Below are positions 1 through 64,000 of a stretch of DNA of 64,000 nt, piece after piece (position 1 is the stretch's first letter; each line of letters starts with the position of its first letter). A program made the translations under genes and the position numbers. The notes beneath the pieces were generated by a model, which searched no databases, was not told the origin of the DNA, and was given only the letters and a program-made list of their open reading frames with translations. Source of the stretch: Chloroflexales bacterium ZM16-3 (GTDB lineage Bacteria; Chloroflexota; Chloroflexia; Chloroflexales; Chloroflexaceae); contig RYFE02000001.1 in assembly GCA_004138175.2 (NCBI GenBank), positions 62,001-126,000 on the forward strand. The letters are read 5' to 3'.

Positions 1-487
1 GGGCCACCAGCACCGGGTGCCCGGTGGCCTGGAGCACCCTGGTGGTGACGCTGCCCAGCGCCCAGCGCAGCAGCCCGCCCTTGCCGTGGGTGGCCATCAC
101 GATGATGCTGTCGGTGTAGCGGGCGGCGGCGCTCACGATCTGCTCGGCCGGCATGCCGAATGCCACGGCGTAGTCTATGTTTTTGGCGTGCGCCATAATC
201 GCCTCTGCCTGGTGCTCCAGGTAGGTCTCGGCCTCGGCCTGGAGCGCCTCCTGCATCGCCTCGGCCTGCTCGTCAGGGTCGCCGAGTGTGTCGCCGGCGG
301 CCCCAAGGAGCACCGCCTCGTGGCGCACCAAGCTCGATACCACTGAGGGCGGGATGACTCGCAGCAGGTGGACGCTGGTTGGCGCTAGGGTGGCCAGCAT
401 ACGGGCGAGCGGGATCGCCTGCTCGGCCAGGGGTGATCCGTCGAGCGGCACGAGCAGGTTGAGCGACGATAGTGTCTGCGTTGACAT
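1..487 (-). CDS. Universal stress protein (UspA family), 3' end cut by window edge
   Basis: About 162 residues are visible, starting at the ATG at 487 behind a good ribosome-binding site (AAGGAG about 8 bases upstream). The protein opens with the typical UspA beta strand and loop (NLLVPLDGSPLAEQAIPLA) and near the visible end has the nucleotide-binding signature G-x2-G-x(n)-G-S-V-T (THGKGGLLRWALGSVTTRVL), followed by HPVLVA. This is the ATP-binding subtype of the family, a cytoplasmic stress and energy-state protein. Only a few C-terminal residues should be missing, because the signature normally lies close to the end. The gene follows a membrane-protein gene on the same strand after a 286-bp gap in which I see no other gene. 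Family assignment is secure; the specific role is unknown. Confidence 0.9.
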   Translation of the reverse strand, partial: MSTQTLSSLNLLVPLDGSPLAEQAIPLARMLATLAPTSVHLLRVIPPSVVSSLVRHEAVLLGAAGDTLGDPDEQAEAMQEALQAEAETYLEHQAEAIMAHAKNIDYAVAFGMPAEQIVSAAARYTDSIIVMATHGKGGLLRWALGSVTTRVLQATGHPVLVA

Positions 488-773
488 ACCGGTTTCTCCT
501 TGCTACACATATGATGATCATGAGCGACCTATAGCGCTCTCCAGGTATCTGCCTCTGTCTCCAGGCGCGATCTGCCATGCCCTCTGCCTTGGAAAGGCTA
601 TCCGGGGCGAGGGTGAGAGCGCCTGGCTGGCCTCGGTGTGAGGCGCGGCAGGATGAGAGAGAGAACGCCCAGTGTGGCCTGAGCATAGCAGGCGGCTCGG
701 CCATTGTGAGAGAAGAGCTTTACACTTCGGGGGAGCATCTCGTATCTATGCCCGCGCCCGAGTTGATAGCGTC

Positions 774-2636
774 TCACCGATCATTGAGCGGCTGAATCTC
801 TATGCGCCAGAGATCGATCGCGCCGCCATGCGGGCCGTAGAGCCGCAGCTCAAACCTGGCCGAGCGGTCGCTCGCCCTCGGGATAACACAGATAGTGTGG
901 AGCCGCCGCTGGGCCTCGCTTGCCGGGAGCCCGCCCGCCGCCAGCACAGCGCGCCCGCCCGCCTTGCCGACGAGCGCGCACTCCCAGCCTAGCCGCTCCC
1001 CCGGCGTGTAGTCGAGCGCCACCGCGTAGGCACCCGGCTGGATGGCCCCGCGCGGCCCGGCGGCAACATACCTCTCGCCCCGCCGCAGCTCCAGATCGAC
1101 ACCCAGCACAGCCGGGCGGATCGCGGGCGGCATCTGCCAGGTGGCCCCGACCGCTGTGATGGCGAAGACTCTCCACAGGGCGAGGCATGCCTGGCCCCGC
1201 CGTCGCAGCGCGCAGATGCCCGTGAGCGTCAGGCAGACGATCATGCCGCCGAAGATCCAGTTGGCCGTCGCGCGTGCGGCCACTTCGGGGTCTTGGAACG
1301 ACGGCAGCCAGCGCGCCCGCTGGATTGGCGTGAGGTCGAGGAAGTCGGCGTAGGGGTTGCTGTCCATCCAGCTCGCCGCAGCGTGGGGCGGCGTCGTGTA
1401 GGTGTAGGCATTGGGGATCAGCACCTTGGCGGCGAAGACGCCCTCCAGCATAATCGCCACGGCCAGCGCGGCGGCCGCCAGCGAACCCAGCCCCCTCTGG
1501 CGCAGGTGGCGGATCGCGTAGAGCAGCGGGAAGCACCACAGCAGAGCGACGGCCCAGAAGAACCTGCCGGCGAACGAGGTGCCGCCGTACCAGTTGGTGT
1601 GGGCCGCGCTGGGTAGCAGCACCATCAGGTAGATCGCGCCGCAGGCCAGGGCCAGCCGTCGATCCTCCGCTGCGAAGATCGCTAGCCCGAACACCCCCAG
1701 CAGGAAGGTCGGAGCCTGGAAGAAGATCCCTTGCATGCGATCCAGGTGCAGCCCCACGGCGATCATTGCGACCCTGCCGAGGTCGCCCGTCGCATCTCCA
1801 GGCTGGTACGGCCCGAGGATCGATCCGAAAGCGCGCAGGTTGTACATGCCGAGGGCGGCGACCGAGGCGGCCAGCAGGATGGCGGGGATGGCCGATCTCG
1901 CTGCCCCCCCTCTCCCGCACGTGGGAGAGGGGGCCGGGGGGTGAGGGCGAATCGCCCGCAGTGCGTACAGCAGCGCCAGCAGCGCGGCGGGCGGTAGAAA
2001 CTTGAGGTGCAGCCAGGGCAGCAGGGCCAGCAGCCCGCCGACCCACCAGGCTGGCGCTGATCTTGCCTCGGCCCACACGCCGAGCAGCTCAAAGATGATC
2101 AGCCCGGCCAGCAGGTCGGGGTAGATCTGGCCGCCGCCGATCAGGAAGGGCTGGCCCAGCCCGATGATCAGCGCGAGCGGCAGCGGCCAGTGTGTGCCGG
2201 GCAGGATCGCCATCGCCCGCCGGTAGACGCTGAAAGGAACCAGCCCGAGCAGCAGGGCCATCCAGACCTTCGCCCCCAGCACGCCGCCCATTGCGTAGGC
2301 GGGCAGCAGCAGCAGCGGCAGGCCCGGATCGTGGATGCTGTAGCCGTTCACCGTGTGGGCGTCGAGTGCCGCCTGGCCCGGCGGTAGCGCCCGCCGCACC
2401 GGCGTGTCGATCTGGTAGTTGTTCAGCACCCGCAGGTCGCCGTCGCGCAGCAGCGAGTCGGCGATCAGCAGGTAGTGCGGCTCGTCGCCGGTGATTGGGT
2501 TGACCCCGTGCTGCTGCCAGATGACGACGATCATCACGGAGATGATCGCGGGCAGCGCCAGGACAAGGGCAACGGACGCGCGCCGCGCGATCACAAAGGC
2601 CGCGTTAACGGTCGCTTCTACAGGCGCTGTGCTCAA
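774..2636 (-). CDS. Polytopic membrane protein, glycosyltransferase-39-like
   Basis: A 620-residue protein with about ten hydrophobic segments. The N-terminal loop contains GDEPHYLLIADSLLRDGDL, an acidic ExxHY-type motif like those of GT-C membrane glycosyltransferases of the dolichyl-phosphate-mannose-protein mannosyltransferase kind. The last ~130 residues form a soluble, beta-rich tail. By family analogy it would move a sugar from a polyprenyl-phosphate donor on the outer face of the membrane; acceptor and sugar are unknown. The start is uncertain: the longest frame begins with TTG at 2636 inside a heptamer repeat and has no clear ribosome-binding site; GTG at 2594 is an alternative. The stretch HPPAPSPTCGRGG in the middle is encoded by a dispersed palindromic repeat that sits in frame within the gene. 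Confidence 0.75.
   Translation of the reverse strand: MSTAPVEATVNAAFVIARRASVALVLALPAIISVMIVVIWQQHGVNPITGDEPHYLLIADSLLRDGDLRVLNNYQIDTPVRRALPPGQAALDAHTVNGYSIHDPGLPLLLLPAYAMGGVLGAKVWMALLLGLVPFSVYRRAMAILPGTHWPLPLALIIGLGQPFLIGGGQIYPDLLAGLIIFELLGVWAEARSAPAWWVGGLLALLPWLHLKFLPPAALLALLYALRAIRPHPPAPSPTCGRGGAARSAIPAILLAASVAALGMYNLRAFGSILGPYQPGDATGDLGRVAMIAVGLHLDRMQGIFFQAPTFLLGVFGLAIFAAEDRRLALACGAIYLMVLLPSAAHTNWYGGTSFAGRFFWAVALLWCFPLLYAIRHLRQRGLGSLAAAALAVAIMLEGVFAAKVLIPNAYTYTTPPHAAASWMDSNPYADFLDLTPIQRARWLPSFQDPEVAARATANWIFGGMIVCLTLTGICALRRRGQACLALWRVFAITAVGATWQMPPAIRPAVLGVDLELRRGERYVAAGPRGAIQPGAYAVALDYTPGERLGWECALVGKAGGRAVLAAGGLPASEAQRRLHTICVIPRASDRSARFELRLYGPHGGAIDLWRIEIQPLNDR
1906..1947. repeat. Dispersed palindromic repeat inside a coding sequence
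   Basis: An 11-bp inverted repeat (CCCCCTCTCCC at 1906-1916, its complement at 1923-1933) is followed by a G-rich tail GGGGGGTGAGGG. This layout is a very common intergenic repeat in many GC-rich bacteria, yet here it lies within the membrane-protein gene and is translated in frame as HPPAPSPTCGRGG. It falls in a loop between hydrophobic segments, where an insertion could be tolerated. Confidence 0.7.
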
Positions 2637-2665
2637 TCTGCAATCTGCAATCTACAATCTGCAAA
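2634..2665. repeat. Heptamer tandem repeat, unit CTGCAAT
   Basis: Four and a half copies of a 7-bp unit (CTGCAAT, one copy reads CTACAAT). The array lies between the membrane-protein gene and the RF-1-like gene, and the putative TTG start of the former is its first element. No facing inverted arm was seen here. Confidence 0.85.
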
Positions 2666-2670
2666 CGGGG

Positions 2671-3027
2671 CTACTCCTTCACCGGGCCGCGCATCGACTT
2701 GACCGCCCCGCGCCGCCGCTTGGCGTCCTGACGCCGCGCGCGGGCTGCCCGGCTCGGGCGGGTCGGCACCCGTGGGGCGTCCACCGCGCTGACCACCTCC
2801 AGCCGACGGGCCAGGCGGACGAAGGCCATCTCCAGGTTCGCCGCCTGCGAGCGCCGCTCGGTGGCGGTGACGACGATCCCGCTGGGGCGGTGAACTAGCC
2901 GCACGCCGGTGGCGTTGCGGTTGCGGTGCTGCCCGCCCGGCCCGCTGGCGATAAAGAACGTGACCTCGCTCTCGCGCTCCAGCGCCTCGCGGCCGGTTGG
3001 GGCCGGCGCCTGCTCCTCTACGTCCAT
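2671..3027 (-). CDS. RF-1-domain peptidyl-tRNA hydrolase-like protein (ArfB/YaeJ-like)
   Basis: A 118-residue protein with the class-I release factor catalytic signature: SGPGGQHRNRNATGVRL, where the GGQ enters the ribosomal peptidyl-transferase centre and triggers ester hydrolysis. It lacks the codon-recognition domains of RF1/RF2. The C-terminal ~30 residues are very basic (RARRQDAKRRRG), like the tail that ArfB places in the empty mRNA channel. This suggests a role in rescuing stalled ribosomes. The ATG at 3027 is preferred because GAGGTGAG lies 4-5 bases upstream; an in-frame GTG at 3036 would overlap that site. The usual ArfB residue N after GGQ is H here, as in some related release-factor-like families, so the exact subfamily is open. 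Confidence 0.82.
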   Translation of the reverse strand: MDVEEQAPAPTGREALERESEVTFFIASGPGGQHRNRNATGVRLVHRPSGIVVTATERRSQAANLEMAFVRLARRLEVVSAVDAPRVPTRPSRAARARRQDAKRRRGAVKSMRGPVKE

Positions 3028-3105
3028 AAGTCTCACCTCTCGGCGGGTGGTCGGGGTAAGCGCCCCAGGCGCATCAAGTTAAGCCCCAGGCCCCCGGAAT
3101 TTCTT

Positions 3106-3156
3106 GTTGTTTTGGCCAAAATGGCCAGCGAAGCTGGCCATTTTGGCCAAAACAAC
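3106..3156. repeat. Perfect 24-bp inverted repeat with GAA loop
   Basis: Arms 3106-3129 and 3133-3156 are fully complementary and close on a 3-base GAA loop; the innermost part reads GCCAGC-GAA-GCTGGC. The same loop-proximal core closes the palindrome at 13667-13713, although the outer stems differ completely. A transcript would form a very stable hairpin. There is no T-run, so it is not a textbook terminator. Confidence 0.9.
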
Positions 3157-3296
3157 GCTGGTTTTTAGGGCGGCAGCCCTAAACGTGATGCGTATGGGTA
3201 AGCGCCCCAGGCATACGGGGCGCCGCCAGTATAGCACCTGTCCCAGGTGTGTTAGCCGTTCACCTATGGCAGTGAAAAATAGGGTGTAGAGGGGTG

Positions 3297-3325
3297 TTAA
3301 CGAGATAGCAGAGCGGGTGTATAAT
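3297..3325 (+). promoter_or_regulatory. Sigma70-like promoter
   Basis: TTAACG (3297-3302), 17-bp spacer, TATAAT (3320-3325). The -10 box is a perfect match and lies about 47 bases before the start codon of the small gene at 3372. Confidence 0.65.
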
Positions 3326-3371
3326 CAGGCTGCGCGTAGCTACGTGACAAGTAAGCTAAAGGAGCACTGCT

Positions 3372-3731
3372 ATGGCCACACCGAAGACCCCGGCGCCCAT
3401 CACGACCCAGACAGGGATAACCTCTACGTCCATTGCCCAAGCTGGCGACGGCCTGATCCGCCTGTGGGTCGCCGCCTTCACGCTGCCGATCACCGTCGCG
3501 AACAGCCTTGGCACAACCCTGACCAACCTGATCTCCCGCGTGACGTCGGAGCTGGATGGTACCGGAACCTCCCAGGGCACCAACGACATCGTTAAGGCGA
3601 CGAGCGACCTGGTTGGCGCTACCACTGGTCTGTACCTGACCCTGATCAAGACCGCCGTTGGTGGCCTTGAGGCGACGACTCGCGTGATCAACTCTGCGGT
3701 GGCAGATGCTACCGAGTCGACCCGCAAGTAG
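3372..3731 (+). CDS. Small helical protein of unknown function
   Basis: A 119-residue protein with its own promoter, a clear ribosome-binding site (AAAGGAG, 8 bases upstream) and a strong hairpin after the stop, so a monocistronic, probably well-expressed gene. The sequence is rich in Thr, Ala, Ser and Val. It contains no cysteine and looks like a set of amphipathic helices, with a moderately hydrophobic stretch around residues 28-52 (IRLWVAAFTLPITVANSLG). There is no signal peptide. The composition recalls phasin-like or other surface-coating helical proteins, but no diagnostic motif supports that. Two opposite-strand frames of similar length exist but lack start signals. Confidence 0.8.
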   Translation: MATPKTPAPITTQTGITSTSIAQAGDGLIRLWVAAFTLPITVANSLGTTLTNLISRVTSELDGTGTSQGTNDIVKATSDLVGATTGLYLTLIKTAVGGLEATTRVINSAVADATESTRK

Positions 3732-3777
3732 CGTCCGGTTGTAGGTTCCAGGCATCGCACCAATGTCCGTCGGTCGT

Positions 3778-3818
3778 GGGGAGGGTTGGCGCGGCCACAG
3801 GCCGCGCCAACCCTCCCC
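3778..3818 (+). terminator. Strong hairpin after the small gene
   Basis: A perfect 19-bp stem (3778-3796 with 3800-3818) closes on an ACA loop, 46 bases after the stop codon at 3731. GC-rich and without a following T-run; likely a terminator or 3' stabiliser. Confidence 0.7.
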
Positions 3819-3920
3819 TCATTGCATGGTCGTCATCTCGGTGCTGAAGCCCTGGAAGCGATCAGCGAAAGCTGCATAATCAACCGGGCAGACGCCACAG
3901 CCTGGCGTCTGTAATGGTGA

Positions 3921-5237
3921 ATGGAGATCGCCGTGGACCAGCCCATCGCCCCGCCGCAGGCATACCGCCTGCTCCAGCAGCGCCTCGACCGCAATGTCAC
4001 CGGCGCGCCGGACTCGCCGACCCTGATCCGCATCCTGAAGCTGCTCTTCTCGCCCGCCGAGGCCGACCTGGCCCGGCGCATCCCGACCACCTTCATCGCG
4101 CTGGGTAAGCTGGCGAAGCGCGCCGGGCTGGCCGAGGATCGCCTCGCCGAGATGATCCCCGGCATGGCCGAGCGCGGCCTGGTCTTCGACATTGAGCACG
4201 AGGGGCGGCGCTACGTCGCTCTGGCCCCGGTGGTGATCGGCTTCTTCGAGTTCACCTACATGCGCACCCGCGAGGGCTACCCGACCGAGGAGCTGGCCCA
4301 GCTCTTTGACGAGTACTTCTTCGAGCGCGAGGACTTCGCCCACGCGGTCTTCGCCGGTCAGACCCAGATCGGCCGCGCGCTGGTGCGCGAGGAGGCGCTG
4401 CCCGAGGGCGATCATACTGAGATCCTCGACTGGGAGCGGGCCTCGCACATAGTGGAGACGGCCAGCAGCCACGCCGTTTCGCTCTGCGCCTGCCGCAACC
4501 ACGCCCAGCAGGCAGGCCACCCCTGCGAGCACCCCCAGCGCACCTGCCTGAGCCTGAACCTCGGCGCGGACGTGCTGGTGCGCCAGGGCATCGCCGAGCG
4601 GATCAGCGTATCCGAGGCGATGGGCATCCTTGAGCAATCTAAAGATGCCGGCCTTGCCCAGACCGGCGACAATGTCCAGCAGAACGTGAGCTACATCTGC
4701 AACTGCTGCGGCTGCTCCTGTGGCATGATGAACGCCATCCGCCGCTTCGACATCCGCAACGCCATCGTCACCTCAAACTGGATCGCCGTGGTTGACCCCG
4801 AGCGCTGCAACGGCTGTAGCCGCTGCGCGAAGGCGTGCCCGGTCAACGCGATCACGATCAGCCAGGCCGACATAGATGGCCGCCGGCGCAAGTGGGCCGT
4901 GCGCGACGCCGACCTGTGCCTGGGCTGTGGCGTCTGCTACAGCGCGTGCCGACACGGCGCCCTGAGCATGCAAAAGCGCGAGCGCCGCGTCTTCACGCCC
5001 GAGACGACCTTCGACCGGATCGTGGCCATGGCGATCGAGCGCGGTAAGCTCGGCGACCTGCTGCTCGATAACCTGGAGGGCTGGGGCTACGAGGCGGTGG
5101 CCCGCGTGGTGCAGATGATCGAGAAGACCCCCTTCACAACCGTGGTCAACGCGATCGCGCCGCTCAAGTCCACCTTCCTGTCGGCCATCGTCAAGGCGGC
5201 GCGCAGCAGCGGCGGCGATGCCTCCTCGCTGGTGTGA
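3921..5237 (+). CDS. Cysteine-rich 4Fe-4S ferredoxin-type protein
   Basis: A 438-residue cytoplasmic protein. Residues ~1-150 form a helical, winged-helix-like region (phase: KLAKRAGL, EMIPGMAERGLV). Then come two unusual cysteine groups: CACRNH...HPC...RTC (around 190-210) and CNCCGCSCG (around 255-263). Two classical 4Fe-4S motifs follow, CNGCSRCAKACP (~291-302) and CLGCGVCYSACR (~330-341). That gives 17 cysteines in these blocks, enough for the two ferredoxin clusters and at least one more metal site. Such proteins probably pass electrons to an unidentified partner; no oxidoreductase lies next to it. The start could be ATG 3921 or GTG 3933 (GGAG 6 bases upstream of the latter). Confidence 0.8.
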   Translation: MEIAVDQPIAPPQAYRLLQQRLDRNVTGAPDSPTLIRILKLLFSPAEADLARRIPTTFIALGKLAKRAGLAEDRLAEMIPGMAERGLVFDIEHEGRRYVALAPVVIGFFEFTYMRTREGYPTEELAQLFDEYFFEREDFAHAVFAGQTQIGRALVREEALPEGDHTEILDWERASHIVETASSHAVSLCACRNHAQQAGHPCEHPQRTCLSLNLGADVLVRQGIAERISVSEAMGILEQSKDAGLAQTGDNVQQNVSYICNCCGCSCGMMNAIRRFDIRNAIVTSNWIAVVDPERCNGCSRCAKACPVNAITISQADIDGRRRKWAVRDADLCLGCGVCYSACRHGALSMQKRERRVFTPETTFDRIVAMAIERGKLGDLLLDNLEGWGYEAVARVVQMIEKTPFTTVVNAIAPLKSTFLSAIVKAARSSGGDASSLV

Positions 5238-5275
5238 GGGGCGCTCTCGATGCGGTGGCGGCTTGCCCCTTGTGG

Positions 5276-5297
5276 TATAGTAGTTGTAGATACAACT
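5276..5297 (+). promoter_or_regulatory. -10 box overlapped by a palindromic operator candidate
   Basis: TATAGT (5276-5281) is directly followed by the perfect palindrome AGTTGTA-GA-TACAACT (5282-5297), 16 bases before the start of the small membrane-protein gene. A dyad just downstream of a -10 box is a typical place for a repressor. No regulator gene lies next to it. Confidence 0.45.
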
Positions 5298-5313
5298 CAC
5301 GGAGGACAACGCG

Positions 5314-5526
5314 ATGGAACGACACGAGCGACAGCAAGCATCGACCTCACACCCCCCGCTGCGCATGTACGGCTATATCCTCGGCTGCATTCTGATGGGG
5401 CTGGCCTGTGGATTGCTCATTGCGCCCAGCCTGCCCTACCCGGCGCTCTGGGGCTACGGGCTGCTTGTGCTCAGCTGCCTGCTGCTAGTCGTCACCGCCC
5501 CGCTGTGGAGGCAGCTCTGGCCGTAA
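5314..5526 (+). CDS. Small membrane protein with two helices
   Basis: A 70-residue protein with a soluble N-terminus (MERHERQQASTSHPPLRM) and two hydrophobic segments (about residues 19-38 and 45-64) joined by a short proline-containing loop. The ribosome-binding site GGAGG is 9 bases before the ATG. It lies 76 bp after the 4Fe-4S gene and has its own promoter and operator candidate. Function unknown; two-helix proteins of this size are often subunits or modulators of membrane complexes. Confidence 0.72.
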   Translation: MERHERQQASTSHPPLRMYGYILGCILMGLACGLLIAPSLPYPALWGYGLLVLSCLLLVVTAPLWRQLWP

Positions 5527-5566
5527 AGCAGCTACGAACCTTGTCTAACAAATGAGGAGATAAGCA

Positions 5567-5809
5567 ATGACTCTCCAAGAGATGTTGACGGAGATCCCGC
5601 AACTAACCACCCGCGAGCAGCTTGTGCTGCTAGAAGTGCTGAGTCGTTCGCTGAATAGGGCGTTTACTGAGACGAGCGAACTACCATATGTTGGAAACGA
5701 GATAACGGCGGATCGGCTCTATGGAGCCTTCAATCCTGTGGGTAAGGAGCTAAGTAACGAAGATATTGAGCGGATTCGCTTCGAGGCGATTATGGACAAG
5801 CATCAGTGA
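5567..5809 (+). CDS. Antitoxin partner of the PIN-domain toxin
   Basis: An 80-residue protein starting 6 bases after GAGGAG. Its reading frame overlaps the next gene by four bases (the stop TGA shares bases with the GTG start of the toxin), the usual arrangement for translationally coupled toxin-antitoxin pairs. The N-terminal half (LQEMLTEIPQLTTREQLVLLEVLSRSL) is helical and could form a small DNA-binding or dimerisation unit, and the C-terminal half is charged and probably wraps the toxin. It resembles short antitoxins found with PIN toxins, but I cannot place it in a named antitoxin family. It probably represses its own operon. Confidence 0.72.
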   Translation: MTLQEMLTEIPQLTTREQLVLLEVLSRSLNRAFTETSELPYVGNEITADRLYGAFNPVGKELSNEDIERIRFEAIMDKHQ

Positions 5810-6228
5810 TCCGCGCACTCATCGACACTAATGTACTGCTAGACTTTCTGCTGGCGCGAGAGCCATTTGCTATGGATGCGCGTGCGATCTGGATCGCATG
5901 TGAGCAGCAGCGTTGTGTCGGCTTTGTGGCAGCGATCAGCGTCACAACAATCTGGTACGTCGGTCGGCGGCAGATCGGAACTGAGGGTGCCCGCCAGTAT
6001 GTCGGCTATATGTTAGGGGTGCTCAAGATCTGTCCAGTCGATGCTGAGATTCTCGCGGCAGCGCAGCGCAGCCCGATTACGGACTTTGAAGATGCGGTGC
6101 AAGTTGCTGCCGCCGTTGCATCAGGTGTAGACGTTATCGTCACTCGCAACGGCAGTGACTTCGCAGGTTCGCCCGTAGCGGTGTTGACGCCTGCTGAGTT
6201 CCTGGCGCAGCTCACCCCAGTGCTCTAG
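5806..6228 (+). CDS. vapC: PIN-domain ribonuclease toxin (VapC-like)
   Basis: A 140-residue PIN-domain protein. The first acidic residue is in ALIDTNVLLDFLL (residue ~7). The second acidic cluster is ITDFEDAVQVAAA (~112-124) and the fourth conserved position is IVTRNGSDF (~132-140 of the fold), so the Mg2+-dependent RNase active site looks intact. VapC-type toxins cut tRNA or rRNA when the antitoxin is lost. It starts with GTG at 5806, overlapping the antitoxin stop. Its stop codon overlaps the convergent ligase gene by four bases. Confidence 0.85.
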   Translation: MIRALIDTNVLLDFLLAREPFAMDARAIWIACEQQRCVGFVAAISVTTIWYVGRRQIGTEGARQYVGYMLGVLKICPVDAEILAAAQRSPITDFEDAVQVAAAVASGVDVIVTRNGSDFAGSPVAVLTPAEFLAQLTPVL

Positions 6229-7862
6229 CCCGTCGCCTCCAGCAGGTGCTTCTGCACCTTGCCCATAGCGTTGCGCGGCAGCGAGTGTACATAATAGACC
6301 TGGCGGGGTCGCTTGTAGGCGGCCAGCCCCTCGCGGCAGAAGGCGGTCAGCTCGGCGCTGAGCGCCTCCTCGGCCCCGGCATCTGACGGGCGAGCCTCGG
6401 GCGTCGTCACCACCCAGGCCACCACCCGCTCGCCGAAGTCGGCGTCGGGCATGCCGCGCACGGCGCACTCGGCCACCGCCGGGTGGGCCAGCAGCCGCTC
6501 CTCAACCTCCCTCGGGTAGATGTTGTAGCCGCCGCTGATGATCAGCTCGCGCGCCCGCCCGGTGATCGTGAAGTAGCCGTCGGCGCTACACATCCCCAGG
6601 TCCCCCGTGCTAAACCAGCCGTCGGCCCCAAAGACCTCGGCGGTCGCCGTGGGGTTGCGCCAGTAGCCCGCGCAGACGTGCGGCCCGCGCACCTGGATCT
6701 CGCCCACCTCGCCGGCGGGCAGCGGCTGGCGTGAGCGCACGCCCACCACGCGGGCCTCCTGTCCGGGGAAGGGGCCGCCCACCGTGCCGGGGCGGCGCTC
6801 GCCCGCGTAGGGATTCGTCAGGTTCATCACCGTCTCGGTCATCCCGTAGCGCTCCAGGATGGCGTGGCCGAAGATGCGCTGGAACTCGTTGAACACCTGC
6901 GGCGGCAGCGCGGCTGAGCCGGAGACGAAGAGGCGGATACCGGGAGTCGGGAGTCGGGAGTCGGGAGTCGGGGTCTGATCCCCAATCTCAGCTTCTGAGT
7001 CATCAGCCCCAGTGGGCTGGAGCAGTTCAGGAGTCGGAGGAGCAGCACTGACTCCCGACTCCTGAGTCCCGACTCCTAGCAGCCGCCCGTAGATCGTCGG
7101 CACGCCGAAGAACATGGTGATCGTGCCGCCCGCCAGCGCCGCCAGGGTCTCGTCGGGGTCGAAGCGCGGGCGCAGATCCAGGCTCGCGCCGACGAGCAGC
7201 GTGCCGTGGACGCCCACGCCAAGCCCGTGGATGTGGAAGAGCGGCAGCGTGAGCAGCAGCCGGTCGCGCACTGTCCAGCCCCACGCCTGCGTCACCGCCG
7301 CGCTGTTGGACACTAAGTTGCTATGGGTGAGTATGGCCCCCTTCGAGCGGCCGGTGGTGCCCGAGGTGTAGGCCAGGATGGCGAGATCAGCCGCCGCAGG
7401 AAGCTGAATGTTGAATGTTGAGTCGAGAGGGGCAGGAATTCCAAAGAGTGAGCTGTCGGCGGTAATCTGTGCGATCTGAACGCCCTCGCCGCGCAGTTGT
7501 CCCAGTGCCATGCGCAGCTCGGGGGCGCTCTCGGCGTCGCTCACCACCACGCGGGGCGCGCTGTCGGCCAGGATGTGGCTCAGCTCGACCTGGCGGTACT
7601 GGGTGTTGATCAGCACGGCGGCGGCGCCGGCCATGTGCGCGCCGAGGTAGGCGGCCAGGAAGGCCGGCGTGTTGCCCAAGTAGAGCCCGACCCGGTCGCC
7701 GTAGGCCATGCCCAGCGCAGCGTAGCGGTCGGCCCAGGCGGCGGCGGCGGCGGCCATTCGCCCGTAGCTGATCGGCTCGCCGCGCCAGATCACACAGGGG
7801 CGCTGCGGGTCGGCGGCGGCGTGGCCGAGCAGGGCGGCGAGGATGGATTCGGGAGCAGACAT
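6225..7862 (-). CDS. AMP-forming acyl-CoA synthetase, malonyl-CoA-synthetase-like
   Basis: A 545-residue member of the adenylate-forming family. The phosphate-binding loop is YTSGTTGRSKGA (~165-176). The sequence LPLFHIHGLGVGVHG is characteristic of the MatB/ACSF3 malonyl-CoA synthetase branch; then come YGMTE (adenine site), the hinge STGDLGM...ITGRARELIISGGYNIYP, and the C-terminal catalytic Lys in PRNAMGKVQK. It likely activates malonate or a related short acid to its CoA ester. Two in-frame insertions made of heptamer repeats interrupt the sequence (about residues 147-153 and 260-309). The second sits between the conserved blocks YGRLL and IRLFVSGSAAL. The start ATG 7862 follows a repeat array, and no strong ribosome-binding site is visible. 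Confidence 0.88.
   Translation of the reverse strand: MSAPESILAALLGHAAADPQRPCVIWRGEPISYGRMAAAAAAWADRYAALGMAYGDRVGLYLGNTPAFLAAYLGAHMAGAAAVLINTQYRQVELSHILADSAPRVVVSDAESAPELRMALGQLRGEGVQIAQITADSSLFGIPAPLDSTFNIQLPAAADLAILAYTSGTTGRSKGAILTHSNLVSNSAAVTQAWGWTVRDRLLLTLPLFHIHGLGVGVHGTLLVGASLDLRPRFDPDETLAALAGGTITMFFGVPTIYGRLLGVGTQESGVSAAPPTPELLQPTGADDSEAEIGDQTPTPDSRLPTPGIRLFVSGSAALPPQVFNEFQRIFGHAILERYGMTETVMNLTNPYAGERRPGTVGGPFPGQEARVVGVRSRQPLPAGEVGEIQVRGPHVCAGYWRNPTATAEVFGADGWFSTGDLGMCSADGYFTITGRARELIISGGYNIYPREVEERLLAHPAVAECAVRGMPDADFGERVVAWVVTTPEARPSDAGAEEALSAELTAFCREGLAAYKRPRQVYYVHSLPRNAMGKVQKHLLEATG
6941..7077. repeat. Heptamer repeat element inserted in frame in the ligase gene
   Basis: Four to five copies of GGGAGTC (6941-6973) face an inverted arm of the complementary unit (7051-7077) across a ~77-bp non-repetitive centre. 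The whole ~140-bp element keeps the reading frame of the ligase gene and encodes a Pro/Thr-rich linker (TPTPDSRLPTP at one end). Confidence 0.88.
7403..7420. repeat. Short heptamer repeat inside the ligase gene
   Basis: Two and a half copies of GCTGAAT/GTTGAAT, the same unit family as the arrays at 7881, 19503 and 57985. It is translated in frame as part of LDSTFNIQLP, just before the conserved ADLAILAYTSGTTG block. Confidence 0.75.
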
Positions 7863-7880
7863 ATGTGGGCGCTCCGTTAT

Positions 7881-7949
7881 ATGCTGAATGCTGAATGCTG
7901 AATGCGGCTGCCCGACTATTCAACATTCACAATTTAACATTCAACATTA
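7881..7949. repeat. Heptamer array with inverted arm, unit GCTGAAT
   Basis: ATGCTGAATGCTGAATGC at 7881-7904 faces an inverted, partly diverged arm (CAACATTC, TAACATTC units) at 7918-7949. It lies in the divergent promoter region between the ligase and STAS genes. Confidence 0.88.
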
Positions 7950-7982
7950 TGATGCCGTCGGCCCCGTGATACCTTGCCCTGC

Positions 7983-7988
7983 TATAAT
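7983..7988 (+). promoter_or_regulatory. -10 box for the STAS gene
   Basis: A perfect TATAAT, 48 bases upstream of the ATG at 8037. No good -35 hexamer is visible at the usual distance. Confidence 0.5.
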
Positions 7989-8036
7989 GGGATCGGCACA
8001 TTGCCCTTTTCTTGCACTATTAACCGGAGTGCCGCC

Positions 8037-9101
8037 ATGATTGATCGGCTGCTCACGATCCCCACGAATGACATAGACCTCCAGCGTCGCGGGCGGACGA
8101 TCCTGTCGGTCGCGCTAGTGCTGCTGGGGCTGGTGATCCTCGCCAGCGTGGCGGTGATCTTCCGCCCAGACGCGACGCCATCGCTGCTCGGCCTGCTGTC
8201 CGCCGCCGTGGTGATCGCTGCCTCGATGGCCCTGGCCCATCGAGGGCAGGTCGGCCTAGCCGCCTGGGTGCTGGTGATCATGATCATCGGCGCGGCGATG
8301 GTGCCGATCCTGATCCGGCGCGAGGTGACCAGCTCGCTGCTCTACTTGACGCTGCCGGTGGTGGTTGCGGGGGTTGTGCTGCGGCCCTGGCAGGTCTGGC
8401 TCGTGCTGGCCACCGGGCTGCTGGTGGTCGCCTACAAGGCGCTGGGAAACGCGGCCGGCCCGCAGAGCCAGCCTGAGCCATGGGTGCTGCTGGCGAACAG
8501 CGGCATGGTGATGGCGACCCTGGGCGTGATCAGCTTCCTCAGCGCAAAGATAGTCGTGCATGCCTTCGCCGAGGTGTCCGCATCACGGCGGGCCGCCGAT
8601 GCCGCCGCCCATCAGCTGGAGGAGCTTAACCATAGCCTGGAGGGCCGGGTGGCCGCGCAAACGTCCGAGCTGCGCGCAGCCTTCGAGGAGGTGCAGGCCC
8701 AGGCGAACGAGAAGCAGGCACTGCTCGACGAGCTCACGGCCCAGCGAGCCGTGATCCGTGAGATGAGCGTGCCGGTGCTTCCGGTGAGCGCCGACACTCT
8801 GGTGATGCCGCTGGTCGGCGACATCGACGGCGAGCGCATGGTCGCCATCCAGTCCGACGCCCTGGCGGCGATCGAGCGCAGCCACGCCCACACCCTGCTG
8901 ATCGACCTGACCGGCGTAGCCGTAGTGGACACCTACGTGGCCCAAGGGCTGCTGCGCACGGTGCAGGCGGCCAGCCTGCTCGGCACGCGCTCCGTGCTGA
9001 TCGGCATCCGCCCCGAGGTGGCCCAGGCGATCGTTGGCCTTGGGATCGATGTTGGCGATGTGCGCACTGCGGCCAACCTGGCGAGCGCCCTCTCCTTATA
9101 A
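8037..9101 (+). CDS. Membrane-anchored STAS-domain regulator (RsbR-like)
   Basis: A 354-residue protein. After a short cytoplasmic start come about five to six hydrophobic segments (residues ~20-175). A coiled-coil follows (HQLEELNHSLEGRVAAQTSELRAAFEEV...), then a C-terminal STAS domain (MPLVGDIDGERMVAI...TLLIDLTGVAVVDTYVAQGLL...). STAS domains of this type (VLPVSADTLVMPLVG) are found in RsbR-like stressosome or anti-sigma-antagonist proteins, where a Ser/Thr on the LIDLTGV...VVDT loop is phosphorylated. Here the membrane part suggests a sensor of membrane or external state. GGAG lies 8 bases before ATG 8037, and a TATAAT box supports that start over the longer upstream frame. The stop codon overlaps the target-site repeat of a MITE-like element. 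Confidence 0.85.
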   Translation: MIDRLLTIPTNDIDLQRRGRTILSVALVLLGLVILASVAVIFRPDATPSLLGLLSAAVVIAASMALAHRGQVGLAAWVLVIMIIGAAMVPILIRREVTSSLLYLTLPVVVAGVVLRPWQVWLVLATGLLVVAYKALGNAAGPQSQPEPWVLLANSGMVMATLGVISFLSAKIVVHAFAEVSASRRAADAAAHQLEELNHSLEGRVAAQTSELRAAFEEVQAQANEKQALLDELTAQRAVIREMSVPVLPVSADTLVMPLVGDIDGERMVAIQSDALAAIERSHAHTLLIDLTGVAVVDTYVAQGLLRTVQAASLLGTRSVLIGIRPEVAQAIVGLGIDVGDVRTAANLASALSL

Positions 9102-9221
9102 GGTAGCAGTGCATACGTAACGCTGTCACGCTGAGCGCAGCGAAACGTCCCGGCCGGGACGTTTCGCTGCGCTCAGCGTGACAGGTGCGACAGCGTTTCT
9201 TCTGCGCTACTGCCTTATAAC
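9095..9221. mobile_element. MITE-like element, copy A
   Basis: Terminal inverted repeats end in GC and run into the block TAACGCTGTCACGCTGAGC, enclosing a perfect central palindrome around CCCGGCCGGG. The element (9103-9213) is flanked by 8-bp near-identical direct repeats CTTATAAG and CTTATAAC. The left one contains the stop codon of the STAS gene. Confidence 0.78.
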
Positions 9222-9271
9222 ACCAAAAGAGCGGCGCGGTGGGCAGTGCCCACCGCGCCGCTCTTTTGGTG

Positions 9272-9273
<2 letters not shown>
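9219..9273 (-). terminator. Terminator hairpin of pyruvate phosphate dikinase gene
   Basis: A perfect 26-bp inverted repeat (9219-9244 with 9248-9273), AGT loop. It overlaps the TAA stop of the dikinase gene by two bases. Read on the minus strand, AAAAGAGC in the stem is followed by an AT-rich stretch, so it can terminate transcription from either side. Confidence 0.75.
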
Positions 9274-11902
<2,629 letters not shown>

Positions 11903-11977
11903 TGGAAAGCCTCCTGTCATTGGTGGCAATACTCACAAACCGAGGAAACTATACTGCGCGGGTGGAGAAATGTCAAA

Positions 11978-12123
11978 GTTGGGGGTTGGGGGTTGGGGGT
12001 TGGAGGTTGGGCTATAATGGAAGCAGAGGTTATTCTGGCAGCTTTTTTAGGTGAGGGCGACACATCCCGCATTGCGGAAGCATCTCGCCCCTAACTCCTA
12101 ACCCCTAACCCCTAACCCCCAAC
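11978..12123. repeat. Heptamer element with facing arms, unit TTGGGGG
   Basis: About four and a half copies of TTGGGGG (11978-12010) face CCTAACCC-type units (12088-12123) across an 80-bp centre. The centre contains TATAATGG at 12013-12020. It fills the space between the divergent dikinase and LPNTG-protein genes, so promoter activity may lie inside the element. Confidence 0.88.
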
Positions 12124-12145
12124 ACACACGGCAAGGAGGCTATGC

Positions 12146-13384
12146 ATGCGTCCCACCCCCGCCCGTCTCGTCGGCCTGCTCGTCGCTGGTCTGCTCGCCT
12201 CCCTGGCTCTCTTTGCCGTCGGCCTGCTGGCCACCCGCCCCGCCCGCGCCCAGAGCCTCGGGCTGGAGATCACCAAGACCCTGCGCGGCAGCGCGGAGGT
12301 GCAGGTCGGCCAGATCCTTGAGTTTACCATCCGGGTCACTAACACGGGCAGCCTGCCGCTCACTGAGCTGGATGTTGTGGACGAGTTTGTGGGCAGCATC
12401 GTGGCTCCGGTGGGCAGCGGCTCCTTCGCCAAGCCTGGCGACCCGCCCCTGAGCGACACTGCGCCCTTCAGCTACGATGGCGCTGAGACGATCACCTGGA
12501 GCCTGCTCGGCGGGGGGAAGACGCTGGGGCCGGGCGAGTCGCTGGCGGTGGTCGTGCGGCTGCGGGCGGTTCACCCGACAGCGGATCTTCAGACGGTGAA
12601 CCGGGCGCGGATCAACCGGGCCATTCGTAGCGACGGGGGGAGCGCGGGCAGTGGCGACGTATCTGTGCCCGCCCGGCCTGCCGGTGCCCGCCTGCCCATG
12701 GCTAAGGGCCAGGACGCGCCGCTTCCGGTGTCCGTCGGCCTGCCGATCACCTTCACGATCACGATCACGAACGACAGCTTGGTCGATATCGTCAGCCTGC
12801 CGCTGCGCGACGTGTTCAACCCGGCGGCCTTGCGCTTTGAGTCGGCCAACCCGCCGCCAGACTCGGCTGATCAGGTGGGCGGGGTGCTGGCCTGGGGCGA
12901 TCTGCTAGCTACCACCGGGCGCACCTCGCTGCGCCCTGGCGAGTCGATCACGGTGCAGACGGTCTATATCGCCCTGCGCGACATCAGCGCGGCGGTGAAC
13001 ACCGCCGAGGTCTCGGGGGCGAAGGACGAGTACGGCAACGCGGTGCAGCCCCGGCAGGCCCAGGTGCCGATCCGCATTGTTGGCCCAGAGGAGACGCCGG
13101 GGCCCGCCGTGCCGCTCCCCATCAGGGCGCCGACGGCGACGCCGACGCGCTTCGCCACGGCTGGCCCGCTCCTGACCGAGATCGCAGGGCGCACGGCAAC
13201 GGCAGCCGCCCAATCCGTGCCCACGGCGGCCCCGACCGATACGGCGGCGGCCACATCTGAGGTGGCCGCTACGCCTATCGTGCCGGCGAGCCTGCCGAAC
13301 ACCGGCGGCGACGGCCCCTCGCCGCTGCTCTGGCTCTTTGTGGGCGTGGCCATGCTCGGCGCGGCGCTGGCGATGCGACATTAG
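12146..13384 (+). CDS. Secreted DUF11-like protein with LPNTG sorting signal
   Basis: A 412-residue surface protein. It has a signal peptide (residues ~1-36, ending RPARAQS), two beta-sandwich domains of the DUF11/CARDB-like type (LEITKTLRGSAEVQVGQILEFTIRVTNTG... and FTITITNDSLVDIVSLPLRDVF...), then a Thr/Ala/Pro-rich wall-spanning linker (~325-385). The C-terminus is LPNTGGDGPSPLL plus a hydrophobic helix and the tail MRH. This tripartite C-terminus is the layout of sortase substrates: cleavage would fall between T and G of LPNTG. The ATG at 12146 has AAGGAGG 8 bases upstream. No sortase gene is present in this window. The divergent heptamer element may contain the promoter. Confidence 0.87.
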   Translation: MRPTPARLVGLLVAGLLASLALFAVGLLATRPARAQSLGLEITKTLRGSAEVQVGQILEFTIRVTNTGSLPLTELDVVDEFVGSIVAPVGSGSFAKPGDPPLSDTAPFSYDGAETITWSLLGGGKTLGPGESLAVVVRLRAVHPTADLQTVNRARINRAIRSDGGSAGSGDVSVPARPAGARLPMAKGQDAPLPVSVGLPITFTITITNDSLVDIVSLPLRDVFNPAALRFESANPPPDSADQVGGVLAWGDLLATTGRTSLRPGESITVQTVYIALRDISAAVNTAEVSGAKDEYGNAVQPRQAQVPIRIVGPEETPGPAVPLPIRAPTATPTRFATAGPLLTEIAGRTATAAAQSVPTAAPTDTAAATSEVAATPIVPASLPNTGGDGPSPLLWLFVGVAMLGAALAMRH

Positions 13385-13403
13385 CGCCGTCGGTGGAAAG
13401 ACC

Positions 13404-13545
13404 TTTATTAGTTAGTAGAGCAGAAGTAACGCTGTCACGCTGAGCAAAGCGAAGCGTCCCGGCGATCATACCGGTCACCGGGACGCTTCGCTTTGCTCAG
13501 CGTGACATGTGTGACAGCGTTCCTTTTGCGGTATTGCTTTATTAG
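13404..13545. mobile_element. MITE-like element, copy B
   Basis: Element 13412-13537 with inverted ends (GTAACGCTGTCACGCTGAGC inward on the left; matching ...GCGGTATTGC on the right). It is flanked by the 8-bp direct repeat TTTATTAG at 13404-13411 and 13538-13545. The centre is an inverted repeat around GCGTCCCGG. Confidence 0.82.
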
Positions 13546-13668
13546 GCAGTACCGCAAAAGGAACGCTGTGACGTTTACCTGTCATTCTGAGCGAAGCGAA
13601 GAATCCCGACCGGGACCCTTCGCTTCGCTCAGGGTGACAGCGTTCCTTTTGCTCTACTGCTTTATTAG
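13538..13668. mobile_element. MITE-like element, copy C, in tandem with copy B
   Basis: Element 13546-13660 (starts GCAGTACCGC, ends CTCTACTGC). It shares the middle TTTATTAG with copy B and ends at a third TTTATTAG (13661-13668). The central core GTCATTCTGAGCGAAGCGAA differs from copy B, so this is not a simple recent duplication of B. Confidence 0.82.
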
Positions 13669-13713
13669 CTTTCATGAGGTTTGCCAGCGAAGCTGGCAAA
13701 CCTCATGAAAGCT
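13667..13713. repeat. Perfect 22-bp inverted repeat with GAA loop
   Basis: Arms 13667-13688 and 13692-13713, loop GAA, inner core GCCAGC-GAA-GCTGGC as at 3106-3156. It starts inside the last direct repeat of copy C. Confidence 0.88.
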
Positions 13714-14001
13714 ATGATCAACCCGTTCACTTCGGCCCTTGGCCGGGCTGCGTAATCGTTTGGGTGTGCTTCGATCCGCTCAATGAAAATTACAAAACGG
13801 ATATAGCAATCCTATGTGAGTCGTAAACCTGGAGGTGCGCCACTCGCGCGCTAATCCGGGCCGCCTCGCGGCTCAGACAGGCTATCGCGCCTCGACCAAT
13901 CTGGCCTGCGGCCTAGCCCTGACGGCGTCCTCGTTCAGGCGGCCTGCCCTGGCCGCAGATGACCAGCCGTCGAGCGACGTGCTGGCTGAGGTGTTGCTCA
14001 A
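13714..14001. other. Region upstream of the spherulin-like gene
   Basis: No recognisable gene. A short frame from GTG near 13834 to the TGA at 14003-14005 (about 57 codons) has GGAGG just upstream, but its product (…ACGLALTASSFRRPALAADDQP…) resembles nothing I know. It could be a leader peptide or a remnant of a signal-peptide region. Confidence 0.4.
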
Positions 14002-14697
14002 GTGAGCGGACTCGGTGCCCCCCTAGACGATGCTGTGCGCGCTGGCCAAGGGCGGCGCTTCTGCATCTACTACGGCTGGCTGGTCGCGGATGCTGCGGGC
14101 ATGCCATCCCCCAGCGCGCTGCGACCTGACCTGCTGGTGGCCCCAGCCTACACCGCCGAGCCGCAGATGCGCAACCTCAGCGCTCCGGTGATGGATCTGC
14201 TGCGTAGGCAGGGTGTGGAGGTGCTCGCCTACGTCGATGCCGCCTTCGGCCATTGCCCCTTCGACGAGGTGCTGTCCTCTGCCGCCGAGGCGATGGCGCT
14301 GGGCGTCGGCGGTGTGCTGTTCGAGCAGGTGGAGCACCGCTGGAGCCCGGCATCCCATTCCTACTACGGCACCCTCGCCGAGGGTGTGCGCGCGGGCGGT
14401 GGCCGGGTGGCGTTGAACACTGGTGTCGCCGCGACCGACGAGGCCCTGATGTCTGTGGCCGACCTGCTGATGCTTGAGCACGGCTGGCGAGCGTTCGCTG
14501 AGCTGAGCCCCTGGAGGCGGCGCTACGACCCGCTGCGCTTTATGGGCGTGTCGAGCAACGAGCCGGGGGCCGAGTCGCTGCTTGGCCACAGGCTCGACTC
14601 CGGCTCGGCCGCGCGTGACGCCCGCGACGCCTGGGCCATGGGCGTAGGCTGGCACTGCGCTACCGATCGCTACATCGAGTTGCCGCCGTGGCTATAG
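14002..14697 (+). CDS. Spherulin-4/GH114-like TIM-barrel protein
   Basis: A 231-residue protein. FCIYYGWLVAD, VLAYVDAAFG, GVGGVLFEQVEHRW, GGRVALNTGV and ADLLMLEHGW follow the strand order of the spherulation-specific family 4 and endo-alpha-1,4-polygalactosaminidase (GH114) barrel. Conserved acidic residues at strand ends (D in YVD, E in FEQVE) fit a glycosidase site. There is no signal peptide on this frame. The GTG at 14002 has GAGGTG 8 bases upstream, but the secretion signal expected for this family is absent, so the 5' end may be degraded or the real start lies elsewhere. The next gene is another GH114-like protein, which suggests a shared exopolysaccharide-related role. Confidence 0.72.
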   Translation: MSGLGAPLDDAVRAGQGRRFCIYYGWLVADAAGMPSPSALRPDLLVAPAYTAEPQMRNLSAPVMDLLRRQGVEVLAYVDAAFGHCPFDEVLSSAAEAMALGVGGVLFEQVEHRWSPASHSYYGTLAEGVRAGGGRVALNTGVAATDEALMSVADLLMLEHGWRAFAELSPWRRRYDPLRFMGVSSNEPGAESLLGHRLDSGSAARDARDAWAMGVGWHCATDRYIELPPWL

Positions 14698-14770
14698 GCA
14701 CGGGCGCACATGCCGTTGTCGCGCCGAGCAGGGGGCGTGGGCTCTCGCGTAACCAGAAGGAGTCTTAACG

Positions 14771-15802
14771 ATGGCTAACCGGCGGATAGCTATGCTTTTG
14801 ATCGGGCTGGTGATTGTTACGATCACCGGCCTCGGCACGACTCGTTTACTGGGGGCCTTGATGATAGACCGCACAGCGTACCTCCCGGTGGTGATGAGCT
14901 CCCATACGGATGCTGCCACGGCGACCGCCACAGCGACCGCCACGGCGACCGTAGGATCAGAATCGCCCCGCCCCTGGGGCGAGGTTCACAACTGGGTCTA
15001 CTGGCTCGACGGGCCGGATCTGGCGCAGATAGCGGCGTCGAGCTACCAGCTGGCAGTGATCGACTACTCAAATGACGGCACCGCCGCTGGGCGCTTCAGC
15101 TCCGCCGAGATCGCGGCGCTGCGCGGGGGCACCTGTCGGCGGCGGGTGCTGGCCTACCTGTCGATCGGCCAGGCCGAGGATTATCGCTTCTACTGGGACC
15201 TCGTGTGGGCCACGGCCCCTCCAAGCTGGCTGCTTGAGGAAGATCCCGACTGGGCCGGGAACTACTACGTGAAGTTCTGGGACGCGGGCTGGCAGGCGCA
15301 GATCTACAGCTACCTCGACCAGATCATCGCCGCCGGCTACGATGGGGTCTACTTGGATCGGATAGACGCCGTAGACTGGCCCTCGGCGGCCGGGCACCAG
15401 GCCGACATGGTGGCGTTCGTCACCGACATCGCGACCTACGCGCGGGCGCGCTCGCCCCTCGGCGAGGATTTTGGGATCTTCTCGCAGAACGGCGAGGCGC
15501 TGGGCGCTACCCCGAGCTACCTTGCGGTGACAACAGGCATTGGCGTTGAGGATCTTTACTACCAGGACACCAACATCCCCGTGCCCGAGGGCGAGCGGCT
15601 CGCCCGCGAGGCGCTCGTCAGCCAGTTTAAGGGCGGGGGCTACGGTGGCCTGGTGCTCACCGTAGACTACACCAACCAAGCGGCGCAGATCGATGACGCC
15701 TACGCGCGCAGCTCCGGGAATGGCTACGTGCCCTACGCCGCAGACGTAGACCTGAACGGGATCCGGATTAACCCAGGCCATGAGCCGACCTGTAGCCAGT
15801 AA
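14771..15802 (+). CDS. Secreted GH114-like glycoside hydrolase (TM1410/endo-polygalactosaminidase type)
   Basis: A 343-residue protein. A membrane-anchor or signal segment (residues ~5-32) is followed by AYLPVVMSS and a low-complexity (Ala-Thr) repeat encoded by 12-bp DNA units. The GH114 domain follows: WVYWLDGPD, YQLAVIDYSNDGT, VLAYLSIGQAEDYRFYW, DPDWAGNYYVKFWDAGWQ, GYDGVYLDRIDAVDWP and GIFSQNGE. The acidic pairs in YLSIGQAED and YLDRID are the family's expected catalytic residues. Characterised members cut alpha-1,4-linked polygalactosamine, and PelA of the Pel exopolysaccharide system carries the same domain. AAGGAG precedes the ATG by 8 bases. It is probably co-transcribed with the preceding gene (73-bp gap). 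Confidence 0.85.
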   Translation: MANRRIAMLLIGLVIVTITGLGTTRLLGALMIDRTAYLPVVMSSHTDAATATATATATATVGSESPRPWGEVHNWVYWLDGPDLAQIAASSYQLAVIDYSNDGTAAGRFSSAEIAALRGGTCRRRVLAYLSIGQAEDYRFYWDLVWATAPPSWLLEEDPDWAGNYYVKFWDAGWQAQIYSYLDQIIAAGYDGVYLDRIDAVDWPSAAGHQADMVAFVTDIATYARARSPLGEDFGIFSQNGEALGATPSYLAVTTGIGVEDLYYQDTNIPVPEGERLAREALVSQFKGGGYGGLVLTVDYTNQAAQIDDAYARSSGNGYVPYAADVDLNGIRINPGHEPTCSQ

Positions 15803-15855
15803 TCCCTCCCCTGGCTAGCAGGCGGCTCTGGCCTCAAGGCTGTAGATCGCGCGAT

Positions 15856-15914
15856 AGACAAAGACCATGGCCGATGCGTTAGCTTTGCTGACGTATCGGC
15901 CATGGTCTTTGTCT
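15856..15914. terminator. Bidirectional terminator between convergent genes
   Basis: 24-bp arms (15856-15879 and 15891-15914) with one mismatch and an 11-base loop. It lies 53 bases after the GH114 gene stop and 5 bases before the stop of the convergent gene. Confidence 0.78.
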
Positions 15915-15918
15915 GCGG

Positions 15919-16479
15919 CTACCCTGCGTAGGGGTAGTGGAATGCGCCGGGGAACTCCTCAGCCACCGCCTTGCGCTTCCCGCTCCACTCCTCAATGTCG
16001 ATCCTGTAGACGCTAGTGCGCGCCAGTTCCTCGGCCATGATTGGCTGGTAGTTCTCGCCTGGCCGCAGGTGCGGGAAGTACTTGTCGAGCAGGATCTGTA
16101 GGCCGTAGGTGGCCTCCTCCTGGTCCTCGATCACCCGCGCCGACCCGAACACGGTCACGCCGCTGTACTCCACGCTGAACTCCAGCGCCGTATCGGCGGG
16201 CAGCAGCCTCCCCATCTCGCTCACGCTCAGGCAGACCGGCTGGGCTGCCTCGATGTTGGCCCGCGTGCGGCCATAGCGCGCCGTGTGCATGTAGATCGCC
16301 GCGCGCGTCGGATCGTACACAAACAGGTTGCTGTTGATGAAGGGCTGCCCGTCGGCCACCGTCGCCAGGTAGCCGATCGGCGCGCGGGTCAGCATCTCGG
16401 CGATCCACGCATCGTCCTCCACCGCCCGGTCTTTCCGCTTCACCTCGGCCCTCGGTCGGGCCGCGTAGTCGTTTGGCAT
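15919..16479 (-). CDS. Pyridoxamine 5'-phosphate oxidase-family flavin-binding protein
   Basis: A 186-residue split-barrel protein. WIAEMLTRAPIGYLATVADGQPFINSNLFVYD and AIYMHTARYGRTRANIEAAQPVCLSVSEMG are the FMN-binding strands of the NimA/general flavin-nucleotide-binding branch of this family. Such proteins bind FMN or another flavin cofactor and reduce or scavenge small substrates; the substrate here is unknown. The ATG has AGGAGC 8 bases upstream, and the leader region is a CAGATTG heptamer array. It is monocistronic, facing the GH114 gene across a shared terminator. Confidence 0.85.
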   Translation of the reverse strand: MPNDYAARPRAEVKRKDRAVEDDAWIAEMLTRAPIGYLATVADGQPFINSNLFVYDPTRAAIYMHTARYGRTRANIEAAQPVCLSVSEMGRLLPADTALEFSVEYSGVTVFGSARVIEDQEEATYGLQILLDKYFPHLRPGENYQPIMAEELARTSVYRIDIEEWSGKRKAVAEEFPGAFHYPYAG

Positions 16480-16491
16480 TGCTGAGCTCCT

Positions 16492-16526
16492 GATTGCAGA
16501 TTGTAGATTGCAGATTGCAGATTAGC
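16492..16526. repeat. Heptamer tandem repeat, unit CAGATTG
   Basis: Four units (GATTGCA with one GATTGTA), the reverse complement of the unit at 2634-2665. The array lies in the 5' leader of the flavin-binding gene. No inverted arm nearby. Confidence 0.85.
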
Positions 16527-16665
16527 AGGATGATTGGTTTTTGAGAAGTGCCAGAAGCCGCGAAGTCGCGCAGAAGCCGCGAAACCGCGCCCTGCCACGA
16601 TCTCCGAGGCCGGGAGAGGCCATGGGCGCGGGGCGCTGCGCCCGCATGCGAGGAAACCCGGCACG

Positions 16666-16697
16666 CTGTAGGGACGCAGCACGCTGCGTCCCTACAG
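16666..16697 (-). terminator. Hairpin covering the stop of the COG0523 gene
   Basis: Perfect 15-bp arms (16666-16680 and 16683-16697; CTGTAGGGACGCAGC) with a 2-base loop. The TAG stop of the GTPase gene lies in the right arm. Confidence 0.65.
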
Positions 16698-17642
16698 CTC
16701 GCGGTAGCGCGCCTCCCACGCGGCCGCCCGCGCCTCCCCCTCGGCGCAGCCGTCTAGCATGGCGCAGACCTTCCCCCGCATCCCCTCGGCCCCCGCGCCG
16801 ATTAGCACCAGCCGGTTCAGCGGGCGGGTCGGCTCGCGCGGGCGGAACGGTGTCAGCTCCAGACGCCCGCCAACGTAGTGTAGCTCGTCGGGCCAGGGCG
16901 CGTCCCCGCAGTGGATGACGCCCTTGGCCCGGTAGATCTGTGGCGACAGGCTTGACATAAGCTCAACGAGGGCCGCCCGGCGCAGGGGCGTGTCGCCCTC
17001 CCACACGAAGCTGCCGAAGCCATCGAGGTGCAGGTGATCGGGCGCGGCATCTGGGTCGTCGGGAGCGAGGCGCGGCCCGAAGAGCAGCTGTGGGTCGATC
17101 GCGCCCATGGCGGCGCGGATGATCGGCGCGCGTGGGTTCAGCTCGCGCAGCCGCGCCTCGGCCCCGGCGATAGCCTCGGGGCTGGCCAGGTCAACCCTGC
17201 TCAGCACCAGCAGGTCGGCGGCGCGCAGCTGCCACGCGGCCACCGGCGAGGCCGCCAGCGCGCCATCCAGCCCGTCGGCGGCGGCCACCGCCACCACCGC
17301 GTCCAGCGGCAGCCCGGCGGCGCGGGCCTGGCGGATCATGCCGCCCGGCTCGGCCAGGCCGGTCGTCTCCACCACAATCTGCTCGGGGTCGGTCATGGCG
17401 ATCAGCTCCTCCACGGCCACCAGAAAGTCGCTGCCCGCCGCGCAGCAGATGCAGCCGCCGGTCAGCTCAACCATAGGCGGGGCACCGGCCCGCCCCAGCG
17501 ATGGCCCGTCGAAGCCGGCCTGGCCGATCTCGTTCACCACCAGGGCCATGCGGCGGCCCGCGCCGCGCTCCAGCAGCGCCCGCAGCAGCGTCGTCTTGCC
17601 GCTGCCCAGGAAGCCGGTCACAATCGTGATCCGTGGGGTCAT
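16692..17642 (-). CDS. COG0523/CobW-family GTPase
   Basis: A 316-residue metallochaperone-type GTPase. It has a Walker A motif GFLGSGKTTLL (~9-19), the metal-binding GGCICC (CxCC) at ~62-67, ETTGLAEP (switch/Walker B region) and LVLSRVDL, which stands where the base-specificity motif NKxD is normally found. This K-to-R change is uncommon. A shortened C-terminal CobW domain follows. Family members load Zn, Co or Ni into client proteins. The start ATG overlaps the stop of the upstream lipocalin-like gene by four bases (ATGA), so the two are translationally coupled. Confidence 0.88.
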   Translation of the reverse strand: MTPRITIVTGFLGSGKTTLLRALLERGAGRRMALVVNEIGQAGFDGPSLGRAGAPPMVELTGGCICCAAGSDFLVAVEELIAMTDPEQIVVETTGLAEPGGMIRQARAAGLPLDAVVAVAAADGLDGALAASPVAAWQLRAADLLVLSRVDLASPEAIAGAEARLRELNPRAPIIRAAMGAIDPQLLFGPRLAPDDPDAAPDHLHLDGFGSFVWEGDTPLRRAALVELMSSLSPQIYRAKGVIHCGDAPWPDELHYVGGRLELTPFRPREPTRPLNRLVLIGAGAEGMRGKVCAMLDGCAEGEARAAAWEARYREL

Positions 17643-18811
17643 CGCATGCCCTCCGCATAGCCGGTCAGCTCGACATACCCGCTGCCGCCGAGGGGCGCGC
17701 CTGCGCGGCTGCCGCTGACCTGCACCGCGCCCTCCCAGTAGGCCACGCTCACCGGCAGCTCCTGGTCGGCCAGGTAGGGCTTGATCTCCAGGTCGATCTG
17801 TTCGGCGGGGACACGCAGACGCCAGCGGGCCGGGTACACCGCCCCGCTGCGCGGGCTGCGCCAGGTGTCGAGCACATCCACCTGGACATCCTCACGGCTC
17901 AGGTTGACCTGCGCCCCGTCGGCGGATACTAGGCTCCCGGCGCTGTAGGGTGATACCGCGCCGTCGCCCTGGCGCAGGCGGTAGAACATTAGGCTAGAGC
18001 CGTCGTCCATCTGGAGGGCGAACCAGTCCCAGCCGCTCAGGTCGCCCTCCAGGCTGCTGGTTCCCCACTCGCGGTCCATCCAGCTCAGCCCGCTCACCCG
18101 GTAGCGCACTTCACCAATGCGGATCTCGCCCTCGGTCGCCATGCGCGGCAGCGAGTAGTAGTACGAGGCGTTGCCCGGCGTCGGCCCCTTCTGGCTGAGC
18201 CCGGCGTCGCCCTGGAGCACCGGCGGCGCGCTGTTGACCGCTCGCAGGTCGATCATCACGTTGCCCTGAGAAGCCCGCAGGCGCATATCCATGCCCTCGG
18301 GGCCGCTGCCCTCCACCGACCAGTCCTCTAGGAAGACCTGGAAGGGCGCGCCGCTGGCCCCGGCGAGGTCGGCTGCGCCACGGCTAAAGCGCTCATAGGC
18401 GTAGAACTGGCCGCCGGCCACATCGCTCAGGGCCAGGTGGCCCATGTAGATATCGCGGGTGGCCCAGTCAGACGCGCGCTCGGGGGCGGCGGGGGCGAGG
18501 GCGCGGCGGAAGATCGTCAGCTGGTAGCCGAAATGATGACCATCGCCATCATCGAGGTTGCCGGTGAAGTACCACCACTCGGTGAGGAAATCCGGGTGCG
18601 GGCCGTGATCCTGCGGGAAGGCGAAGGGCTGCGGCGCGAGGGCGCGCGCATACCCCGCCGTGCTATCGGCGCTCAGCGCCTCGACCGCCCCCAGGCGGGC
18701 GCGAACCTGGTGCTGGGCCGGGGCGGCGCAGGAGGCCAGCAGCGCCAGACATGCCAGCAGCAGGGCGGGCAGAACCTTCATGCGGCGCGGGCGGTATATG
18801 ATCGGATGCAT
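17639..18811 (-). CDS. Lipocalin-like (AttH/COG5621) lipoprotein
   Basis: A 390-residue secreted protein. MKVLPALLLACLALLASC is a lipoprotein signal with the lipobox LLASC; the mature protein starts at that Cys. The body has the hallmarks of the AttH/CrtC-like lipocalin fold: FPQDHGPHPDFLTEWWYFTGNL, FGYQLTIFR, YMGHLALSD, YYSLPRM, GLSWMDREWGTSSL and WDWFALQMDDG. This family includes proteins annotated as carotenoid 1,2-hydratase, but most members are uncharacterised, so the reaction is not assigned. The start may be ATG 18811 or ATG 18781; the latter gives a cleaner signal peptide. It is the first gene of a two-gene operon with the GTPase. Confidence 0.85.
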   Translation of the reverse strand: MHPIIYRPRRMKVLPALLLACLALLASCAAPAQHQVRARLGAVEALSADSTAGYARALAPQPFAFPQDHGPHPDFLTEWWYFTGNLDDGDGHHFGYQLTIFRRALAPAAPERASDWATRDIYMGHLALSDVAGGQFYAYERFSRGAADLAGASGAPFQVFLEDWSVEGSGPEGMDMRLRASQGNVMIDLRAVNSAPPVLQGDAGLSQKGPTPGNASYYYSLPRMATEGEIRIGEVRYRVSGLSWMDREWGTSSLEGDLSGWDWFALQMDDGSSLMFYRLRQGDGAVSPYSAGSLVSADGAQVNLSREDVQVDVLDTWRSPRSGAVYPARWRLRVPAEQIDLEIKPYLADQELPVSVAYWEGAVQVSGSRAGAPLGGSGYVELTGYAEGMR

Positions 18812-18832
18812 AAGAGCATTGTACCCCTTCGT

Positions 18833-18848
18833 CAGTGGTCAGTGGTCA
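18833..18848. repeat. Short heptamer repeat, unit CAGTGGT
   Basis: Two complete copies plus two bases, upstream of the lipoprotein gene. Confidence 0.6.
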
Positions 18849-18887
18849 CAGGGCTGTTGAATTGTCACGCGCCCGGCCCGTAAACGG

Positions 18888-18982
18888 GCGGGCTCTCATC
18901 TACGAAGGCCGCCTGCGCGGCCTACCTGAGGCCGCGCAGGCGGCCTTCGTAGATGAGAGCCCGCGACTTCAGTCGCCGGGCG
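18888..18982. repeat. 35-bp perfect palindrome plus hairpin, IS200/IS605-end-like
   Basis: Arms 18888-18922 and 18930-18964 are perfectly complementary around TACCTGA. They are followed by a second small hairpin with the sequence CCCGCGACTTCAGTCGCCGGG (18961-18981). Part of the right half recurs at 63654-63704. Subterminal hairpins of this GACTTCAGTC type are typical of IS200/IS605-related ends; no transposase is here, so this may be a non-autonomous remnant. Confidence 0.65.
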
Positions 18983-19011
18983 GCGGCTTGCGCCCGCATC
19001 AGAATAGGCAT

Positions 19012-19500
19012 ATGATGAGCGACTACCAAGACATCGAGGACACGGCGCGGGTGCTGGTGGCGGTGGTGAACCGCGTGCGCGACCTGGATCTGGCCCGCGC
19101 CGAGGGCTGGTACCGCGTGCCCCTGGCCCGCCTGCCGGCCCGCTTCGCCGCCGACTTCCTGGCCTTCTATCAGACGGTCGCCTTCGGCGCGGAGCGCTGG
19201 GCGGTGCGCTACTATGCGCCGGTGCTGCGCTACCAGATCGTCTCGCGCCGTGAGCTGCTGCCCAGCGAGCCCGATCACCCCCGCGCCGAGGATCGCTACT
19301 ACCGGGTCGAGATCGGCCCGCTGGAGGCGCTGCCCCTGCCCATTCCCGCTAGGCGGCTGCGCCGGGTCAGCTTCATCAGCACCACATTTGGCCAGCTGCG
19401 GCGCGCCGGCGATGTGCGCGAGCTGTTTCACCCTGACGAGGACGCCGCGCCGCCCGACGACCTCTGGGGTGCCGGGATGGCCGGAAAGAGCCTGATGTAA
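19012..19500 (+). CDS. Hypothetical protein
   Basis: A 162-residue soluble protein, starting at ATG 19012 or 19015 shortly after the palindrome at 18888-18982. No family is recognised. It is rich in Arg, Tyr and Ala, with YYAPVLRYQIVSRRELLPSEPDHPRAEDRYYRVEIGPLEALPLPIP in the centre and RLRRVSFISTTFGQLRRA near the end. The charged, aromatic, beta-prone pattern would suit a small globular or nucleic-acid-contacting protein. Codon use agrees with neighbouring genes. It is followed by a GCTGAAT array and thiN, 56 bp downstream, so the two may share a transcript. Confidence 0.7.
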   Translation: MMSDYQDIEDTARVLVAVVNRVRDLDLARAEGWYRVPLARLPARFAADFLAFYQTVAFGAERWAVRYYAPVLRYQIVSRRELLPSEPDHPRAEDRYYRVEIGPLEALPLPIPARRLRRVSFISTTFGQLRRAGDVRELFHPDEDAAPPDDLWGAGMAGKSLM

Positions 19501-19502
19501 TC

Positions 19503-19549
19503 AATGCTGAATGTTGAATGACTGGCATTCAGCATTCAGCATTCAACAT
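19503..19549. repeat. Heptamer array with facing arm, unit GCTGAAT
   Basis: AATGCTGAATGTTGAATG faces CATTCAGCATTCAGCATTC, so an RNA copy would form an 18-20 bp hairpin. It sits between the hypothetical gene and thiN, ending 6 bases before the thiN start. Confidence 0.9.
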
Positions 19550-19555
19550 GAGCCA

Positions 19556-20194
19556 ATGCACGCTATTATTGTCGCCAACGCGCCCGACTTCGACGCAAAC
19601 CCCTTCGCCAAGCTGTTGGCCTCCGCCGATCTGGTCGTCGCCGCCGACGGCGGGGGCAACGCCCTGCGCGCCGCCGGGATCACCCCCCATGTGGTGATCG
19701 GCGACCTCGACTCGCTTGAGCCAGACGTCGAGGGGATCTTCCGCGCCGCAGGTGCTGAGGTGATCCGCCACCCGGCCGAGAAGGATGAGACCGACCTGGA
19801 GCTGGCGCTGCTGCTGGCTGTGGGGCGTGGCGCGGGCCAGATCGACATCCTCGGCGCGATCGGTGGCCGCTGGGACCAGGGGCTTGCCAATGTGGCGATG
19901 CTCGCCCTGCCCGAGCTGGCCGGCCTGCGGGTGCGCCTGCTCGATGTGGCGCAGGAGGCATTCCTGGTGCGCGGCGCGGCCGAGATCTACGGCGTGGTGG
20001 GCGACACCGTCTCGCTGCTGCCGCTTGGCGGCCCGGCCCACGGCGTCACGACGCGCGGCCTCTACTACCCGCTGGATGGTGCCACCCTGCGCTTCGAGCG
20101 CTCGCGCGGCGTGAGCAACCTGATCACAGAGCCCCCCGCCCACGTCTCCGTGGGCGAGGGGCTGCTGCTGATGGTGCGCCATCACAAACAATAG
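19556..20194 (+). CDS. thiN: Thiamine pyrophosphokinase
   Basis: A 212-residue enzyme that transfers pyrophosphate from ATP to thiamine to make thiamine diphosphate. Key motifs are AADGGGNAL (~30-38), VVIGDLDSL (~48-56), HPAEKDETDLELAL (~73-86), LGAIGGRWDQGLANVAML (~98-115; family consensus GGRxDH, here DQ) and a C-terminal beta domain ending SVGEGLLLMV. The longer upstream frame is rejected because it would translate the heptamer hairpin. ATG 19556 gives the family's usual N-terminus (MHAIIVANAP). No TPP riboswitch is visible upstream. Confidence 0.93.
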   Translation: MHAIIVANAPDFDANPFAKLLASADLVVAADGGGNALRAAGITPHVVIGDLDSLEPDVEGIFRAAGAEVIRHPAEKDETDLELALLLAVGRGAGQIDILGAIGGRWDQGLANVAMLALPELAGLRVRLLDVAQEAFLVRGAAEIYGVVGDTVSLLPLGGPAHGVTTRGLYYPLDGATLRFERSRGVSNLITEPPAHVSVGEGLLLMVRHHKQ

Positions 20195-20196
20195 GC

Positions 20197-20273
20197 GCAA
20201 TAGCGCAAGAATCGCGCTGTCACGCTGAGCGGAGCGAAGCGTCCCGGTCGGGATTCTTCGCTTCGCTCAGCGT
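20197..20273. mobile_element. MITE-like element, copy D, truncated
   Basis: It has the left inverted end GCAATAGCGCAAGAATCGCGCTGTCA and the central palindrome, but the right end is replaced by a CTCAGTGC array. No flanking direct repeat remains. Confidence 0.7.
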
Positions 20274-20304
20274 CTCAGTGCCTCAGTGCCTCAGTGCCTC
20301 AGTG
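20272..20304. repeat. 8-bp tandem repeat, unit CTCAGTGC
   Basis: Four copies directly abutting the stop codon of the sigma factor gene and fused to the truncated MITE-like copy D. A related array occurs at 30003-30048. Confidence 0.88.
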
Positions 20305-20305
20305 A

Positions 20306-21496
20306 TTAAATCTGATCCAGGTAGTCCTTGAGGAGCTTGCCGAGGCGCGGGTGGCGCAGCTTGCGCAGAGCCTTCACCTCGATCTGGCGGACGCGCTCGC
20401 GGGTCACGCCAAATGCCTTGCCGACCTCCTCCAGGGTGCGCGGCTGGCCGTCGGAGAGGCCGTAGCGTAGCTCCAGCACGCGCCGCTCGCGCTCGGTGAG
20501 CTGGTCGAGGGCGGTGGCGATCTGCTGGCGGAGCATGCCGCTGGCGGCGGCGTCATCGGCGTCGAGGGCGTGCGGGTCGGGGATGAAGTCAGCCAGGGTG
20601 CTGTCGGCCTCCTCTCCCACCGGCGTCGCCAGCGAGACCGGGTCCTGGGCGGTGCGGCGCAGCTCGCGCAGCTTCTCCTCGCTCATGCTGAGGGTGAGGG
20701 CCAGCTCGCTGTCGTTCGGCTCGCGGCCGAGGCTCTGGGTGAGCTGGCGGCGGGCCGCCTGGATGCGGTTTAGCGTCTCGCCGAGGTGGACGGGCAGGCG
20801 CACCAGGCGGCTCTGGTCGGCTAGGGCGCGCGAGAGTGCCTGCTTGATCCACCAGGTTGCGTAGGTGCTGAACTTAAAGCCCTTGTCGTGGTCGAACTTC
20901 TCGATGGCGCGCAGCAGCCCGAGGCTGCCTTCCTGGATGAGGTCGAGCAGGGGCAGCCCACGGTCGCGGTAGCGCTTGGCGATGCTGACGACCAGGCGCA
21001 GGTTCGCGGCGGCCATCTTCTGGCGCGCGTCGTTACCCTGGTCGATCTGGCGGCGCAGTTGGAGCGCCTCGATGCTCTCGGGCGGGATGCCGCTGATCTT
21101 ACGCTCGGCGATCTGCCCCTTCTCGATCGTCTGGGCCAGGCGCTTCTCCTCATCGGCGGTGAGCAGCGGCACCTGGCCGATCTCACGCAAGTAGAGCCGC
21201 ACACTGTCGCCGAGGAGCGCGTCAGAGAGCCCCTCATCGAGATCGATCACGGCGGCGATCGTTGGCTCCTCCTCGACCGCCGTATCGTCGGCGCTATCGC
21301 GCACCGGGATGCTGGCCTCGGTCAGGGCTGCGTAGAGCGTGTCGATTACCTCGACCGCCTCCTCGGTGTTCGGCACCAGGGCCTGGATCTCTTCAAACGT
21401 GACAAAGCCGCGCTGTCGTCCGAGGGCGATCAGCCCCTGCATGTCGGTCGGGGTGCCAGCGGGGCCGCGCGCGGTGCCGGGTTGGGTCTGAGCCAT
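20306..21496 (-). CDS. rpoD: RNA polymerase principal sigma factor (sigma70, group 1/2)
   Basis: A 396-residue sigma factor. It has region 1.2 ([25 protein letters not shown]), region 2 ([62 protein letters not shown]), region 3 ([15 protein letters not shown]) and region 4 ([15 protein letters not shown]...[30 protein letters not shown]). A short acidic N-terminal region 1.1-like segment precedes these. It directs RNA polymerase to TATAAT-type promoters such as those seen in this window. AAGGA lies 8 bases before the ATG. Because regions 2 and 4 match the primary class closely it is probably the housekeeping factor, though Chloroflexota may carry several such genes. Confidence 0.93.
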
Positions 21497-21737
21497 AGCG
21501 TTATCCTTGACCGGGCGAATCAGTGCCGTGCAGGGCTGCCGTATCCCTCCGGCAGATCAGCGTACGCCTGTGATGCCGTTGATACGGATGCCTTGATTAC
21601 GCGATAGAGAGAGGTCGCTGGCTTTCTGAAGAAAGAACGTGGGATTGTGCCGATATTGCGCCCATACACGTGGGGAGCATTGTAGCATACCTGCTGCTGG
21701 CCTGCGGGGCAGCCGCATCACCACACAAGATGAATAC

Positions 21738-23441
21738 CTATCGTAGCAGGGCGCGCACCTCGGCGGCGCTGGCGCATTCCAGGGCGCGTCGGGCGAGGTC
21801 GGCCGCCTCACCCATATCAGCGGCGCGGATGGCTGCGCGCACCAGTGGCAGGCTGTTCGGCCCGCAGCTCAGCTCGTCCACACCCAGGCCGATCAGCAGC
21901 GCGGTGGCTGCGGGGTCGCCCCCGAGCTCGCCACAGATGGCTACGTGCCGCCCGTGGCGGTGAGCCGCCGCGCAGGCCATGGCGATCAGGCGCAGAACCG
22001 CCGGGTCGAGCGGCTGGTAGAGATCCTTGATCCGGCTGTTGCCCCGGTCGCAGGCCAGGGTGTACTGGGTCAGGTCGTTGGTGCCGATGCTGAAGAAGTC
22101 CGCCTCGCGGGCCAGCGCCTCGGCGTTCAGTGCGGCCGCCGGCACCTCAATCATCACGCCGAGCTGCGGGCTGGCGGCCTGCTCCACGCCCTCCTCGGCC
22201 AGCTGTGCCTGCGCCTGGCGCAGCAGATCCTTTGCCTGGCGCAGCTCATCTAGCGTGCTCACCATCGGCAGCATAATCCGGATGTCGGCGGCGGCCCCGG
22301 CGCGCAGCAGTGCGCGCAGCTGGGGCATCAGGATCTCGGGCTGGCTCAGGCCGATGCGCAGGCCGCGCCAGCCCAGGAAGGGGTTCTCCTCGTGGGGCAG
22401 CGGGAAGGCCGGCAGGTGCTTGTCGCCGCCCACATCGAGCGTGCGCACCGTGATCGGCGTGCCGGGCAGCTCGGCGGCCACCGCCGCGTAGAGACCCAGC
22501 TGCTCCTCCTCGCCCGGCAGGTCGGGCCGCTCTAGGAACAGCAGCTCGGTGCGCAGCAGCCCCACCCCAGCGGCCCCCCACTCGCGGGCGGCCAGCGCCT
22601 CGGCGGGCGTGGAGGCGTTGGCCACTAGGGCCACCGGCTTGCCGTCGCGGGTCATCGTGGGCAGCCCGATCTCGGCGCGCATGGCCGCCGTGTGGGCGTC
22701 GAGGTCGGCCTGGGCACCTCGGAGCCGCGTCAGCTCATCGGCGGGCGGGTCGATCTGGAGGCTGCCCGCCGCGCCGTCGAGGGCCAGCGTGACTCCCTGA
22801 TGGACACGTAACACATCGTCACCGAGCCCGATCACCGCTGGAATGCCGAGGGCGCGGGCCAGGATGGTGCTATGCGTGGTCGGTCCTCCCTCCGCCAGGG
22901 CGAAGCCGAGCAGCAGCTCGCGGGGTGCGCTCATCAGGTCGGAGGGGCCGATGTCGCGGGCGACCACCACCGCCGGCGCGGCCAGGAGATCGGCGAGACC
23001 CTCGGCCCCGGTGAGGCGGCGCTGCACCTGGCCGACGACATCGCGCACATCGGCGGCGCGGGCGCTCAGGTACTCGTCGTCGAGCGTGAGCAGCTCGGCG
23101 GCCTGCTCCTCTCCAGCGGCGATGATCGCCTGTGCCGCGCCCTGATCGCCCGCGCTGATCAGGGCCACCGCCCGGTCGCGCAGGCCCGGATCGCCCAAAA
23201 ACATGCGGTGTGCGCCGAAGATCTCGGCCTCATCAGCCTTGCCCTGGGCGCGCAGCTGCTCCTCAATCTCGGCGATAGCCTCATCTACCTCAATGATCGC
23301 GGCGTCGAGGCGAGCCACCTCATCTTCCGCCGCCCCCACATGCGCAGAATCGGCGGCGGCGGTCGGGTTGAACACCAGGGCCGGGCCGATCGCGATCCCG
23401 GGCGCGGCGGCGATGCCGCAGATGATCTGGCTTTTGCTCAT
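21738..23441 (-). CDS. ptsI: Phosphoenolpyruvate-protein phosphotransferase (PTS enzyme I)
   Basis: A 567-residue enzyme I, which takes phosphate from PEP and passes it to HPr. The N-terminus GIAAAPGIAIGPALVF is typical, the phosphohistidine lies in GGPTTHSTILARALGIPAVIG (~185-205), and the PEP-binding barrel has LLRTELLFLER, TVRTLDVGGDK, MLPMVST, GVMIEVPAA, FFSIGTNDLTQYTLACDRGN and ICGELGGDP. No HPr or EII gene is present in this window, so it may serve a regulatory phosphotransfer chain or pair with genes elsewhere. A 26-bp palindrome lies 14 bp upstream of the start. Confidence 0.95.
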   Translation of the reverse strand: MSKSQIICGIAAAPGIAIGPALVFNPTAAADSAHVGAAEDEVARLDAAIIEVDEAIAEIEEQLRAQGKADEAEIFGAHRMFLGDPGLRDRAVALISAGDQGAAQAIIAAGEEQAAELLTLDDEYLSARAADVRDVVGQVQRRLTGAEGLADLLAAPAVVVARDIGPSDLMSAPRELLLGFALAEGGPTTHSTILARALGIPAVIGLGDDVLRVHQGVTLALDGAAGSLQIDPPADELTRLRGAQADLDAHTAAMRAEIGLPTMTRDGKPVALVANASTPAEALAAREWGAAGVGLLRTELLFLERPDLPGEEEQLGLYAAVAAELPGTPITVRTLDVGGDKHLPAFPLPHEENPFLGWRGLRIGLSQPEILMPQLRALLRAGAAADIRIMLPMVSTLDELRQAKDLLRQAQAQLAEEGVEQAASPQLGVMIEVPAAALNAEALAREADFFSIGTNDLTQYTLACDRGNSRIKDLYQPLDPAVLRLIAMACAAAHRHGRHVAICGELGGDPAATALLIGLGVDELSCGPNSLPLVRAAIRAADMGEAADLARRALECASAAEVRALLR

Positions 23442-23454
23442 TTATCGTCGTCCG

Positions 23455-23480
23455 TAGGGGCGGCTCGCGAGCCGCCCCTA
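23455..23480. repeat. 26-bp perfect palindrome, copy 1
   Basis: A self-complementary sequence beginning TAGGGGCGGCTCGCGAGC, between ptsI and the acyl-CoA dehydrogenase gene. An identical 26-bp copy lies at 27239-27264. Confidence 0.9.
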
Positions 23481-23492
23481 CCCTACCTACCC

Positions 23493-24638
23493 TTACCGCA
23501 GCCCCAGCACGCTATGTGAGATCACATTGCGCAGGATCTCCGAGGTGCCCTCGCCGATCGTGAGCAGGCGCGTGTCGCGGTACATCCGTTCGACGGGGAA
23601 CTCCGCGCTATAGCCGTAGCCGCCGAGGATCTGGATGGCGTCGCGGCAGACCTTCTCGGACGCCTCTGAGGCGTAGAGCTTGGCCACAGCGGCCTCCCTG
23701 CTGTAGGGGCGGCCCAGCTCCTTCAGCCACGCGGCCTGGTAGACCAGCATGCGCGCCGCGCTGACCGCGACCTCCATGTCGGCGATCATATTCGACACCG
23801 ACTGGTGGGCGCCGATCGGTTTGCCGAACGCCTCGCGCTCGCGGGCGTAGCTCACGGCGGCCTCGTAGGCACCCTGGGCCAGACCAACCGCCATCGCGCC
23901 GATGCCGACGCGTCCGCCGTCGAGCACCTTGAGGAACTGGATAAAGCCCTTGCCGCGCTCGCCGAGCAGGTTCTCCTGTGGCACGCGCACATCCTCCAGC
24001 TGGATCGCCGTCGTCACCGATCCGCGCAGGCCCATCTTCTCCTCGGGCTTGCCGAAGCGCATCCCCGGCGTGCCGCCCGGCACAATGATCGCGCTGATCC
24101 CCTTCTTGCCGCGATCCTTGTCCGTCACCGCAGTGACGATTACATGACCGGCGACGGGCGCGTTGGTGATCCACATCTTGCTGCCGTTGATCACCCACGT
24201 GTCGCCGTCGAGCGTGGCGGTGGTGCGGGTGGCCCCGGCGTCGGAGCCGGCGTGAGGCTCAGTGAGGCCGAAGGCGGCCATATGCTTGCCCTCAGCGGCA
24301 GGCTTGAGGAACTGCTTCTTCTGCTCGGGCGTGCCGAACATTGCGATCGGCGCACTGCCCAGGCCAAGGTGGGCCGAGTAGGCGATCGCCGTCGACCCAC
24401 AGCAGCGGGCCACTTCCTCGATCGCGATCGCCGTGCTGATGCTATCGAGGCCGGCGCCGCCGAACTCTTCGGGGAAGGGCAGCCCCATCAGGTCGAGCTC
24501 GGCCATCTTGCGGAATGTCTCGGCGGGGAACTCCCCGCTCTCATCGACGTGACGAGCAAGCGGCGCGATCTCCCGCTCAGCGAACTCGCGCACGGTGCGC
24601 CGGATCATCACCTGCTCGTCGCTCAAATCAAAGTACAT
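23493..24638 (-). CDS. Acyl-CoA dehydrogenase
   Basis: A flavoprotein of about 381 residues that introduces a trans-2 double bond into acyl-CoA and passes electrons to ETF. The signatures are FGLTEPHAGSDAGATRTTA (FAD and substrate binding), KMWITNAPVAGH, GVERPLGKP-like GKPIGAHQSVSNMIADM, and QILGGYGYSAEFPVERMYRD, with the putative catalytic Glu in LTIGEGTSEILRNVI. The chain length and FPVE motif fit short/branched-chain or isovaleryl/butyryl-type enzymes. ATG 24638 is preferred (GGAG 6 bases upstream); two in-frame ATGs lie 1 and 4 codons upstream. It is followed by ptsI across the palindrome; the two are not obviously related in function. Confidence 0.94.
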   Translation of the reverse strand: MYFDLSDEQVMIRRTVREFAEREIAPLARHVDESGEFPAETFRKMAELDLMGLPFPEEFGGAGLDSISTAIAIEEVARCCGSTAIAYSAHLGLGSAPIAMFGTPEQKKQFLKPAAEGKHMAAFGLTEPHAGSDAGATRTTATLDGDTWVINGSKMWITNAPVAGHVIVTAVTDKDRGKKGISAIIVPGGTPGMRFGKPEEKMGLRGSVTTAIQLEDVRVPQENLLGERGKGFIQFLKVLDGGRVGIGAMAVGLAQGAYEAAVSYAREREAFGKPIGAHQSVSNMIADMEVAVSAARMLVYQAAWLKELGRPYSREAAVAKLYASEASEKVCRDAIQILGGYGYSAEFPVERMYRDTRLLTIGEGTSEILRNVISHSVLGLR

Positions 24639-24770
24639 CATCGTCTCCATGAGCCTATCAGTTTGCTAGGGTGTTATGACGCGGGAAGTATAGCACAGGC
24701 TCTTCCTGCGCATGTTTTGCCTGATGGAGACCGCAATGCTCTCCATTCGAGCGGTTTCAACCGCCCGTCA

Positions 24771-25913
<1,143 letters not shown>

Positions 25914-25942
25914 GGCGCTCTTCTCCTCGCTTGTGCGATCTG

Positions 25943-26160
25943 TTAGGGGACAGGGAACAGGGGACGGGAACAGGGGATAGGGAACAGGGAACAGGGTTTG
26001 GTTGGGATATAGATATTATACACGGAGACAAGATCTCAGAGAGCTTTACCACTTGGCATAGCGCAAGGCATCCCAATGCGAAACCCCTGTCCCCTTGCCC
26101 AGACAAGCGTATGCTGGTAGCATACCTTCTGTCCGCTGTCCGCTGTCCCCTGTCCCCTAG
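25943..26160. repeat. Heptamer element with facing arms, unit GGGAACA
   Basis: About seven GGGAACA/GGGACAG-type units (25943-25997) face TGTCCGC/TGTCCCC units at 26128-26160, with a short CCCTGTCCCC stretch at 26087-26097. The ~130-bp centre is not repetitive. It fills the divergent promoter region between the YbdK-like and serine hydrolase genes. Confidence 0.85.
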
Positions 26161-26171
26161 AGCGAGGTTCC

Positions 26172-27227
26172 ATGGATATCGAACTATTTCGACCGGCGGC
26201 AGAGCGCTGCCTATTTGGCGCGCGGATGGGCGGGCTCGTGCTGGCGGCGGCCCGCGGCGACGCCGCGCCGCAGACGCTGGCTCTGGGCATTGATGCGGCG
26301 GGCGCGCAGATCACCGCCGATAGCCTGTTCATCGGGGCCTCGCTGACCAAGCTGGCCACCGCCCTGGCCGTGCTGCGCCTGGCCGACCTCGGCGCCCTCG
26401 GGCTCGACGATGATCTGGCCGAGCATCTCCCAGACGCGGCGGCCGCCCGCCCCGGCGTGACGCTGCGCCGCATCCTGAGCCACAGCGCCGGGCTTCCCTT
26501 CGATGTGAGCCCCGAGCGGGCTCCATATCGCATCGGGCTGACATGGCCTGCCCTGGCCGACGCCTGCCTGGCTGAGCCGCCGGCGACCGCGCCTGGCAGC
26601 GTGGTGCAGTACGGGAACATGGGCTACGGCCTCGCCGCCGTGATCGTCGAGCGGCTCACCGGCATGCCCTTCGCGGCGGCGCTTGAGGATCTGGTGCTCG
26701 GCCCGCTGGGCGTCGAGGGCTACCTCGGCAGCGAGCCGCCGCGCCCTCCGGCCCTGCTGGCCGATATTCGCGGCAGCAACCCGCCGGAGCTTGAGTCATT
26801 CAACTCAGCCTTCTACCGCTCGCTGGCGCTGCCCTGGGCCTGCCTGGTGCTGACGGCAGCGGGCGCGCTGACGCTGGTGCGGGCCTTCGCCGGGTATCCG
26901 GCGGGCTTCCTCTCGCCCGCGCTCCTGGCTGACGCATGCGCCAGCCAGACCGACGGGCTGCCGGGCGGCTCGGCCCCGCCGCTCTGGTACCCAGACTGCC
27001 CGTGGGGGATCGGCCCGGACATCCGGGGGGCTAAGCAGCCTCACTGGGCAGCGCCAAACGCCGCGCGCGAGTCCTTCGGGCACGCTGGCGCATCTGGCTG
27101 CATCGCCTGGCACGACCCGGCGAGCGACATAAGCTACGCGATCATGGGCACGCGCACCGCGTCCAACGGCTGGCTGCTTCGCCACGCCACGGCCCTCGGG
27201 GCCGCGCTAGTGGAGGGTTATCGGTAG
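26172..27227 (+). CDS. Serine hydrolase of the beta-lactamase/class C family
   Basis: A 351-residue protein with the three penicillin-recognising motifs. SLTK (around residue 57-60, nucleophile Ser and general base Lys) follows FIGA, YGN (around 148-150) lies in VQYGNMGYGLAAVI, and HAG (about 305) replaces KTG in GHAGASGCIAWHD. The region ILSHSAGLPFD is typical of esterase/peptidase-like class C proteins. There is no signal peptide, so it is probably cytoplasmic and an esterase or amidase rather than an antibiotic-resistance enzyme. The substrate is unknown. Start ATG 26172 lies just after the repeat element. Confidence 0.85.
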   Translation: MDIELFRPAAERCLFGARMGGLVLAAARGDAAPQTLALGIDAAGAQITADSLFIGASLTKLATALAVLRLADLGALGLDDDLAEHLPDAAAARPGVTLRRILSHSAGLPFDVSPERAPYRIGLTWPALADACLAEPPATAPGSVVQYGNMGYGLAAVIVERLTGMPFAAALEDLVLGPLGVEGYLGSEPPRPPALLADIRGSNPPELESFNSAFYRSLALPWACLVLTAAGALTLVRAFAGYPAGFLSPALLADACASQTDGLPGGSAPPLWYPDCPWGIGPDIRGAKQPHWAAPNAARESFGHAGASGCIAWHDPASDISYAIMGTRTASNGWLLRHATALGAALVEGYR

Positions 27228-27238
27228 GGGCGGCACGC

Positions 27239-27264
27239 TAGGGGCGGCTCGCGAGCCGCCCCTA
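27239..27264. repeat. 26-bp perfect palindrome, copy 2
   Basis: Identical to 23455-23480. A partial direct copy (TAGGGGCGGCACGC) lies directly upstream at 27225-27238, immediately after the serine hydrolase stop. Confidence 0.9.
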
Positions 27265-27290
27265 CTGAGCCATGTGCTGGCACCAACCCC

Positions 27291-27320
27291 CGACTCCCGA
27301 CCCCCGACTCCTGACTCCCG
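27291..27320. repeat. Heptamer tandem repeat, unit CGACTCC
   Basis: Four units (CGACTCC, CGACCCC, CGACTCC, TGACTCC). It is the complement of the GGGAGTC unit in the ligase gene, here just beyond the stop of the gene at 27323. Confidence 0.85.
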
Positions 27321-27322
27321 CC

Positions 27323-27751
27323 TCAGGGTCTCAGCACAGCGAACTCCAGGTCAGGTTCATCCGGGTTAAAGATCATATCCACCGGGATGCCCTCGAAGCG
27401 AGCCTCGCCGGTATGGTTGAAGTGCGCGACAAAGCTTTGCACCTTGCCAACCGACAGCAGCATCTTGCCGACGACGGGCGGGGCTGCGTTGACGATCATC
27501 CGCCAGCTTGAGGGGGATTCCTCCTGGATCGTGATGATGTACTGGCGCTGCGTGTTACCGTCGATATTCTCGAAGAGCACATAGGTCAGATCGCTGCTGC
27601 TGCGGGTGGGCGTAGCTATCAGGCTCAACGGCGGGAGTGCCGCGATCATAGCGCTTCGTCGGAGCACAAAGGTGGTGAGTGCCTGGCGCATGAGGGTTGT
27701 CACCTCGGCTGACGGTAGCTGGATTGCCTGCGGACTATCGAGCCACTGCAT
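27323..27751 (-). CDS. Hypothetical protein
   Basis: A 142-residue soluble protein without a recognised domain. MQWLDSPQAIQLPSAEVTTLMRQALTTFVLRR forms a predicted helical start; the rest is beta-rich (LTYVLFENIDGNTQRQYIITIQEESPSSWRMIV...GKVQSFVAHFNHTGEARFEGIPVDMIFNPDEPDLEFAVLRP). There are no cysteines and no signal peptide. It lies 67 bp downstream of the DtxR-type regulator on the same strand, so co-transcription is possible and could hint at a metal-related role, but nothing in the sequence shows it. Confidence 0.7.
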   Translation of the reverse strand: MQWLDSPQAIQLPSAEVTTLMRQALTTFVLRRSAMIAALPPLSLIATPTRSSSDLTYVLFENIDGNTQRQYIITIQEESPSSWRMIVNAAPPVVGKMLLSVGKVQSFVAHFNHTGEARFEGIPVDMIFNPDEPDLEFAVLRP

Positions 27752-27818
27752 AGGTGTGCGTCCTTACCGTTAACTTGTACCCTAATGTTGGTAGACAAAG
27801 CTCGATCTGCCTTGCCGT

Positions 27819-28520
27819 TTAGGCATCGTTTGTGACACGTATAACCTCGATCGTACGGGCGAGCCGCCGGTCGAGGGGGTGTGGCTGTGTGCCAATGCGG
27901 AGGGTAATTGGCCCATCGAAGGGCGCGCTCTCAACGATCTGCACGCAGATACCGGGGGTGAGGCCGAGATTAGCCAGATAGCGCAGCCGGTCGGCGCTCT
28001 GGTCGCGCACGCGCGCGATGCGGGCACACTCGCCCACCGCCAGATCCGCCAGGCGGATGTCGTCACTCGGCGGCAGCCGCCCCTCCAGCGTCGGGATCGG
28101 GTCACCGTGCGGGTCGACGTTAGGGTTGCCGAGGTGCGCGGCGATGCGGGCCTCCAGCTTCTCGCTGATATGGTGCTCCAGCCGCTCGGCCTCCTCGTGG
28201 ACCTCGTCCCAGCTGTAGCCGAGCGCCTCCACAAGGTAAAGCTCAAGCAGGCGGTGGTGGCGGATCACCTCAAGGGCGATCCGCTCGCCGCCGGCGGTGA
28301 GCTGGACGCCCTGGTAGGGTGTGTGCCGCACCAAGTTCATCTCGGCAAGCTTTTTGATCATGCCGGTGACGGAGCCTGGCTTAAAGCCGCGCTGCTCGCC
28401 GAGCATCGAGGTGGTGACGACCCCCCCCTGCTGCTGGAGCATGTAGATCGCCTTGAGGTAGTCCTCAATCGCCGGCGTGACGCGGCTGCTCTGGTGGATC
28501 TGCTCGTCGGGTGTCGTCAT
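27819..28520 (-). CDS. DtxR/MntR-family metal-dependent regulator
   Basis: A 233-residue repressor with three parts. These are an N-terminal winged helix (VTPAIEDYLKAIYMLQQQGGVVTTSMLGEQRGFKPGSVTGMIKKLAEMNLV), a dimerisation and metal-binding domain (LELYLVEALGYSWDEVHEEAERLEHHISEKLEARIAAHL), and a C-terminal FeoA/SH3-like domain (LADLAVGECARIARVRDQSADRLRYLANLGLTPGICVQIVE). With Fe2+ or Mn2+ bound, such proteins repress metal-uptake genes. No transporter lies next to it here. AGGAGG is 7 bases before the ATG. The metal (Fe or Mn) cannot be told from the residues I can see. Confidence 0.92.
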   Translation of the reverse strand: MTTPDEQIHQSSRVTPAIEDYLKAIYMLQQQGGVVTTSMLGEQRGFKPGSVTGMIKKLAEMNLVRHTPYQGVQLTAGGERIALEVIRHHRLLELYLVEALGYSWDEVHEEAERLEHHISEKLEARIAAHLGNPNVDPHGDPIPTLEGRLPPSDDIRLADLAVGECARIARVRDQSADRLRYLANLGLTPGICVQIVESAPFDGPITLRIGTQPHPLDRRLARTIEVIRVTNDA

Positions 28521-28700
28521 CGACTACGCCTCCTTCACCAGGAGTATCTCCGCCATACGCCACTGCGGATCGCTCTGGCAACTGTACCATAATCTTGCTT
28601 GGTTTGCACGCTGGCGCGCGACATGCTATCCTACGTCGTCAGAGCGGCCTTCTGCGCCGATCATGCTCATTCGCCCTGGCTGAGATAGAGGTGCTCGCCG

Positions 28701-29120
28701 ATGACCATCACTGATCGTATGCTTACGGGCGCAATCGCCAATAACCCCGCCAACTATGACGGCGATGGCGAGTGGCGCTATTCGATCCCTCACAAGACAC
28801 TCTACTTTACTCGCGCATCTGCCCCCGACCCGAAGGATAGCGAGCCATGGTTTTCGCTCCCCTCGCTGAACCCTGACGGCTCGCGGCGCATGGAGTTGGC
28901 CTTCCTCCAGTTCATCCAGCGGCGCTGGCCGCCAAGCCGTCGGGCCGAGCTTGAGCGCTTTGCCGAGCGGCGCGGCTGGAACCTGGCGATGGAGCTGAAG
29001 TATGGCGGCGGAGCTCTAGAGGATAAAGAGGCTGAGGATTGGCAGTATGTGGTCAATCGTGAGCTCCATCGCCTCGCTCAGCAGGTTCGCGATAAGATCG
29101 CCGAGCTTGGGCAGAGCTGA
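28701..29120 (+). CDS. Hypothetical protein
   Basis: A 139-residue soluble protein, GAGGTG about 8 bases before ATG 28701. No family is recognised. The N-terminal half (MTITDRMLTGAIANNPANYDGDGEWRYSIPHKTLYFTRAS) and the helical C-terminal half (RAELERFAERRGWNLAMELKYGGGALEDKEAEDWQYVVNRELHRLAQQVRDKIAEL) suggest a small globular protein. It is transcribed divergently from the DtxR-type regulator and is followed by a heptamer hairpin that may end its transcript. Confidence 0.7.
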   Translation: MTITDRMLTGAIANNPANYDGDGEWRYSIPHKTLYFTRASAPDPKDSEPWFSLPSLNPDGSRRMELAFLQFIQRRWPPSRRAELERFAERRGWNLAMELKYGGGALEDKEAEDWQYVVNRELHRLAQQVRDKIAELGQS

Positions 29121-29202
29121 TCAACGACGAACGACGAACGACCAACATGAGTAGCCTTTACTGGCTGTGTGTTGGTCATTCGTCATTGGTCATTGGTCGT
29201 CA
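29121..29202. repeat. Heptamer array with facing arm, units GAACGAC and CATTGGT
   Basis: TCAACGACGAACGACGAACGACCAAC (two-and-a-half GAACGAC units) faces GTTGGTCATTCGTCATTGGTCATTGG (CATTGGT units). The arms are partly complementary. It separates the two convergent genes at 29120 and 29206. Confidence 0.82.
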
Positions 29203-29205
29203 CCA

Positions 29206-29562
29206 CTACAGCTCCCCAGAGAATCGGTACTCCCTGGTTTGCACCACGCCGAGGATGCGGTAGGTGGCGGTGGCGCTGATCTGGTACGGGCCAGCGTGCG
29301 CGGCGCCGAGCGGCACCTCTGCCTCAGTCGCCTCGCCGTCGGTGGTAATGCTCCCGGTCGCGCCATCGCCCATACTCAGGTCGAAGATGATACTCTGTGG
29401 CCGTGCGCCCGCGCCGTAGCCCCAGCGAAACCCGACAGATGTTGGCCCTAAGCCGTGGAGCCTGCTCATCTGTACGTTGCGCACGCTCGCCGGGAGCAGC
29501 GCGCCACGCCAGACCGCTGCGGTCAGGACACCCCAGAAGGCGATCCAGAAACCTCTTCGCAT
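29206..29562 (-). CDS. Small secreted or membrane-tethered hypothetical protein
   Basis: A 118-residue protein with an N-terminal hydrophobic segment (RRGFWIAFWGVLTAAVWRGALLP) that is a signal peptide or anchor, and a beta-rich exported part (PQSIIFDLSMGDGATGSITTDGEATEAEVPLGAAHAGPYQISATATYRILG). No family is recognised. It begins 12 bp after the stop of the YhbY gene and is likely in one operon with it. Role unknown. Confidence 0.65.
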   Translation of the reverse strand: MRRGFWIAFWGVLTAAVWRGALLPASVRNVQMSRLHGLGPTSVGFRWGYGAGARPQSIIFDLSMGDGATGSITTDGEATEAEVPLGAAHAGPYQISATATYRILGVVQTREYRFSGEL

Positions 29563-29574
29563 CTTCGCTGCCCC

Positions 29575-29910
29575 CTAATCATCGTCATCCTCACCCGCAT
29601 CGGCGTCGCCGTTCGGCAGCCTGATCGTGCGGCGCTCCGGGTCGGCCTGCTGGCGGTACAGTGTGGCCACATGGCCGATCATAAGCACCAGGGTGCTGCC
29701 CGTCTCCTCTATGATCGTCGCGGTGAGCTGCTTGCGCTCCTCCTTATACTCCAGGAAGCGCACCTTGATCAGCTCGTGGGCGTCGAGCTCGCGGTGGATC
29801 TTGTCGATGATCTGCTCGGTGAGCCCCTGCTTGCCGAGGAGCACGGTTGGCTTGAGCGGGTTGGCGATCCTGCGCAGGTAGTTGCGCTGGCGTTTTGTGA
29901 TCTCTTGCAT
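29575..29910 (-). CDS. yhbY: YhbY/CRM-domain RNA-binding protein
   Basis: A 111-residue protein with a single CRM (CRS1-YhbY) domain: LTKRQRNYLRRIANPLKPTVLLGKQGLTEQIIDKIHRELDAHELIKVRFLE, where GKQGLTE stands in place of the usual GxxG loop of the family. In E. coli YhbY binds pre-50S ribosomal particles and takes part in ribosome maturation. A short acidic tail ends GDADAGEDDDD. ATG 29910 is chosen because GGAGGTGGC lies directly upstream; the longer frame would add 29 low-quality residues. Confidence 0.9.
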   Translation of the reverse strand: MQEITKRQRNYLRRIANPLKPTVLLGKQGLTEQIIDKIHRELDAHELIKVRFLEYKEERKQLTATIIEETGSTLVLMIGHVATLYRQQADPERRTIRLPNGDADAGEDDDD

Positions 29911-30002
29911 GCCACCTCCCGGTGGGGTGCGAGCGCGGCATTGCCGCTCCCGCAGTAGCGTATTATTGGGGTCGGAAGGCAAAGCCCTCGACCCCAACAG
30001 CT

Positions 30003-30048
30003 TCAGTGTCTCAGTATCTCAGTATCTCAGCGCCTCAGTGCCTCAGTG
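30003..30048. repeat. 8-bp tandem repeat, units CTCAGTAT and CTCAGTGC
   Basis: About five units; related to the array at 20272-20304. The stop codon of the glycosyltransferase gene (30043-30045) is inside it. Confidence 0.88.
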
Positions 30049-30792
30049 ATACCGTCCGCGCAGGTCATTCAGCCGCACGGTGAGCACATCGCGCAGGTTG
30101 CGCAGCGAGTCGCGCACGGGGCTCACCTTCGTCTCGGTGCCATAGTTCCAGAGCACAGGCACCTCGGCGATGCGGTAGCCGCAGCGGCGGGCCAGGAAGA
30201 GCAGTTCAACATCGTAGGCCGTCACCGCCGCGCCGCGCAGGATGGGCGCATCGTCGCCGTAGATTCGGATGCGCCGGAAGAGATCCTGGGCGGCGGCGCG
30301 GGTCAGCGCCTTGAACCCGCACTGGGTGTCGTTAATCCCCTGGATCGCTACGCTGCGGATGATCAGATTAAACACGCGGCCCATCACATGGCGGTACCAT
30401 GGCTCGCCCTGGCGCGTGGCGCCCAGCCCCTCGCGCGAGCCGATCACTACATCGTGGCCGCCGACGAGCTGGGCGTAGAGCTTCTCCCACTCGCTGATTG
30501 GCACGGCCAAGTCGGCGTCGCAGAGCAGCACATAGGCCCCTCGGGCGGCCAGGGCACCCGCCCGCACCGCAAAGCCCTTCCCGCGATGGTCGCGCCGTAG
30601 AACCTGCACGCCGGGGTGTCCCTTGGCGGCGGCAATCGTCCCATCGCTGCTACCATCATCTACCACCAGCACCTCGCTGGCGTAGCTCTGGCGGGCCAGG
30701 TAGCTCGTCACGTTCGCCAGGGTTGTGGGCAGGCGGCCCTCCTCATTGTACGCGGGAATCACTATTGAGAGAAATGGTGCTTCGGGGGACAC
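30043..30792 (-). CDS. Family 2 glycosyltransferase, polyprenyl-phosphate-hexose-synthase-like
   Basis: A 249-residue cytoplasmic GT2 enzyme: SIVIPAYNEEGRLPTTL, VLVVDDGSSDGT, GKGFAVRAGALAARGAYVLLCDADLAVPI (DxD metal site) and the acceptor region INDTQCGFKAL. This pattern matches dolichyl-phosphate beta-glucosyltransferase-like enzymes that load a sugar onto a polyprenyl phosphate. The last residue and stop are supplied by an 8-bp tandem repeat. GTG 30792 lies 6 bp after the stop of the preceding glycosyltransferase gene; last of a three-gene operon. Confidence 0.9.
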   Translation of the reverse strand: MSPEAPFLSIVIPAYNEEGRLPTTLANVTSYLARQSYASEVLVVDDGSSDGTIAAAKGHPGVQVLRRDHRGKGFAVRAGALAARGAYVLLCDADLAVPISEWEKLYAQLVGGHDVVIGSREGLGATRQGEPWYRHVMGRVFNLIIRSVAIQGINDTQCGFKALTRAAAQDLFRRIRIYGDDAPILRGAAVTAYDVELLFLARRCGYRIAEVPVLWNYGTETKVSPVRDSLRNLRDVLTVRLNDLRGRYH

Positions 30793-30798
30793 AGGATC

Positions 30799-31770
30799 TC
30801 ACTTCGGCTGCCGGTCACCGGTGGGGGACCAGCGCGCAATAGCGTCGGCGAGCGGGTCATCGGCGTGGGGGGTGGCCTCTGCCCGTCGTTTGGCGAGGAA
30901 GCGCGGCAGGCTGTGCAGGGCGGCCATCTGGCCGCGCAGGCGGGCGCGGGCGGCCGGCTCGCGCAGGTGGCGCAGGCTCTGGAGCGTGAATCCCAGCTGC
31001 GAGCGCAGCAGATCGGGCCAGTGACGGCGGGCCAGCAGGCCGGGCATATTCTTCGCCCAGACGAGGGCGAAGTTTCGGCCGCAGTAGTAGCTGGCCAGGG
31101 TGCCGCCGCCGGTGGCGCTCAGCTTATGGTAGACCACAGCCGTCGGCACAAAGATCGTCCGCAGCCCGGCCCGCCGCGCCCGCAGGTTCAGGTCCACATC
31201 CTCGCAGTACATCACCAGATCTTCATCGAAGACCTTGCCGCCCTCAGCCAGCGACTCCAGAGCGCTGCGCCGGTAGGCCGCCGCGCCGGCGCAGGGGCCG
31301 AACACTTCGCTCACCACATCGTACTGGCCGATGTCGCGATCCCAGACCCCGCGCGAGCCCGGCTCGCCAGTGATCTGGTAGTAGTCGCCCGTAGAGTGGA
31401 TGTGGTCGCGCCGGTCGAAGAGCATCAGCTTGCTGGCGGCGAAGGCGTACTGTGGCCGGTGCTCTAGGGCTCCCACGAGCTGGTCAAGCCAGCGTGGGTC
31501 AGCCTCGGTATCGTTATTGAGCAGCACCACATAGGGCGCACGAGTTACCGCGATCCCGGCGTTCACCGCTACGGCCAGGCCATGGTTCTGCGGCCGGGCC
31601 ATCACGCGCACCTCGGGGTAGCGCTCGGTGAGCAGGGCCAGCGACCCGTCGCTACTGCCGTCATCGACCACCGTCACCGTAAAATCCTGCCTGCTCTGGG
31701 CGCGCAGCGAGTCGAGGCATGTGGCGAGCAGGAGCGCCCCGTTATAGTTCGGGATGATGACATCGATCAT
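30799..31770 (-). CDS. Family 2 glycosyltransferase (rhamnosyltransferase-like)
   Basis: A 323-residue GT2 enzyme: DVIIPNYNGALLLATCLDSL, VVDDGSSDGS, PYVVLLNNDTEADPRWL (DxD-type NDTE), FGPCAGAAAYRRSALE and the acidic catalytic region VFDEDLVMYCEDVDLNLRARRAGL. The long C-terminal helical tail is typical of bacterial rhamnosyl- and related transferases of surface polysaccharide clusters. The start overlaps the rmlD stop by four bases (ATGA), and a dTDP-rhamnose pathway gene just upstream supports rhamnose as donor sugar. Acceptor unknown. Confidence 0.88.
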   Translation of the reverse strand: MIDVIIPNYNGALLLATCLDSLRAQSRQDFTVTVVDDGSSDGSLALLTERYPEVRVMARPQNHGLAVAVNAGIAVTRAPYVVLLNNDTEADPRWLDQLVGALEHRPQYAFAASKLMLFDRRDHIHSTGDYYQITGEPGSRGVWDRDIGQYDVVSEVFGPCAGAAAYRRSALESLAEGGKVFDEDLVMYCEDVDLNLRARRAGLRTIFVPTAVVYHKLSATGGGTLASYYCGRNFALVWAKNMPGLLARRHWPDLLRSQLGFTLQSLRHLREPAARARLRGQMAALHSLPRFLAKRRAEATPHADDPLADAIARWSPTGDRQPK

Positions 31771-32606
31771 GCGAGCGTTGCGAGGTAGGCTTCCAGCGCC
31801 TCCTGCCAGGGGCGCAGGGCGATGCCGAGATCCGCGCCAGCAATCGTTGCCAGCGGCGTGTAGGGCGGCGGGGTGCTAGCGCGCTGGTAGTCGGCTAGGC
31901 GGATGGGCATGATCGGCACATCGGCGCGACCGGCCATGCGTAGGATCTCGCTGGCGAACGCATAGCGCGAGCAGGCCCCCTCGTTCACTAGGTGATAGGT
32001 GCCGTAGCAGCGGGTGGTGATCAGGCGCGAGACCCCCTCTGCCACATCAGCGCAGTAGGTTGGGTTGCCGACCTCATCGTCCACCATACGGATGCCGCCC
32101 TCGGGCGGGCTGGCAGCTAGGCGCAGCACCGTGCGTACGAAGTTGCGCTCGCCGCCGTAGAGCCAGGCCACCCGCACAATATAGAAGTCACGCAGCAGCT
32201 CGCGCACCGCGAGCTCGCCGGCCCACTTCGAGCGGCCATAGGCATTGATCGGCGCGGCCGCGTCATACTCCATATAGGGCCGGTCGGCGTCGCCGGGAAA
32301 GACCTCGTTGGTGCTGATGTAGACCAGGGGGGCGTCGAGTCGGCGGCAGGCCAGGGCGACGTACTTGGTGCCCAGGGCGTTGACGCGGTAGGCGCGCTCC
32401 GGCTCACAGGCGCAGCCATCTACGTTCGTGTATGCCGCCGAATGGATGACCAGATCCGCGCCGGTGGCAGCGATCTGGTCAGCTGTCTGTGGGCTGCTGA
32501 GCTCAAGCTGCTCGTGCCCGAGCAGGATGAGATCATGCTCATTGGCAAGGGCGGTCGCGAGGGCACGGCCAAGCTGGCCCCCTGCACCAGTGATCGCAAT
32601 ACGCAC
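31767..32606 (-). CDS. rmlD: dTDP-4-dehydrorhamnose reductase
   Basis: A 279-residue SDR-type reductase that makes dTDP-L-rhamnose in the last step of its synthesis. NAD(P)-binding GAGGQLGRAL is near the N-terminus, with a YTNVDGCACEPERAYRVNALGT block and VYISTNEVFPGD, and the catalytic Tyr-x3-Lys is YGRSKWAGE. The GTG start at 32606 has AGGAGG about 8 bases upstream. It heads an operon with two glycosyltransferase genes, which probably use the product in surface polysaccharide synthesis. rmlA, rmlB and rmlC are not in the window. Confidence 0.93.
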   Translation of the reverse strand: MRIAITGAGGQLGRALATALANEHDLILLGHEQLELSSPQTADQIAATGADLVIHSAAYTNVDGCACEPERAYRVNALGTKYVALACRRLDAPLVYISTNEVFPGDADRPYMEYDAAAPINAYGRSKWAGELAVRELLRDFYIVRVAWLYGGERNFVRTVLRLAASPPEGGIRMVDDEVGNPTYCADVAEGVSRLITTRCYGTYHLVNEGACSRYAFASEILRMAGRADVPIMPIRLADYQRASTPPPYTPLATIAGADLGIALRPWQEALEAYLATLA

Positions 32607-32725
32607 GCATCCCCTCCTCTGCCCATTGTCATCAGGCGGACAGAGTAGCAGATCGTGAGAAGAGCGTCAAACTGCCGCGTGTTGAGCGCAGGGCTGATGC
32701 AACATTACCTCCCGGTGGGGGTGCG

Positions 32726-32744
32726 GGGGCGGCGAAGCCGCCCC
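32726..32744. repeat. Small hairpin with GAA loop in a dispersed G-rich repeat
   Basis: GGGGCGGC-GAA-GCCGCCCC, preceded by CCTCCCGGTGGGGGTGCG. The same CCTCCCGGTGGGG lead occurs at 29916-29928. It lies between the rmlD operon and the kinase gene. Confidence 0.65.
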
Positions 32745-32778
32745 AGGTTGAGCGATCTCCTCAACGCTCAACACTGAA

Positions 32779-34239
32779 TCAGTGGGGTGTGAGGGGCAGG
32801 GTGATCTCCACCATCACGCCGGGGCCGTCGCTACGGTTGATGATCGCGCAGCGGCCACCGGCGGCGTAGACAATCCGCGCCACCAGTGCCAACCCCAAGC
32901 CCATGCCCTCAACCTGGCCGGTGAAGCTGCGCTCGCCCTGGTAGTAGGGCCGCCAGGCCGAGGCGATCTGCTCTGGCGAGAGGCTCGCTCCATCGTCGGC
33001 GACCCGCAGGATGATCTGGTTGTTGGCGGCGGGGAGGATCGTGACGCGCACCAGTGGTGTGCCGGTGGGGTGGAATTTGCGCGCGTTCTCTAGCAGTTCG
33101 CGCAGCGTGACATCTATGCTATGGCGGGCGATCATGATTCGGCGGTGGTCGCATTGGTCGTGGTGGATCGTCTCGACCTCTGCGATCTGGAGGTCGCTGG
33201 CGATCTCTGCGACGATCGCGTCGATATCATCGAGGGTGATCCGGTCGCTGCCGTAGATATCGGTTGGGGGACGCATGTAGTTAAGGATATCCTCGATCTC
33301 GCCCTGGAGCCGACGGGAGCCGGCGATTGCCACCCCGGCGACGCGTTTGATCCCGGCGCTGTCCATCGTAGCCGCGCTGTCGTGGATCAGATTGAGCCCG
33401 CCGAGGATGCTCACAAGGGGGGTGCGCATCTTGTGTGCGACCATGGCGTGGAAGGTCCACATGTCGCGCTGCGAGGTGATCTGAGAGGTGACATCGCGGA
33501 GCCGCACGACGTGCCGGTCATCGCCACTGGGGGGCTGGACGGCCAGATCAACCTGGATCCAGAACTCGGCGGCGGTGGCCGTCTCGGGGCGCACCAGCAT
33601 GCGCGGTGCGCCTTCGGGGAGCGGCTGCGGCCAGCTATCCCACATTTGCTGCGGGGCGAAGTTGTACTGGCAGGCGACGCAGCTCAGAAATGCCTTGGGT
33701 GAGTCCTCGTTCAGGCTCAGCAGCTCGCGCGCCCGCTGGTTGCTGTACTGGATCTGGTCGTCTGCGGTGATGATCAGGTAGCCGTCATCAGACTGCTCGA
33801 CCACCCATGCGAAGCGCGCCTTCTCGATGTTGGTGCGCTCCTGCTCTTCGAGCAGGAGTCGGTAGCGGTTGAGCCGGAGCACCGTGGAGACGCGGGTGCG
33901 AAGCTCGACATAATCGAAGGGCTTGCCAATAAAATCATCGGCACCGACCTCGAAGCCGCGCAGGCGCGAGGCGCGGTCATCCAGGGCGGTGATCATAATC
34001 ACAGGGACTTTCGCGAGCTGGGGGTCGGCTCGCAGCGCCTGGCAGACGCTAAACCCGTCCATGCCGGGCATCATCACATCGAGGAGCACCAGATCAGGCC
34101 GGTGGGCGGCGGCGAGCTCCAGCGCCTCGTTGCCGTTCATCGCGCAGAAGATTCGATAGTCGAGCGGGCGCAGCAGATCGGAGAGGATGGCGAGAATCTG
34201 CGGGTTATCGTCGACGAGAAGGATCGTGCTGCGATCCAT
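32779..34239 (-). CDS. Response regulator-PAS-histidine kinase protein
   Basis: A 486-residue cytoplasmic signalling protein. An N-terminal receiver domain (ILLVDDNPQ acidic pocket, phospho-acceptor Asp in LVLLDVMMPGMDGF ~55, Lys in IGKPFDY) is followed by a PAS domain (FAWVVEQSDDGYLIITADDQIQYSNQRARELL) with an extra cysteine pair (SCVACQ). A HisKA/HATPase kinase module comes last (H box FHAMVAHKMRTPLVSI, N box LRELLENARKFHP, G box GMGLGLALV). The usual HE pair of the H box is HK here. Having REC first and kinase last suggests it is itself controlled by an upstream kinase. No partner gene is adjacent. Confidence 0.9.
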   Translation of the reverse strand: MDRSTILLVDDNPQILAILSDLLRPLDYRIFCAMNGNEALELAAAHRPDLVLLDVMMPGMDGFSVCQALRADPQLAKVPVIMITALDDRASRLRGFEVGADDFIGKPFDYVELRTRVSTVLRLNRYRLLLEEQERTNIEKARFAWVVEQSDDGYLIITADDQIQYSNQRARELLSLNEDSPKAFLSCVACQYNFAPQQMWDSWPQPLPEGAPRMLVRPETATAAEFWIQVDLAVQPPSGDDRHVVRLRDVTSQITSQRDMWTFHAMVAHKMRTPLVSILGGLNLIHDSAATMDSAGIKRVAGVAIAGSRRLQGEIEDILNYMRPPTDIYGSDRITLDDIDAIVAEIASDLQIAEVETIHHDQCDHRRIMIARHSIDVTLRELLENARKFHPTGTPLVRVTILPAANNQIILRVADDGASLSPEQIASAWRPYYQGERSFTGQVEGMGLGLALVARIVYAAGGRCAIINRSDGPGVMVEITLPLTPH

Positions 34240-34297
34240 AAGCGTTAGTATGCTGTGCTATATCAGTTTGTTTAGCTGTGGCCACCGATAGCTGAAT

Positions 34298-34427
34298 CAA
34301 AATAGGCAATACCGCAGAAGTAACGCTGTGAGGCGTCCTGTCATTCTGAGCGAAGCGAAGAATCCCGGCCGGGACCCTTCGCTTCGCTCAGGGTGACAGC
34401 GTTACTTATACTCTATTGCCAAAATAG
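34298..34427. mobile_element. MITE-like element, copy E
   Basis: Element 34306-34419 (starts GCAATACCGCAGAAGTAACG, ends CTCTATTGC), flanked by the 8-bp direct repeat CAAAATAG at 34298-34305 and 34420-34427. Inner palindrome around CCCGGCCGGG. Confidence 0.85.
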
Positions 34428-34459
34428 TATACTCGAAATGGCGTGATGATGCACCCTCA

Positions 34460-34885
34460 TCAAACCGGCCCAACCCGTCCGCGGGCCGACTGGATGATCC
34501 GTAGCAGCTCCTCATCGCTGGGGCCACCGCCGTGCTCCTCCCACCAGATCCGATACCAGCGCAGGTTCTCGCTGAAGGCCCAGATCACCTCCTCATTACT
34601 GAGGGGCGGCACCCGCTGCCGCAGATCATGCAGCACTTCCTGCCGATCACTGTCGCTCAGCTCGTCGATCGACTCGAGGATGCGCTCGGCGCGCAGCAGA
34701 AAGATCTCGCGCTCGATCGTCGGGAACTGATCACCGATCTGACGGATATTGCCCAGGTAGCAGATGGTGCGCTGGCGTGGCGCGCCCTTCTGATCACGGT
34801 AGCTTTCGACAAGGTAGGCGTCGAAGAAGCTTGTATCCGCGATGTTGGCGTTTTTATGTCGCCGGACGATCCAGCGGACGTACAT
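34460..34885 (-). CDS. Small protein resembling the N-terminus of IS1634-type transposases
   Basis: A 141-residue protein. MYVRWIVRRHKNANIADTSFFDAYLVESYRDQKGAPRQRTICYLGNIRQI resembles the N-terminal, probably DNA-binding, segment of some IS4/IS1634-superfamily transposases. Here it is a complete small gene with its own ribosome-binding site (GGAG 7 bases before the ATG) and a helical, charged C-terminal half, without a DDE catalytic domain. It may be a domesticated stand-alone domain or an unrelated small protein. It sits between MITE-like copy E and the giant gene. Confidence 0.65.
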   Translation of the reverse strand: MYVRWIVRRHKNANIADTSFFDAYLVESYRDQKGAPRQRTICYLGNIRQIGDQFPTIEREIFLLRAERILESIDELSDSDRQEVLHDLRQRVPPLSNEEVIWAFSENLRWYRIWWEEHGGGPSDEELLRIIQSARGRVGPV

Positions 34886-35000
34886 GGTCAGCTCCGTGAA
34901 TCACAAATTTTGCTTATTATAGCATGGCTTTCACTAATATCGAATAATATGACAATATGTTCTTCTACCACTGCAAGGCCAAAGTGGCTATGAATCATGC

Positions 35001-35053
35001 CATGCTTGTATGATTAAGATGCGGCAAAACCGCACCTTAATCATACAAGCATG
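35001..35053 (-). terminator. Long hairpin after the giant surface-protein gene
   Basis: 24-bp arms (35001-35024 and 35030-35053, one mismatch), CAAAA loop, AT-rich outer stem. It starts 45 bases beyond the giant gene's stop codon. Confidence 0.8.
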
Positions 35054-35098
35054 CATGGTGCTAGGATCGGCAACACCAACCCTGCCAGCGGCGATCGC

Positions 35099-38000
35099 CT
35101 AGCGTACTACAAGCGGCAGGTAGACCTGATGGTTTTGCTGGAGCACTGGCTGGCTCAGCAGGTACTCGTGGCGCGCCCCGCCGATCTCGATCTCGACCAG
35201 CCAGTAGCTATAGCTCGCCTGCGTGTCGGCGTCGCTGTCGAGCCAGCTGTAGCTCGCGCCGCTCCCGCCTACGCCACGGGCCAGAATCATCGCCCCGCTC
35301 ACTTGTTCCGCATCGGCGCGGCTGCCCGTGGCGCTGCGGTAGATCTCAAACCCTGCGCTGTTCAGCTCTGTGCCGGTCGTCCAGCGCAGCAGGTTGCCGT
35401 TCTGCTGCTGCTCCAGGGTGAAGCTCAGCAGCGTGATCGCGGTTGGCGGGCGCGACATCCCGGCCCACCAGGTCAGATCGAGCGCGCCGATGCCCAGCGA
35501 GAAGACTTTTGTCCGCCCGCTGTTCGGGCTGGCGTCGCTGTCGATGCCGGTGTCGCTGCCCTGGCTCTCCGGGCTGATCGCCCAGCCCACAGGCGCGTAG
35601 AACTGAATGTAATAGTCGCCCGGCTCCAGGTCGGTGAAGATGAATGTTCCGGTGTCATCGGTGACGGCGCTGCCCACCAGGGTGCCGTCGCTGCGGTAGA
35701 GCTCGACGGTGACGCCGGGGATCCCGGCCTCGCCTGCCCCGAAGATACCATCGTGGTTGCTGTCCTCCCAGACGCGGTTGCCCACGCTGGCGAGCTGGTA
35801 GATCCCGCCGTCGAGGCTGTCGTCAGCCGCGCCGGGCGTCAGGCTAACCGTCCCGCTTCGCCCGCTGGCCCGGTCGATGTCGCTATCGGTGGCCGTGTTG
35901 CCGCCCTGGAGCGGCGGGCTGATCTGCCGGCCCGCCGGGCGAACGACTTCGATCTGATAGTCGCCCGCGCCCAGCTCGCGGAAGTGGTAGCTGCCGTCGC
36001 CCGCCGTGGTGGTCGTGCTGATCACGCTGCCGCCCTGGATGAGCTGTACGGCCACGCTGGGCACGCCTGTCTCGCCGCTGTCCTGCACGCCATTGGCGTT
36101 CGCGTCGTCCCAGATGAAGTCGCCCAGGCTGGCCGGCAGGTAGATCCCGGCGTCCCAGCTCAGGTCGTTCGCCCCACTGGCGAGGCTGAAGGTCGCGCTC
36201 TGGCCGCTGGCCCGGTTAGCGTCGCTGTCGATCCCATTGTCGCTGCCTCGATCCGCTGGGCTGGAGATGTAGCCCGTCGGCAGGTCGCTGAAGACGAGGG
36301 AGTAGTCGCCTGGCGTCAGGCCGCTGAAGCCATACACGCCACCCTCGGCCCCGACCATCGCCGTGGTGGTGCTGATCACCAAGGTGCCGTCGGCCTGGTA
36401 GAGCGTCACGGTGACGTCATTCACGCCGACCTCGCCCGTGTCCTGCACGCCGTCGCCGTCCAGATCATTCCAGACGCGGTTGCCCAGGCTGGCTAGGGTG
36501 TAGATGCCGGCGTCCCAGGTCGAGTCGTTCTGGCTGCTGACCAGATCGATGTCGGCTGTTCGCCCCGTCGTCGGGTCGGCGTCGCTGTCCTCTCTGCTGT
36601 CGCCGCCCTGGCCCTGTGGCGTGAAGTAGTAGTCCGTCGGCAGGCCGCTGAAGACCAGGTAGTAGCGGTCGGGTGCCAAGCTGATGAACTGGTAGAAGCC
36701 GTCGGCGTCGGTGGTCGTGCTGTCCACCAACGTCCCGTTGGAGAGGTAGAGGGTAACGGTGATGCCCTGCACGCCGGGCTCGCCCTCATTCTGTAGGCCG
36801 TTGGCGTTCAGATCCTCCCAGATCGTGTCGCCTAGGCTTGCGAGCTGGTTGATCCCGGCGTCCCAGCTGTCATCGCTCTCGCCGCTCGTCAGGGTGGTGG
36901 CGACCGTCTCTCCCGTGGTGCGGTCGGCGTCGCTATCCGTCGCGTCGTCGCCGCCCGCGTCGCGGCGGGTGAAGAAGTAGTCCATCGGCTTGCTGAAGAC
37001 GAGGTAGTAGTCGCCAGGCGGCAGGTCGCTGAACCCGTAGACCCCGCTGCTGTCCGTCGTCTTGCTGCCCATCAGGACATCATCGCCGCCGGGCAGTCCA
37101 TCGGCACCCGCGTCGTAGAGGGTGACAGTGATGTTGATCACCCCCGACTCTCCCCCGTCCTGCACGCCGTTGCCGTCCGTGTCCTCCCAGACCCGGTTGC
37201 CGATGCTGGCTGGCTTGAAGAGACCGAAGTCGACCGTCTGGTTGCCGTTGGTGTCGTCGCCGTCGGCGGCGCTGTCTGGCTCGCCGCCTGCGCTCAGGCT
37301 GACCGCCAGAGCTGCGATATCGCCGCCGGTGAGGCTACCGTTGTCGTCGTTGTCGCTGTCGTTATTCGGGCCAGGCGCGGGCTCGCTCGGCCCCGCCGTC
37401 AGGCTGTGCGCGCCGGTGCTGCTGCGGTAGCCGCTCAGCGCGCCGCTGAAGGTGCTGGCCGGCAGAACGACGATGTAGTCGCCCTGGACCAGCCCGGTGA
37501 ACTGGTAGAGCCCGCCGCCGGTAGTAGTGGTGGTGCCGACTAGGCTGTTGTCGCTGGCCCGGCGCAGCTCGACGGCTACGCCATTGATGCCGCTCTCGGT
37601 CGCGCTGTCGAACTGGCCGTCGTTGTTCAGATCGTCCCAGACCAGGTTGCCCAGGCTGAGTGTGTGGTAGATCCCGGCGTCCCAGTCCAGGTCGGTCTGC
37701 CCGGCGGTCAGGGTGATGGTCGTTGTGCTGCCGTCGGTCGGGCTGGCGTCGCTGTCGGTCGCGGTCGTGCCCTGGCCGGTCGGGCTGAAGACGTAGCTGG
37801 TCGGCAGGTTGCTGAAGACCACGCGGTAGTCACCTGCGGCCAGGTTATCGAAGCTGTAGAGCCCGCCGATGGTGGTGGTGCTGGTGACCAGTGCGTTCGT
37901 GCTGTCGTAGAGTGTCACGGTGACGTTGTTCACGCCGAGCTCGCCCGCGTCCTGCACGCCGTCGCCGTTCAGGTCGTCCCAGACGAAGTTACCCAGTCGG

Positions 38001-41000
38001 GCCGGCTTGAAGAAGCCGAAGTCGACCGTCTGGTTGCCGTTCCTGTTATCGCCGTCCACGCCGCTGTCTGGCTCGCTGTCCACGGCCAGGGTGATAGGCA
38101 GGCTGACCACGTCGCCGCCAGTGAGGCTGCCGTCGTCGTGGTTGTCCTGGTCGCCGTCGGGGTCTGCGGCGGCCTCGTAGGTGCCCGTGGCGCTGCCGTT
38201 CGTGCCGGTGCTGCTGATGTAGGCCGGTATAGCGCCGCTGGCAGCCAGTGCCCCCGTCCCTGTGAAGTTGTTCGCCGGGATGACCACGATGTAGTCGCCG
38301 GGGATGAGCTTGGTGAAGCCGTAGATCCCGCCGAGCTTGGTGGTGTCGCTGATGACGAAGGTGTCGCCCGCGCCATAGCTGCCATCGCCGTTGTCCAGGT
38401 AGAGGTCGACGGTTACGCCGTCGATGCCGCTCTCGGTGGCGCTGTCGAAGGTGCCGTTGTTGTTCAGATCCTGCCAGACCAGGTTGCCCAGGCTGAGCGG
38501 GCGGAACACGCCGAAGTCGAGGGTCAGGTTGCCGTTGGTGTCGTCGGTGTCGTCGGCGGTGTCCGGCTCGCCCTGCGAGGTTAGGGTGACGGGCAGGCTG
38601 GCCACGTTGCCGCTGCCGTCGGTGGTGCCGTTGTCATCGCTGTCGGGCGCCAGCGCCCCGCCGGTGTCCGGGTCGGGTGCCGGCTCGTAGGTGCCGCTGG
38701 CGCTGCCGTTCGTGCCGGTGCTGCTGACGTAGGCCGGCATGGTGGCGGTGGCGGCCAGCGTACCCGTGCCGCTGAAGTTGCTCTCCGGCAGGGTCACGAT
38801 ATACTCGCCGGGGACGAGGCTGTCGAACAGGTAGAACCCGCCGCCGGTCGTCGTGTCGGTCAGGGTGACGGCATTGCCCGCGCCATCGGTGCCAGTGAGG
38901 GTCACGGTCACGTTGTCGATGCCGCTCTCGCTTCCATCGAGCAGGCCGTTGTTGTTGAGGTCATCCCAGACCTGGTTGCCCAGGCGCACCAGACTGTAGA
39001 AGCCGGCGTCCCAGGTCGGGTCATTCTCGCCGCTGATCAGCTCGGTCACGGCGGTGCGCAGGGTGGCAGGGTCGGCGTCGCTATCGACCGTGTCGTCCGC
39101 GCCCTGGTTGGCCGCACTGGCCTTGTCGAAGCCGTCGGGCAGGCTGAACTGCACGTAGTAGAAGCCGGGGGTCAGGTTGGTGAAGGTGTAGACGCCGGTC
39201 GCGTCTGTGGTCGTCGCCGCGCCGACCTGCACATCGTCGATGCCGCCGAAGATGTGGTCCGCCCCTGCGCTATAGAGCGTCACTGTCGCTCCGGCGATCC
39301 CCGGCTCGCCGCTGTCCTGCACGCCATCGGCGTTCTGGTCGTGCCAGACGAGGTCGCCCAGGCTGGCCGGCTGATGGAAGCCGAAGTCGAGTGTCAGGTT
39401 GGTGTTGCGATCCGGGGCACCGTCCGGCTCCTGGCCCGAGCTCAGGTTGATGATTGGGCTGAGCGCCGCGCCGCTGGCGTTGCCGCTGCCGTTGTCGTCG
39501 TTGTTGTTGTCATTGTTCGGATCGGCGCTTGTGCCGATGTCGTTGGAGGAGCTGTAGTCGGCGGGCGGGGTGACGCGCACCACGTAGCCGCCCGGCTTGA
39601 GGTTGGTGAACAGGTAGAGCCCGTCGGTACCGGTGGTCTGGGTGGCGGTGGCGGCTGTCTCGTTCACGCCGCCGCTGCCGCTGTTATCTTCAATCGTGCC
39701 ATTGCCGTTGGCGTCAAAGTAGAGATCCACCGACGCCCCGGACAGCGGGCTGTCGATCACCGAGTCATACGTGCCGTTGTTGTCGCGGTCGATGAAGACC
39801 AGGTCGCCCAGGCTGAGTGTCTGGTAGAAGCCGAAGTCGAGGCTCAGGTTGGAGTTGTTGTCAGGCGTTATGTCGCCGTCGTTGGTCGGCTCCTGGCCCG
39901 AGCTGAGCGTGATCAGGTTGCTGTTGACCGGCGTGGCGACGCTGTCGCCGATGCCGTTGTCGTCGTTGTTGGTGTTGTTATTCGGGTCGGCGCTGCTGCC
40001 GATATCGTCGGAGGAGCGGTAGCCAGTGGGCGGGGTGATGCGCACCACGTAGCCGCCGGGCTTGAGGTTCTCGAAGAGGTAGAGCCCGTCGACACCGGTG
40101 GCCTGGGTGGCGGTGGCGATGGTCTCGTTCACGCCGCCGCTGCCGCTGTTATCCTCAAGCGTGCCATTGCTGTTGGCGTCGAAGAAGAGGTCAACGCCCG
40201 CCCCGGCCAGCGGGCCGTCGGTGCCGTCGAAGGTGCCGTTGTTGTCGCGGTCAATGAAGACCAGGTCGCCCAGGCTGAGCGTCTGGTAGAAGCCGAAGTC
40301 GAGCGTCAGGTTGGAGTTGTTGTCTGGCGTCGTGTCGCCATCATCGGTCGGCTCTTTGCCCGAGATCAGCGTCACCGTACCGCTAGAGACCTGGCCCGTC
40401 GTGCTGCTGCCGATGCCGTTGTCGTCGTTGTTCGTGTCATTGTTCGGCGTGGCGCTTGTGCCGATGTCGTCGGAGGAGCTATAGCCGACGGGCGGGGTGA
40501 CGCGCACCACGTAGCTGCCGGGCTTCAGGTTCTCGAAGAGGTAGAGCCCATCGGCACCGGTGGTCTGGCTGAGCACCAGGGTACCGGTAATGTCGCTGGC
40601 CGGGGTCGCCCCGTCGCTCTCCAGCAGTTCCACCGTCGCCCCGGATAGCGGGCTGTTGGTGCCGTCGAAGGTGCCGTTGTTGTCGCTGTCGATGAAGGCC
40701 AGGTCGCCCAGGCTGACTGGCTGGTAGAAGCCGAAGTCTACTGTGCGGTTCGAGCGATTGTCGGGGGCCTCGCCGGAATCGGGGTTGATCGCAGGATCAG
40801 TCTCGCTGGTCGGCTCGCTGTTACTGGGGCCGAGCGTGACGGTGCCGCTGCGGATGGCCCCGGCGACCGGCGTATCGAGGCCGTTGTCGTTACTGTCGCC
40901 GTCGTCATTGGGGTTGGCCTCCTGGCCCGCGCCGGTGCTGCTGTACAGGCCGACGAGCGGTTTGGCGCTGGCGAAGTTGTCGCTCACCATCTCGACAATG

Positions 41001-44000
41001 TAGTCGCCTTCGAGCAGGTTGTCGAAGCGGTAGTAGCCGCCGCCGCTGGTGTCCTGGTCGGCCACACTGATGCCGGTGGCATCGGTGACGGCGGACCCCG
41101 CGCTGGTGAGCAGGCGCACGGTCACGCCGTCAATGCCGGGGCTCGCGCCGTCGACGGCGTTGATCGTACCGTCGTTGTCGAGGTCACGCCAGACCCGGTT
41201 GCCCAGGCTGTAGGTCGGCGTGACGGTGATCAGGTAGTCCTCAACCTCGCCGTCGCTGGCCGGGCCGTCGGGGCCAAGGCCAACGTCGCTGCTCAGGCGG
41301 AAGCGCGCGCCGATCGGGGTGCTAAAGATGGCGGTATCGGGGACATTGAAGGTGATGGTCAGGTTGCCGCTGGTTCCGTTCGGCGCGGCGACCGTGACCT
41401 GCTCGCCAGTATCGGCGAAGTCGCCGTCGCCGTTGAAGTCGATAAAGCCATAGAGTGTCGCGTCGCGCCCGGTGCTGTTGGTCACCGCCACCGTCACGTT
41501 GGCGGGCAGGCCGGTGTAGAAGCTGGGCAGCGTCACGCCGTCCTCGTCGTCGGGGGTGCCGCTGGTATCGTCGCCGGTAGCGGTGTCGTTGGGCTGGCCA
41601 TTCGTCTCGGCGTCGATATTCGTTCCGATGCCCAGGCCGGTCGTGAGCGGATGATGTGGGCCTTCGGTGCCGCTGTTGTCAGTGTTGTAGCTCGGCAGGC
41701 CGACGCTGCCATTGGGCAGGTCGCTCCAGTCAGCCGGGACGAAGCCGAAGTCGATGTGTAGGTCGGAGTTGGCGTCGGGCGTGAGCAGGTTATCGCTCTG
41801 GGCCGGGCTGCCCATGCCGGGCGTAGTGGCCAGGGACTGATCAGACTCGCCAGTGGGCATGGTGCCCGCATTGAGCGTGATCGGCTGGCTGCGCACGGTG
41901 GTGCTGCTCAGGGTGACGCCATTGTCGTCGTTATCCTGAGCGTCGGGCGTACTGGCGTTGGTCGGGTCACGGCTGGAGTCTAGGCCGTCGATCGGCGTGC
42001 TTGTGCGATCCACCTCAACGATGTAGGTGCCCTTGGCTAGGCCGGTGAAGAGGTAGCGCCCATTGACATCGGTCGTCGTCGTGGCGAGTACGGTTGTCTC
42101 GTTCTCAGCAATCAGGCGCACGGTGACGCCATCGATACCGGGCTCGCTGCCGTTGCGGATGCCGTCGTTGGAGGTGCCGCCACCGCTGCCGTCGTCTAGC
42201 CAGACCAGGTTGCCCAGGCTCATGGCGTAGAAGCCGAAGTCGACGGTCTGGTTATCGTTGGCGTCGGGCCGCACAGTCGGGTTGGGCTCATCAACGTCGG
42301 GGCTCTCAAGCACCGGCTCGCCGCCGGGGCTGAGGGTGACGGGCAGGGCCAGTACGCCGCCGCTGTAGAATCCGCTGGCCTGGAGGGCACCGTTGTCGTC
42401 GCTGTCGGTCGCCGTAGCGCCCCCGGTGTCGGGGTCAGTCGGCGCGACCTCGCCAAGTGTGCCGTCAGCGCCCATAGTGGTGCCGCTGCTGAAGAGGCCA
42501 CTCAGCACGCTGCTGAAGTTGCTTGCCGGGATGCCGACCACGTAGGTGCCGGGGTTGAGCAGGCGCTGGGGCAATAGCCCAGTGCCGTTGGCGGCAGTGC
42601 GCTCGGTGAAGAGATAGGTGCCGTCGGCGGCGGTGGTGTCGACGGCGATCGGTGTTGTCTCACCGCCGTCGATACTACCGTTGCCATTGGCGTCGAAGAA
42701 CAGCTCAACGCGCACGCCGTTGATCCCGACCTCGGTGCCGTCGATCGTGCCGCTGTTGTTGGTGTCGTACCAGACCTGGTTGCCGACGCTGACCGGCTTG
42801 TAGAGGCCCGCGTCCCAGGTCATATCGCTCTCGCCGTCGCTCAGGGTGGTGCTGGCCATCACCCCGCTGGCGTCGGCGTCGCTGTCGACGGCGTCATCAG
42901 CGCCCTGGTTCTGTGCCGTGAAGACGTAGCCGCCGGGCGCGGTGACGTGGACAGAGTAGTCGTTCGGGATGAGGTCGGTGAACTGGTAGAGTCCAGAGGG
43001 CAGCGTGGTGGTCGTGCTGATCAGGGTCGCGCCTTGGTAGAGCGTCACCGTGACGCCGTCAATCCCCAGATCGCCCGCGTCCTGCACGCCGTTGCCGTTC
43101 ATGTCTTCCCAGACAAAGTCGCCAATGCTGGCCGGCCGGAACAGGCCAAAGTCGAGGGTCTGGTTGCCGTTGGTGCCGTCGCCGTCCACGCCGTTGGCCG
43201 GCTCCGTCCCGCTGGCCAGGGTGATCGCGAGGGTCGCGATGTCGCCGGAGCTAAGGAGCGAGCCGTTGTCGTCGCTGTCCCGATTCTCCGCTGGGGCACC
43301 GCTTGGGTCGTCCGGGTCGGGCGCCGGCTCGTAGGCACCGCCGACGCTACCGTTGGTGCCGGTGCTGCTGGTGTAGGCCGACAGGCCGCCGCTGGCCTGC
43401 AGCACGCCCGTGGTGAAGTTGCTCGCCGGGATGACGGCGATGTAGTCGCCGGGGATGAGGTTGGTGAAGCTGTAGATTCCGCCGAGCTTGGTGGTGTCGC
43501 TGATGACGAAGGTGTCGCCCGCGCCATAGCTGCCGTCGCCGTTGTCCAGGTAGAGATCGACGGTCACGCCGTTGATGCCGACTTCGCCATTATTGAACAG
43601 GCCGTCGTTGTCGGTGTCGTGCCAGACCAGGTTGCCCAGGCTGAGGTGCTGGAAGAAGCCCAGGTCCAGGGTTAGGTTGGTATTGGGGTCGGTGTCGCCG
43701 TCGTCCGTCGGCTCGTAGCTCGGGTTGAGGCTGATCGCCTTGGTGACGGCGTAGCCGGCCGGGTCGTCGGTGCCGTTGTCGTCGTTATTCCGGTTATTCG
43801 CCGCCGCCGCGCCCACCGGGTCGTCTGGGTCGGGCGCTGGCTCGTAAGCGTGGGTGGCCGCGCCATTAGAGCCCGTGCTGCTGCGGTAGAGGTAGAGCGG
43901 CTTCCCGCTGGCGAAGTTGCTGGCCGGGATGACCACGATGTAGTCGCCCTGCTCTAGGTCGGTGAACAGGTAGTTGCCATTGGCGTCGGTGGTCGTGGTC

Positions 44001-47000
44001 AACACCAGCGTGTCGGTGAGAACGTCGTAGCTGCCGCTGTTGTCCGTGTCGCGGTAGAGCTCGACGATCACGTCCTTAAACCCAGGCTCGCCCGCGTCGA
44101 CCGTCCCGTTGTCGTTCAGGTCGTCCCAGATCAGATTGCCCAGGCTGAGCAGCGGGTAGATGCCCATGTCCCAGTTGGTGTCGTTATCGCCGGCGGCCAG
44201 CGTGAAGGTCGCCGTCGTGCCGGTGATCTCGTCGGCGTCGCTATCCTTTGCGTCATCAGCGCCGCTGTTCTGCGGGCTGATCCCGTAGTGCGCCGGGATG
44301 GTATCGAAGGTGACGGAGTAGGTGTCCGGCATCAGGTAGCTGAAGCCGTAGAAGCCTGATGCCAGGGTGGTGGTCGTGCTGATCAGTGTCGCGCCCTGGT
44401 AGAGTTTCACCGTGACGCCGTCAACTCCACCTGTCTCGCCAGCATCCTGCACACCGTTGCCATTCGTGTCGTACCAGACCCAGTCGCCCATGCGGGCGTG
44501 GTTGAACAGGCCGAAGTCGACGGTCAGGTTGGTGCTTTCGTCCGTCGCCCGGTTGGTCGCGCCGCTCGGCATGCCCGTGTCAGCCTCGCCGGTCGGCTGG
44601 GTGCCCAAGGTCACGCGGAAGATGGTGCTCGTCACCGTGTTGCCGGTCGCCTGGGTGCCGTTGTCGTCATTGTCGATATCGCTGGCGTCGCCGGTCACGG
44701 TCGTGCCCGGCTCGTAGGTGCCGGTCGGCATACCGTTGGCCCCGCCGGTGCTAGAGACCCAGTCTGGGCCGCCGGTGTCCACGCCGATCTGGTAGCGCCC
44801 GCCGTCGCGTAGGTCGCCGAAGAAGTAGTGGCCGCCGTTGCTGGTCGTTATTGTAGCGACCGGCGTTGTCGCTTCGCCGCCGTTGATCGTCCCGCTGTTG
44901 TCGGCGTCGTAGTAGAGGCTGACGGTTAAGCCATCGAGCCCAACTTCAGCGGCATCTTTCAGGCCGTCGTTATTCGCGTCGCTCCAGACCAGGTTGCCCA
45001 GGCCCAGGCTGTAGAAGCCGAAGTCGACGCTTAGGTTGCTGTTGCTGTTGCTGTTGGTATCGCCGTCGTTGATCGGCTCGCCACCGATGCTGAGCGTCAC
45101 CGCTGCGCTGCTCACCGAGCCGGTGGCAACGCCATCGCTCGGGCCGACGCCGTTGTCGTCATTGTTGACGTTATCGTCCGGGTCGGTCGCGCTATCGGTC
45201 AGGGCTCCGCCGTCGCTGCTGCGGAAGTAGCGCAGCGCCCCCGTCCCCGTGAAGTTGCTGGCCGGGATGACCACCACATAGTCGCCGGGGATGAGCTTGT
45301 CGAATAGGTAGAGCCCGGAGGACAGCGTGGTGGTCGTGCTGATCAGGGTCGCGCCCTGGTAGAGCTGGACGGTCACGCCGTCGATGCCGATCTCGCCATT
45401 ATTGAACAGGCCGTCGTTGTCGGTGTCGTTCCAGACCAGGTCGCCCAGGCTGAGCGGGCGGAAGACGCCAAAGTCAACGGTCAGGTTGCCGTTGGTGTCG
45501 TCGGTGTCAGCCGCCAGGGCCGGCTCGTTCTGCGAGCGCAGGGTGACGCGCAGGCTGGCCACGTTGCCGCTGCCGTCGGTGCTGCCGTTATCGTCATTGT
45601 TGACGTTGTCATCCGGGTCGGGTGCCGGCTCGGAGTCGCCGGTCGCGCTGCCGACGGTGCCGGTGCTGCTGACGTAGGCCGGCAGATCGCCGCTGGCGGC
45701 CAGCTTGCCCGCGCCGCTGAAGTTGCTCGCCGGCAGGGTCACGACGTACTCGCCGGGGATGAGGTTGGTGAACGTGTAGATCCCGGTCGCGTCGGTGGTG
45801 ACGCTGTCCGTGACGGTGTTGCCCAGGCCGTTGGTGCCGCTCAGGTTGACGGTCACGCCGCTGATGCCGAGCTCGGTCAAGCTGTCGAATGTGCCGTCAT
45901 TATTGAGGTCATCCCAGACCTGATTGCCCAGGCCCACCCTCTGGTAGAGGCCGGTATCCCAGGTCTGGTCGCTCTGGCCTGCGGTCAGGGTGAGGGTGGC
46001 CGTCTTGCCGGTGACCGGGTCGGTGTCGCTGTCGGTCGTAGCGGTGCCCTTACCGGTCGGGCTGAACTCATAGCCCGTGGGCAGGTCGAATCCGACCCGG
46101 TAGGTGCCGGGGATGATATTGGTGAAGGCGTAGATACCGCTGGCGTTGGTCGTCGTGGTGATTGTCTGGGTGTTGACGGTGACCGGGTCGCCGTCCACCG
46201 GGTTGCCGGCGCTGTCGAGCAGGGTCACGGTCACGCCCATAATGCCGGTCTCGTCGCCGCCATTCTGCACGCCGTTCGCGTCGCGGTCGAACCAGACGAA
46301 GTTGCCGAGCTGGGCCGGCTTGAACAGGCCGAAGTCGATCGTCAGGTCGCTGTTCTCGTCACGGGATGGGTTGGTGGTCGCCGTGGGCATGGTCAGGTCG
46401 GCCTCGGCCTGCGGCGTTGCGTTGGGCACGAGATCCAGCACCGCCGAGCGGATCACCGCGCCGCTGGTCGTGCCGTTGTCGTCGCTGTCGGCGGCGGACG
46501 GGCTGGCAGGCTCGTAGGGGCCGCTGGCGCTGCCGTTGATGCCGGTGCTGCTGATGTAGCCCGCCGGGGCGACGATCTCGACCAGGTACTTGCCCTGGGT
46601 CAGGCCGCTGAACAGGTAGGCACCGCCGTTGCTGGTGGTGGTGGTCGCCACCGCCGTGCTCTCGGCCCCGGCGTCGATCGTCCCGTTGCCATTGCTGTCG
46701 CGGTAGAGCCGGACGGTCACGCCGTTGATGCCGGCCTCGGCGTAATTCAGCAGGCCGTCGTTATTGGTGTCGTCCCAGACCCGGTTGCCCAGGCTGAGCA
46801 GCTGGTAGAGGCCAGCGTCCCAGGTCGGGTCGTCCTGATTGCTCTCCAGGGAGACCGTGCTGGTGCGGCCGTTGGCCGGGTTCACATCACTGTCGACTGC
46901 GTCGTCGGCACCGCTGTTCTGGTCGGTGTAGGCGTAGTTCGTAGGCGCGCTACCGAACTCGACCCGGTAGTCGCCGGGGATGAGGTCGGTGAATCCGTAG

Positions 47001-50000
47001 TCGCCGCTGCCGGTGGTGGCGGTGATCGCGGTCGTGTCATCGAGCGTGTCGAGCAGGCCATCGGGGCCGGCCCAGCGCAGGGTGACGGTCATGCTCGGGA
47101 AGGTCGGGCTACCCGCCTCCTGGATGCCGTCGCCGTTGACATCCTCCCAGACTCGGTCGCCCAGACTGGCCGGTCGGTAGAGGCCGGCGTCCCAGGTCGG
47201 GTCGTCCTCGCCGCTCACCAGGGTGGTGTTGATCGTCGCCCCAGTGGTGCGGTCGGCATCGCTGTCGATCTCATCAGGCGTGGCGCCGTTGCCGTTGTCT
47301 TTGAGTGTGATTTTATAGCCCGCTGGTGGGGTGAAGGTGACGTGGTAGCTGCCGGGGACGAGGTTGTCGAAGCTATAGGTTCCCGTGATCGACGTGGTAG
47401 TGGTCAGGGTGACGGTGTTGCCGACGTTGTCGGTGCCGTCGAGAGCGACTTCCACGCCGTCGATGCCGGGCTCAAGCGCGTCCTGGCGACCGTTGCCGTT
47501 CATGTCCTCCCAGACGAAGTCGCCCAGGCTGGCAAACTGGTAGAAGCCAGCGTCCCAGGTCGGGTCGTTCTCGCCGCTGGTCAGCTCGGTCACGGCGGTG
47601 CGCAGGGTGTCCGGGTCGGCGTCGCTGTCGACCGTGTCGTCCGCGCCCTGGTTGGCCGCGCTGGCCTTGTCGAAGCCGTCGGGCAGGCTGAACTGCACGT
47701 AGTAGAAGTCGGGGGTCAGGTTGGTGAAGGTGTAGACGCCGGTCGCATCGGTGGTCGTTGGGGTACCGACCTGCACATCGTCGCTGCCGCCGAAGACGTG
47801 GTCGGCCCCGGCGCTGTAGAGCGTCACCGTCGCCCCGGCGATCACGGGCTCGCCGCTGTCCTGCACGCCGTTGGCGTTCTGGTCGTGCCAGACGAAGTCG
47901 CCCAGGCTGGCCGGCTTGTACAGGCCCATGTCGCGGGTCATGTCGCTGGCCGAGATGGTGAAGTCGGTGATGGTGAAGCTGGTGTTGGCGTCGCTGTCTT
48001 TGGCGTCATCGCCGCCCTGATCCTGCGGGCTGAGCAGGTAGCCGGCCGGGATGTTGCTGAAGACAATATGGTAGGTGCCCGGGAAGAGATCCTCGAAGAG
48101 GTAGTTGCCGTCCAGGTCGGTGTAGGTGTAGTCCACCAGGCTCGCGCCCTGGTAGAGCTCGACCTTCACGCCGGGCACGCCGTTCAGCTCGCCCGGATCC
48201 TCAATGCCATTATTGTTTGCGTCGATCCACTTCTCATCTATATCCTGGATGCCGTTGGCGTTCAGGTCGATCCAGACCCGGTCGCCCAGATTGATCTTCG
48301 GGAAGATGCCGGCGTCCCAGTCCAGGTCGGTCTGCCCCGAGGCCAGGGTGATCAGGCCGGTCACTCCGGTGAGCTTCTGCCCGATGACATTGCCGTTAAT
48401 ATCGCGGATGGGCTCGATAACCGGGTTGACATCGCTGTCGAGCGCATCATTGCCGCCCTGGTCGCGCTGGGTGAAGGCGTGATCCGCCGGCAGGTCGCTG
48501 AAGATCAGGTAGTAGTTGCCCGGGGTCAGCTTGGTGAAGGTGTAGATGCCGGTCGCATCGGTGGTCGTGCTCGTCACCGTGATGCCGGCGCTGCTGTAGA
48601 GCGTGACGGTCACGTCGCTCACGCCGGTCTCGCCGCCGTCCTGGATGCCGTCCACATTCGTGTCGAGCCAGACCCGGTCGCCCAGGGCGGCCAGGTTGTA
48701 GACGCCCATGTCCCAGCTCAGGTCACTGGTGCTGGAGGGGAGGCTGATCAGCGGCGTCCGCATGGTCGCCGAAACGACGTCGCTGTCATTGTCGCTGTCG
48801 GCCGCCGCGCTGTTCTGCGGCGAGACTTCAGTGTAGCCAGTGGGCATGGCGAACTCAACGATGTAGTCGCCGGGGGCCAGGCCGCTGAACAGGTAGTTGC
48901 CGCTGGCGTCGGTAGTTGCAGTGCTGGGTTGGATTCCTGGGGTGGCGGGGTCGCCGTCCACCGGGTTGCCGGCGCTGTCGAGCAGAGCGACGGCCACGCC
49001 GCTGATCCCCGGCTCCCCCGGGTCCTGCACGCCGTTGGCGTTCAGATCGTGCCAGACCCGGTCTCCCAGCTTCGACTTCTGGAAGAGGCCGATGTCCCAT
49101 GTCAGGTCATTCTCACCGGGGATGAGGGTCGTCTGAATGGTGCGTAGCGAGGGGGCGACGTCGGAGTCGACGCTGTCACCGCCCTTGTCCTGCGGGCTGA
49201 GCAGGTAGGAGGTGTCCGGCAGAATGAAGGAGAGCCAATAGTCGCCGGGCTCCAGACCGCTGAAGCTGTAGTTGCCGCTGGTGTTGGTGACGGTGCTGTC
49301 GATCTCGGTGCCGCTGGCGTTGTGCAGGATCACCTGGACGCCGGCCACTCCGTTGCTCTCGCCGCTATCCTGGATGCCGTTGGCGTTAAGGTCGAGCCAT
49401 GCCTTGTCGCCAATGCTGGCTGTCTCGTAGATGCCGAAGTCCCAGCTGAGGTCATCCTGGCCTGCGATCAGGTGGGTCGGCGTGGTCTGGTAGGTGTTCA
49501 GGTCCGGGTCGGAGTCGACCGGGTCGGAGGTGAGCGTGTTTCCTCCCACATCACGCAGGCTGGTGCGGTAGCCGGCAGGCATGCTGAACTCAAGGTAGTA
49601 TTTGAGATCCGGGATCAGGTCGGTGAATGGGATCAGGTCGGTGAAGTGGTAGATGCCATTGCTATCGGTGGTGGTCGTCGCCACCGGCGTGCTTTCGTCT
49701 TCCCGGTAGAGCCGCACCGCCACGCCCGAGACGCCGACCTCGCCGATGTCTTGGATACCGTCGCGGTTGTAGTCGTTCCAGACCCGGTCGCCGATGCTGG
49801 CATAGGTGAAGAGGCCGATGTCCCAGCTCGGGTCATTCTCGCCTGGGTCGAGGGTGGTGGTCGCGGTGCGCCGGGTCTTCCTGTCGGCGTCGCTATCTTT
49901 GGTGTCGTCAATGCCGATGTTCTGTGGGCTGACGGCGTAGCCGGCCGGGATGTCGCTGAAGACCACGTAGTAGTCGCCGGGGGGCAGGTCGCTGAAGCCA

Positions 50001-53000
50001 TAGATACCGTCGATGCCCAGGGTAGTGGTGGTGGTGGTGGTGCCCACCAGGGTGTCGTCGGCCCGGTAGAGCTTCACGGTCACGCCATTGATGCCGGGCT
50101 CGCTGGCGTCCTGGATGCCGTCGCGGTTCTGGTCGTCCCATGCTCGGTCGCCGATGCTGGCCAGGGCGGACACTAGGCCGGCGTCCCAGCTCAGGTCGTC
50201 GTCGCCGTCGGCCAGGGTGATCAGGGTCGTCTCTCCGCTGGCCGGCTCAGGATCGGAGTCGCGCTCATCATTGCCGCCGAGATCGCGATCTGTGAAGCTG
50301 TTGCCCGCCGGCAGGTCGCTGAAGCGCACCTTGTAGTCGTCGGCGCTCAGCTCGGAGAAGCCGTAGCGGCCGGTCGAGTCGGTCGTCGTCGTCTTCAGGA
50401 CAGCGCCGCCCGCGTTGAGTAGTTCGACCGTCACGCCGGGCACTGCGGGTTCGCCGCTGTCCTGTATGCCGTTTTTGTTCGTATCGAACCAGACGAAGTT
50501 GCCCAGCGAGGCACCGCCGATCAGGCCAAAGTCGAGGGTCTGGTTGCCATCGCTGCCGTCGCCATCGATCAGGGTGCTCGGCTCGCCGCCGACGCTCAGG
50601 CTGATCGCCTGGCTGACGATCTGATTGACCGCGAGGTCGCCATTATCGTCGTTGTCGATATTGGTGTTCGGGTCGGGTGTCGGCTCGTTGCCGGTACTGG
50701 TGCGCAGGCCGTAGAGCGCGCCGCCGGGGGCGAAGTTGCTCGCGTCGATCGTGACGATATAGTCGCCCGCCACCAGATTGCTGAACTGGTACCAGCCCGG
50801 CTCGCCCAGGTGGGTGCTGGTGGTGGTGCTGCTCAGGTTCGTGTTTGTGCTGGTGGAGAGGGTCAGGCGCACACCGTCGATGCCATACTCGCCGTCGGCC
50901 GGGTCGTAGCGCCCGTTATTGTTCAGGTCGCGCCAGACCAGGTTGCCCAGAGTGAGGGTGCCCGCTGGCAAAGTCAGGCCGGCGTCGCGGGTCGGGTCGT
51001 ACTGGTTTGTCGTCAGGGTGAATGTGGCGGTGCGCCCGCTGGCCGGGTCGGCGTCGCTGTCCTGCGGGTTGGTGCCGCTTCCCTGCGTGGTGAAATTGGT
51101 GAACCCGGCTGGTTTGGTGAACTCGACATAATAGTCGCCAGGTGCAAGGTTATCGAAGAGGTAGTATCCGGGCAGCCCGAAGGGGTCGTTGGCGGTGACG
51201 GTGGTGCCGGCGGGGGCACCGCCCGCAGTATACAGATCCACCGTCACGCCATTCACCCCATCGTCGGCAGACTCGTCCTGGATGCCGTTCGCATTGCGGT
51301 CGATCCAGACATAGTTGCCCACAGCGGTGCTGGCGGTCAGGCCGGCGTCCCAGGTGATATCGATCTCGCCGGCGCTGAGCGTCGTGACCGGCGTGTAGTG
51401 GGTGGCCGGGTCGATGTCAGAGTCGATAGTGTCATCGCCGCCGACATCCTTCGTGGTGACACCGTAGCCGAGGGGCGGCGTGATGCGGGCGTAGTAGTCG
51501 CCGGGCGGCATGATTGACAGGTGGCGGCTGTCGGTGATCGGGTACGACGAGAAGAGGTAGTAGCCGGGGTTGCCGTCGTCGTCCGGCCCGCTGATGGTCG
51601 TATCCACCAGCCTATCGCCAGCGCTCTGGCCGGGGGTGCCGTCATCGTCGTGGAAGAGCTCGATCTTGACCCCGTTCACGCCGGCCGCGCCGTCGTTCTG
51701 GATGCCGTCATTGTTCTGGTCGAGCCAGACATAGTTGCCATAGGCCGGCGGCTTCGGCTGCTCACGCTCGATGCCGACGCGGGGCGGCTCGGGGGCCAGC
51801 AGGAACTCGGCCGCGCCGACGGCGCGGGCGCGGTAGCCGAAGGAGTTCCAGGCGATCTTTCCGGCAGTGACGGTCTCGGTATAGGGCGCTCGCATATGCA
51901 CCATCACCGTGACCGAGTCGTCAGGCTGGAGCACCAGGCCGCCGAAGTTGATCTTAAAGGACTGCACCGTGGTGATGTCGGTCGGCGGCGCACTACTCCA
52001 TATCGGCGCATCGCAGCTGGGGGATTCGTTGTCTGGGTCAATCCCGAGGTCGGGCACGCGGCAGGGGTTGTTCTGGGTGCTGTAGAAGACGCTCGCGCCC
52101 GAGGGCACCGTGATCGGCTCGACCAGGAAGGGCCGCCAATCAGTGCCGCGCGGGGTGGTGGCCTGCTTCACGCCCACGTCGCCGACCCAGGGCAGGATGT
52201 CGAGCAGGGTTAGCTCGCTGATCGGGATCGTCCCGGTGTTGGTGATCGTCAGCTGGTAGTCGGCGCTGCCGCCGGGCACCGTGTAGCCATGATCAGGATC
52301 GTGCGACCAGACCGTGTCGAGCTGGCCGAGCACCTCTTTGAGCGAGCCGCTGTTCGCCGTCGCCGCCAGGGTGACGCTAGAGATCGTCGAGCTACAGATC
52401 TGCTCCTGGGTGTTGCCGTCATTGTCATAGTCGAGCAGGTCGGCGCTGCTGCTTGAGCAGCTGTCCATCAGGATGTCGTCTGGCTGGTTGTCCCACCCAG
52501 AGAGATACCCCGTGTTGCTCAGCGCGCCAGAGGCGGTGTAGGGCGCGATGCGGGCCTGAAACTGAATCGTGATCGTCTCGCCGGGGGCTAGGCTGTAGGC
52601 GCTCGTGTCGATCCAGCGCCAGCGCAGCAGCGGCTTGCCGCCGCTGTAGTTCGGCACGATGTCGAAGATCGGGTTGGGCGCGCTCGCTGGTTTGGCCGTG
52701 ATCTTCTGGCTGCCATCCACATAGAGCAGGTCGCTCATCAGCAGATCCACGATCTGCGGGTTCACCAGAGGTGTGGTCAGGCTCTGGAAGCTATTATTTT
52801 TGAGAGTTAGGGTATAGGTGACGGTGTCGCCGGCGTTGACGATGTCTGGGTCGACGGCCTTGGTCACGCTCGGCCGTGCGCCGGGCGTGTAGACCACCAC
52901 ACGGGTGCGGGCGGTGCTCTGCCTGAGGATCTTGTGCCCGTTGAAGCTGAACTCAGCGTCAGCGGTGTTGACGATGATCTGGTTCACGGGCGCGCTGATC

Positions 53001-54301
53001 ACCTTGGCCATAAAGCCGTTACCGCTCACGGCGAAGCCGTAGGGCATCTGGTCGAGGTAGGTGTAGCGCAGGGCCGAGATGCGCTCGCCGACCCCCAGGA
53101 GGGTGATTGAGTTCGCACAGCCGGTGTTCGGGGCGATATCCACGCAGCCGGCGCCGGTGAAGGGCGAGCCGGGGACGCTTGTCCACGTTGTGTTCAGGTT
53201 GGTCTGATACTCGATCCGGAGGTTCAGCGTGTTGGTCAGGTTATGGGCCGCCGCGATGATCCGCGTTACCTCAAGCTCGACCGGGATGGTGTCGGTGAAG
53301 ACATGCGAGTCAAGCGGGCTGGTGCCGCTATTGCTTGAGCTAAAGCTGTAGGTGACGGTGTCGCCGACCTCGGCGTTGGCCGGCCCGCTCTTGCCAAAGC
53401 CGGGGTTCGGCGTGGGCGGCTGGATGAGGCGCACATCGAAGCCGCTCAGGCTCATCGTCGCGCCATTCAGGAAGGTCACATCTGCCGCGAGGTCGTTGCG
53501 GATCTCATCGCCGATATTGAAGGTGCCGGTTGGGAACTGGACGGTGACATTGTGGGTCAGGCAGGACTGGCCGGTGCTGACCAGGATGCTGGTGGCTGGC
53601 CATGTGACCGTCCCGGCGCCGGGGACGCCGCCGTCGGTGGCGCTGACGAAGGTCGATCCGAGCGGCAGGGTGTCGGTCATGACCACGCTGGTGATGTCGA
53701 CTGCACCGCTCGACGAGGGCACGCAGACCTGCACCTGGTAGACGGTGGGCAGGTCGAGCACGCCGCCGGAGACAAAGCGCTTGGTGGCGCGGGCGCTGGG
53801 CTGAGCGACGGCGGTGATCGGCAGCGGCTTCGAGATGACGGGCGGCGCGCTAGAGCCGCTCATCTCGGCGCGCAGGATGGCGATCGCCCCGTCGGGCGTG
53901 CTGCCCTTGGCGAAGCGCACCATCAGCGTAAAGGTGCCGGCGTCGCCGGGGGAGATGTCTGCTTTGAAGGTCCATGTTGCCGTTGATGTCGCCGGGTTGT
54001 AGGCCGGGGTCGTGAGGCCGCTGGGGTCAAGCGCCTGCACATCGCCAATTGCGCGGGCCAACTCAGCGGGGATGACGCTAGAGATCACCACATCGGAGCA
54101 GGCCACATTGAAGATCGCCGAGCAGCTGTAGTCCACCTTGATCACCGTCCAGTCGCCGCTGTTGACGATTGGCGTGGTGGTGCTCAGGCGCACCTCATAG
54201 CTGCTGCTGGCGGCGAGGACGATCCCACTCGGGAGCATGCTCCAGATCAGAATCGCAATAAGTGCATAAAAGGGGAGTGACCGGTGGGGGCGGTGCGACA
54301 T
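35099..54301 (-). CDS. Giant secreted SdrD-B-repeat surface protein, ~6,400 residues
   Basis: One uninterrupted frame of 6,400 codons. ATG 54301 has AAGGAG 9 bases upstream and opens with a signal peptide (MSHRPHRSLPFYALIAILIW...VLAASSS). Residues ~30-850 form DUF11/CARDB-like beta sandwiches (PSVTKAVDPDIVNAGDTVTYTLTLKN). I then count 38 SdrD-B/Cna-B-like repeats averaging ~143 residues, with consensus LGNxVWxDxNxDGxQD...GVTVxLY...GxYxFxxLxPGDYxV...DSDxD. The DxNxDGxxD loops look like Ca2+ sites. A GEVED-like domain interrupts the array (DNA ~41215-41735). The C-terminus is a fibronectin-like domain (ITLLSFTLEQQQNGNLLRWTTGTELNSAGFEIYRS) ending VYLPLVVR. There is no LPxTG or anchor helix. It is probably a Ca2+-stiffened surface fibre, sheath protein or adhesin. 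No frameshift is seen. Confidence 0.93.
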   Translation of the reverse strand: MSHRPHRSLPFYALIAILIWSMLPSGIVLAASSSYEVRLSTTTPIVNSGDWTVIKVDYSCSAIFNVACSDVVISSVIPAELARAIGDVQALDPSGLTTPAYNPATSTATWTFKADISPGDAGTFTLMVRFAKGSTPDGAIAILRAEMSGSSAPPVISKPLPITAVAQPSARATKRFVSGGVLDLPTVYQVQVCVPSSSGAVDITSVVMTDTLPLGSTFVSATDGGVPGAGTVTWPATSILVSTGQSCLTHNVTVQFPTGTFNIGDEIRNDLAADVTFLNGATMSLSGFDVRLIQPPTPNPGFGKSGPANAEVGDTVTYSFSSSNSGTSPLDSHVFTDTIPVELEVTRIIAAAHNLTNTLNLRIEYQTNLNTTWTSVPGSPFTGAGCVDIAPNTGCANSITLLGVGERISALRYTYLDQMPYGFAVSGNGFMAKVISAPVNQIIVNTADAEFSFNGHKILRQSTARTRVVVYTPGARPSVTKAVDPDIVNAGDTVTYTLTLKNNSFQSLTTPLVNPQIVDLLMSDLLYVDGSQKITAKPASAPNPIFDIVPNYSGGKPLLRWRWIDTSAYSLAPGETITIQFQARIAPYTASGALSNTGYLSGWDNQPDDILMDSCSSSSADLLDYDNDGNTQEQICSSTISSVTLAATANSGSLKEVLGQLDTVWSHDPDHGYTVPGGSADYQLTITNTGTIPISELTLLDILPWVGDVGVKQATTPRGTDWRPFLVEPITVPSGASVFYSTQNNPCRVPDLGIDPDNESPSCDAPIWSSAPPTDITTVQSFKINFGGLVLQPDDSVTVMVHMRAPYTETVTAGKIAWNSFGYRARAVGAAEFLLAPEPPRVGIEREQPKPPAYGNYVWLDQNNDGIQNDGAAGVNGVKIELFHDDDGTPGQSAGDRLVDTTISGPDDDGNPGYYLFSSYPITDSRHLSIMPPGDYYARITPPLGYGVTTKDVGGDDTIDSDIDPATHYTPVTTLSAGEIDITWDAGLTASTAVGNYVWIDRNANGIQDESADDGVNGVTVDLYTAGGAPAGTTVTANDPFGLPGYYLFDNLAPGDYYVEFTKPAGFTNFTTQGSGTNPQDSDADPASGRTATFTLTTNQYDPTRDAGLTLPAGTLTLGNLVWRDLNNNGRYDPADGEYGIDGVRLTLSTSTNTNLSSTTTSTHLGEPGWYQFSNLVAGDYIVTIDASNFAPGGALYGLRTSTGNEPTPDPNTNIDNDDNGDLAVNQIVSQAISLSVGGEPSTLIDGDGSDGNQTLDFGLIGGASLGNFVWFDTNKNGIQDSGEPAVPGVTVELLNAGGAVLKTTTTDSTGRYGFSELSADDYKVRFSDLPAGNSFTDRDLGGNDERDSDPEPASGETTLITLADGDDDLSWDAGLVSALASIGDRAWDDQNRDGIQDASEPGINGVTVKLYRADDTLVGTTTTTTTLGIDGIYGFSDLPPGDYYVVFSDIPAGYAVSPQNIGIDDTKDSDADRKTRRTATTTLDPGENDPSWDIGLFTYASIGDRVWNDYNRDGIQDIGEVGVSGVAVRLYREDESTPVATTTTDSNGIYHFTDLIPFTDLIPDLKYYLEFSMPAGYRTSLRDVGGNTLTSDPVDSDPDLNTYQTTPTHLIAGQDDLSWDFGIYETASIGDKAWLDLNANGIQDSGESNGVAGVQVILHNASGTEIDSTVTNTSGNYSFSGLEPGDYWLSFILPDTSYLLSPQDKGGDSVDSDVAPSLRTIQTTLIPGENDLTWDIGLFQKSKLGDRVWHDLNANGVQDPGEPGISGVAVALLDSAGNPVDGDPATPGIQPSTATTDASGNYLFSGLAPGDYIVEFAMPTGYTEVSPQNSAAADSDNDSDVVSATMRTPLISLPSSTSDLSWDMGVYNLAALGDRVWLDTNVDGIQDGGETGVSDVTVTLYSSAGITVTSTTTDATGIYTFTKLTPGNYYLIFSDLPADHAFTQRDQGGNDALDSDVNPVIEPIRDINGNVIGQKLTGVTGLITLASGQTDLDWDAGIFPKINLGDRVWIDLNANGIQDIDEKWIDANNNGIEDPGELNGVPGVKVELYQGASLVDYTYTDLDGNYLFEDLFPGTYHIVFSNIPAGYLLSPQDQGGDDAKDSDANTSFTITDFTISASDMTRDMGLYKPASLGDFVWHDQNANGVQDSGEPVIAGATVTLYSAGADHVFGGSDDVQVGTPTTTDATGVYTFTNLTPDFYYVQFSLPDGFDKASAANQGADDTVDSDADPDTLRTAVTELTSGENDPTWDAGFYQFASLGDFVWEDMNGNGRQDALEPGIDGVEVALDGTDNVGNTVTLTTTTSITGTYSFDNLVPGSYHVTFTPPAGYKITLKDNGNGATPDEIDSDADRTTGATINTTLVSGEDDPTWDAGLYRPASLGDRVWEDVNGDGIQEAGSPTFPSMTVTLRWAGPDGLLDTLDDTTAITATTGSGDYGFTDLIPGDYRVEFGSAPTNYAYTDQNSGADDAVDSDVNPANGRTSTVSLESNQDDPTWDAGLYQLLSLGNRVWDDTNNDGLLNYAEAGINGVTVRLYRDSNGNGTIDAGAESTAVATTTTSNGGAYLFSGLTQGKYLVEIVAPAGYISSTGINGSASGPYEPASPSAADSDDNGTTSGAVIRSAVLDLVPNATPQAEADLTMPTATTNPSRDENSDLTIDFGLFKPAQLGNFVWFDRDANGVQNGGDETGIMGVTVTLLDSAGNPVDGDPVTVNTQTITTTTNASGIYAFTNIIPGTYRVGFDLPTGYEFSPTGKGTATTDSDTDPVTGKTATLTLTAGQSDQTWDTGLYQRVGLGNQVWDDLNNDGTFDSLTELGISGVTVNLSGTNGLGNTVTDSVTTDATGIYTFTNLIPGEYVVTLPASNFSGAGKLAASGDLPAYVSSTGTVGSATGDSEPAPDPDDNVNNDDNGSTDGSGNVASLRVTLRSQNEPALAADTDDTNGNLTVDFGVFRPLSLGDLVWNDTDNDGLFNNGEIGIDGVTVQLYQGATLISTTTTLSSGLYLFDKLIPGDYVVVIPASNFTGTGALRYFRSSDGGALTDSATDPDDNVNNDDNGVGPSDGVATGSVSSAAVTLSIGGEPINDGDTNSNSNSNLSVDFGFYSLGLGNLVWSDANNDGLKDAAEVGLDGLTVSLYYDADNSGTINGGEATTPVATITTSNGGHYFFGDLRDGGRYQIGVDTGGPDWVSSTGGANGMPTGTYEPGTTVTGDASDIDNDDNGTQATGNTVTSTIFRVTLGTQPTGEADTGMPSGATNRATDESTNLTVDFGLFNHARMGDWVWYDTNGNGVQDAGETGGVDGVTVKLYQGATLISTTTTLASGFYGFSYLMPDTYSVTFDTIPAHYGISPQNSGADDAKDSDADEITGTTATFTLAAGDNDTNWDMGIYPLLSLGNLIWDDLNDNGTVDAGEPGFKDVIVELYRDTDNSGSYDVLTDTLVLTTTTDANGNYLFTDLEQGDYIVVIPASNFASGKPLYLYRSSTGSNGAATHAYEPAPDPDDPVGAAAANNRNNDDNGTDDPAGYAVTKAISLNPSYEPTDDGDTDPNTNLTLDLGFFQHLSLGNLVWHDTDNDGLFNNGEVGINGVTVDLYLDNGDGSYGAGDTFVISDTTKLGGIYSFTNLIPGDYIAVIPASNFTTGVLQASGGLSAYTSSTGTNGSVGGAYEPAPDPDDPSGAPAENRDSDDNGSLLSSGDIATLAITLASGTEPANGVDGDGTNGNQTLDFGLFRPASIGDFVWEDMNGNGVQDAGDLGIDGVTVTLYQGATLISTTTTLPSGLYQFTDLIPNDYSVHVTAPGGYVFTAQNQGADDAVDSDADASGVMASTTLSDGESDMTWDAGLYKPVSVGNQVWYDTNNSGTIDGTEVGINGVRVELFFDANGNGSIDGGETTPIAVDTTAADGTYLFTERTAANGTGLLPQRLLNPGTYVVGIPASNFSSVLSGLFSSGTTMGADGTLGEVAPTDPDTGGATATDSDDNGALQASGFYSGGVLALPVTLSPGGEPVLESPDVDEPNPTVRPDANDNQTVDFGFYAMSLGNLVWLDDGSGGGTSNDGIRNGSEPGIDGVTVRLIAENETTVLATTTTDVNGRYLFTGLAKGTYIVEVDRTSTPIDGLDSSRDPTNASTPDAQDNDDNGVTLSSTTVRSQPITLNAGTMPTGESDQSLATTPGMGSPAQSDNLLTPDANSDLHIDFGFVPADWSDLPNGSVGLPSYNTDNSGTEGPHHPLTTGLGIGTNIDAETNGQPNDTATGDDTSGTPDDEDGVTLPSFYTGLPANVTVAVTNSTGRDATLYGFIDFNGDGDFADTGEQVTVAAPNGTSGNLTITFNVPDTAIFSTPIGARFRLSSDVGLGPDGPASDGEVEDYLITVTPTYSLGNRVWRDLDNDGTINAVDGASPGIDGVTVRLLTSAGSAVTDATGISVADQDTSGGGYYRFDNLLEGDYIVEMVSDNFASAKPLVGLYSSTGAGQEANPNDDGDSNDNGLDTPVAGAIRSGTVTLGPSNSEPTSETDPAINPDSGEAPDNRSNRTVDFGFYQPVSLGDLAFIDSDNNGTFDGTNSPLSGATVELLESDGATPASDITGTLVLSQTTGADGLYLFENLKPGSYVVRVTPPVGYSSSDDIGTSATPNNDTNNDDNGIGSSTTGQVSSGTVTLISGKEPTDDGDTTPDNNSNLTLDFGFYQTLSLGDLVFIDRDNNGTFDGTDGPLAGAGVDLFFDANSNGTLEDNSGSGGVNETIATATQATGVDGLYLFENLKPGGYVVRITPPTGYRSSDDIGSSADPNNNTNNDDNGIGDSVATPVNSNLITLSSGQEPTNDGDITPDNNSNLSLDFGFYQTLSLGDLVFIDRDNNGTYDSVIDSPLSGASVDLYFDANGNGTIEDNSGSGGVNETAATATQTTGTDGLYLFTNLKPGGYVVRVTPPADYSSSNDIGTSADPNNDNNNDDNGSGNASGAALSPIINLSSGQEPDGAPDRNTNLTLDFGFHQPASLGDLVWHDQNADGVQDSGEPGIAGATVTLYSAGADHIFGGIDDVQVGAATTTDATGVYTFTNLTPGFYYVQFSLPDGFDKASAANQGADDTVDSDADPATLRTAVTELISGENDPTWDAGFYSLVRLGNQVWDDLNNNGLLDGSESGIDNVTVTLTGTDGAGNAVTLTDTTTGGGFYLFDSLVPGEYIVTLPESNFSGTGTLAATATMPAYVSSTGTNGSASGTYEPAPDPDTGGALAPDSDDNGTTDGSGNVASLPVTLTSQGEPDTADDTDDTNGNLTLDFGVFRPLSLGNLVWQDLNNNGTFDSATESGIDGVTVDLYLDNGDGSYGAGDTFVISDTTKLGGIYGFTKLIPGDYIVVIPANNFTGTGALAASGAIPAYISSTGTNGSATGTYEAAADPDGDQDNHDDGSLTGGDVVSLPITLAVDSEPDSGVDGDNRNGNQTVDFGFFKPARLGNFVWDDLNGDGVQDAGELGVNNVTVTLYDSTNALVTSTTTIGGLYSFDNLAAGDYRVVFSNLPTSYVFSPTGQGTTATDSDASPTDGSTTTITLTAGQTDLDWDAGIYHTLSLGNLVWDDLNNDGQFDSATESGINGVAVELRRASDNSLVGTTTTTGGGLYQFTGLVQGDYIVVLPASTFSGALSGYRSSTGAHSLTAGPSEPAPGPNNDSDNDDNGSLTGGDIAALAVSLSAGGEPDSAADGDDTNGNQTVDFGLFKPASIGNRVWEDTDGNGVQDGGESGVINITVTLYDAGADGLPGGDDVLMGSKTTDSSGVYGFSDLPPGDYYLVFSKPMDYFFTRRDAGGDDATDSDADRTTGETVATTLTSGESDDSWDAGINQLASLGDTIWEDLNANGLQNEGEPGVQGITVTLYLSNGTLVDSTTTDADGFYQFISLAPDRYYLVFSGLPTDYYFTPQGQGGDSREDSDADPTTGRTADIDLVSSQNDSTWDAGIYTLASLGNRVWNDLDGDGVQDTGEVGVNDVTVTLYQADGTLVISTTTAMVGAEGGVYGFSGLTPGDYSLVFSDLPTGYISSPADRGSDNGIDSDANRASGQSATFSLASGANDLSWDAGIYLPASLGDFIWDDANANGVQDSGETGVPSVAVQLIQGGSVISTTTTAGDGSYHFRELGAGDYQIEVVRPAGRQISPPLQGGNTATDSDIDRASGRSGTVSLTPGAADDSLDGGIYQLASVGNRVWEDSNHDGIFGAGEAGIPGVTVELYRSDGTLVGSAVTDDTGTFIFTDLEPGDYYIQFYAPVGWAISPESQGSDTGIDSDASPNSGRTKVFSLGIGALDLTWWAGMSRPPTAITLLSFTLEQQQNGNLLRWTTGTELNSAGFEIYRSATGSRADAEQVSGAMILARGVGGSGASYSWLDSDADTQASYSYWLVEIEIGGARHEYLLSQPVLQQNHQVYLPLVVR
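35450..51750 (-). repeat. Coding array of 38 SdrD-B-like repeats
   Basis: About 16.3 kb of tandem protein-coding units averaging ~430 bp. Most are diverged at DNA level, but some pairs are nearly identical over several hundred bases (39002-39370 against 47560-47900; the units near 39800-40750 among themselves; 38200-38480 against 43340-43640). Array limits are approximate. Confidence 0.85.
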
Positions 54302-54699
54302 CGGGAGTCTCCTTGGGCTCAGATGGCTTGACAATGTAGTGCTACAGCTATGACGGATGGAGAGGGAATTGGGATGTAACTATCGTAGATCACTCGGCTT
54401 ACGACGGTATGCCGCAGAGGTGTATGGATCGCGGTGGTACGGGGCAATCTAAAGGCAAGGCTATAGATGGCTTGTGGATATGTTGCCGTTGATGTTGGGC
54501 ATCTCTTATTGGGAGGGAAAGGCCATCAAGGGATGGAAAACTGCTCACGTTGCCGCCTTGCCTAAGATGAGCAAGGATGTTCGCTCGGATGTCATGCATT
54601 AGCTTCGCAATCAGAACCAATTGCTTTTATAGCGAAAATATATTGTGACATGATGAACTATCCGCACTGGATTGCATATTAGAGACGTAGAAAATAGTT

Positions 54700-54729
54700 T
54701 TGACACTAGAAGTTATTGCATATTATGAT
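54700..54729 (+). promoter_or_regulatory. Promoter candidate
   Basis: TTGACA (54700-54705), 18-bp spacer, TATGAT (54724-54729). A perfect -35 box in AT-rich DNA, but 311 bases upstream of the start codon at 55041. Confidence 0.45.
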
Positions 54730-54770
54730 GCCTTATCTTGCGTCAAGCAGTTGCACGGCTTTTGTAAATA

Positions 54771-54799
54771 TTGAAGCTTCTTTTGCCATATGCTATACT
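54771..54799 (+). promoter_or_regulatory. Promoter candidate
   Basis: TTGAAG (54771-54776), 17-bp spacer, TATACT (54794-54799). About 240 bases before the PucC-type gene; implies a long 5' leader if used. Confidence 0.45.
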
Positions 54800-55040
54800 C
54801 CTCGCCATCAAGTCTTCATAAAAAAGTTGGCGTGACAAAGCGCTCTAGCGGCTACCCGTACCTCTCATCGGGCCACGCAGCTGCGATCGCACTGATGTTG
54901 TGTGCCCATCGACCAAGACGGGGTTGTCTGTAGCAAGTCGAGTAGGTGGTACGCACAGCATGTGCTCGGCCTTGCGTCCTATCTCCTCCGCTTCCCTCCT
55001 GGGTGTCGTTTCCGCGATCTGTAGAAATGAGGATGCCCTG

Positions 55041-56393
55041 ATGGCCTTTGTGCGGTTTGTCATCAAGACGATCCGGCTCTCGATCATCCGCATCGGTGCC
55101 GGCTGGATGTTCGCGCTGCTCACCTTCAATTTCAACCGGGTCTCGATCTCCGACCTGGGCGCGATCGCGGTGATCGTCACGTCGCTGATCGGCCTGCACC
55201 ACTTCATCTCGTTCTTCCAGGTCTACTGGGGTCGTCTCGCCGACCGCACCCCTATCATGGGCTATCGACGTACACCCTACATCCTTCTGAGCAGCCTGAT
55301 CGGCAGCCTGATCTTCCTGCCGCTGCCCGCAGTGGCGGTTGGCCTGGGTGCCCACTCGCCTCTGGCGACCTTGGAGGCATTCGTGCTGATCCTGATCTTT
55401 GGGATCACCATGGCGATGAATGGCAGTTCCTCAAATGCTCTGATCGCCGAAGTGACCACGCCGAAGGAGCGTGGCGCGGTGATCGCGGTGGTCTGGGCCA
55501 CCATTATCATTAGCGGCATCGCCTCGGCGGCAGTGGCCGGCGCGATCATGCCGAACTATGATCCGGTGAAGATGCAGCAGCTCTATAATCTGACGCCCTG
55601 GGTGGTGATGATCACCGCGCTGATTGGCGTGCTCGGGATGGAGCGACGGCTCAGCCAGCAGGATCTCGCCGCCCTGGCGGCCGAGCCGCAGCAAGCGGCC
55701 GAAAACCCGCTGACCTCCTTCCGCGTGGCGGCGGGCCTGGTGCGCGACAATGTGCAGGTGCGGGCATTCTTCCTCTTTGTGCTTTTGGCGATCATGGGCA
55801 TCTTCTTGCAGGACGCCATTCTGGAGCCCTTCGGCGCCGAGGTGTTCGGTATGAACCAGGCCGCAACTGCCCACTTTCAGCAGGCATGGGGGGGCGGGGC
55901 GCTCCTGGGCATGATCGGAATCGGCTTCCTTAGCAGCCTAGTGCCGATCTCGAAGAAGCTGATCGCTACCATCGGCGGCCTCGGTGTCGCCGGCGGCCTC
56001 GTGATGATCGTCACCGCGTCGATTATCTCGCGGCAGGCGCTGATCGAGCCCGGCCTGATGGTGATGGGCCTGGGGATCGGCCTGTTCGATGTAGGTGCCC
56101 TCGCGATGATGATGGAGATGACGGTCGACGGGCAGACCGGCCTCTATATGGGCCTGTGGGGTATGGCCCAGGGGCTGGGCAACGGCTTCGCCAATATCGT
56201 GAGCGGCGCGCTGCACACGGGTCTGATCGAGTCGCGGCTGCTCAGCCCGACGACGGCCTACGCCATGATCTTTGGCTTTGAGGCGCTGGTGATGGTGGCG
56301 GCCGTGGGCATCCTGCGCGGCATCAGCGTCCAGGAGTTCAAGGGGCTCACCAGCAAGGATATCGGCACGGTGCTGGCGATGGATGCGGCCTGA
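55041..56393 (+). CDS. PucC-family (BCD) major facilitator protein
   Basis: A 450-residue membrane protein with about twelve hydrophobic segments. FVIKTIRLSIIRIGAGWMFALLTFNFNRVSISDLG, HHFISFFQVYWGRLADRTPIMGYRRTPYILL and GLWGMAQGLGNGFANIVSGALHTGL are landmarks of the PucC/LhaA/Bch2 family. Members help assemble light-harvesting or reaction-centre complexes, perhaps by moving or shepherding bacteriochlorophyll. ATG 55041 fits the family's usual N-terminus and has GAGG about 9 bases upstream; the frame extends further upstream, but that part resembles nothing in the family. It is first in a same-strand run with bchF, bchC and bchX. It has not been tied to a specific complex here. Confidence 0.9.
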   Translation: MAFVRFVIKTIRLSIIRIGAGWMFALLTFNFNRVSISDLGAIAVIVTSLIGLHHFISFFQVYWGRLADRTPIMGYRRTPYILLSSLIGSLIFLPLPAVAVGLGAHSPLATLEAFVLILIFGITMAMNGSSSNALIAEVTTPKERGAVIAVVWATIIISGIASAAVAGAIMPNYDPVKMQQLYNLTPWVVMITALIGVLGMERRLSQQDLAALAAEPQQAAENPLTSFRVAAGLVRDNVQVRAFFLFVLLAIMGIFLQDAILEPFGAEVFGMNQAATAHFQQAWGGGALLGMIGIGFLSSLVPISKKLIATIGGLGVAGGLVMIVTASIISRQALIEPGLMVMGLGIGLFDVGALAMMMEMTVDGQTGLYMGLWGMAQGLGNGFANIVSGALHTGLIESRLLSPTTAYAMIFGFEALVMVAAVGILRGISVQEFKGLTSKDIGTVLAMDAA

Positions 56394-56400
56394 TGAAGGC

Positions 56401-56461
56401 AACATGCACCATGCACCATGCACAATGGCATCGGCTCTTTTGCATGTCGCATGACGCATGT
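56401..56461. repeat. Heptamer array with facing arm, unit ATGCACC
   Basis: AACATGCACCATGCACCATG faces GCATGTCGCATGACGCATG; the arms are complementary enough for a hairpin. It fills the 80-bp gap between the PucC-type gene and bchF. Confidence 0.85.
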
Positions 56462-56473
56462 TGAATTGAAACT

Positions 56474-56956
56474 ATGATGTACACACCCGATCAACTTGCT
56501 CGCCGTGAGCGCTCGAAGTGGACGCGCGTGCAGATCATCCTCGCGCCCATCCAGTTCGTCGCCTTCCTGATTAGCTTCGGGCTAGTCATCCACTACCTCA
56601 TCACTGGCCAGGGCTATCTGGCGGCGACGATCAGCATCTGGGTCAAGATCAGCTTGATCTGGGCGCTGACGATCACCGGGATGCTCTGGGAGTACGATAT
56701 GTACGACCACTACTTTATGGCGAAGGAGTTCTTCTGGGAGGATCTGGGCAACCTGATCGCCATCCTGACCCATAATGCCTACTTTCTGGCCAAGTGGGTT
56801 GGTGCCGATGAGCGCACCGTGATGTGGGTCATGGTCTTTGCCTATGTGACGTATCTGTTCAATGCCACGCAGTTTATCGTTCGGGGAGTCCGCTCGGCCC
56901 GCCAGCGCCGCGCGTTGCAGCAGGGTGCCAGCGCACAGTCCGTAGTTCGCAGCTAA
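56474..56956 (+). CDS. bchF: 3-vinyl bacteriochlorophyllide hydratase
   Basis: A 160-residue membrane protein with three to four helices. YTPDQLARRERSKWTRVQIILAPIQFVAFLISFGLV, GMLWEYDMYDHYFMAKEFFWEDLGN and HNAYFLAKW match BchF, which adds water to the C3 vinyl group of (bacterio)chlorophyllide to give the 3-hydroxyethyl form. The histidines and acidic residues in DMYDHYFMAKEFFWED are the probable active-site group. Family length is about 150-170 residues. ATG 56474 or 56477 may be used; no strong ribosome-binding site is visible. bchC, the next enzyme of the route, follows after 56 bp. Confidence 0.93.
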   Translation: MMYTPDQLARRERSKWTRVQIILAPIQFVAFLISFGLVIHYLITGQGYLAATISIWVKISLIWALTITGMLWEYDMYDHYFMAKEFFWEDLGNLIAILTHNAYFLAKWVGADERTVMWVMVFAYVTYLFNATQFIVRGVRSARQRRALQQGASAQSVVRS

Positions 56957-57012
56957 ATAGCCGGGGGGCCATTGTTGGCCATCGGGGCAAGTGAGAAGGC
57001 AACGGATCTCCT

Positions 57013-57999
57013 ATGACCATCAAATCTCGTGCTGTTGTTATCCCGCGCCGCAATGTGGTCGAGCTTCGCACGGTGCAGGTCAATGAGCCGCGCGCTGGCG
57101 ATGTCCTGATCCGTACGGCATACACCTCGATCAGCGCCGGTACCGAGCGGATGCTGCTTGATGGGCGCTTGCCCCAGCCCCAGTTGCTCTTTCCTGTTGT
57201 GCCTGGCTACGAGACGGTGGGCCAGGTCATACAGGTGGGCAAGAAGGCGCCGAAGGAGTTGCTCGGCCAGTGGGTCTATGTCGGCGGCGCCCGCTGCTTC
57301 CAGGGGGTCAACCCGGCCTGGGGCGGCCAGAGCGAATTCATTAGCGCCGAGGCCGAGCGGGTGGTGTCTCTCGGGACGATCAACCCGGCCACTGGCGTGA
57401 TCCTGGCTCTCGCCGCCACCGCCCTCCACGGCATCAATATGGCCAATATCCGCCACGCCGACCGGGTGCTCGTCCTCGGCCAGGGCATTGTCGGCCAGGT
57501 GGCCGCCCGCCTGGCGAAGCTCGCCGGCGCATCCTATGTCGCAGTGGCCGACCGGGTCGCCGTGCGCCTGGAGAAATCCAAGGCTGACCAGGTGATCGAT
57601 GTGAACCGCGAGTCGCTGGATGAGGCGATCAGCGATGGGAACATTAACCTGCTGATCGAGGCCACCGGCTCGATGACGGCCCTGTCTGGTGCCCTCCCTC
57701 TGCTTGCCAACCACGGGCGCGTCCTGCTGCTTGGTTACTACGACACGCTGAACCTGCCCTATGCCCCGCTGTTCATGCGCGAGGCCCAGCTGTTGATCGC
57801 CCGCGAGTGGCAGTTCGGCCCCGATGGCGATTTGCCCCGCGCGCGCGACATGATCGCCTCTGGCGATCTCGATGTCAGCGGGCTGCTGACGCACCATGTG
57901 CCCCTGGATCGCATTCAAGCCGCGTATCGCCTGGCCTTTGAAGACCCGGCCTGCCTCAAAGTTGTGGTGGAGTGGCCGAAGGATAATGTTGAATGCTGA
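57013..57999 (+). CDS. bchC: 3-hydroxyethyl bacteriochlorophyllide a dehydrogenase
   Basis: A 328-residue medium-chain dehydrogenase/reductase that oxidises the 3-hydroxyethyl group to acetyl. It has the N-terminal GroES-like part (TSISAGTERMLLDGRLP...VVPGYETVGQV), WVYVGGARCF, the Rossmann motif VLVLGQGIVGQVAARLAKLAGA and LLIEATGSMTALSGALPLLANHGRVLLLGYYD. It lacks the zinc-ligand pattern of alcohol dehydrogenases, as expected for BchC. The last few residues (DNVEC) and the TGA stop come from a GCTGAAT heptamer array that begins inside the gene. Confidence 0.94.
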   Translation: MTIKSRAVVIPRRNVVELRTVQVNEPRAGDVLIRTAYTSISAGTERMLLDGRLPQPQLLFPVVPGYETVGQVIQVGKKAPKELLGQWVYVGGARCFQGVNPAWGGQSEFISAEAERVVSLGTINPATGVILALAATALHGINMANIRHADRVLVLGQGIVGQVAARLAKLAGASYVAVADRVAVRLEKSKADQVIDVNRESLDEAISDGNINLLIEATGSMTALSGALPLLANHGRVLLLGYYDTLNLPYAPLFMREAQLLIAREWQFGPDGDLPRARDMIASGDLDVSGLLTHHVPLDRIQAAYRLAFEDPACLKVVVEWPKDNVEC

Positions 58000-58045
58000 A
58001 TGCTGAATGTTGAATGATTCATTCAGCATTCAGCATTCAGCATTC
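57985..58045. repeat. Heptamer array with facing arm, unit GCTGAAT
   Basis: AATGTTGAATGCTGAATGC... faces CATTCAGCATTCAGCATTC; an RNA copy would form a hairpin of about 20 bp. It overlaps the last codons of bchC and ends 17 bases before the bchX start. Confidence 0.9.
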
Positions 58046-58062
58046 GCTCCGAAGGAGCGCAC

Positions 58063-59292
58063 ATGCCTGCGAATCCGAAGCAGCCTGGTACGAGCGCGGC
58101 CCGTATGCTTGCCGTCTACGGTAAGGGCGGGATGGGTAAGTCGTTCTTCACCACTAACCTGGTGAGTAAGCTGGCCCTGCTTAATAACCGGGTTATGCAG
58201 CTTGGCTGCGACCCGAAGCACGACAGCTGCAACGCCCTGTTCGGCGGGGTGAGCTTGCCCACCCTCGGCGATGTCTGGCGTGAGTATAAGGAGGCTGGCC
58301 GCGAGGACGCCCTCCAGGTGCAGCACGTGATCTTCAAGACTGAGATCATGGAGGGCGCGGCCACCGTCTATGGCTGTGAGATCGGCGGCCCCGAGGTTGG
58401 CCGTGGCTGCGGCGGGCGCGGCATCACCTTCGGATTCGACACCCTTGAGAAGTTCGGCATGAGCCAGTGGGCGCTCGACTATGTGGTGATGGACTTCCTG
58501 GGCGATGTGGTCTGCGGTGGCTTCGCTACGCCGCTCTCGCGCTCGCTGGCCGAAGAGGTGATCATCCTCTGCGGTAACGACCGCCAGAGCCTCTACGCGG
58601 CCAATAATATCGCCAGCGCGGCCAAGTACTTCGCCAGTATGGGCGGGAAGACCCGCCTGATCGGTCTGATTGTCAACCGCGACGACGGCAGCGGTGTGGC
58701 CGACCGCTTCGCCGAGCGGATTAATCTGCCGGTGCTGGCTCACATTCCGCTGGATCGTAAGATCCGCGAGCTGGCAGATTCTTGCAAGCTGGCCCTGGTG
58801 GATGAGGGCTTCGACGCGATCTTCGACGGCCTGGCCCGTCAGATCATTACTCGCACCACGCCCCACGTGAGTATGGCCGACGTGCATCCCTTGGAGTACA
58901 AAGAGTTCCTCAATGTCTTCGGTGCAGAGGAACCCGACATTGTGCCCAACGGGGCATCGGCCGATGAGCTCTTCGGCGGCAAGAAGGTCAAGCAGATTCC
59001 GACCTTCGAGCTTGGCCTGATGCAGCAGGCTGTCGGCCAGAAGCCCAACATGGATACGCCCACGAAGCTGGTGGTAACGCGTCTGCTCAACGATCTGGGC
59101 ATGTATGTCACCGAGGCCAACCAGGACCCGAAGAAGGGCATGACCCTGACGGTCGATGGCCACACGACAATCTGCTTTGGCGATGAGCGTGAACTGGACA
59201 GCAAGATGGCCATCCTCGCGGCTCTGCAGAAGTCTGGCGAGCCCTACCGCTACGTCGATCTACGTCGGCCTGCGAGCCCGCTCTATCGGTGA
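58063..59292 (+). CDS. bchX: Chlorophyllide a reductase iron protein, with C-terminal extension
   Basis: A 409-residue nitrogenase-iron-protein-like ATPase. The P-loop is YGKGGMGKS (~19-27), followed by LGCDPKHDSC. The 4Fe-4S ligand cysteines are expected in EVGRGCGGRG (~113) and DVVCGGF (~148). With BchY/BchZ it reduces the C7-C8 double bond of chlorophyllide a. It is longer than typical BchX (about 330 residues): residues ~325-409 form an extra domain ending TVDGHTTICFGDERELDSKMAILAALQ...YVDLRRPASPLYR, which resembles the beta domain of the division protein FtsQ/DivIB. bchY and bchZ are not in the window. The heptamer hairpin lies just upstream of the start. Confidence 0.94.
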   Translation: MPANPKQPGTSAARMLAVYGKGGMGKSFFTTNLVSKLALLNNRVMQLGCDPKHDSCNALFGGVSLPTLGDVWREYKEAGREDALQVQHVIFKTEIMEGAATVYGCEIGGPEVGRGCGGRGITFGFDTLEKFGMSQWALDYVVMDFLGDVVCGGFATPLSRSLAEEVIILCGNDRQSLYAANNIASAAKYFASMGGKTRLIGLIVNRDDGSGVADRFAERINLPVLAHIPLDRKIRELADSCKLALVDEGFDAIFDGLARQIITRTTPHVSMADVHPLEYKEFLNVFGAEEPDIVPNGASADELFGGKKVKQIPTFELGLMQQAVGQKPNMDTPTKLVVTRLLNDLGMYVTEANQDPKKGMTLTVDGHTTICFGDERELDSKMAILAALQKSGEPYRYVDLRRPASPLYR

Positions 59293-59315
59293 GATGGTAG
59301 TAGATCTATCTCGAA

Positions 59316-59374
59316 TGTCACCCTGAGCGAAGCGAAGGGTTCCGGTCGGGATTCCTCGCTTCGCTCGGAATGAC
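59316..59374. mobile_element. Core of the MITE-like family, copy F, ends missing
   Basis: Only the central imperfect palindrome is present (TGTCACCCTGAGCGAAGCGA... to ...TCGCTTCGCTCGGAATGACC). No terminal repeats and no direct repeats were seen. Confidence 0.6.
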
Positions 59375-59453
59375 CACCATTCCACATTGGGCCACTACCC
59401 TATCGTTGAGATAAAGGTACTGAGGATAAGGAATCTGGGACAAGAGGTGAGCG

Positions 59454-59621
59454 ATGGCAACCCAGACACGACCAAAGACGGCGGAGACCGAGTATGTGCG
59501 CGCACCCTGGCACCTTCGTCTGCGCTGGTGGCTCTCCGTTCGGCTGTCGTGCTGGGGCCGTGGCTTTGTGGAAACCTCGGCTGAGTCGCCAGATCTGGCC
59601 AACCCGCTCTGGAGGCGCTAG
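59454..59621 (+). CDS. Small protein in the bacteriochlorophyll cluster
   Basis: A 55-residue frame (MATQTRPKTAETEYVRAPWH... ending ANPLWRR) with a very good ribosome-binding site (GAGGTG, 4 bases from ATG). It is basic and Trp-rich (RAPWHLRLRWWLSVRLSCWGRGF), so it might bind pigment or membrane, but it matches no light-harvesting or chlorosome protein I know. It lies between bchX and bchI on the same strand. Coding status is likely but not certain, because an overlapping 65-codon frame also exists. Confidence 0.5.
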   Translation: MATQTRPKTAETEYVRAPWHLRLRWWLSVRLSCWGRGFVETSAESPDLANPLWRR

Positions 59622-59869
59622 CCCTGTGCTCCCTCCCAATGCGTCACCGGAGAGGGGGCGAACACCCCTTGATTCTTCTCGGGAGATCAGCTATTAATGA
59701 GATCACTGTCGGGCTTGATGCTGGCGAAATGTTCGTCCTGAACCCGCATTGACACGTCCGACATGTGGTAGAATTGACGGAGAACTTTCATATAGATCCA
59801 TAAAAAGTGCGTGAAGTGATAATGCCCTCTTACGCCACCAAAGCGCAGGAGGGTCGCCAGGAGTAAGCT

Positions 59870-60070
59870 ATGCCAAGCGGTCTCGGCGAAGCCACACAGA
59901 TGATCGGTCCGTTCGCCCCGGCGCTGATGTGCTGGGCCAGCTTGATACTGACGGTTTTGGCTCTTGCGCTCACCTTTCTCTGGACAAATATCACCGCCTT
60001 CGCCCGGCGCACTCGCAACAGCGAGAGCAAGCCTGCCGCAGGCTCGATGACGAAGCGCACTGGCTTGTAG
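59870..60070 (+). CDS. Small single-helix membrane protein upstream of bchI
   Basis: A 66-residue protein with one hydrophobic helix (residues ~11-40: MIGPFAPALMCWASLILTVLALALTFLWTNI) and a basic, soluble tail (AFARRTRNSESKPAAGSMTKRTGL). AGGAG lies 8 bases before the ATG. It is 136 bp before bchI on the same strand. Its location suggests a role with pigment synthesis or antenna assembly, but no homologue is recognised. A TTGACA box at 59749-59754 lies about 115 bp upstream. Confidence 0.65.
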   Translation: MPSGLGEATQMIGPFAPALMCWASLILTVLALALTFLWTNITAFARRTRNSESKPAAGSMTKRTGL

Positions 60071-60205
60071 TGACCCCGCCCGCGCCTTGTAAGCTGCGTG
60101 GGATCTGACCCACGCCCGATGCATGGGCTCTGGAGGGGCAGTAGCCTCCAGAGCCCTTATTCGTGTGTTGCGGCCATGTCGCCGTAGCGCTGTGAGTGAT
60201 TTTCT

Positions 60206-61309
60206 ATGTCGAAAGAGATCCTTGAGACGCCGCCTCAGGCGTCGCAGAATGGCACCGCACCCACCTCGAACGCCGCCGTCCCTCCGTACCCGTTTACTGC
60301 CATTGTCGGCCAGGCTGAGCTGAAGCTTGCGCTGATGCTCTGCGTGGTGAGCCCGACGATTGGCGGTGTGATGGTGATGGGCCATCGCGGCACTGCCAAG
60401 AGCACCGCCGTGCGCGCCCTCGCCGCCATGCTGCCGCCGATTAAGGCGGTTGCCGGCTGCGCCTACTCCTGCTCGCCGGATCGCACCGCTGGCCTGTGCG
60501 AGCGCTGCACGAGCCACGGCGATCCGAAGAAGGCACCCCACAAGCATACGCCCGTCACTATTCCGGTGCCAGTGGTTGACCTGCCCCTGGGCGCGACTGA
60601 AGATCGCGTCTGTGGCACGCTCGATATTGAGCGCGCGCTGACCCAGGGCGTCCAGGCATTCGCCCCCGGCCTGCTGGCCCGCGCTAACCGCGGATTCCTC
60701 TACATCGATGAGGTGAACCTGCTGGAGGATCACCTGGTGGACGTGCTGCTCGACGTGGCGGCCAGCGGCACCAACGTGGTCGAACGTGAGGGCATCAGCA
60801 TCCGCCACCCGGCCCGCTTTGTGCTGGTGGGCAGCGGCAACCCTGAGGAGGGCGACCTGCGCCCGCAGCTGCTCGACCGCTTCGGCCTCCACGCCCGCAT
60901 CATTACGATCACCGATGTTGAGGAGCGTGTGGAGATCGTGCGCCGCCGCCGCGCCTACGACGCCGACCCCTTCGCCTTCGCCGCAGCCTGGGAGAAGGAG
61001 ACTCTGAAGCTCCAGCGCAAGATCAAGGGTGCCCAGAAGCGCCTGCCCGATGTGGTGTTGCCTGACCCCATCCTCTACAAGATCGCCGAGCTCTGCGTCA
61101 AACTTGAGATCGACGGCCATCGCGGCGAGCTGACCCTCAGCCGTGCCGCCACCTCGCTCGCCGCCCTTGAGGGCCATAACGAGGTGAAGGTGGAGGATGT
61201 GCGTCGGATCACCCTCCTCTCCCTGCGCCACCGCCTGCGTAAAGACCCCCTGGAGACCCAGGACGACGCGGTGCGGATCGAGCGTGTGGTGGATGAGGTG
61301 CTGGTGTAA
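60206..61309 (+). CDS. bchI: Magnesium chelatase ATPase subunit I
   Basis: A 367-residue AAA+ ATPase. It has PYPFTAIVGQAELKLALMLCVV, Walker A GHRGTAKSTAVRAL (~59-72), the insertion with cysteines CAYSCSPDRTAGLCERC, DLPLGATEDRVCGTLDIERAL, Walker B GFLYIDEVNLLEDHLVD (intact DE) and the sensor and arginine residues in SGNPEEGDLRPQLLDRFGL. With BchD and BchH it inserts Mg2+ into protoporphyrin IX, the committed step of bacteriochlorophyll synthesis. bchD follows at once. The bchI stop codon is the first element of the AAAATGC heptamer array between the two genes. Confidence 0.97.
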   Translation: MSKEILETPPQASQNGTAPTSNAAVPPYPFTAIVGQAELKLALMLCVVSPTIGGVMVMGHRGTAKSTAVRALAAMLPPIKAVAGCAYSCSPDRTAGLCERCTSHGDPKKAPHKHTPVTIPVPVVDLPLGATEDRVCGTLDIERALTQGVQAFAPGLLARANRGFLYIDEVNLLEDHLVDVLLDVAASGTNVVEREGISIRHPARFVLVGSGNPEEGDLRPQLLDRFGLHARIITITDVEERVEIVRRRRAYDADPFAFAAAWEKETLKLQRKIKGAQKRLPDVVLPDPILYKIAELCVKLEIDGHRGELTLSRAATSLAALEGHNEVKVEDVRRITLLSLRHRLRKDPLETQDDAVRIERVVDEVLV

Positions 61310-61377
61310 ATGCAAAACGCAAAATGCAAAATGCAAAATTGTCCGATTTTGCATTTTGCGTTTTGTACTTTGCATTG
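61307..61377. repeat. Heptamer array with facing arm, unit AAAATGC
   Basis: AAATGCAAAACGCAAAATGC... (61307-61340) faces GATTTTGCATTTTGCG... (61346-61377), giving a long AT-rich hairpin between bchI and bchD. Translated, it produced a false extension of the bchD frame. Confidence 0.9.
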
Positions 61378-61392
61378 ATACGAGGCGATATT

Positions 61393-63360
61393 GTGAACGC
61401 TTCTCATACGACTCTGCCGTTCTCGGCCCTCGTGGGCCTCGATACGGCCCGCCAGGCTCTCTTGCTTCTCGCAGTCGACCCAGGGCTCTGCGGCGTGGTG
61501 ATCGCCGCTGGCGTGGGGACTGGCAAGAGTACGCTCGCCCGTAGCTTCGCCCGGCTTGCGGGGGCCTCCTCCCTCGGCACTCCGCCGCCCTTTGTTGAAC
61601 TGCCAGTTGGCGTCACCGAGGATCGGCTGCTGGGTGGCCTGGATCTGGAGGCGACCCTGTCTCGCGGCGAGCGCGTCCACCGCAGTGGGCTGATGGCCCG
61701 CGCCAACGGCGGCCTGCTCTACGCCGATGGGGTGAATCTGCTGGACGACAGCACGATTAACCATCTGCTCTCTTCGCTCGATAGCGGCGTGGTGCGGGTC
61801 GAGCGTGAGGGGTTGAGCATGGTGGAGCCCTCGCGCTTCGCGCTGATCGCCACCTATGACCCAGCCGAGGGGCCGCCGCGCCGCCACCTGCTCGACCGGG
61901 TCGGCCTGATCGTGGCCCCAATTATTCAGTCGCCAGCCCGCGCCCGTGCCGAGGTGGTGCGGCGCAACCTGGATGCTGACGCCATCGCACGGATGAAGGT
62001 GCGCGCTCGCGCGGCGGCCGAGGCCGAGTCTCCCTATGACGATGAGGAGGCGCTGCTGGCGGCAACGGTGCTGGCGGCGCGCGAGGCGCTGCCGAGCGTG
62101 CTGATCAGCGAAGCCCAACTGCGCCAGATTAGTCAGTCGGCCCTGGCCCTAGGGGTTGAGGGCCATCGGGCCGATATCTTCGCCGTGCGCGCGGCCCTGG
62201 CCTCGGCGGCCCTGGCTGGGCGCGATGAGGTTGGCGACGAGGATATGGAGCGGGCGGTACGCTTCGTGATGGTGCCACGGGCCACCCGCACGCCCGAGTT
62301 TGAGGATGAGGCCCAGCCTGAGCAGCCGCAGCAGCCCCCGCCGCAGCAGGAGGAGCAGCCCCCGCCACCGCCCGATGAGGATCAGCCGGAAGACGAGGAT
62401 CAGGAGGATCAGCCCCCGCCGCCGCCTGAGGAGGAGGATCTGAGCGTTGAGGATCTGGTGCTGTCGGCCCTAGACGCCGAGGTGCCGCCCGATGTGCTCA
62501 GCACGCCCTTTAGCATCAGACGCAGCGGGCGCAGCGGCTCGCGTGGTAACACCTCGGGCAATCGCGGGCGTCACATTCGCTCCATCCCCGGTCTGCCTGG
62601 GCAGGGCCGCCTTGATGTCGTATCCACCCTGCGCGCTGCCGCCCCTTGGCAGAACTCGCGTAAGGACGAGGATGTTCGGCGGGTGGAGTCGGGCCGCCGC
62701 GCGCTGAGCCACGCCAGGGCCAGCATCCGCCTGCGCGCCGATGACCTGCATATCAAGAAGTTCCGCAGCAAGGCCGGAACGCTCTTCTGCTTTGTGGTCG
62801 ATGCGAGCGGCTCGATGGCCCTGCACCGTATGCGCCAGGCGAAGGGCGCGGTGAACGCCCTGCTCCAGCAGGCATACGTCCACCGCGATCATGTGGCCCT
62901 CCTGGCCTTCCGTGGTGATCGTGCTGATCTGCTGCTGCCACCCTCGCAGAGCGTCGAGTTGGCCAAGCGCGCCCTCGATGTGCTGCCCACCGGCGGCGGT
63001 ACGCCTCTGGCCGCCGCGCTCCTGGGGGCCTACCAGGTGGCCGAGCAGGCCCGTGCGCGCGGCATCCACCGCACCACCCTGGTGTTGATCACCGATGGCC
63101 GACCGAACGTGCCGCTCCAGCCAGTCCCTGGCCAGAGCAAGGATGAGCGTATGGAGCAGGCCCGCACAGAGGTGCAGACCCTCTGCGGTCGCCTTAAAGC
63201 CGCCGGGATCGGTGCGGTGGTGATCGACACCCAGCGCAGCTATGTCTCGCGCGGCGAGGCCCAGCAGCTTGCCGCATGGCTCGGCGGGCGCTATGTCTAC
63301 CTGCCCCAGGGCCGCGCCGATGAGATCGCTGGCGCGGTGATCGAGGCGAGCGATCAGTGA
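61393..63360 (+). CDS. bchD: Magnesium chelatase subunit D
   Basis: A 655-residue partner of BchI. The N-terminal AAA+ domain keeps a Walker A-like loop (AGVGTGKST) but its Walker B reads LLYADGVNLLDD, with Gly where BchI has the catalytic Glu, so it should not hydrolyse ATP efficiently. A Pro/Glu/Asp-rich linker follows (~312-365, PPPPPDEDQPEDEDQEDQ). The C-terminal von Willebrand A domain has a complete MIDAS: VVDASGSMA, a downstream Thr region (GGTPLAAAL) and ITDGRPN. The start is GTG 61393 with GAGG 8 bases upstream, beyond the heptamer hairpin. Confidence 0.96.
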   Translation: MNASHTTLPFSALVGLDTARQALLLLAVDPGLCGVVIAAGVGTGKSTLARSFARLAGASSLGTPPPFVELPVGVTEDRLLGGLDLEATLSRGERVHRSGLMARANGGLLYADGVNLLDDSTINHLLSSLDSGVVRVEREGLSMVEPSRFALIATYDPAEGPPRRHLLDRVGLIVAPIIQSPARARAEVVRRNLDADAIARMKVRARAAAEAESPYDDEEALLAATVLAAREALPSVLISEAQLRQISQSALALGVEGHRADIFAVRAALASAALAGRDEVGDEDMERAVRFVMVPRATRTPEFEDEAQPEQPQQPPPQQEEQPPPPPDEDQPEDEDQEDQPPPPPEEEDLSVEDLVLSALDAEVPPDVLSTPFSIRRSGRSGSRGNTSGNRGRHIRSIPGLPGQGRLDVVSTLRAAAPWQNSRKDEDVRRVESGRRALSHARASIRLRADDLHIKKFRSKAGTLFCFVVDASGSMALHRMRQAKGAVNALLQQAYVHRDHVALLAFRGDRADLLLPPSQSVELAKRALDVLPTGGGTPLAAALLGAYQVAEQARARGIHRTTLVLITDGRPNVPLQPVPGQSKDERMEQARTEVQTLCGRLKAAGIGAVVIDTQRSYVSRGEAQQLAAWLGGRYVYLPQGRADEIAGAVIEASDQ

Positions 63361-63362
63361 GA

Positions 63363-63397
63363 TGTGAGGCGTGAGGCGAATTACGCCTCACGCCTTA
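63363..63397. repeat. Short heptamer array with facing arm, unit GTGAGGC
   Basis: GTGAGGCGTGAGGCG faces CGCCTCACGCCTTAC directly after the bchD stop; it can fold into a terminator-like hairpin. Confidence 0.8.
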
Positions 63398-63536
63398 CTA
63401 TTTTCGCAATACCGCAGAAGTAACCCTGTCACCCATGTCACGCTGAGCGCAGCGAAGCGTCCCGGCCGGGATTCTTCGCTGCGCTCAGAATGACAGAACA
63501 CTTCACAGGGTTACTTCTGCGGTATTGCCTATTTTC
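63398..63536. mobile_element. MITE-like element, copy G
   Basis: The best-preserved copy. Perfect 24-bp terminal inverted repeats (63406-63429, 63505-63528; start GCAATACCGCAG, inner side TAACCCTGT) flank the palindromic core. The element is bounded by the 8-bp direct repeat CTATTTTC at 63398-63405 and 63529-63536 (a ninth base, G, also matches). Confidence 0.88.
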
Positions 63537-63653
63537 GTTAGTGCCCATGCGCGAAGTGGCGATCCTCGTCCCATTCCTCCCCAGCGTCACCCTCACGACC
63601 CTCCTCACCGCGAGCTGATTGGCGAAGCCACCCTGCGGCGGCTCATGCATGCC

Positions 63654-63704
63654 GCGCAGGCGGCTCTGGCCGATAGGGAGCCCGCGACTTCAGTCGCCGG
63701 GCGA
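63654..63704. repeat. Partial copy of the 18.9-kb palindrome element
   Basis: GCGCAGGCGGC and AGCCCGCGACTTCAGTCGCC match 18934-18980, with a diverged middle. The second part again forms the GACTTCAGTC hairpin. From 63537 to 63806 I see no gene apart from this element. Confidence 0.65.
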
Positions 63705-63806
63705 ATCGGTGTCTCGAACCCCTTGTTTGCAGCGTGCGGCGAAGTCGGCTACACTAAGTCGTATCATCCTGCAATCTGCTATCTTCTCGAAGTGGCTTCA
63801 TGACGC

Positions 63807-64000
63807 ATGATCGTCTATATCGCCTACCCAACTAGCCTGTCCCTCCAGTCGGCGAATGCGCTGCAGACCTACACAACCCTGCGCGAGCTGCGGGCGCGTC
63901 GGCCTGACACGCTGGCGCTCATCCCGCGCTGGGGCCGTGAGCCGAGCCGCTTTGCTGAGCTTGGTGCGCACCACTTGCCCCGCCCGGCCATCGGCAAGCT
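63807..64000 (+). CDS. Start of a glycosyltransferase-like gene, cut by window edge
   Basis: 64 codons are visible from ATG 63807 without a stop: MIVYIAYPTSLSLQSANALQ, then TYTTLRELRARRPDTLALIPRWG..., continuing to the edge. The opening beta strand, followed by a hydroxyl-rich loop and a helix with TLRELR, looks like the N-terminal Rossmann half of a GT-B family 4 glycosyltransferase (SxQSANALQTYTTLREL recalls the donor-independent acceptor loop). There is no good ribosome-binding site just upstream. Too little is present to be firm about the family. Confidence 0.55.
   Translation, partial: MIVYIAYPTSLSLQSANALQTYTTLRELRARRPDTLALIPRWGREPSRFAELGAHHLPRPAIGK

Follow-up and report, generated by a model that had tools for sequence, protein, structure and literature searches.

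A giant gene of G000, the genome under study, which belongs to a filamentous phototroph of the Oscillochloris type, probably encodes a fibre that would extend about 150 nm at the cell surface, judging from the domains predicted in its product. The gene lies in the 64-kb window (the whole stretch of DNA analysed here), and its product combines a Sec signal peptide, an N-terminal head, a stalk of 38 SdrD-type B domains, an end domain and a C-terminal YLP-box (Table 1). The favoured reading, which we consider reasonably probable, is that this protein forms a Ca2+-stiffened, C-terminally anchored fibre that would keep an adhesive head at a distance from the filament and serve in aggregation, mat attachment or gliding; it is the anchoring, orientation and function of the protein that we infer here. 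Giant fibrillar surface proteins are already known as a kind. What is new is that the proposed fibre consists of B domains, ends in a putative sorting tail that is specific to the lineage and is encoded at a locus that is kept with the bacteriochlorophyll genes in two genera.

Table 1. Features of the giant gene and its neighbourhood (positions in the window)
Feature	Position	Strand	Basis and remarks
Giant surface-protein gene	35099..54301	-	Uninterrupted frame, orthologues; 6,400 residues + stop
Shine-Dalgarno sequence AAGGAG	54309..54314	-	7 bases upstream of ATG; read directly
Sec signal peptide, residues 1-30, ending VLA|A	54212..54301	-	Read directly
N-terminal head, residues 31-854	51740..54211	-	50-94% identity in close relatives
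DUF11 match, residues 478-605	52487..52870	-	Pfam PF01345, above cut-off
Array of 38 SdrD-B-type repeats, residues 855-6283	35453..51739	-	Pfam, own repeat model, fold of last repeat
GEVED domain, residues 4283-4359, interrupting the array	41225..41455	-	Pfam PF20009, 57.3 bits (cut-off 24.4)
Ig/fibronectin-like end domain, residues 6285-6389	35135..35449	-	Sequence resemblance; model low-confidence
YLP-box C-terminus HQVYLPLVVR	35102..35131	-	NCBIfam models and motif enrichment
Near-perfect hairpin of ~60 bases just past the stop codon	34997..35056		-50.4 kcal/mol, z -9.1
140-aa protein of no Pfam family, directly downstream of the giant gene	34466..34885	-	Conserved
Response regulator/histidine kinase hybrid, member of the conserved locus	32779..34239	-	Homology in relatives
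Conserved non-coding block, giant-gene side	54603..54646		82% over 44 bp with G002; also aligned in G004
Conserved non-coding block, pucC side	54743..54801		85% over 60 bp with G002; aligned in G004 and G013
PucC-like transporter, divergent	55041..56393	+	Pfam PF03209; listed frame from 54900, homology begins near 55041
bchF	56474-56956	+	NCBIfam
bchC	57013-57999	+	NCBIfam, just below curated cut-off
bchX	58063-59292	+	NCBIfam
bchI	60206-61309	+	NCBIfam
bchD	61324-63360	+	NCBIfam; bch block 56474..63360

The giant gene lies on the minus strand; its start codon is an ATG at 54301, its stop codon occupies 35099-35101 and no internal stops interrupt the frame. This bears out a sequence-only reading of the same DNA, which had described one uninterrupted frame of approximately 6,400 residues but had not stated the strand. 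That reading had also raised the worry of an assembly collapse. Collapse is unlikely: relatives have colinear repeats, and exact repeats within the gene are at most 56 bp long, with none reaching 75 bp, so the gene is resolvable by ordinary reads. Uninterrupted orthologues of 5,564, 5,995 and 5,540 codons are encoded by the single-contig genomes G138, G154 and G231, respectively (G138 is presumably Chloroflexus aurantiacus J-10-fl, and G231 presumably C. aggregans DSM 9485). The gene is under purifying selection: dN/dS against G004 is approximately 0.33 for the head and 0.44 for the repeats at residues 855-3700. All of this argues against an assembly artefact or a dead gene, an explanation that we regard as extremely improbable. 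Its support comes from several relatives whose contigs stop within the repeats and from the G004 copy, which is split into two overlapping frames of 4,489 and 2,211 codons (G004:C1, around 119600-120000; L032-L033). The split is a frameshift or sequencing error in G004.

The earlier reading ranked the product among the largest bacterial proteins, which is fair, although its size is not exceptional. Proteins with 5,000 or more residues number over 41,000 in UniProt across all life, a sizable share of them being bacterial (PMC11573180), and the orthologue in G023 is an 11,832-codon frame with about 70 B-type repeats (G023:C103:397-35895; L040, L041). Rfam and tRNA scans of the window gave no matches.

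The signal peptide is plain in the sequence (MSHRPHRSLPFYALIAILIWSMLPSGIVLA|AS) and, like the DUF11 domain, had been recognized previously. The head that follows it contains all ten cysteines of the protein. A Pfam scan of the head for an adhesive domain yielded only DUF11 and no recognised adhesive fold, and a comparison of the head with the PDB by sequence, including for an N2-N3 A region, matched no solved structure. A structure model of the head built from two sequences had a pLDDT of 29 and was set aside. Elsewhere in the window, a second, small DUF11-type protein is encoded at 12146-13384 (plus strand). At the other end of the giant protein, the end domain has four related copies elsewhere in G000. 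It had been called fibronectin-like, and the resemblance in sequence stands, but Pfam FN3 does not match this domain and the structure model is of low confidence there.

The stalk makes up most of the protein. Pfam SdrD_B (PF17210) matches 18 and 20 stretches in the two halves of the protein, with more than 1,400 bits per half. The repeats were counted using a model derived from short repeats of the protein itself; of its 39 matches, two are parts of one repeat, which gives the same 38 SdrD-B-like repeats as the sequence-only reading. The DxNxDGxxD-type loops proposed in that reading are likewise present. The first Ca2+ loop, which is EF-hand-like, is retained in 37 of the 38 repeats, as is a DSD-type loop, and the N-strand W/F-x-D is found in every repeat. 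Overall, the protein has 31 EF-hand-like 12-mers (mean in the shuffled protein: 0.2). The closest solved structures to the repeats by sequence are SdrD and UafA. Structure prediction of single repeats had been suggested as a check, and a model of the last two was confident (pLDDT mostly 85-96), with the last repeat superposing on SdrD B1 (Z 18.2-18.4, rmsd 1.6 A over 113-114 residues). By Pfam, PDB sequence matches and the fold of the last repeat, these are true SdrD-type B domains. The GEVED-like domain noted earlier is also genuine, scoring well above the cut-off (Table 1).

In SdrG and SdrD, three Ca2+ ions hold the fold of the B domain and raise its unfolding force to approximately 2 nN, and the folded length of SdrG B1 is 4 nm (PMC6232131). 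With this borrowed length, simple arithmetic (38 repeats of approximately 4 nm) predicts that the stalk would measure approximately 150 nm if extended, in keeping with the earlier expectation that a stretched molecule would be well over 100 nm. The bridging of cells or the formation of a sheath, for which the earlier reading judged such a length sufficient, is conjecture. The array has no cysteines and a net charge of approximately -628 without Ca2+. Isopeptide-type locking of the repeats was considered and is unlikely, with 52 lysines among 5,429 residues.

Most repeats in the first half of the array match their positional counterpart in G004 (72-94%), and many of them match Chloroflexus-type genomes in the same order (approximately 50-67%). 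As the early repeats are colinear with those of Chloroflexus-type genomes, the repeats are individually conserved. Repeats 24-29 of the compared list match Chloroflexus poorly (approximately 35-45%). Concerted evolution of the repeats was rejected, as most are most similar to their own positional counterpart in G004; the exception is a pair at residues 2132-2257 and 4980-5106 (90% identity), which is the result of a recent duplication or conversion. These comparisons point to an old, individually conserved array with lineage-specific growth in its middle. The number of repeats in complete relatives is 17 to about 70.

Strong head orthologues were identified in 21 of the 82 genomes of the order, G000 included. 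The remaining 61 have no detectable orthologue, and so neither life as a filament nor gliding requires the giant protein as a rule. Among named relatives, Oscillochloris sp. ZM17-4 is the nearest. A search of relatives for an orthologue in the same place, another check suggested earlier, was successful: the gene is divergent to pucC-bchF...bchD in G004, G002, G013, G138, G154, G222 and G231, Chloroflexus thus being included. The annotation of C. aurantiacus has the same bchF-C-X-I-D order (Caur_0415 to 0420; PMC3150298). On the downstream side, the 140-aa protein (94% identity in G004, 64-66% in Chloroflexus-type genomes; no match in a Pfam scan) and the response regulator/kinase are also kept in G004 and in those Chloroflexus-type genomes with enough sequence. 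The hairpin between the giant gene and this protein is without a clear U tract and is possibly a terminator or a mobile-element remnant.

The bacteriochlorophyll neighbourhood that had been pointed out is therefore real (PucC-like, BchF, BchC, BchX, BchI and BchD) and its linkage is conserved, but it is not obligatory. The sequence retrieved around the gene revealed neither pucC nor bchF in G008, G010, G015, G016, G022, G023, G033, G233 and G237 (some of these contigs are short), and a BchF search in G033, which has an orthologue, gave no match at all. Because the orthologue is unlinked elsewhere and one relative is without a detected bchF, a photosynthetic function is not implied. The linkage to the pucC-bch genes is an old conserved gene order in Oscillochloris and Chloroflexus, which is not in itself functional proof. 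The intergenic region between the giant gene and pucC is approximately 740 bp long (49% GC) and had been proposed as a shared control region. Conserved blocks do exist in it, but each gene side has a separate block (that on the pucC side overlaps TTGAAG-17-TATACT, a promoter-like site identified in a promoter scan). Joint control is unproven, and co-regulation with the photosynthesis genes was set aside as these two blocks give no evidence for it.

The C-terminus of the protein scores above the cut-offs of two NCBIfam models, both named 'YLP-box putative sorting motif' (NF050076: 18.1 bits, cut-off 15; NF053834: 15.5 bits, cut-off 10). As NCBIfam already models the YLP-box, the idea that the motif was undescribed was dropped. 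Its distribution was counted by pattern searches for a strict motif in DNA form ([YF]-L-P-L-[VI]-x-R-stop), with the pattern read backwards as a control. This motif has 19 matches in G000 (backward control: 2) and 573 in 69 genomes of the order (backward control: 30); most other classes of the phylum yield few matches or none. The small genomes of genus g21 in family f4 (G027 and G246-G253) have hardly any YLP-box matches and encode 1-2 sortases. All 19 matches in G000 end long frames (447-6,426 codons) that have apparent signal peptides as judged by a scripted hydropathy check, not SignalP. Including the giant gene, these frames are found on contigs C1, C34, C35, C39, C40, C41, C49, C50, C52, C58, C73, C84, C103, C106 and C117 (window and L070-L085). 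Based on their sequences, the proteins that they encode likely include a subtilase, a C11-type peptidase with NHL repeats, a C25-like peptidase, a GH5-like enzyme, a GDSL-like enzyme and DUF11 proteins. The presence of YLP tails behind unrelated domains and simple linkers indicates that the motif is modular.

Two candidate routes for the YLP-box were rejected. All 69 genomes of the order encode sortases, those poor in the motif as well as those rich in it, and so sortases do not track the YLP-box as a cognate enzyme might. An exosortase (PEP-CTERM type) route was dropped as PF09721 was absent from G000 and from 39 other genomes of the 41 searched, with a match in one control genome. A literature search found no paper on the YLP-box (peptide strings led to unrelated proteins, and 'YLP motif' to arthropod cuticle and gene names). 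The giant protein belongs to a class for which no described machinery was found, and we know of none.

Operation of the fibre can be pictured from these parts. The precursor would be exported via the Sec pathway, after which each B domain would be locked by Ca2+ to give a stiff and very strong stalk. The end domain and YLP-box may hold the C-terminus at the outer envelope layer, such that the stalk would present the cysteine-containing DUF11 head outward, to the substrate or to neighbouring filaments, with a reach set by the number of repeats. The role served would be aggregation, mat attachment or surface gliding.

The main rival to an adhesive fibre is a coat or sheath role, in which many copies lying side by side would form the fibrillar layer of the filament and would have no specific adhesive role. 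External layers of 30-50 nm have been observed on Chloroflexales filaments of two species, and in another species of the order a dense fibrillar layer meshes into a planar density approximately 72 nm out (PMC7332563). Very acidic repeats with many Ca2+ sites could also cross-link to a gel. That such layers exist also supports the favoured reading, but a fully extended fibre of 150 nm would reach beyond those seen by cryo-ET, which counts against that reading; the fibre may be bent, lie flat or be something other than the layer component. Conservation of the head at 50-94% across genera fits a specific role, while the several-fold variation in repeat number among relatives suits a tether over a coat of fixed thickness. 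As many filamentous relatives are also without the giant protein, we consider a coat unlikely.

More doubtful than a coat, and rather improbable, is a gliding adhesin of the SprB type, which would be anchored to moving surface elements and pull the filament. An orthologue is encoded by G231, the genome taken to be C. aggregans. SprB, with approximately 6,500 residues and filaments of approximately 150 nm, is equal in size to the giant protein, and filamentous Chloroflexota, C. aggregans among them, are listed as gliders with cell-surface movements cited (PMC13104615). Against this, no T9SS-type signal was seen in the protein and no SprB repeat family was found in the Pfam scan (E 0.001). A search of 41 genomes for SprA gave no match, but no control genome matched either, and this result is given no weight. 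Furthermore, no orthologue was found in families f3 and f2, as far as these were searched, and f3 probably includes the gliding Herpetosiphon. The adhesive fibre is preferred to both rivals. In an extended form of it, which is speculative and very unlikely to hold as a whole, the protein would be the main force-bearing adhesin for aggregation and gliding in Chloroflexus and Oscillochloris. It would be a Ca2+-locked fibre of approximately 150 nm that the YLP-box directs to a lineage-specific, as yet undescribed system of secretion or anchoring, with expression tied to the adjacent bch operon and surface behaviour that follows the phototrophic state.

To our knowledge, no proteins have been identified for the adhesins or surface layers of filamentous Chloroflexota. 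The giant protein provides one large candidate surface protein, encoded at a conserved locus in a lineage with both fibrillar coats (as seen by cryo-ET) and gliding. In a non-pathogen, it would furthermore take to a natural extreme the B-domain fold, whose staphylococcal members were the strongest measured (PMC6232131).

Among known systems, the repeats are closest to those of the staphylococcal MSCRAMMs SdrD, SdrG and UafA, with which they share Ca2+-binding B domains of approximately 110-120 residues, a WxDxNxNGxQDxGE loop, sequence and fold. The giant protein has 38 B domains, whereas the staphylococcal adhesins have a few, and it is without a recognised dock-lock-latch A region. Unlike the Sdr adhesins, it has no Ser-Asp repeats, LPXTG tail or C-terminal membrane helix and ends instead in a YLP-box; HQVYLPLVVR is not a tail of the LPXTG type expected of a sortase substrate. 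Its two halves score 833 and 783 bits against the NCBIfam SdrD model (NF012181), below the cut-off of 2,500. Among YLP-box proteins (NF050076, NF053834), it far exceeds in length the other 18 strict-motif proteins in G000, and its Chloroflexus orthologues have a looser form of the motif (YRVLVPIIQR). The giant protein resembles Flavobacterium SprB in size, expected fibre length, predicted secretion and the gliding of its host lineage, but has other repeats and no T9SS signal that could be found. With 38 tandem repeats, it has the tandem stalk domains by which fibrillar adhesins are recognised. Very long surface proteins are also represented by Giant1-5 of Apilactobacillus (PMC12863079) and by a 7,651-residue adhesin of Mobiluncus with tandem Ig-like domains (PMC10619420). 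The domains of the Mobiluncus adhesin are covalently cross-linked, whereas the repeats of the giant protein have few lysines and no cysteines and carry Ca2+ loops instead.
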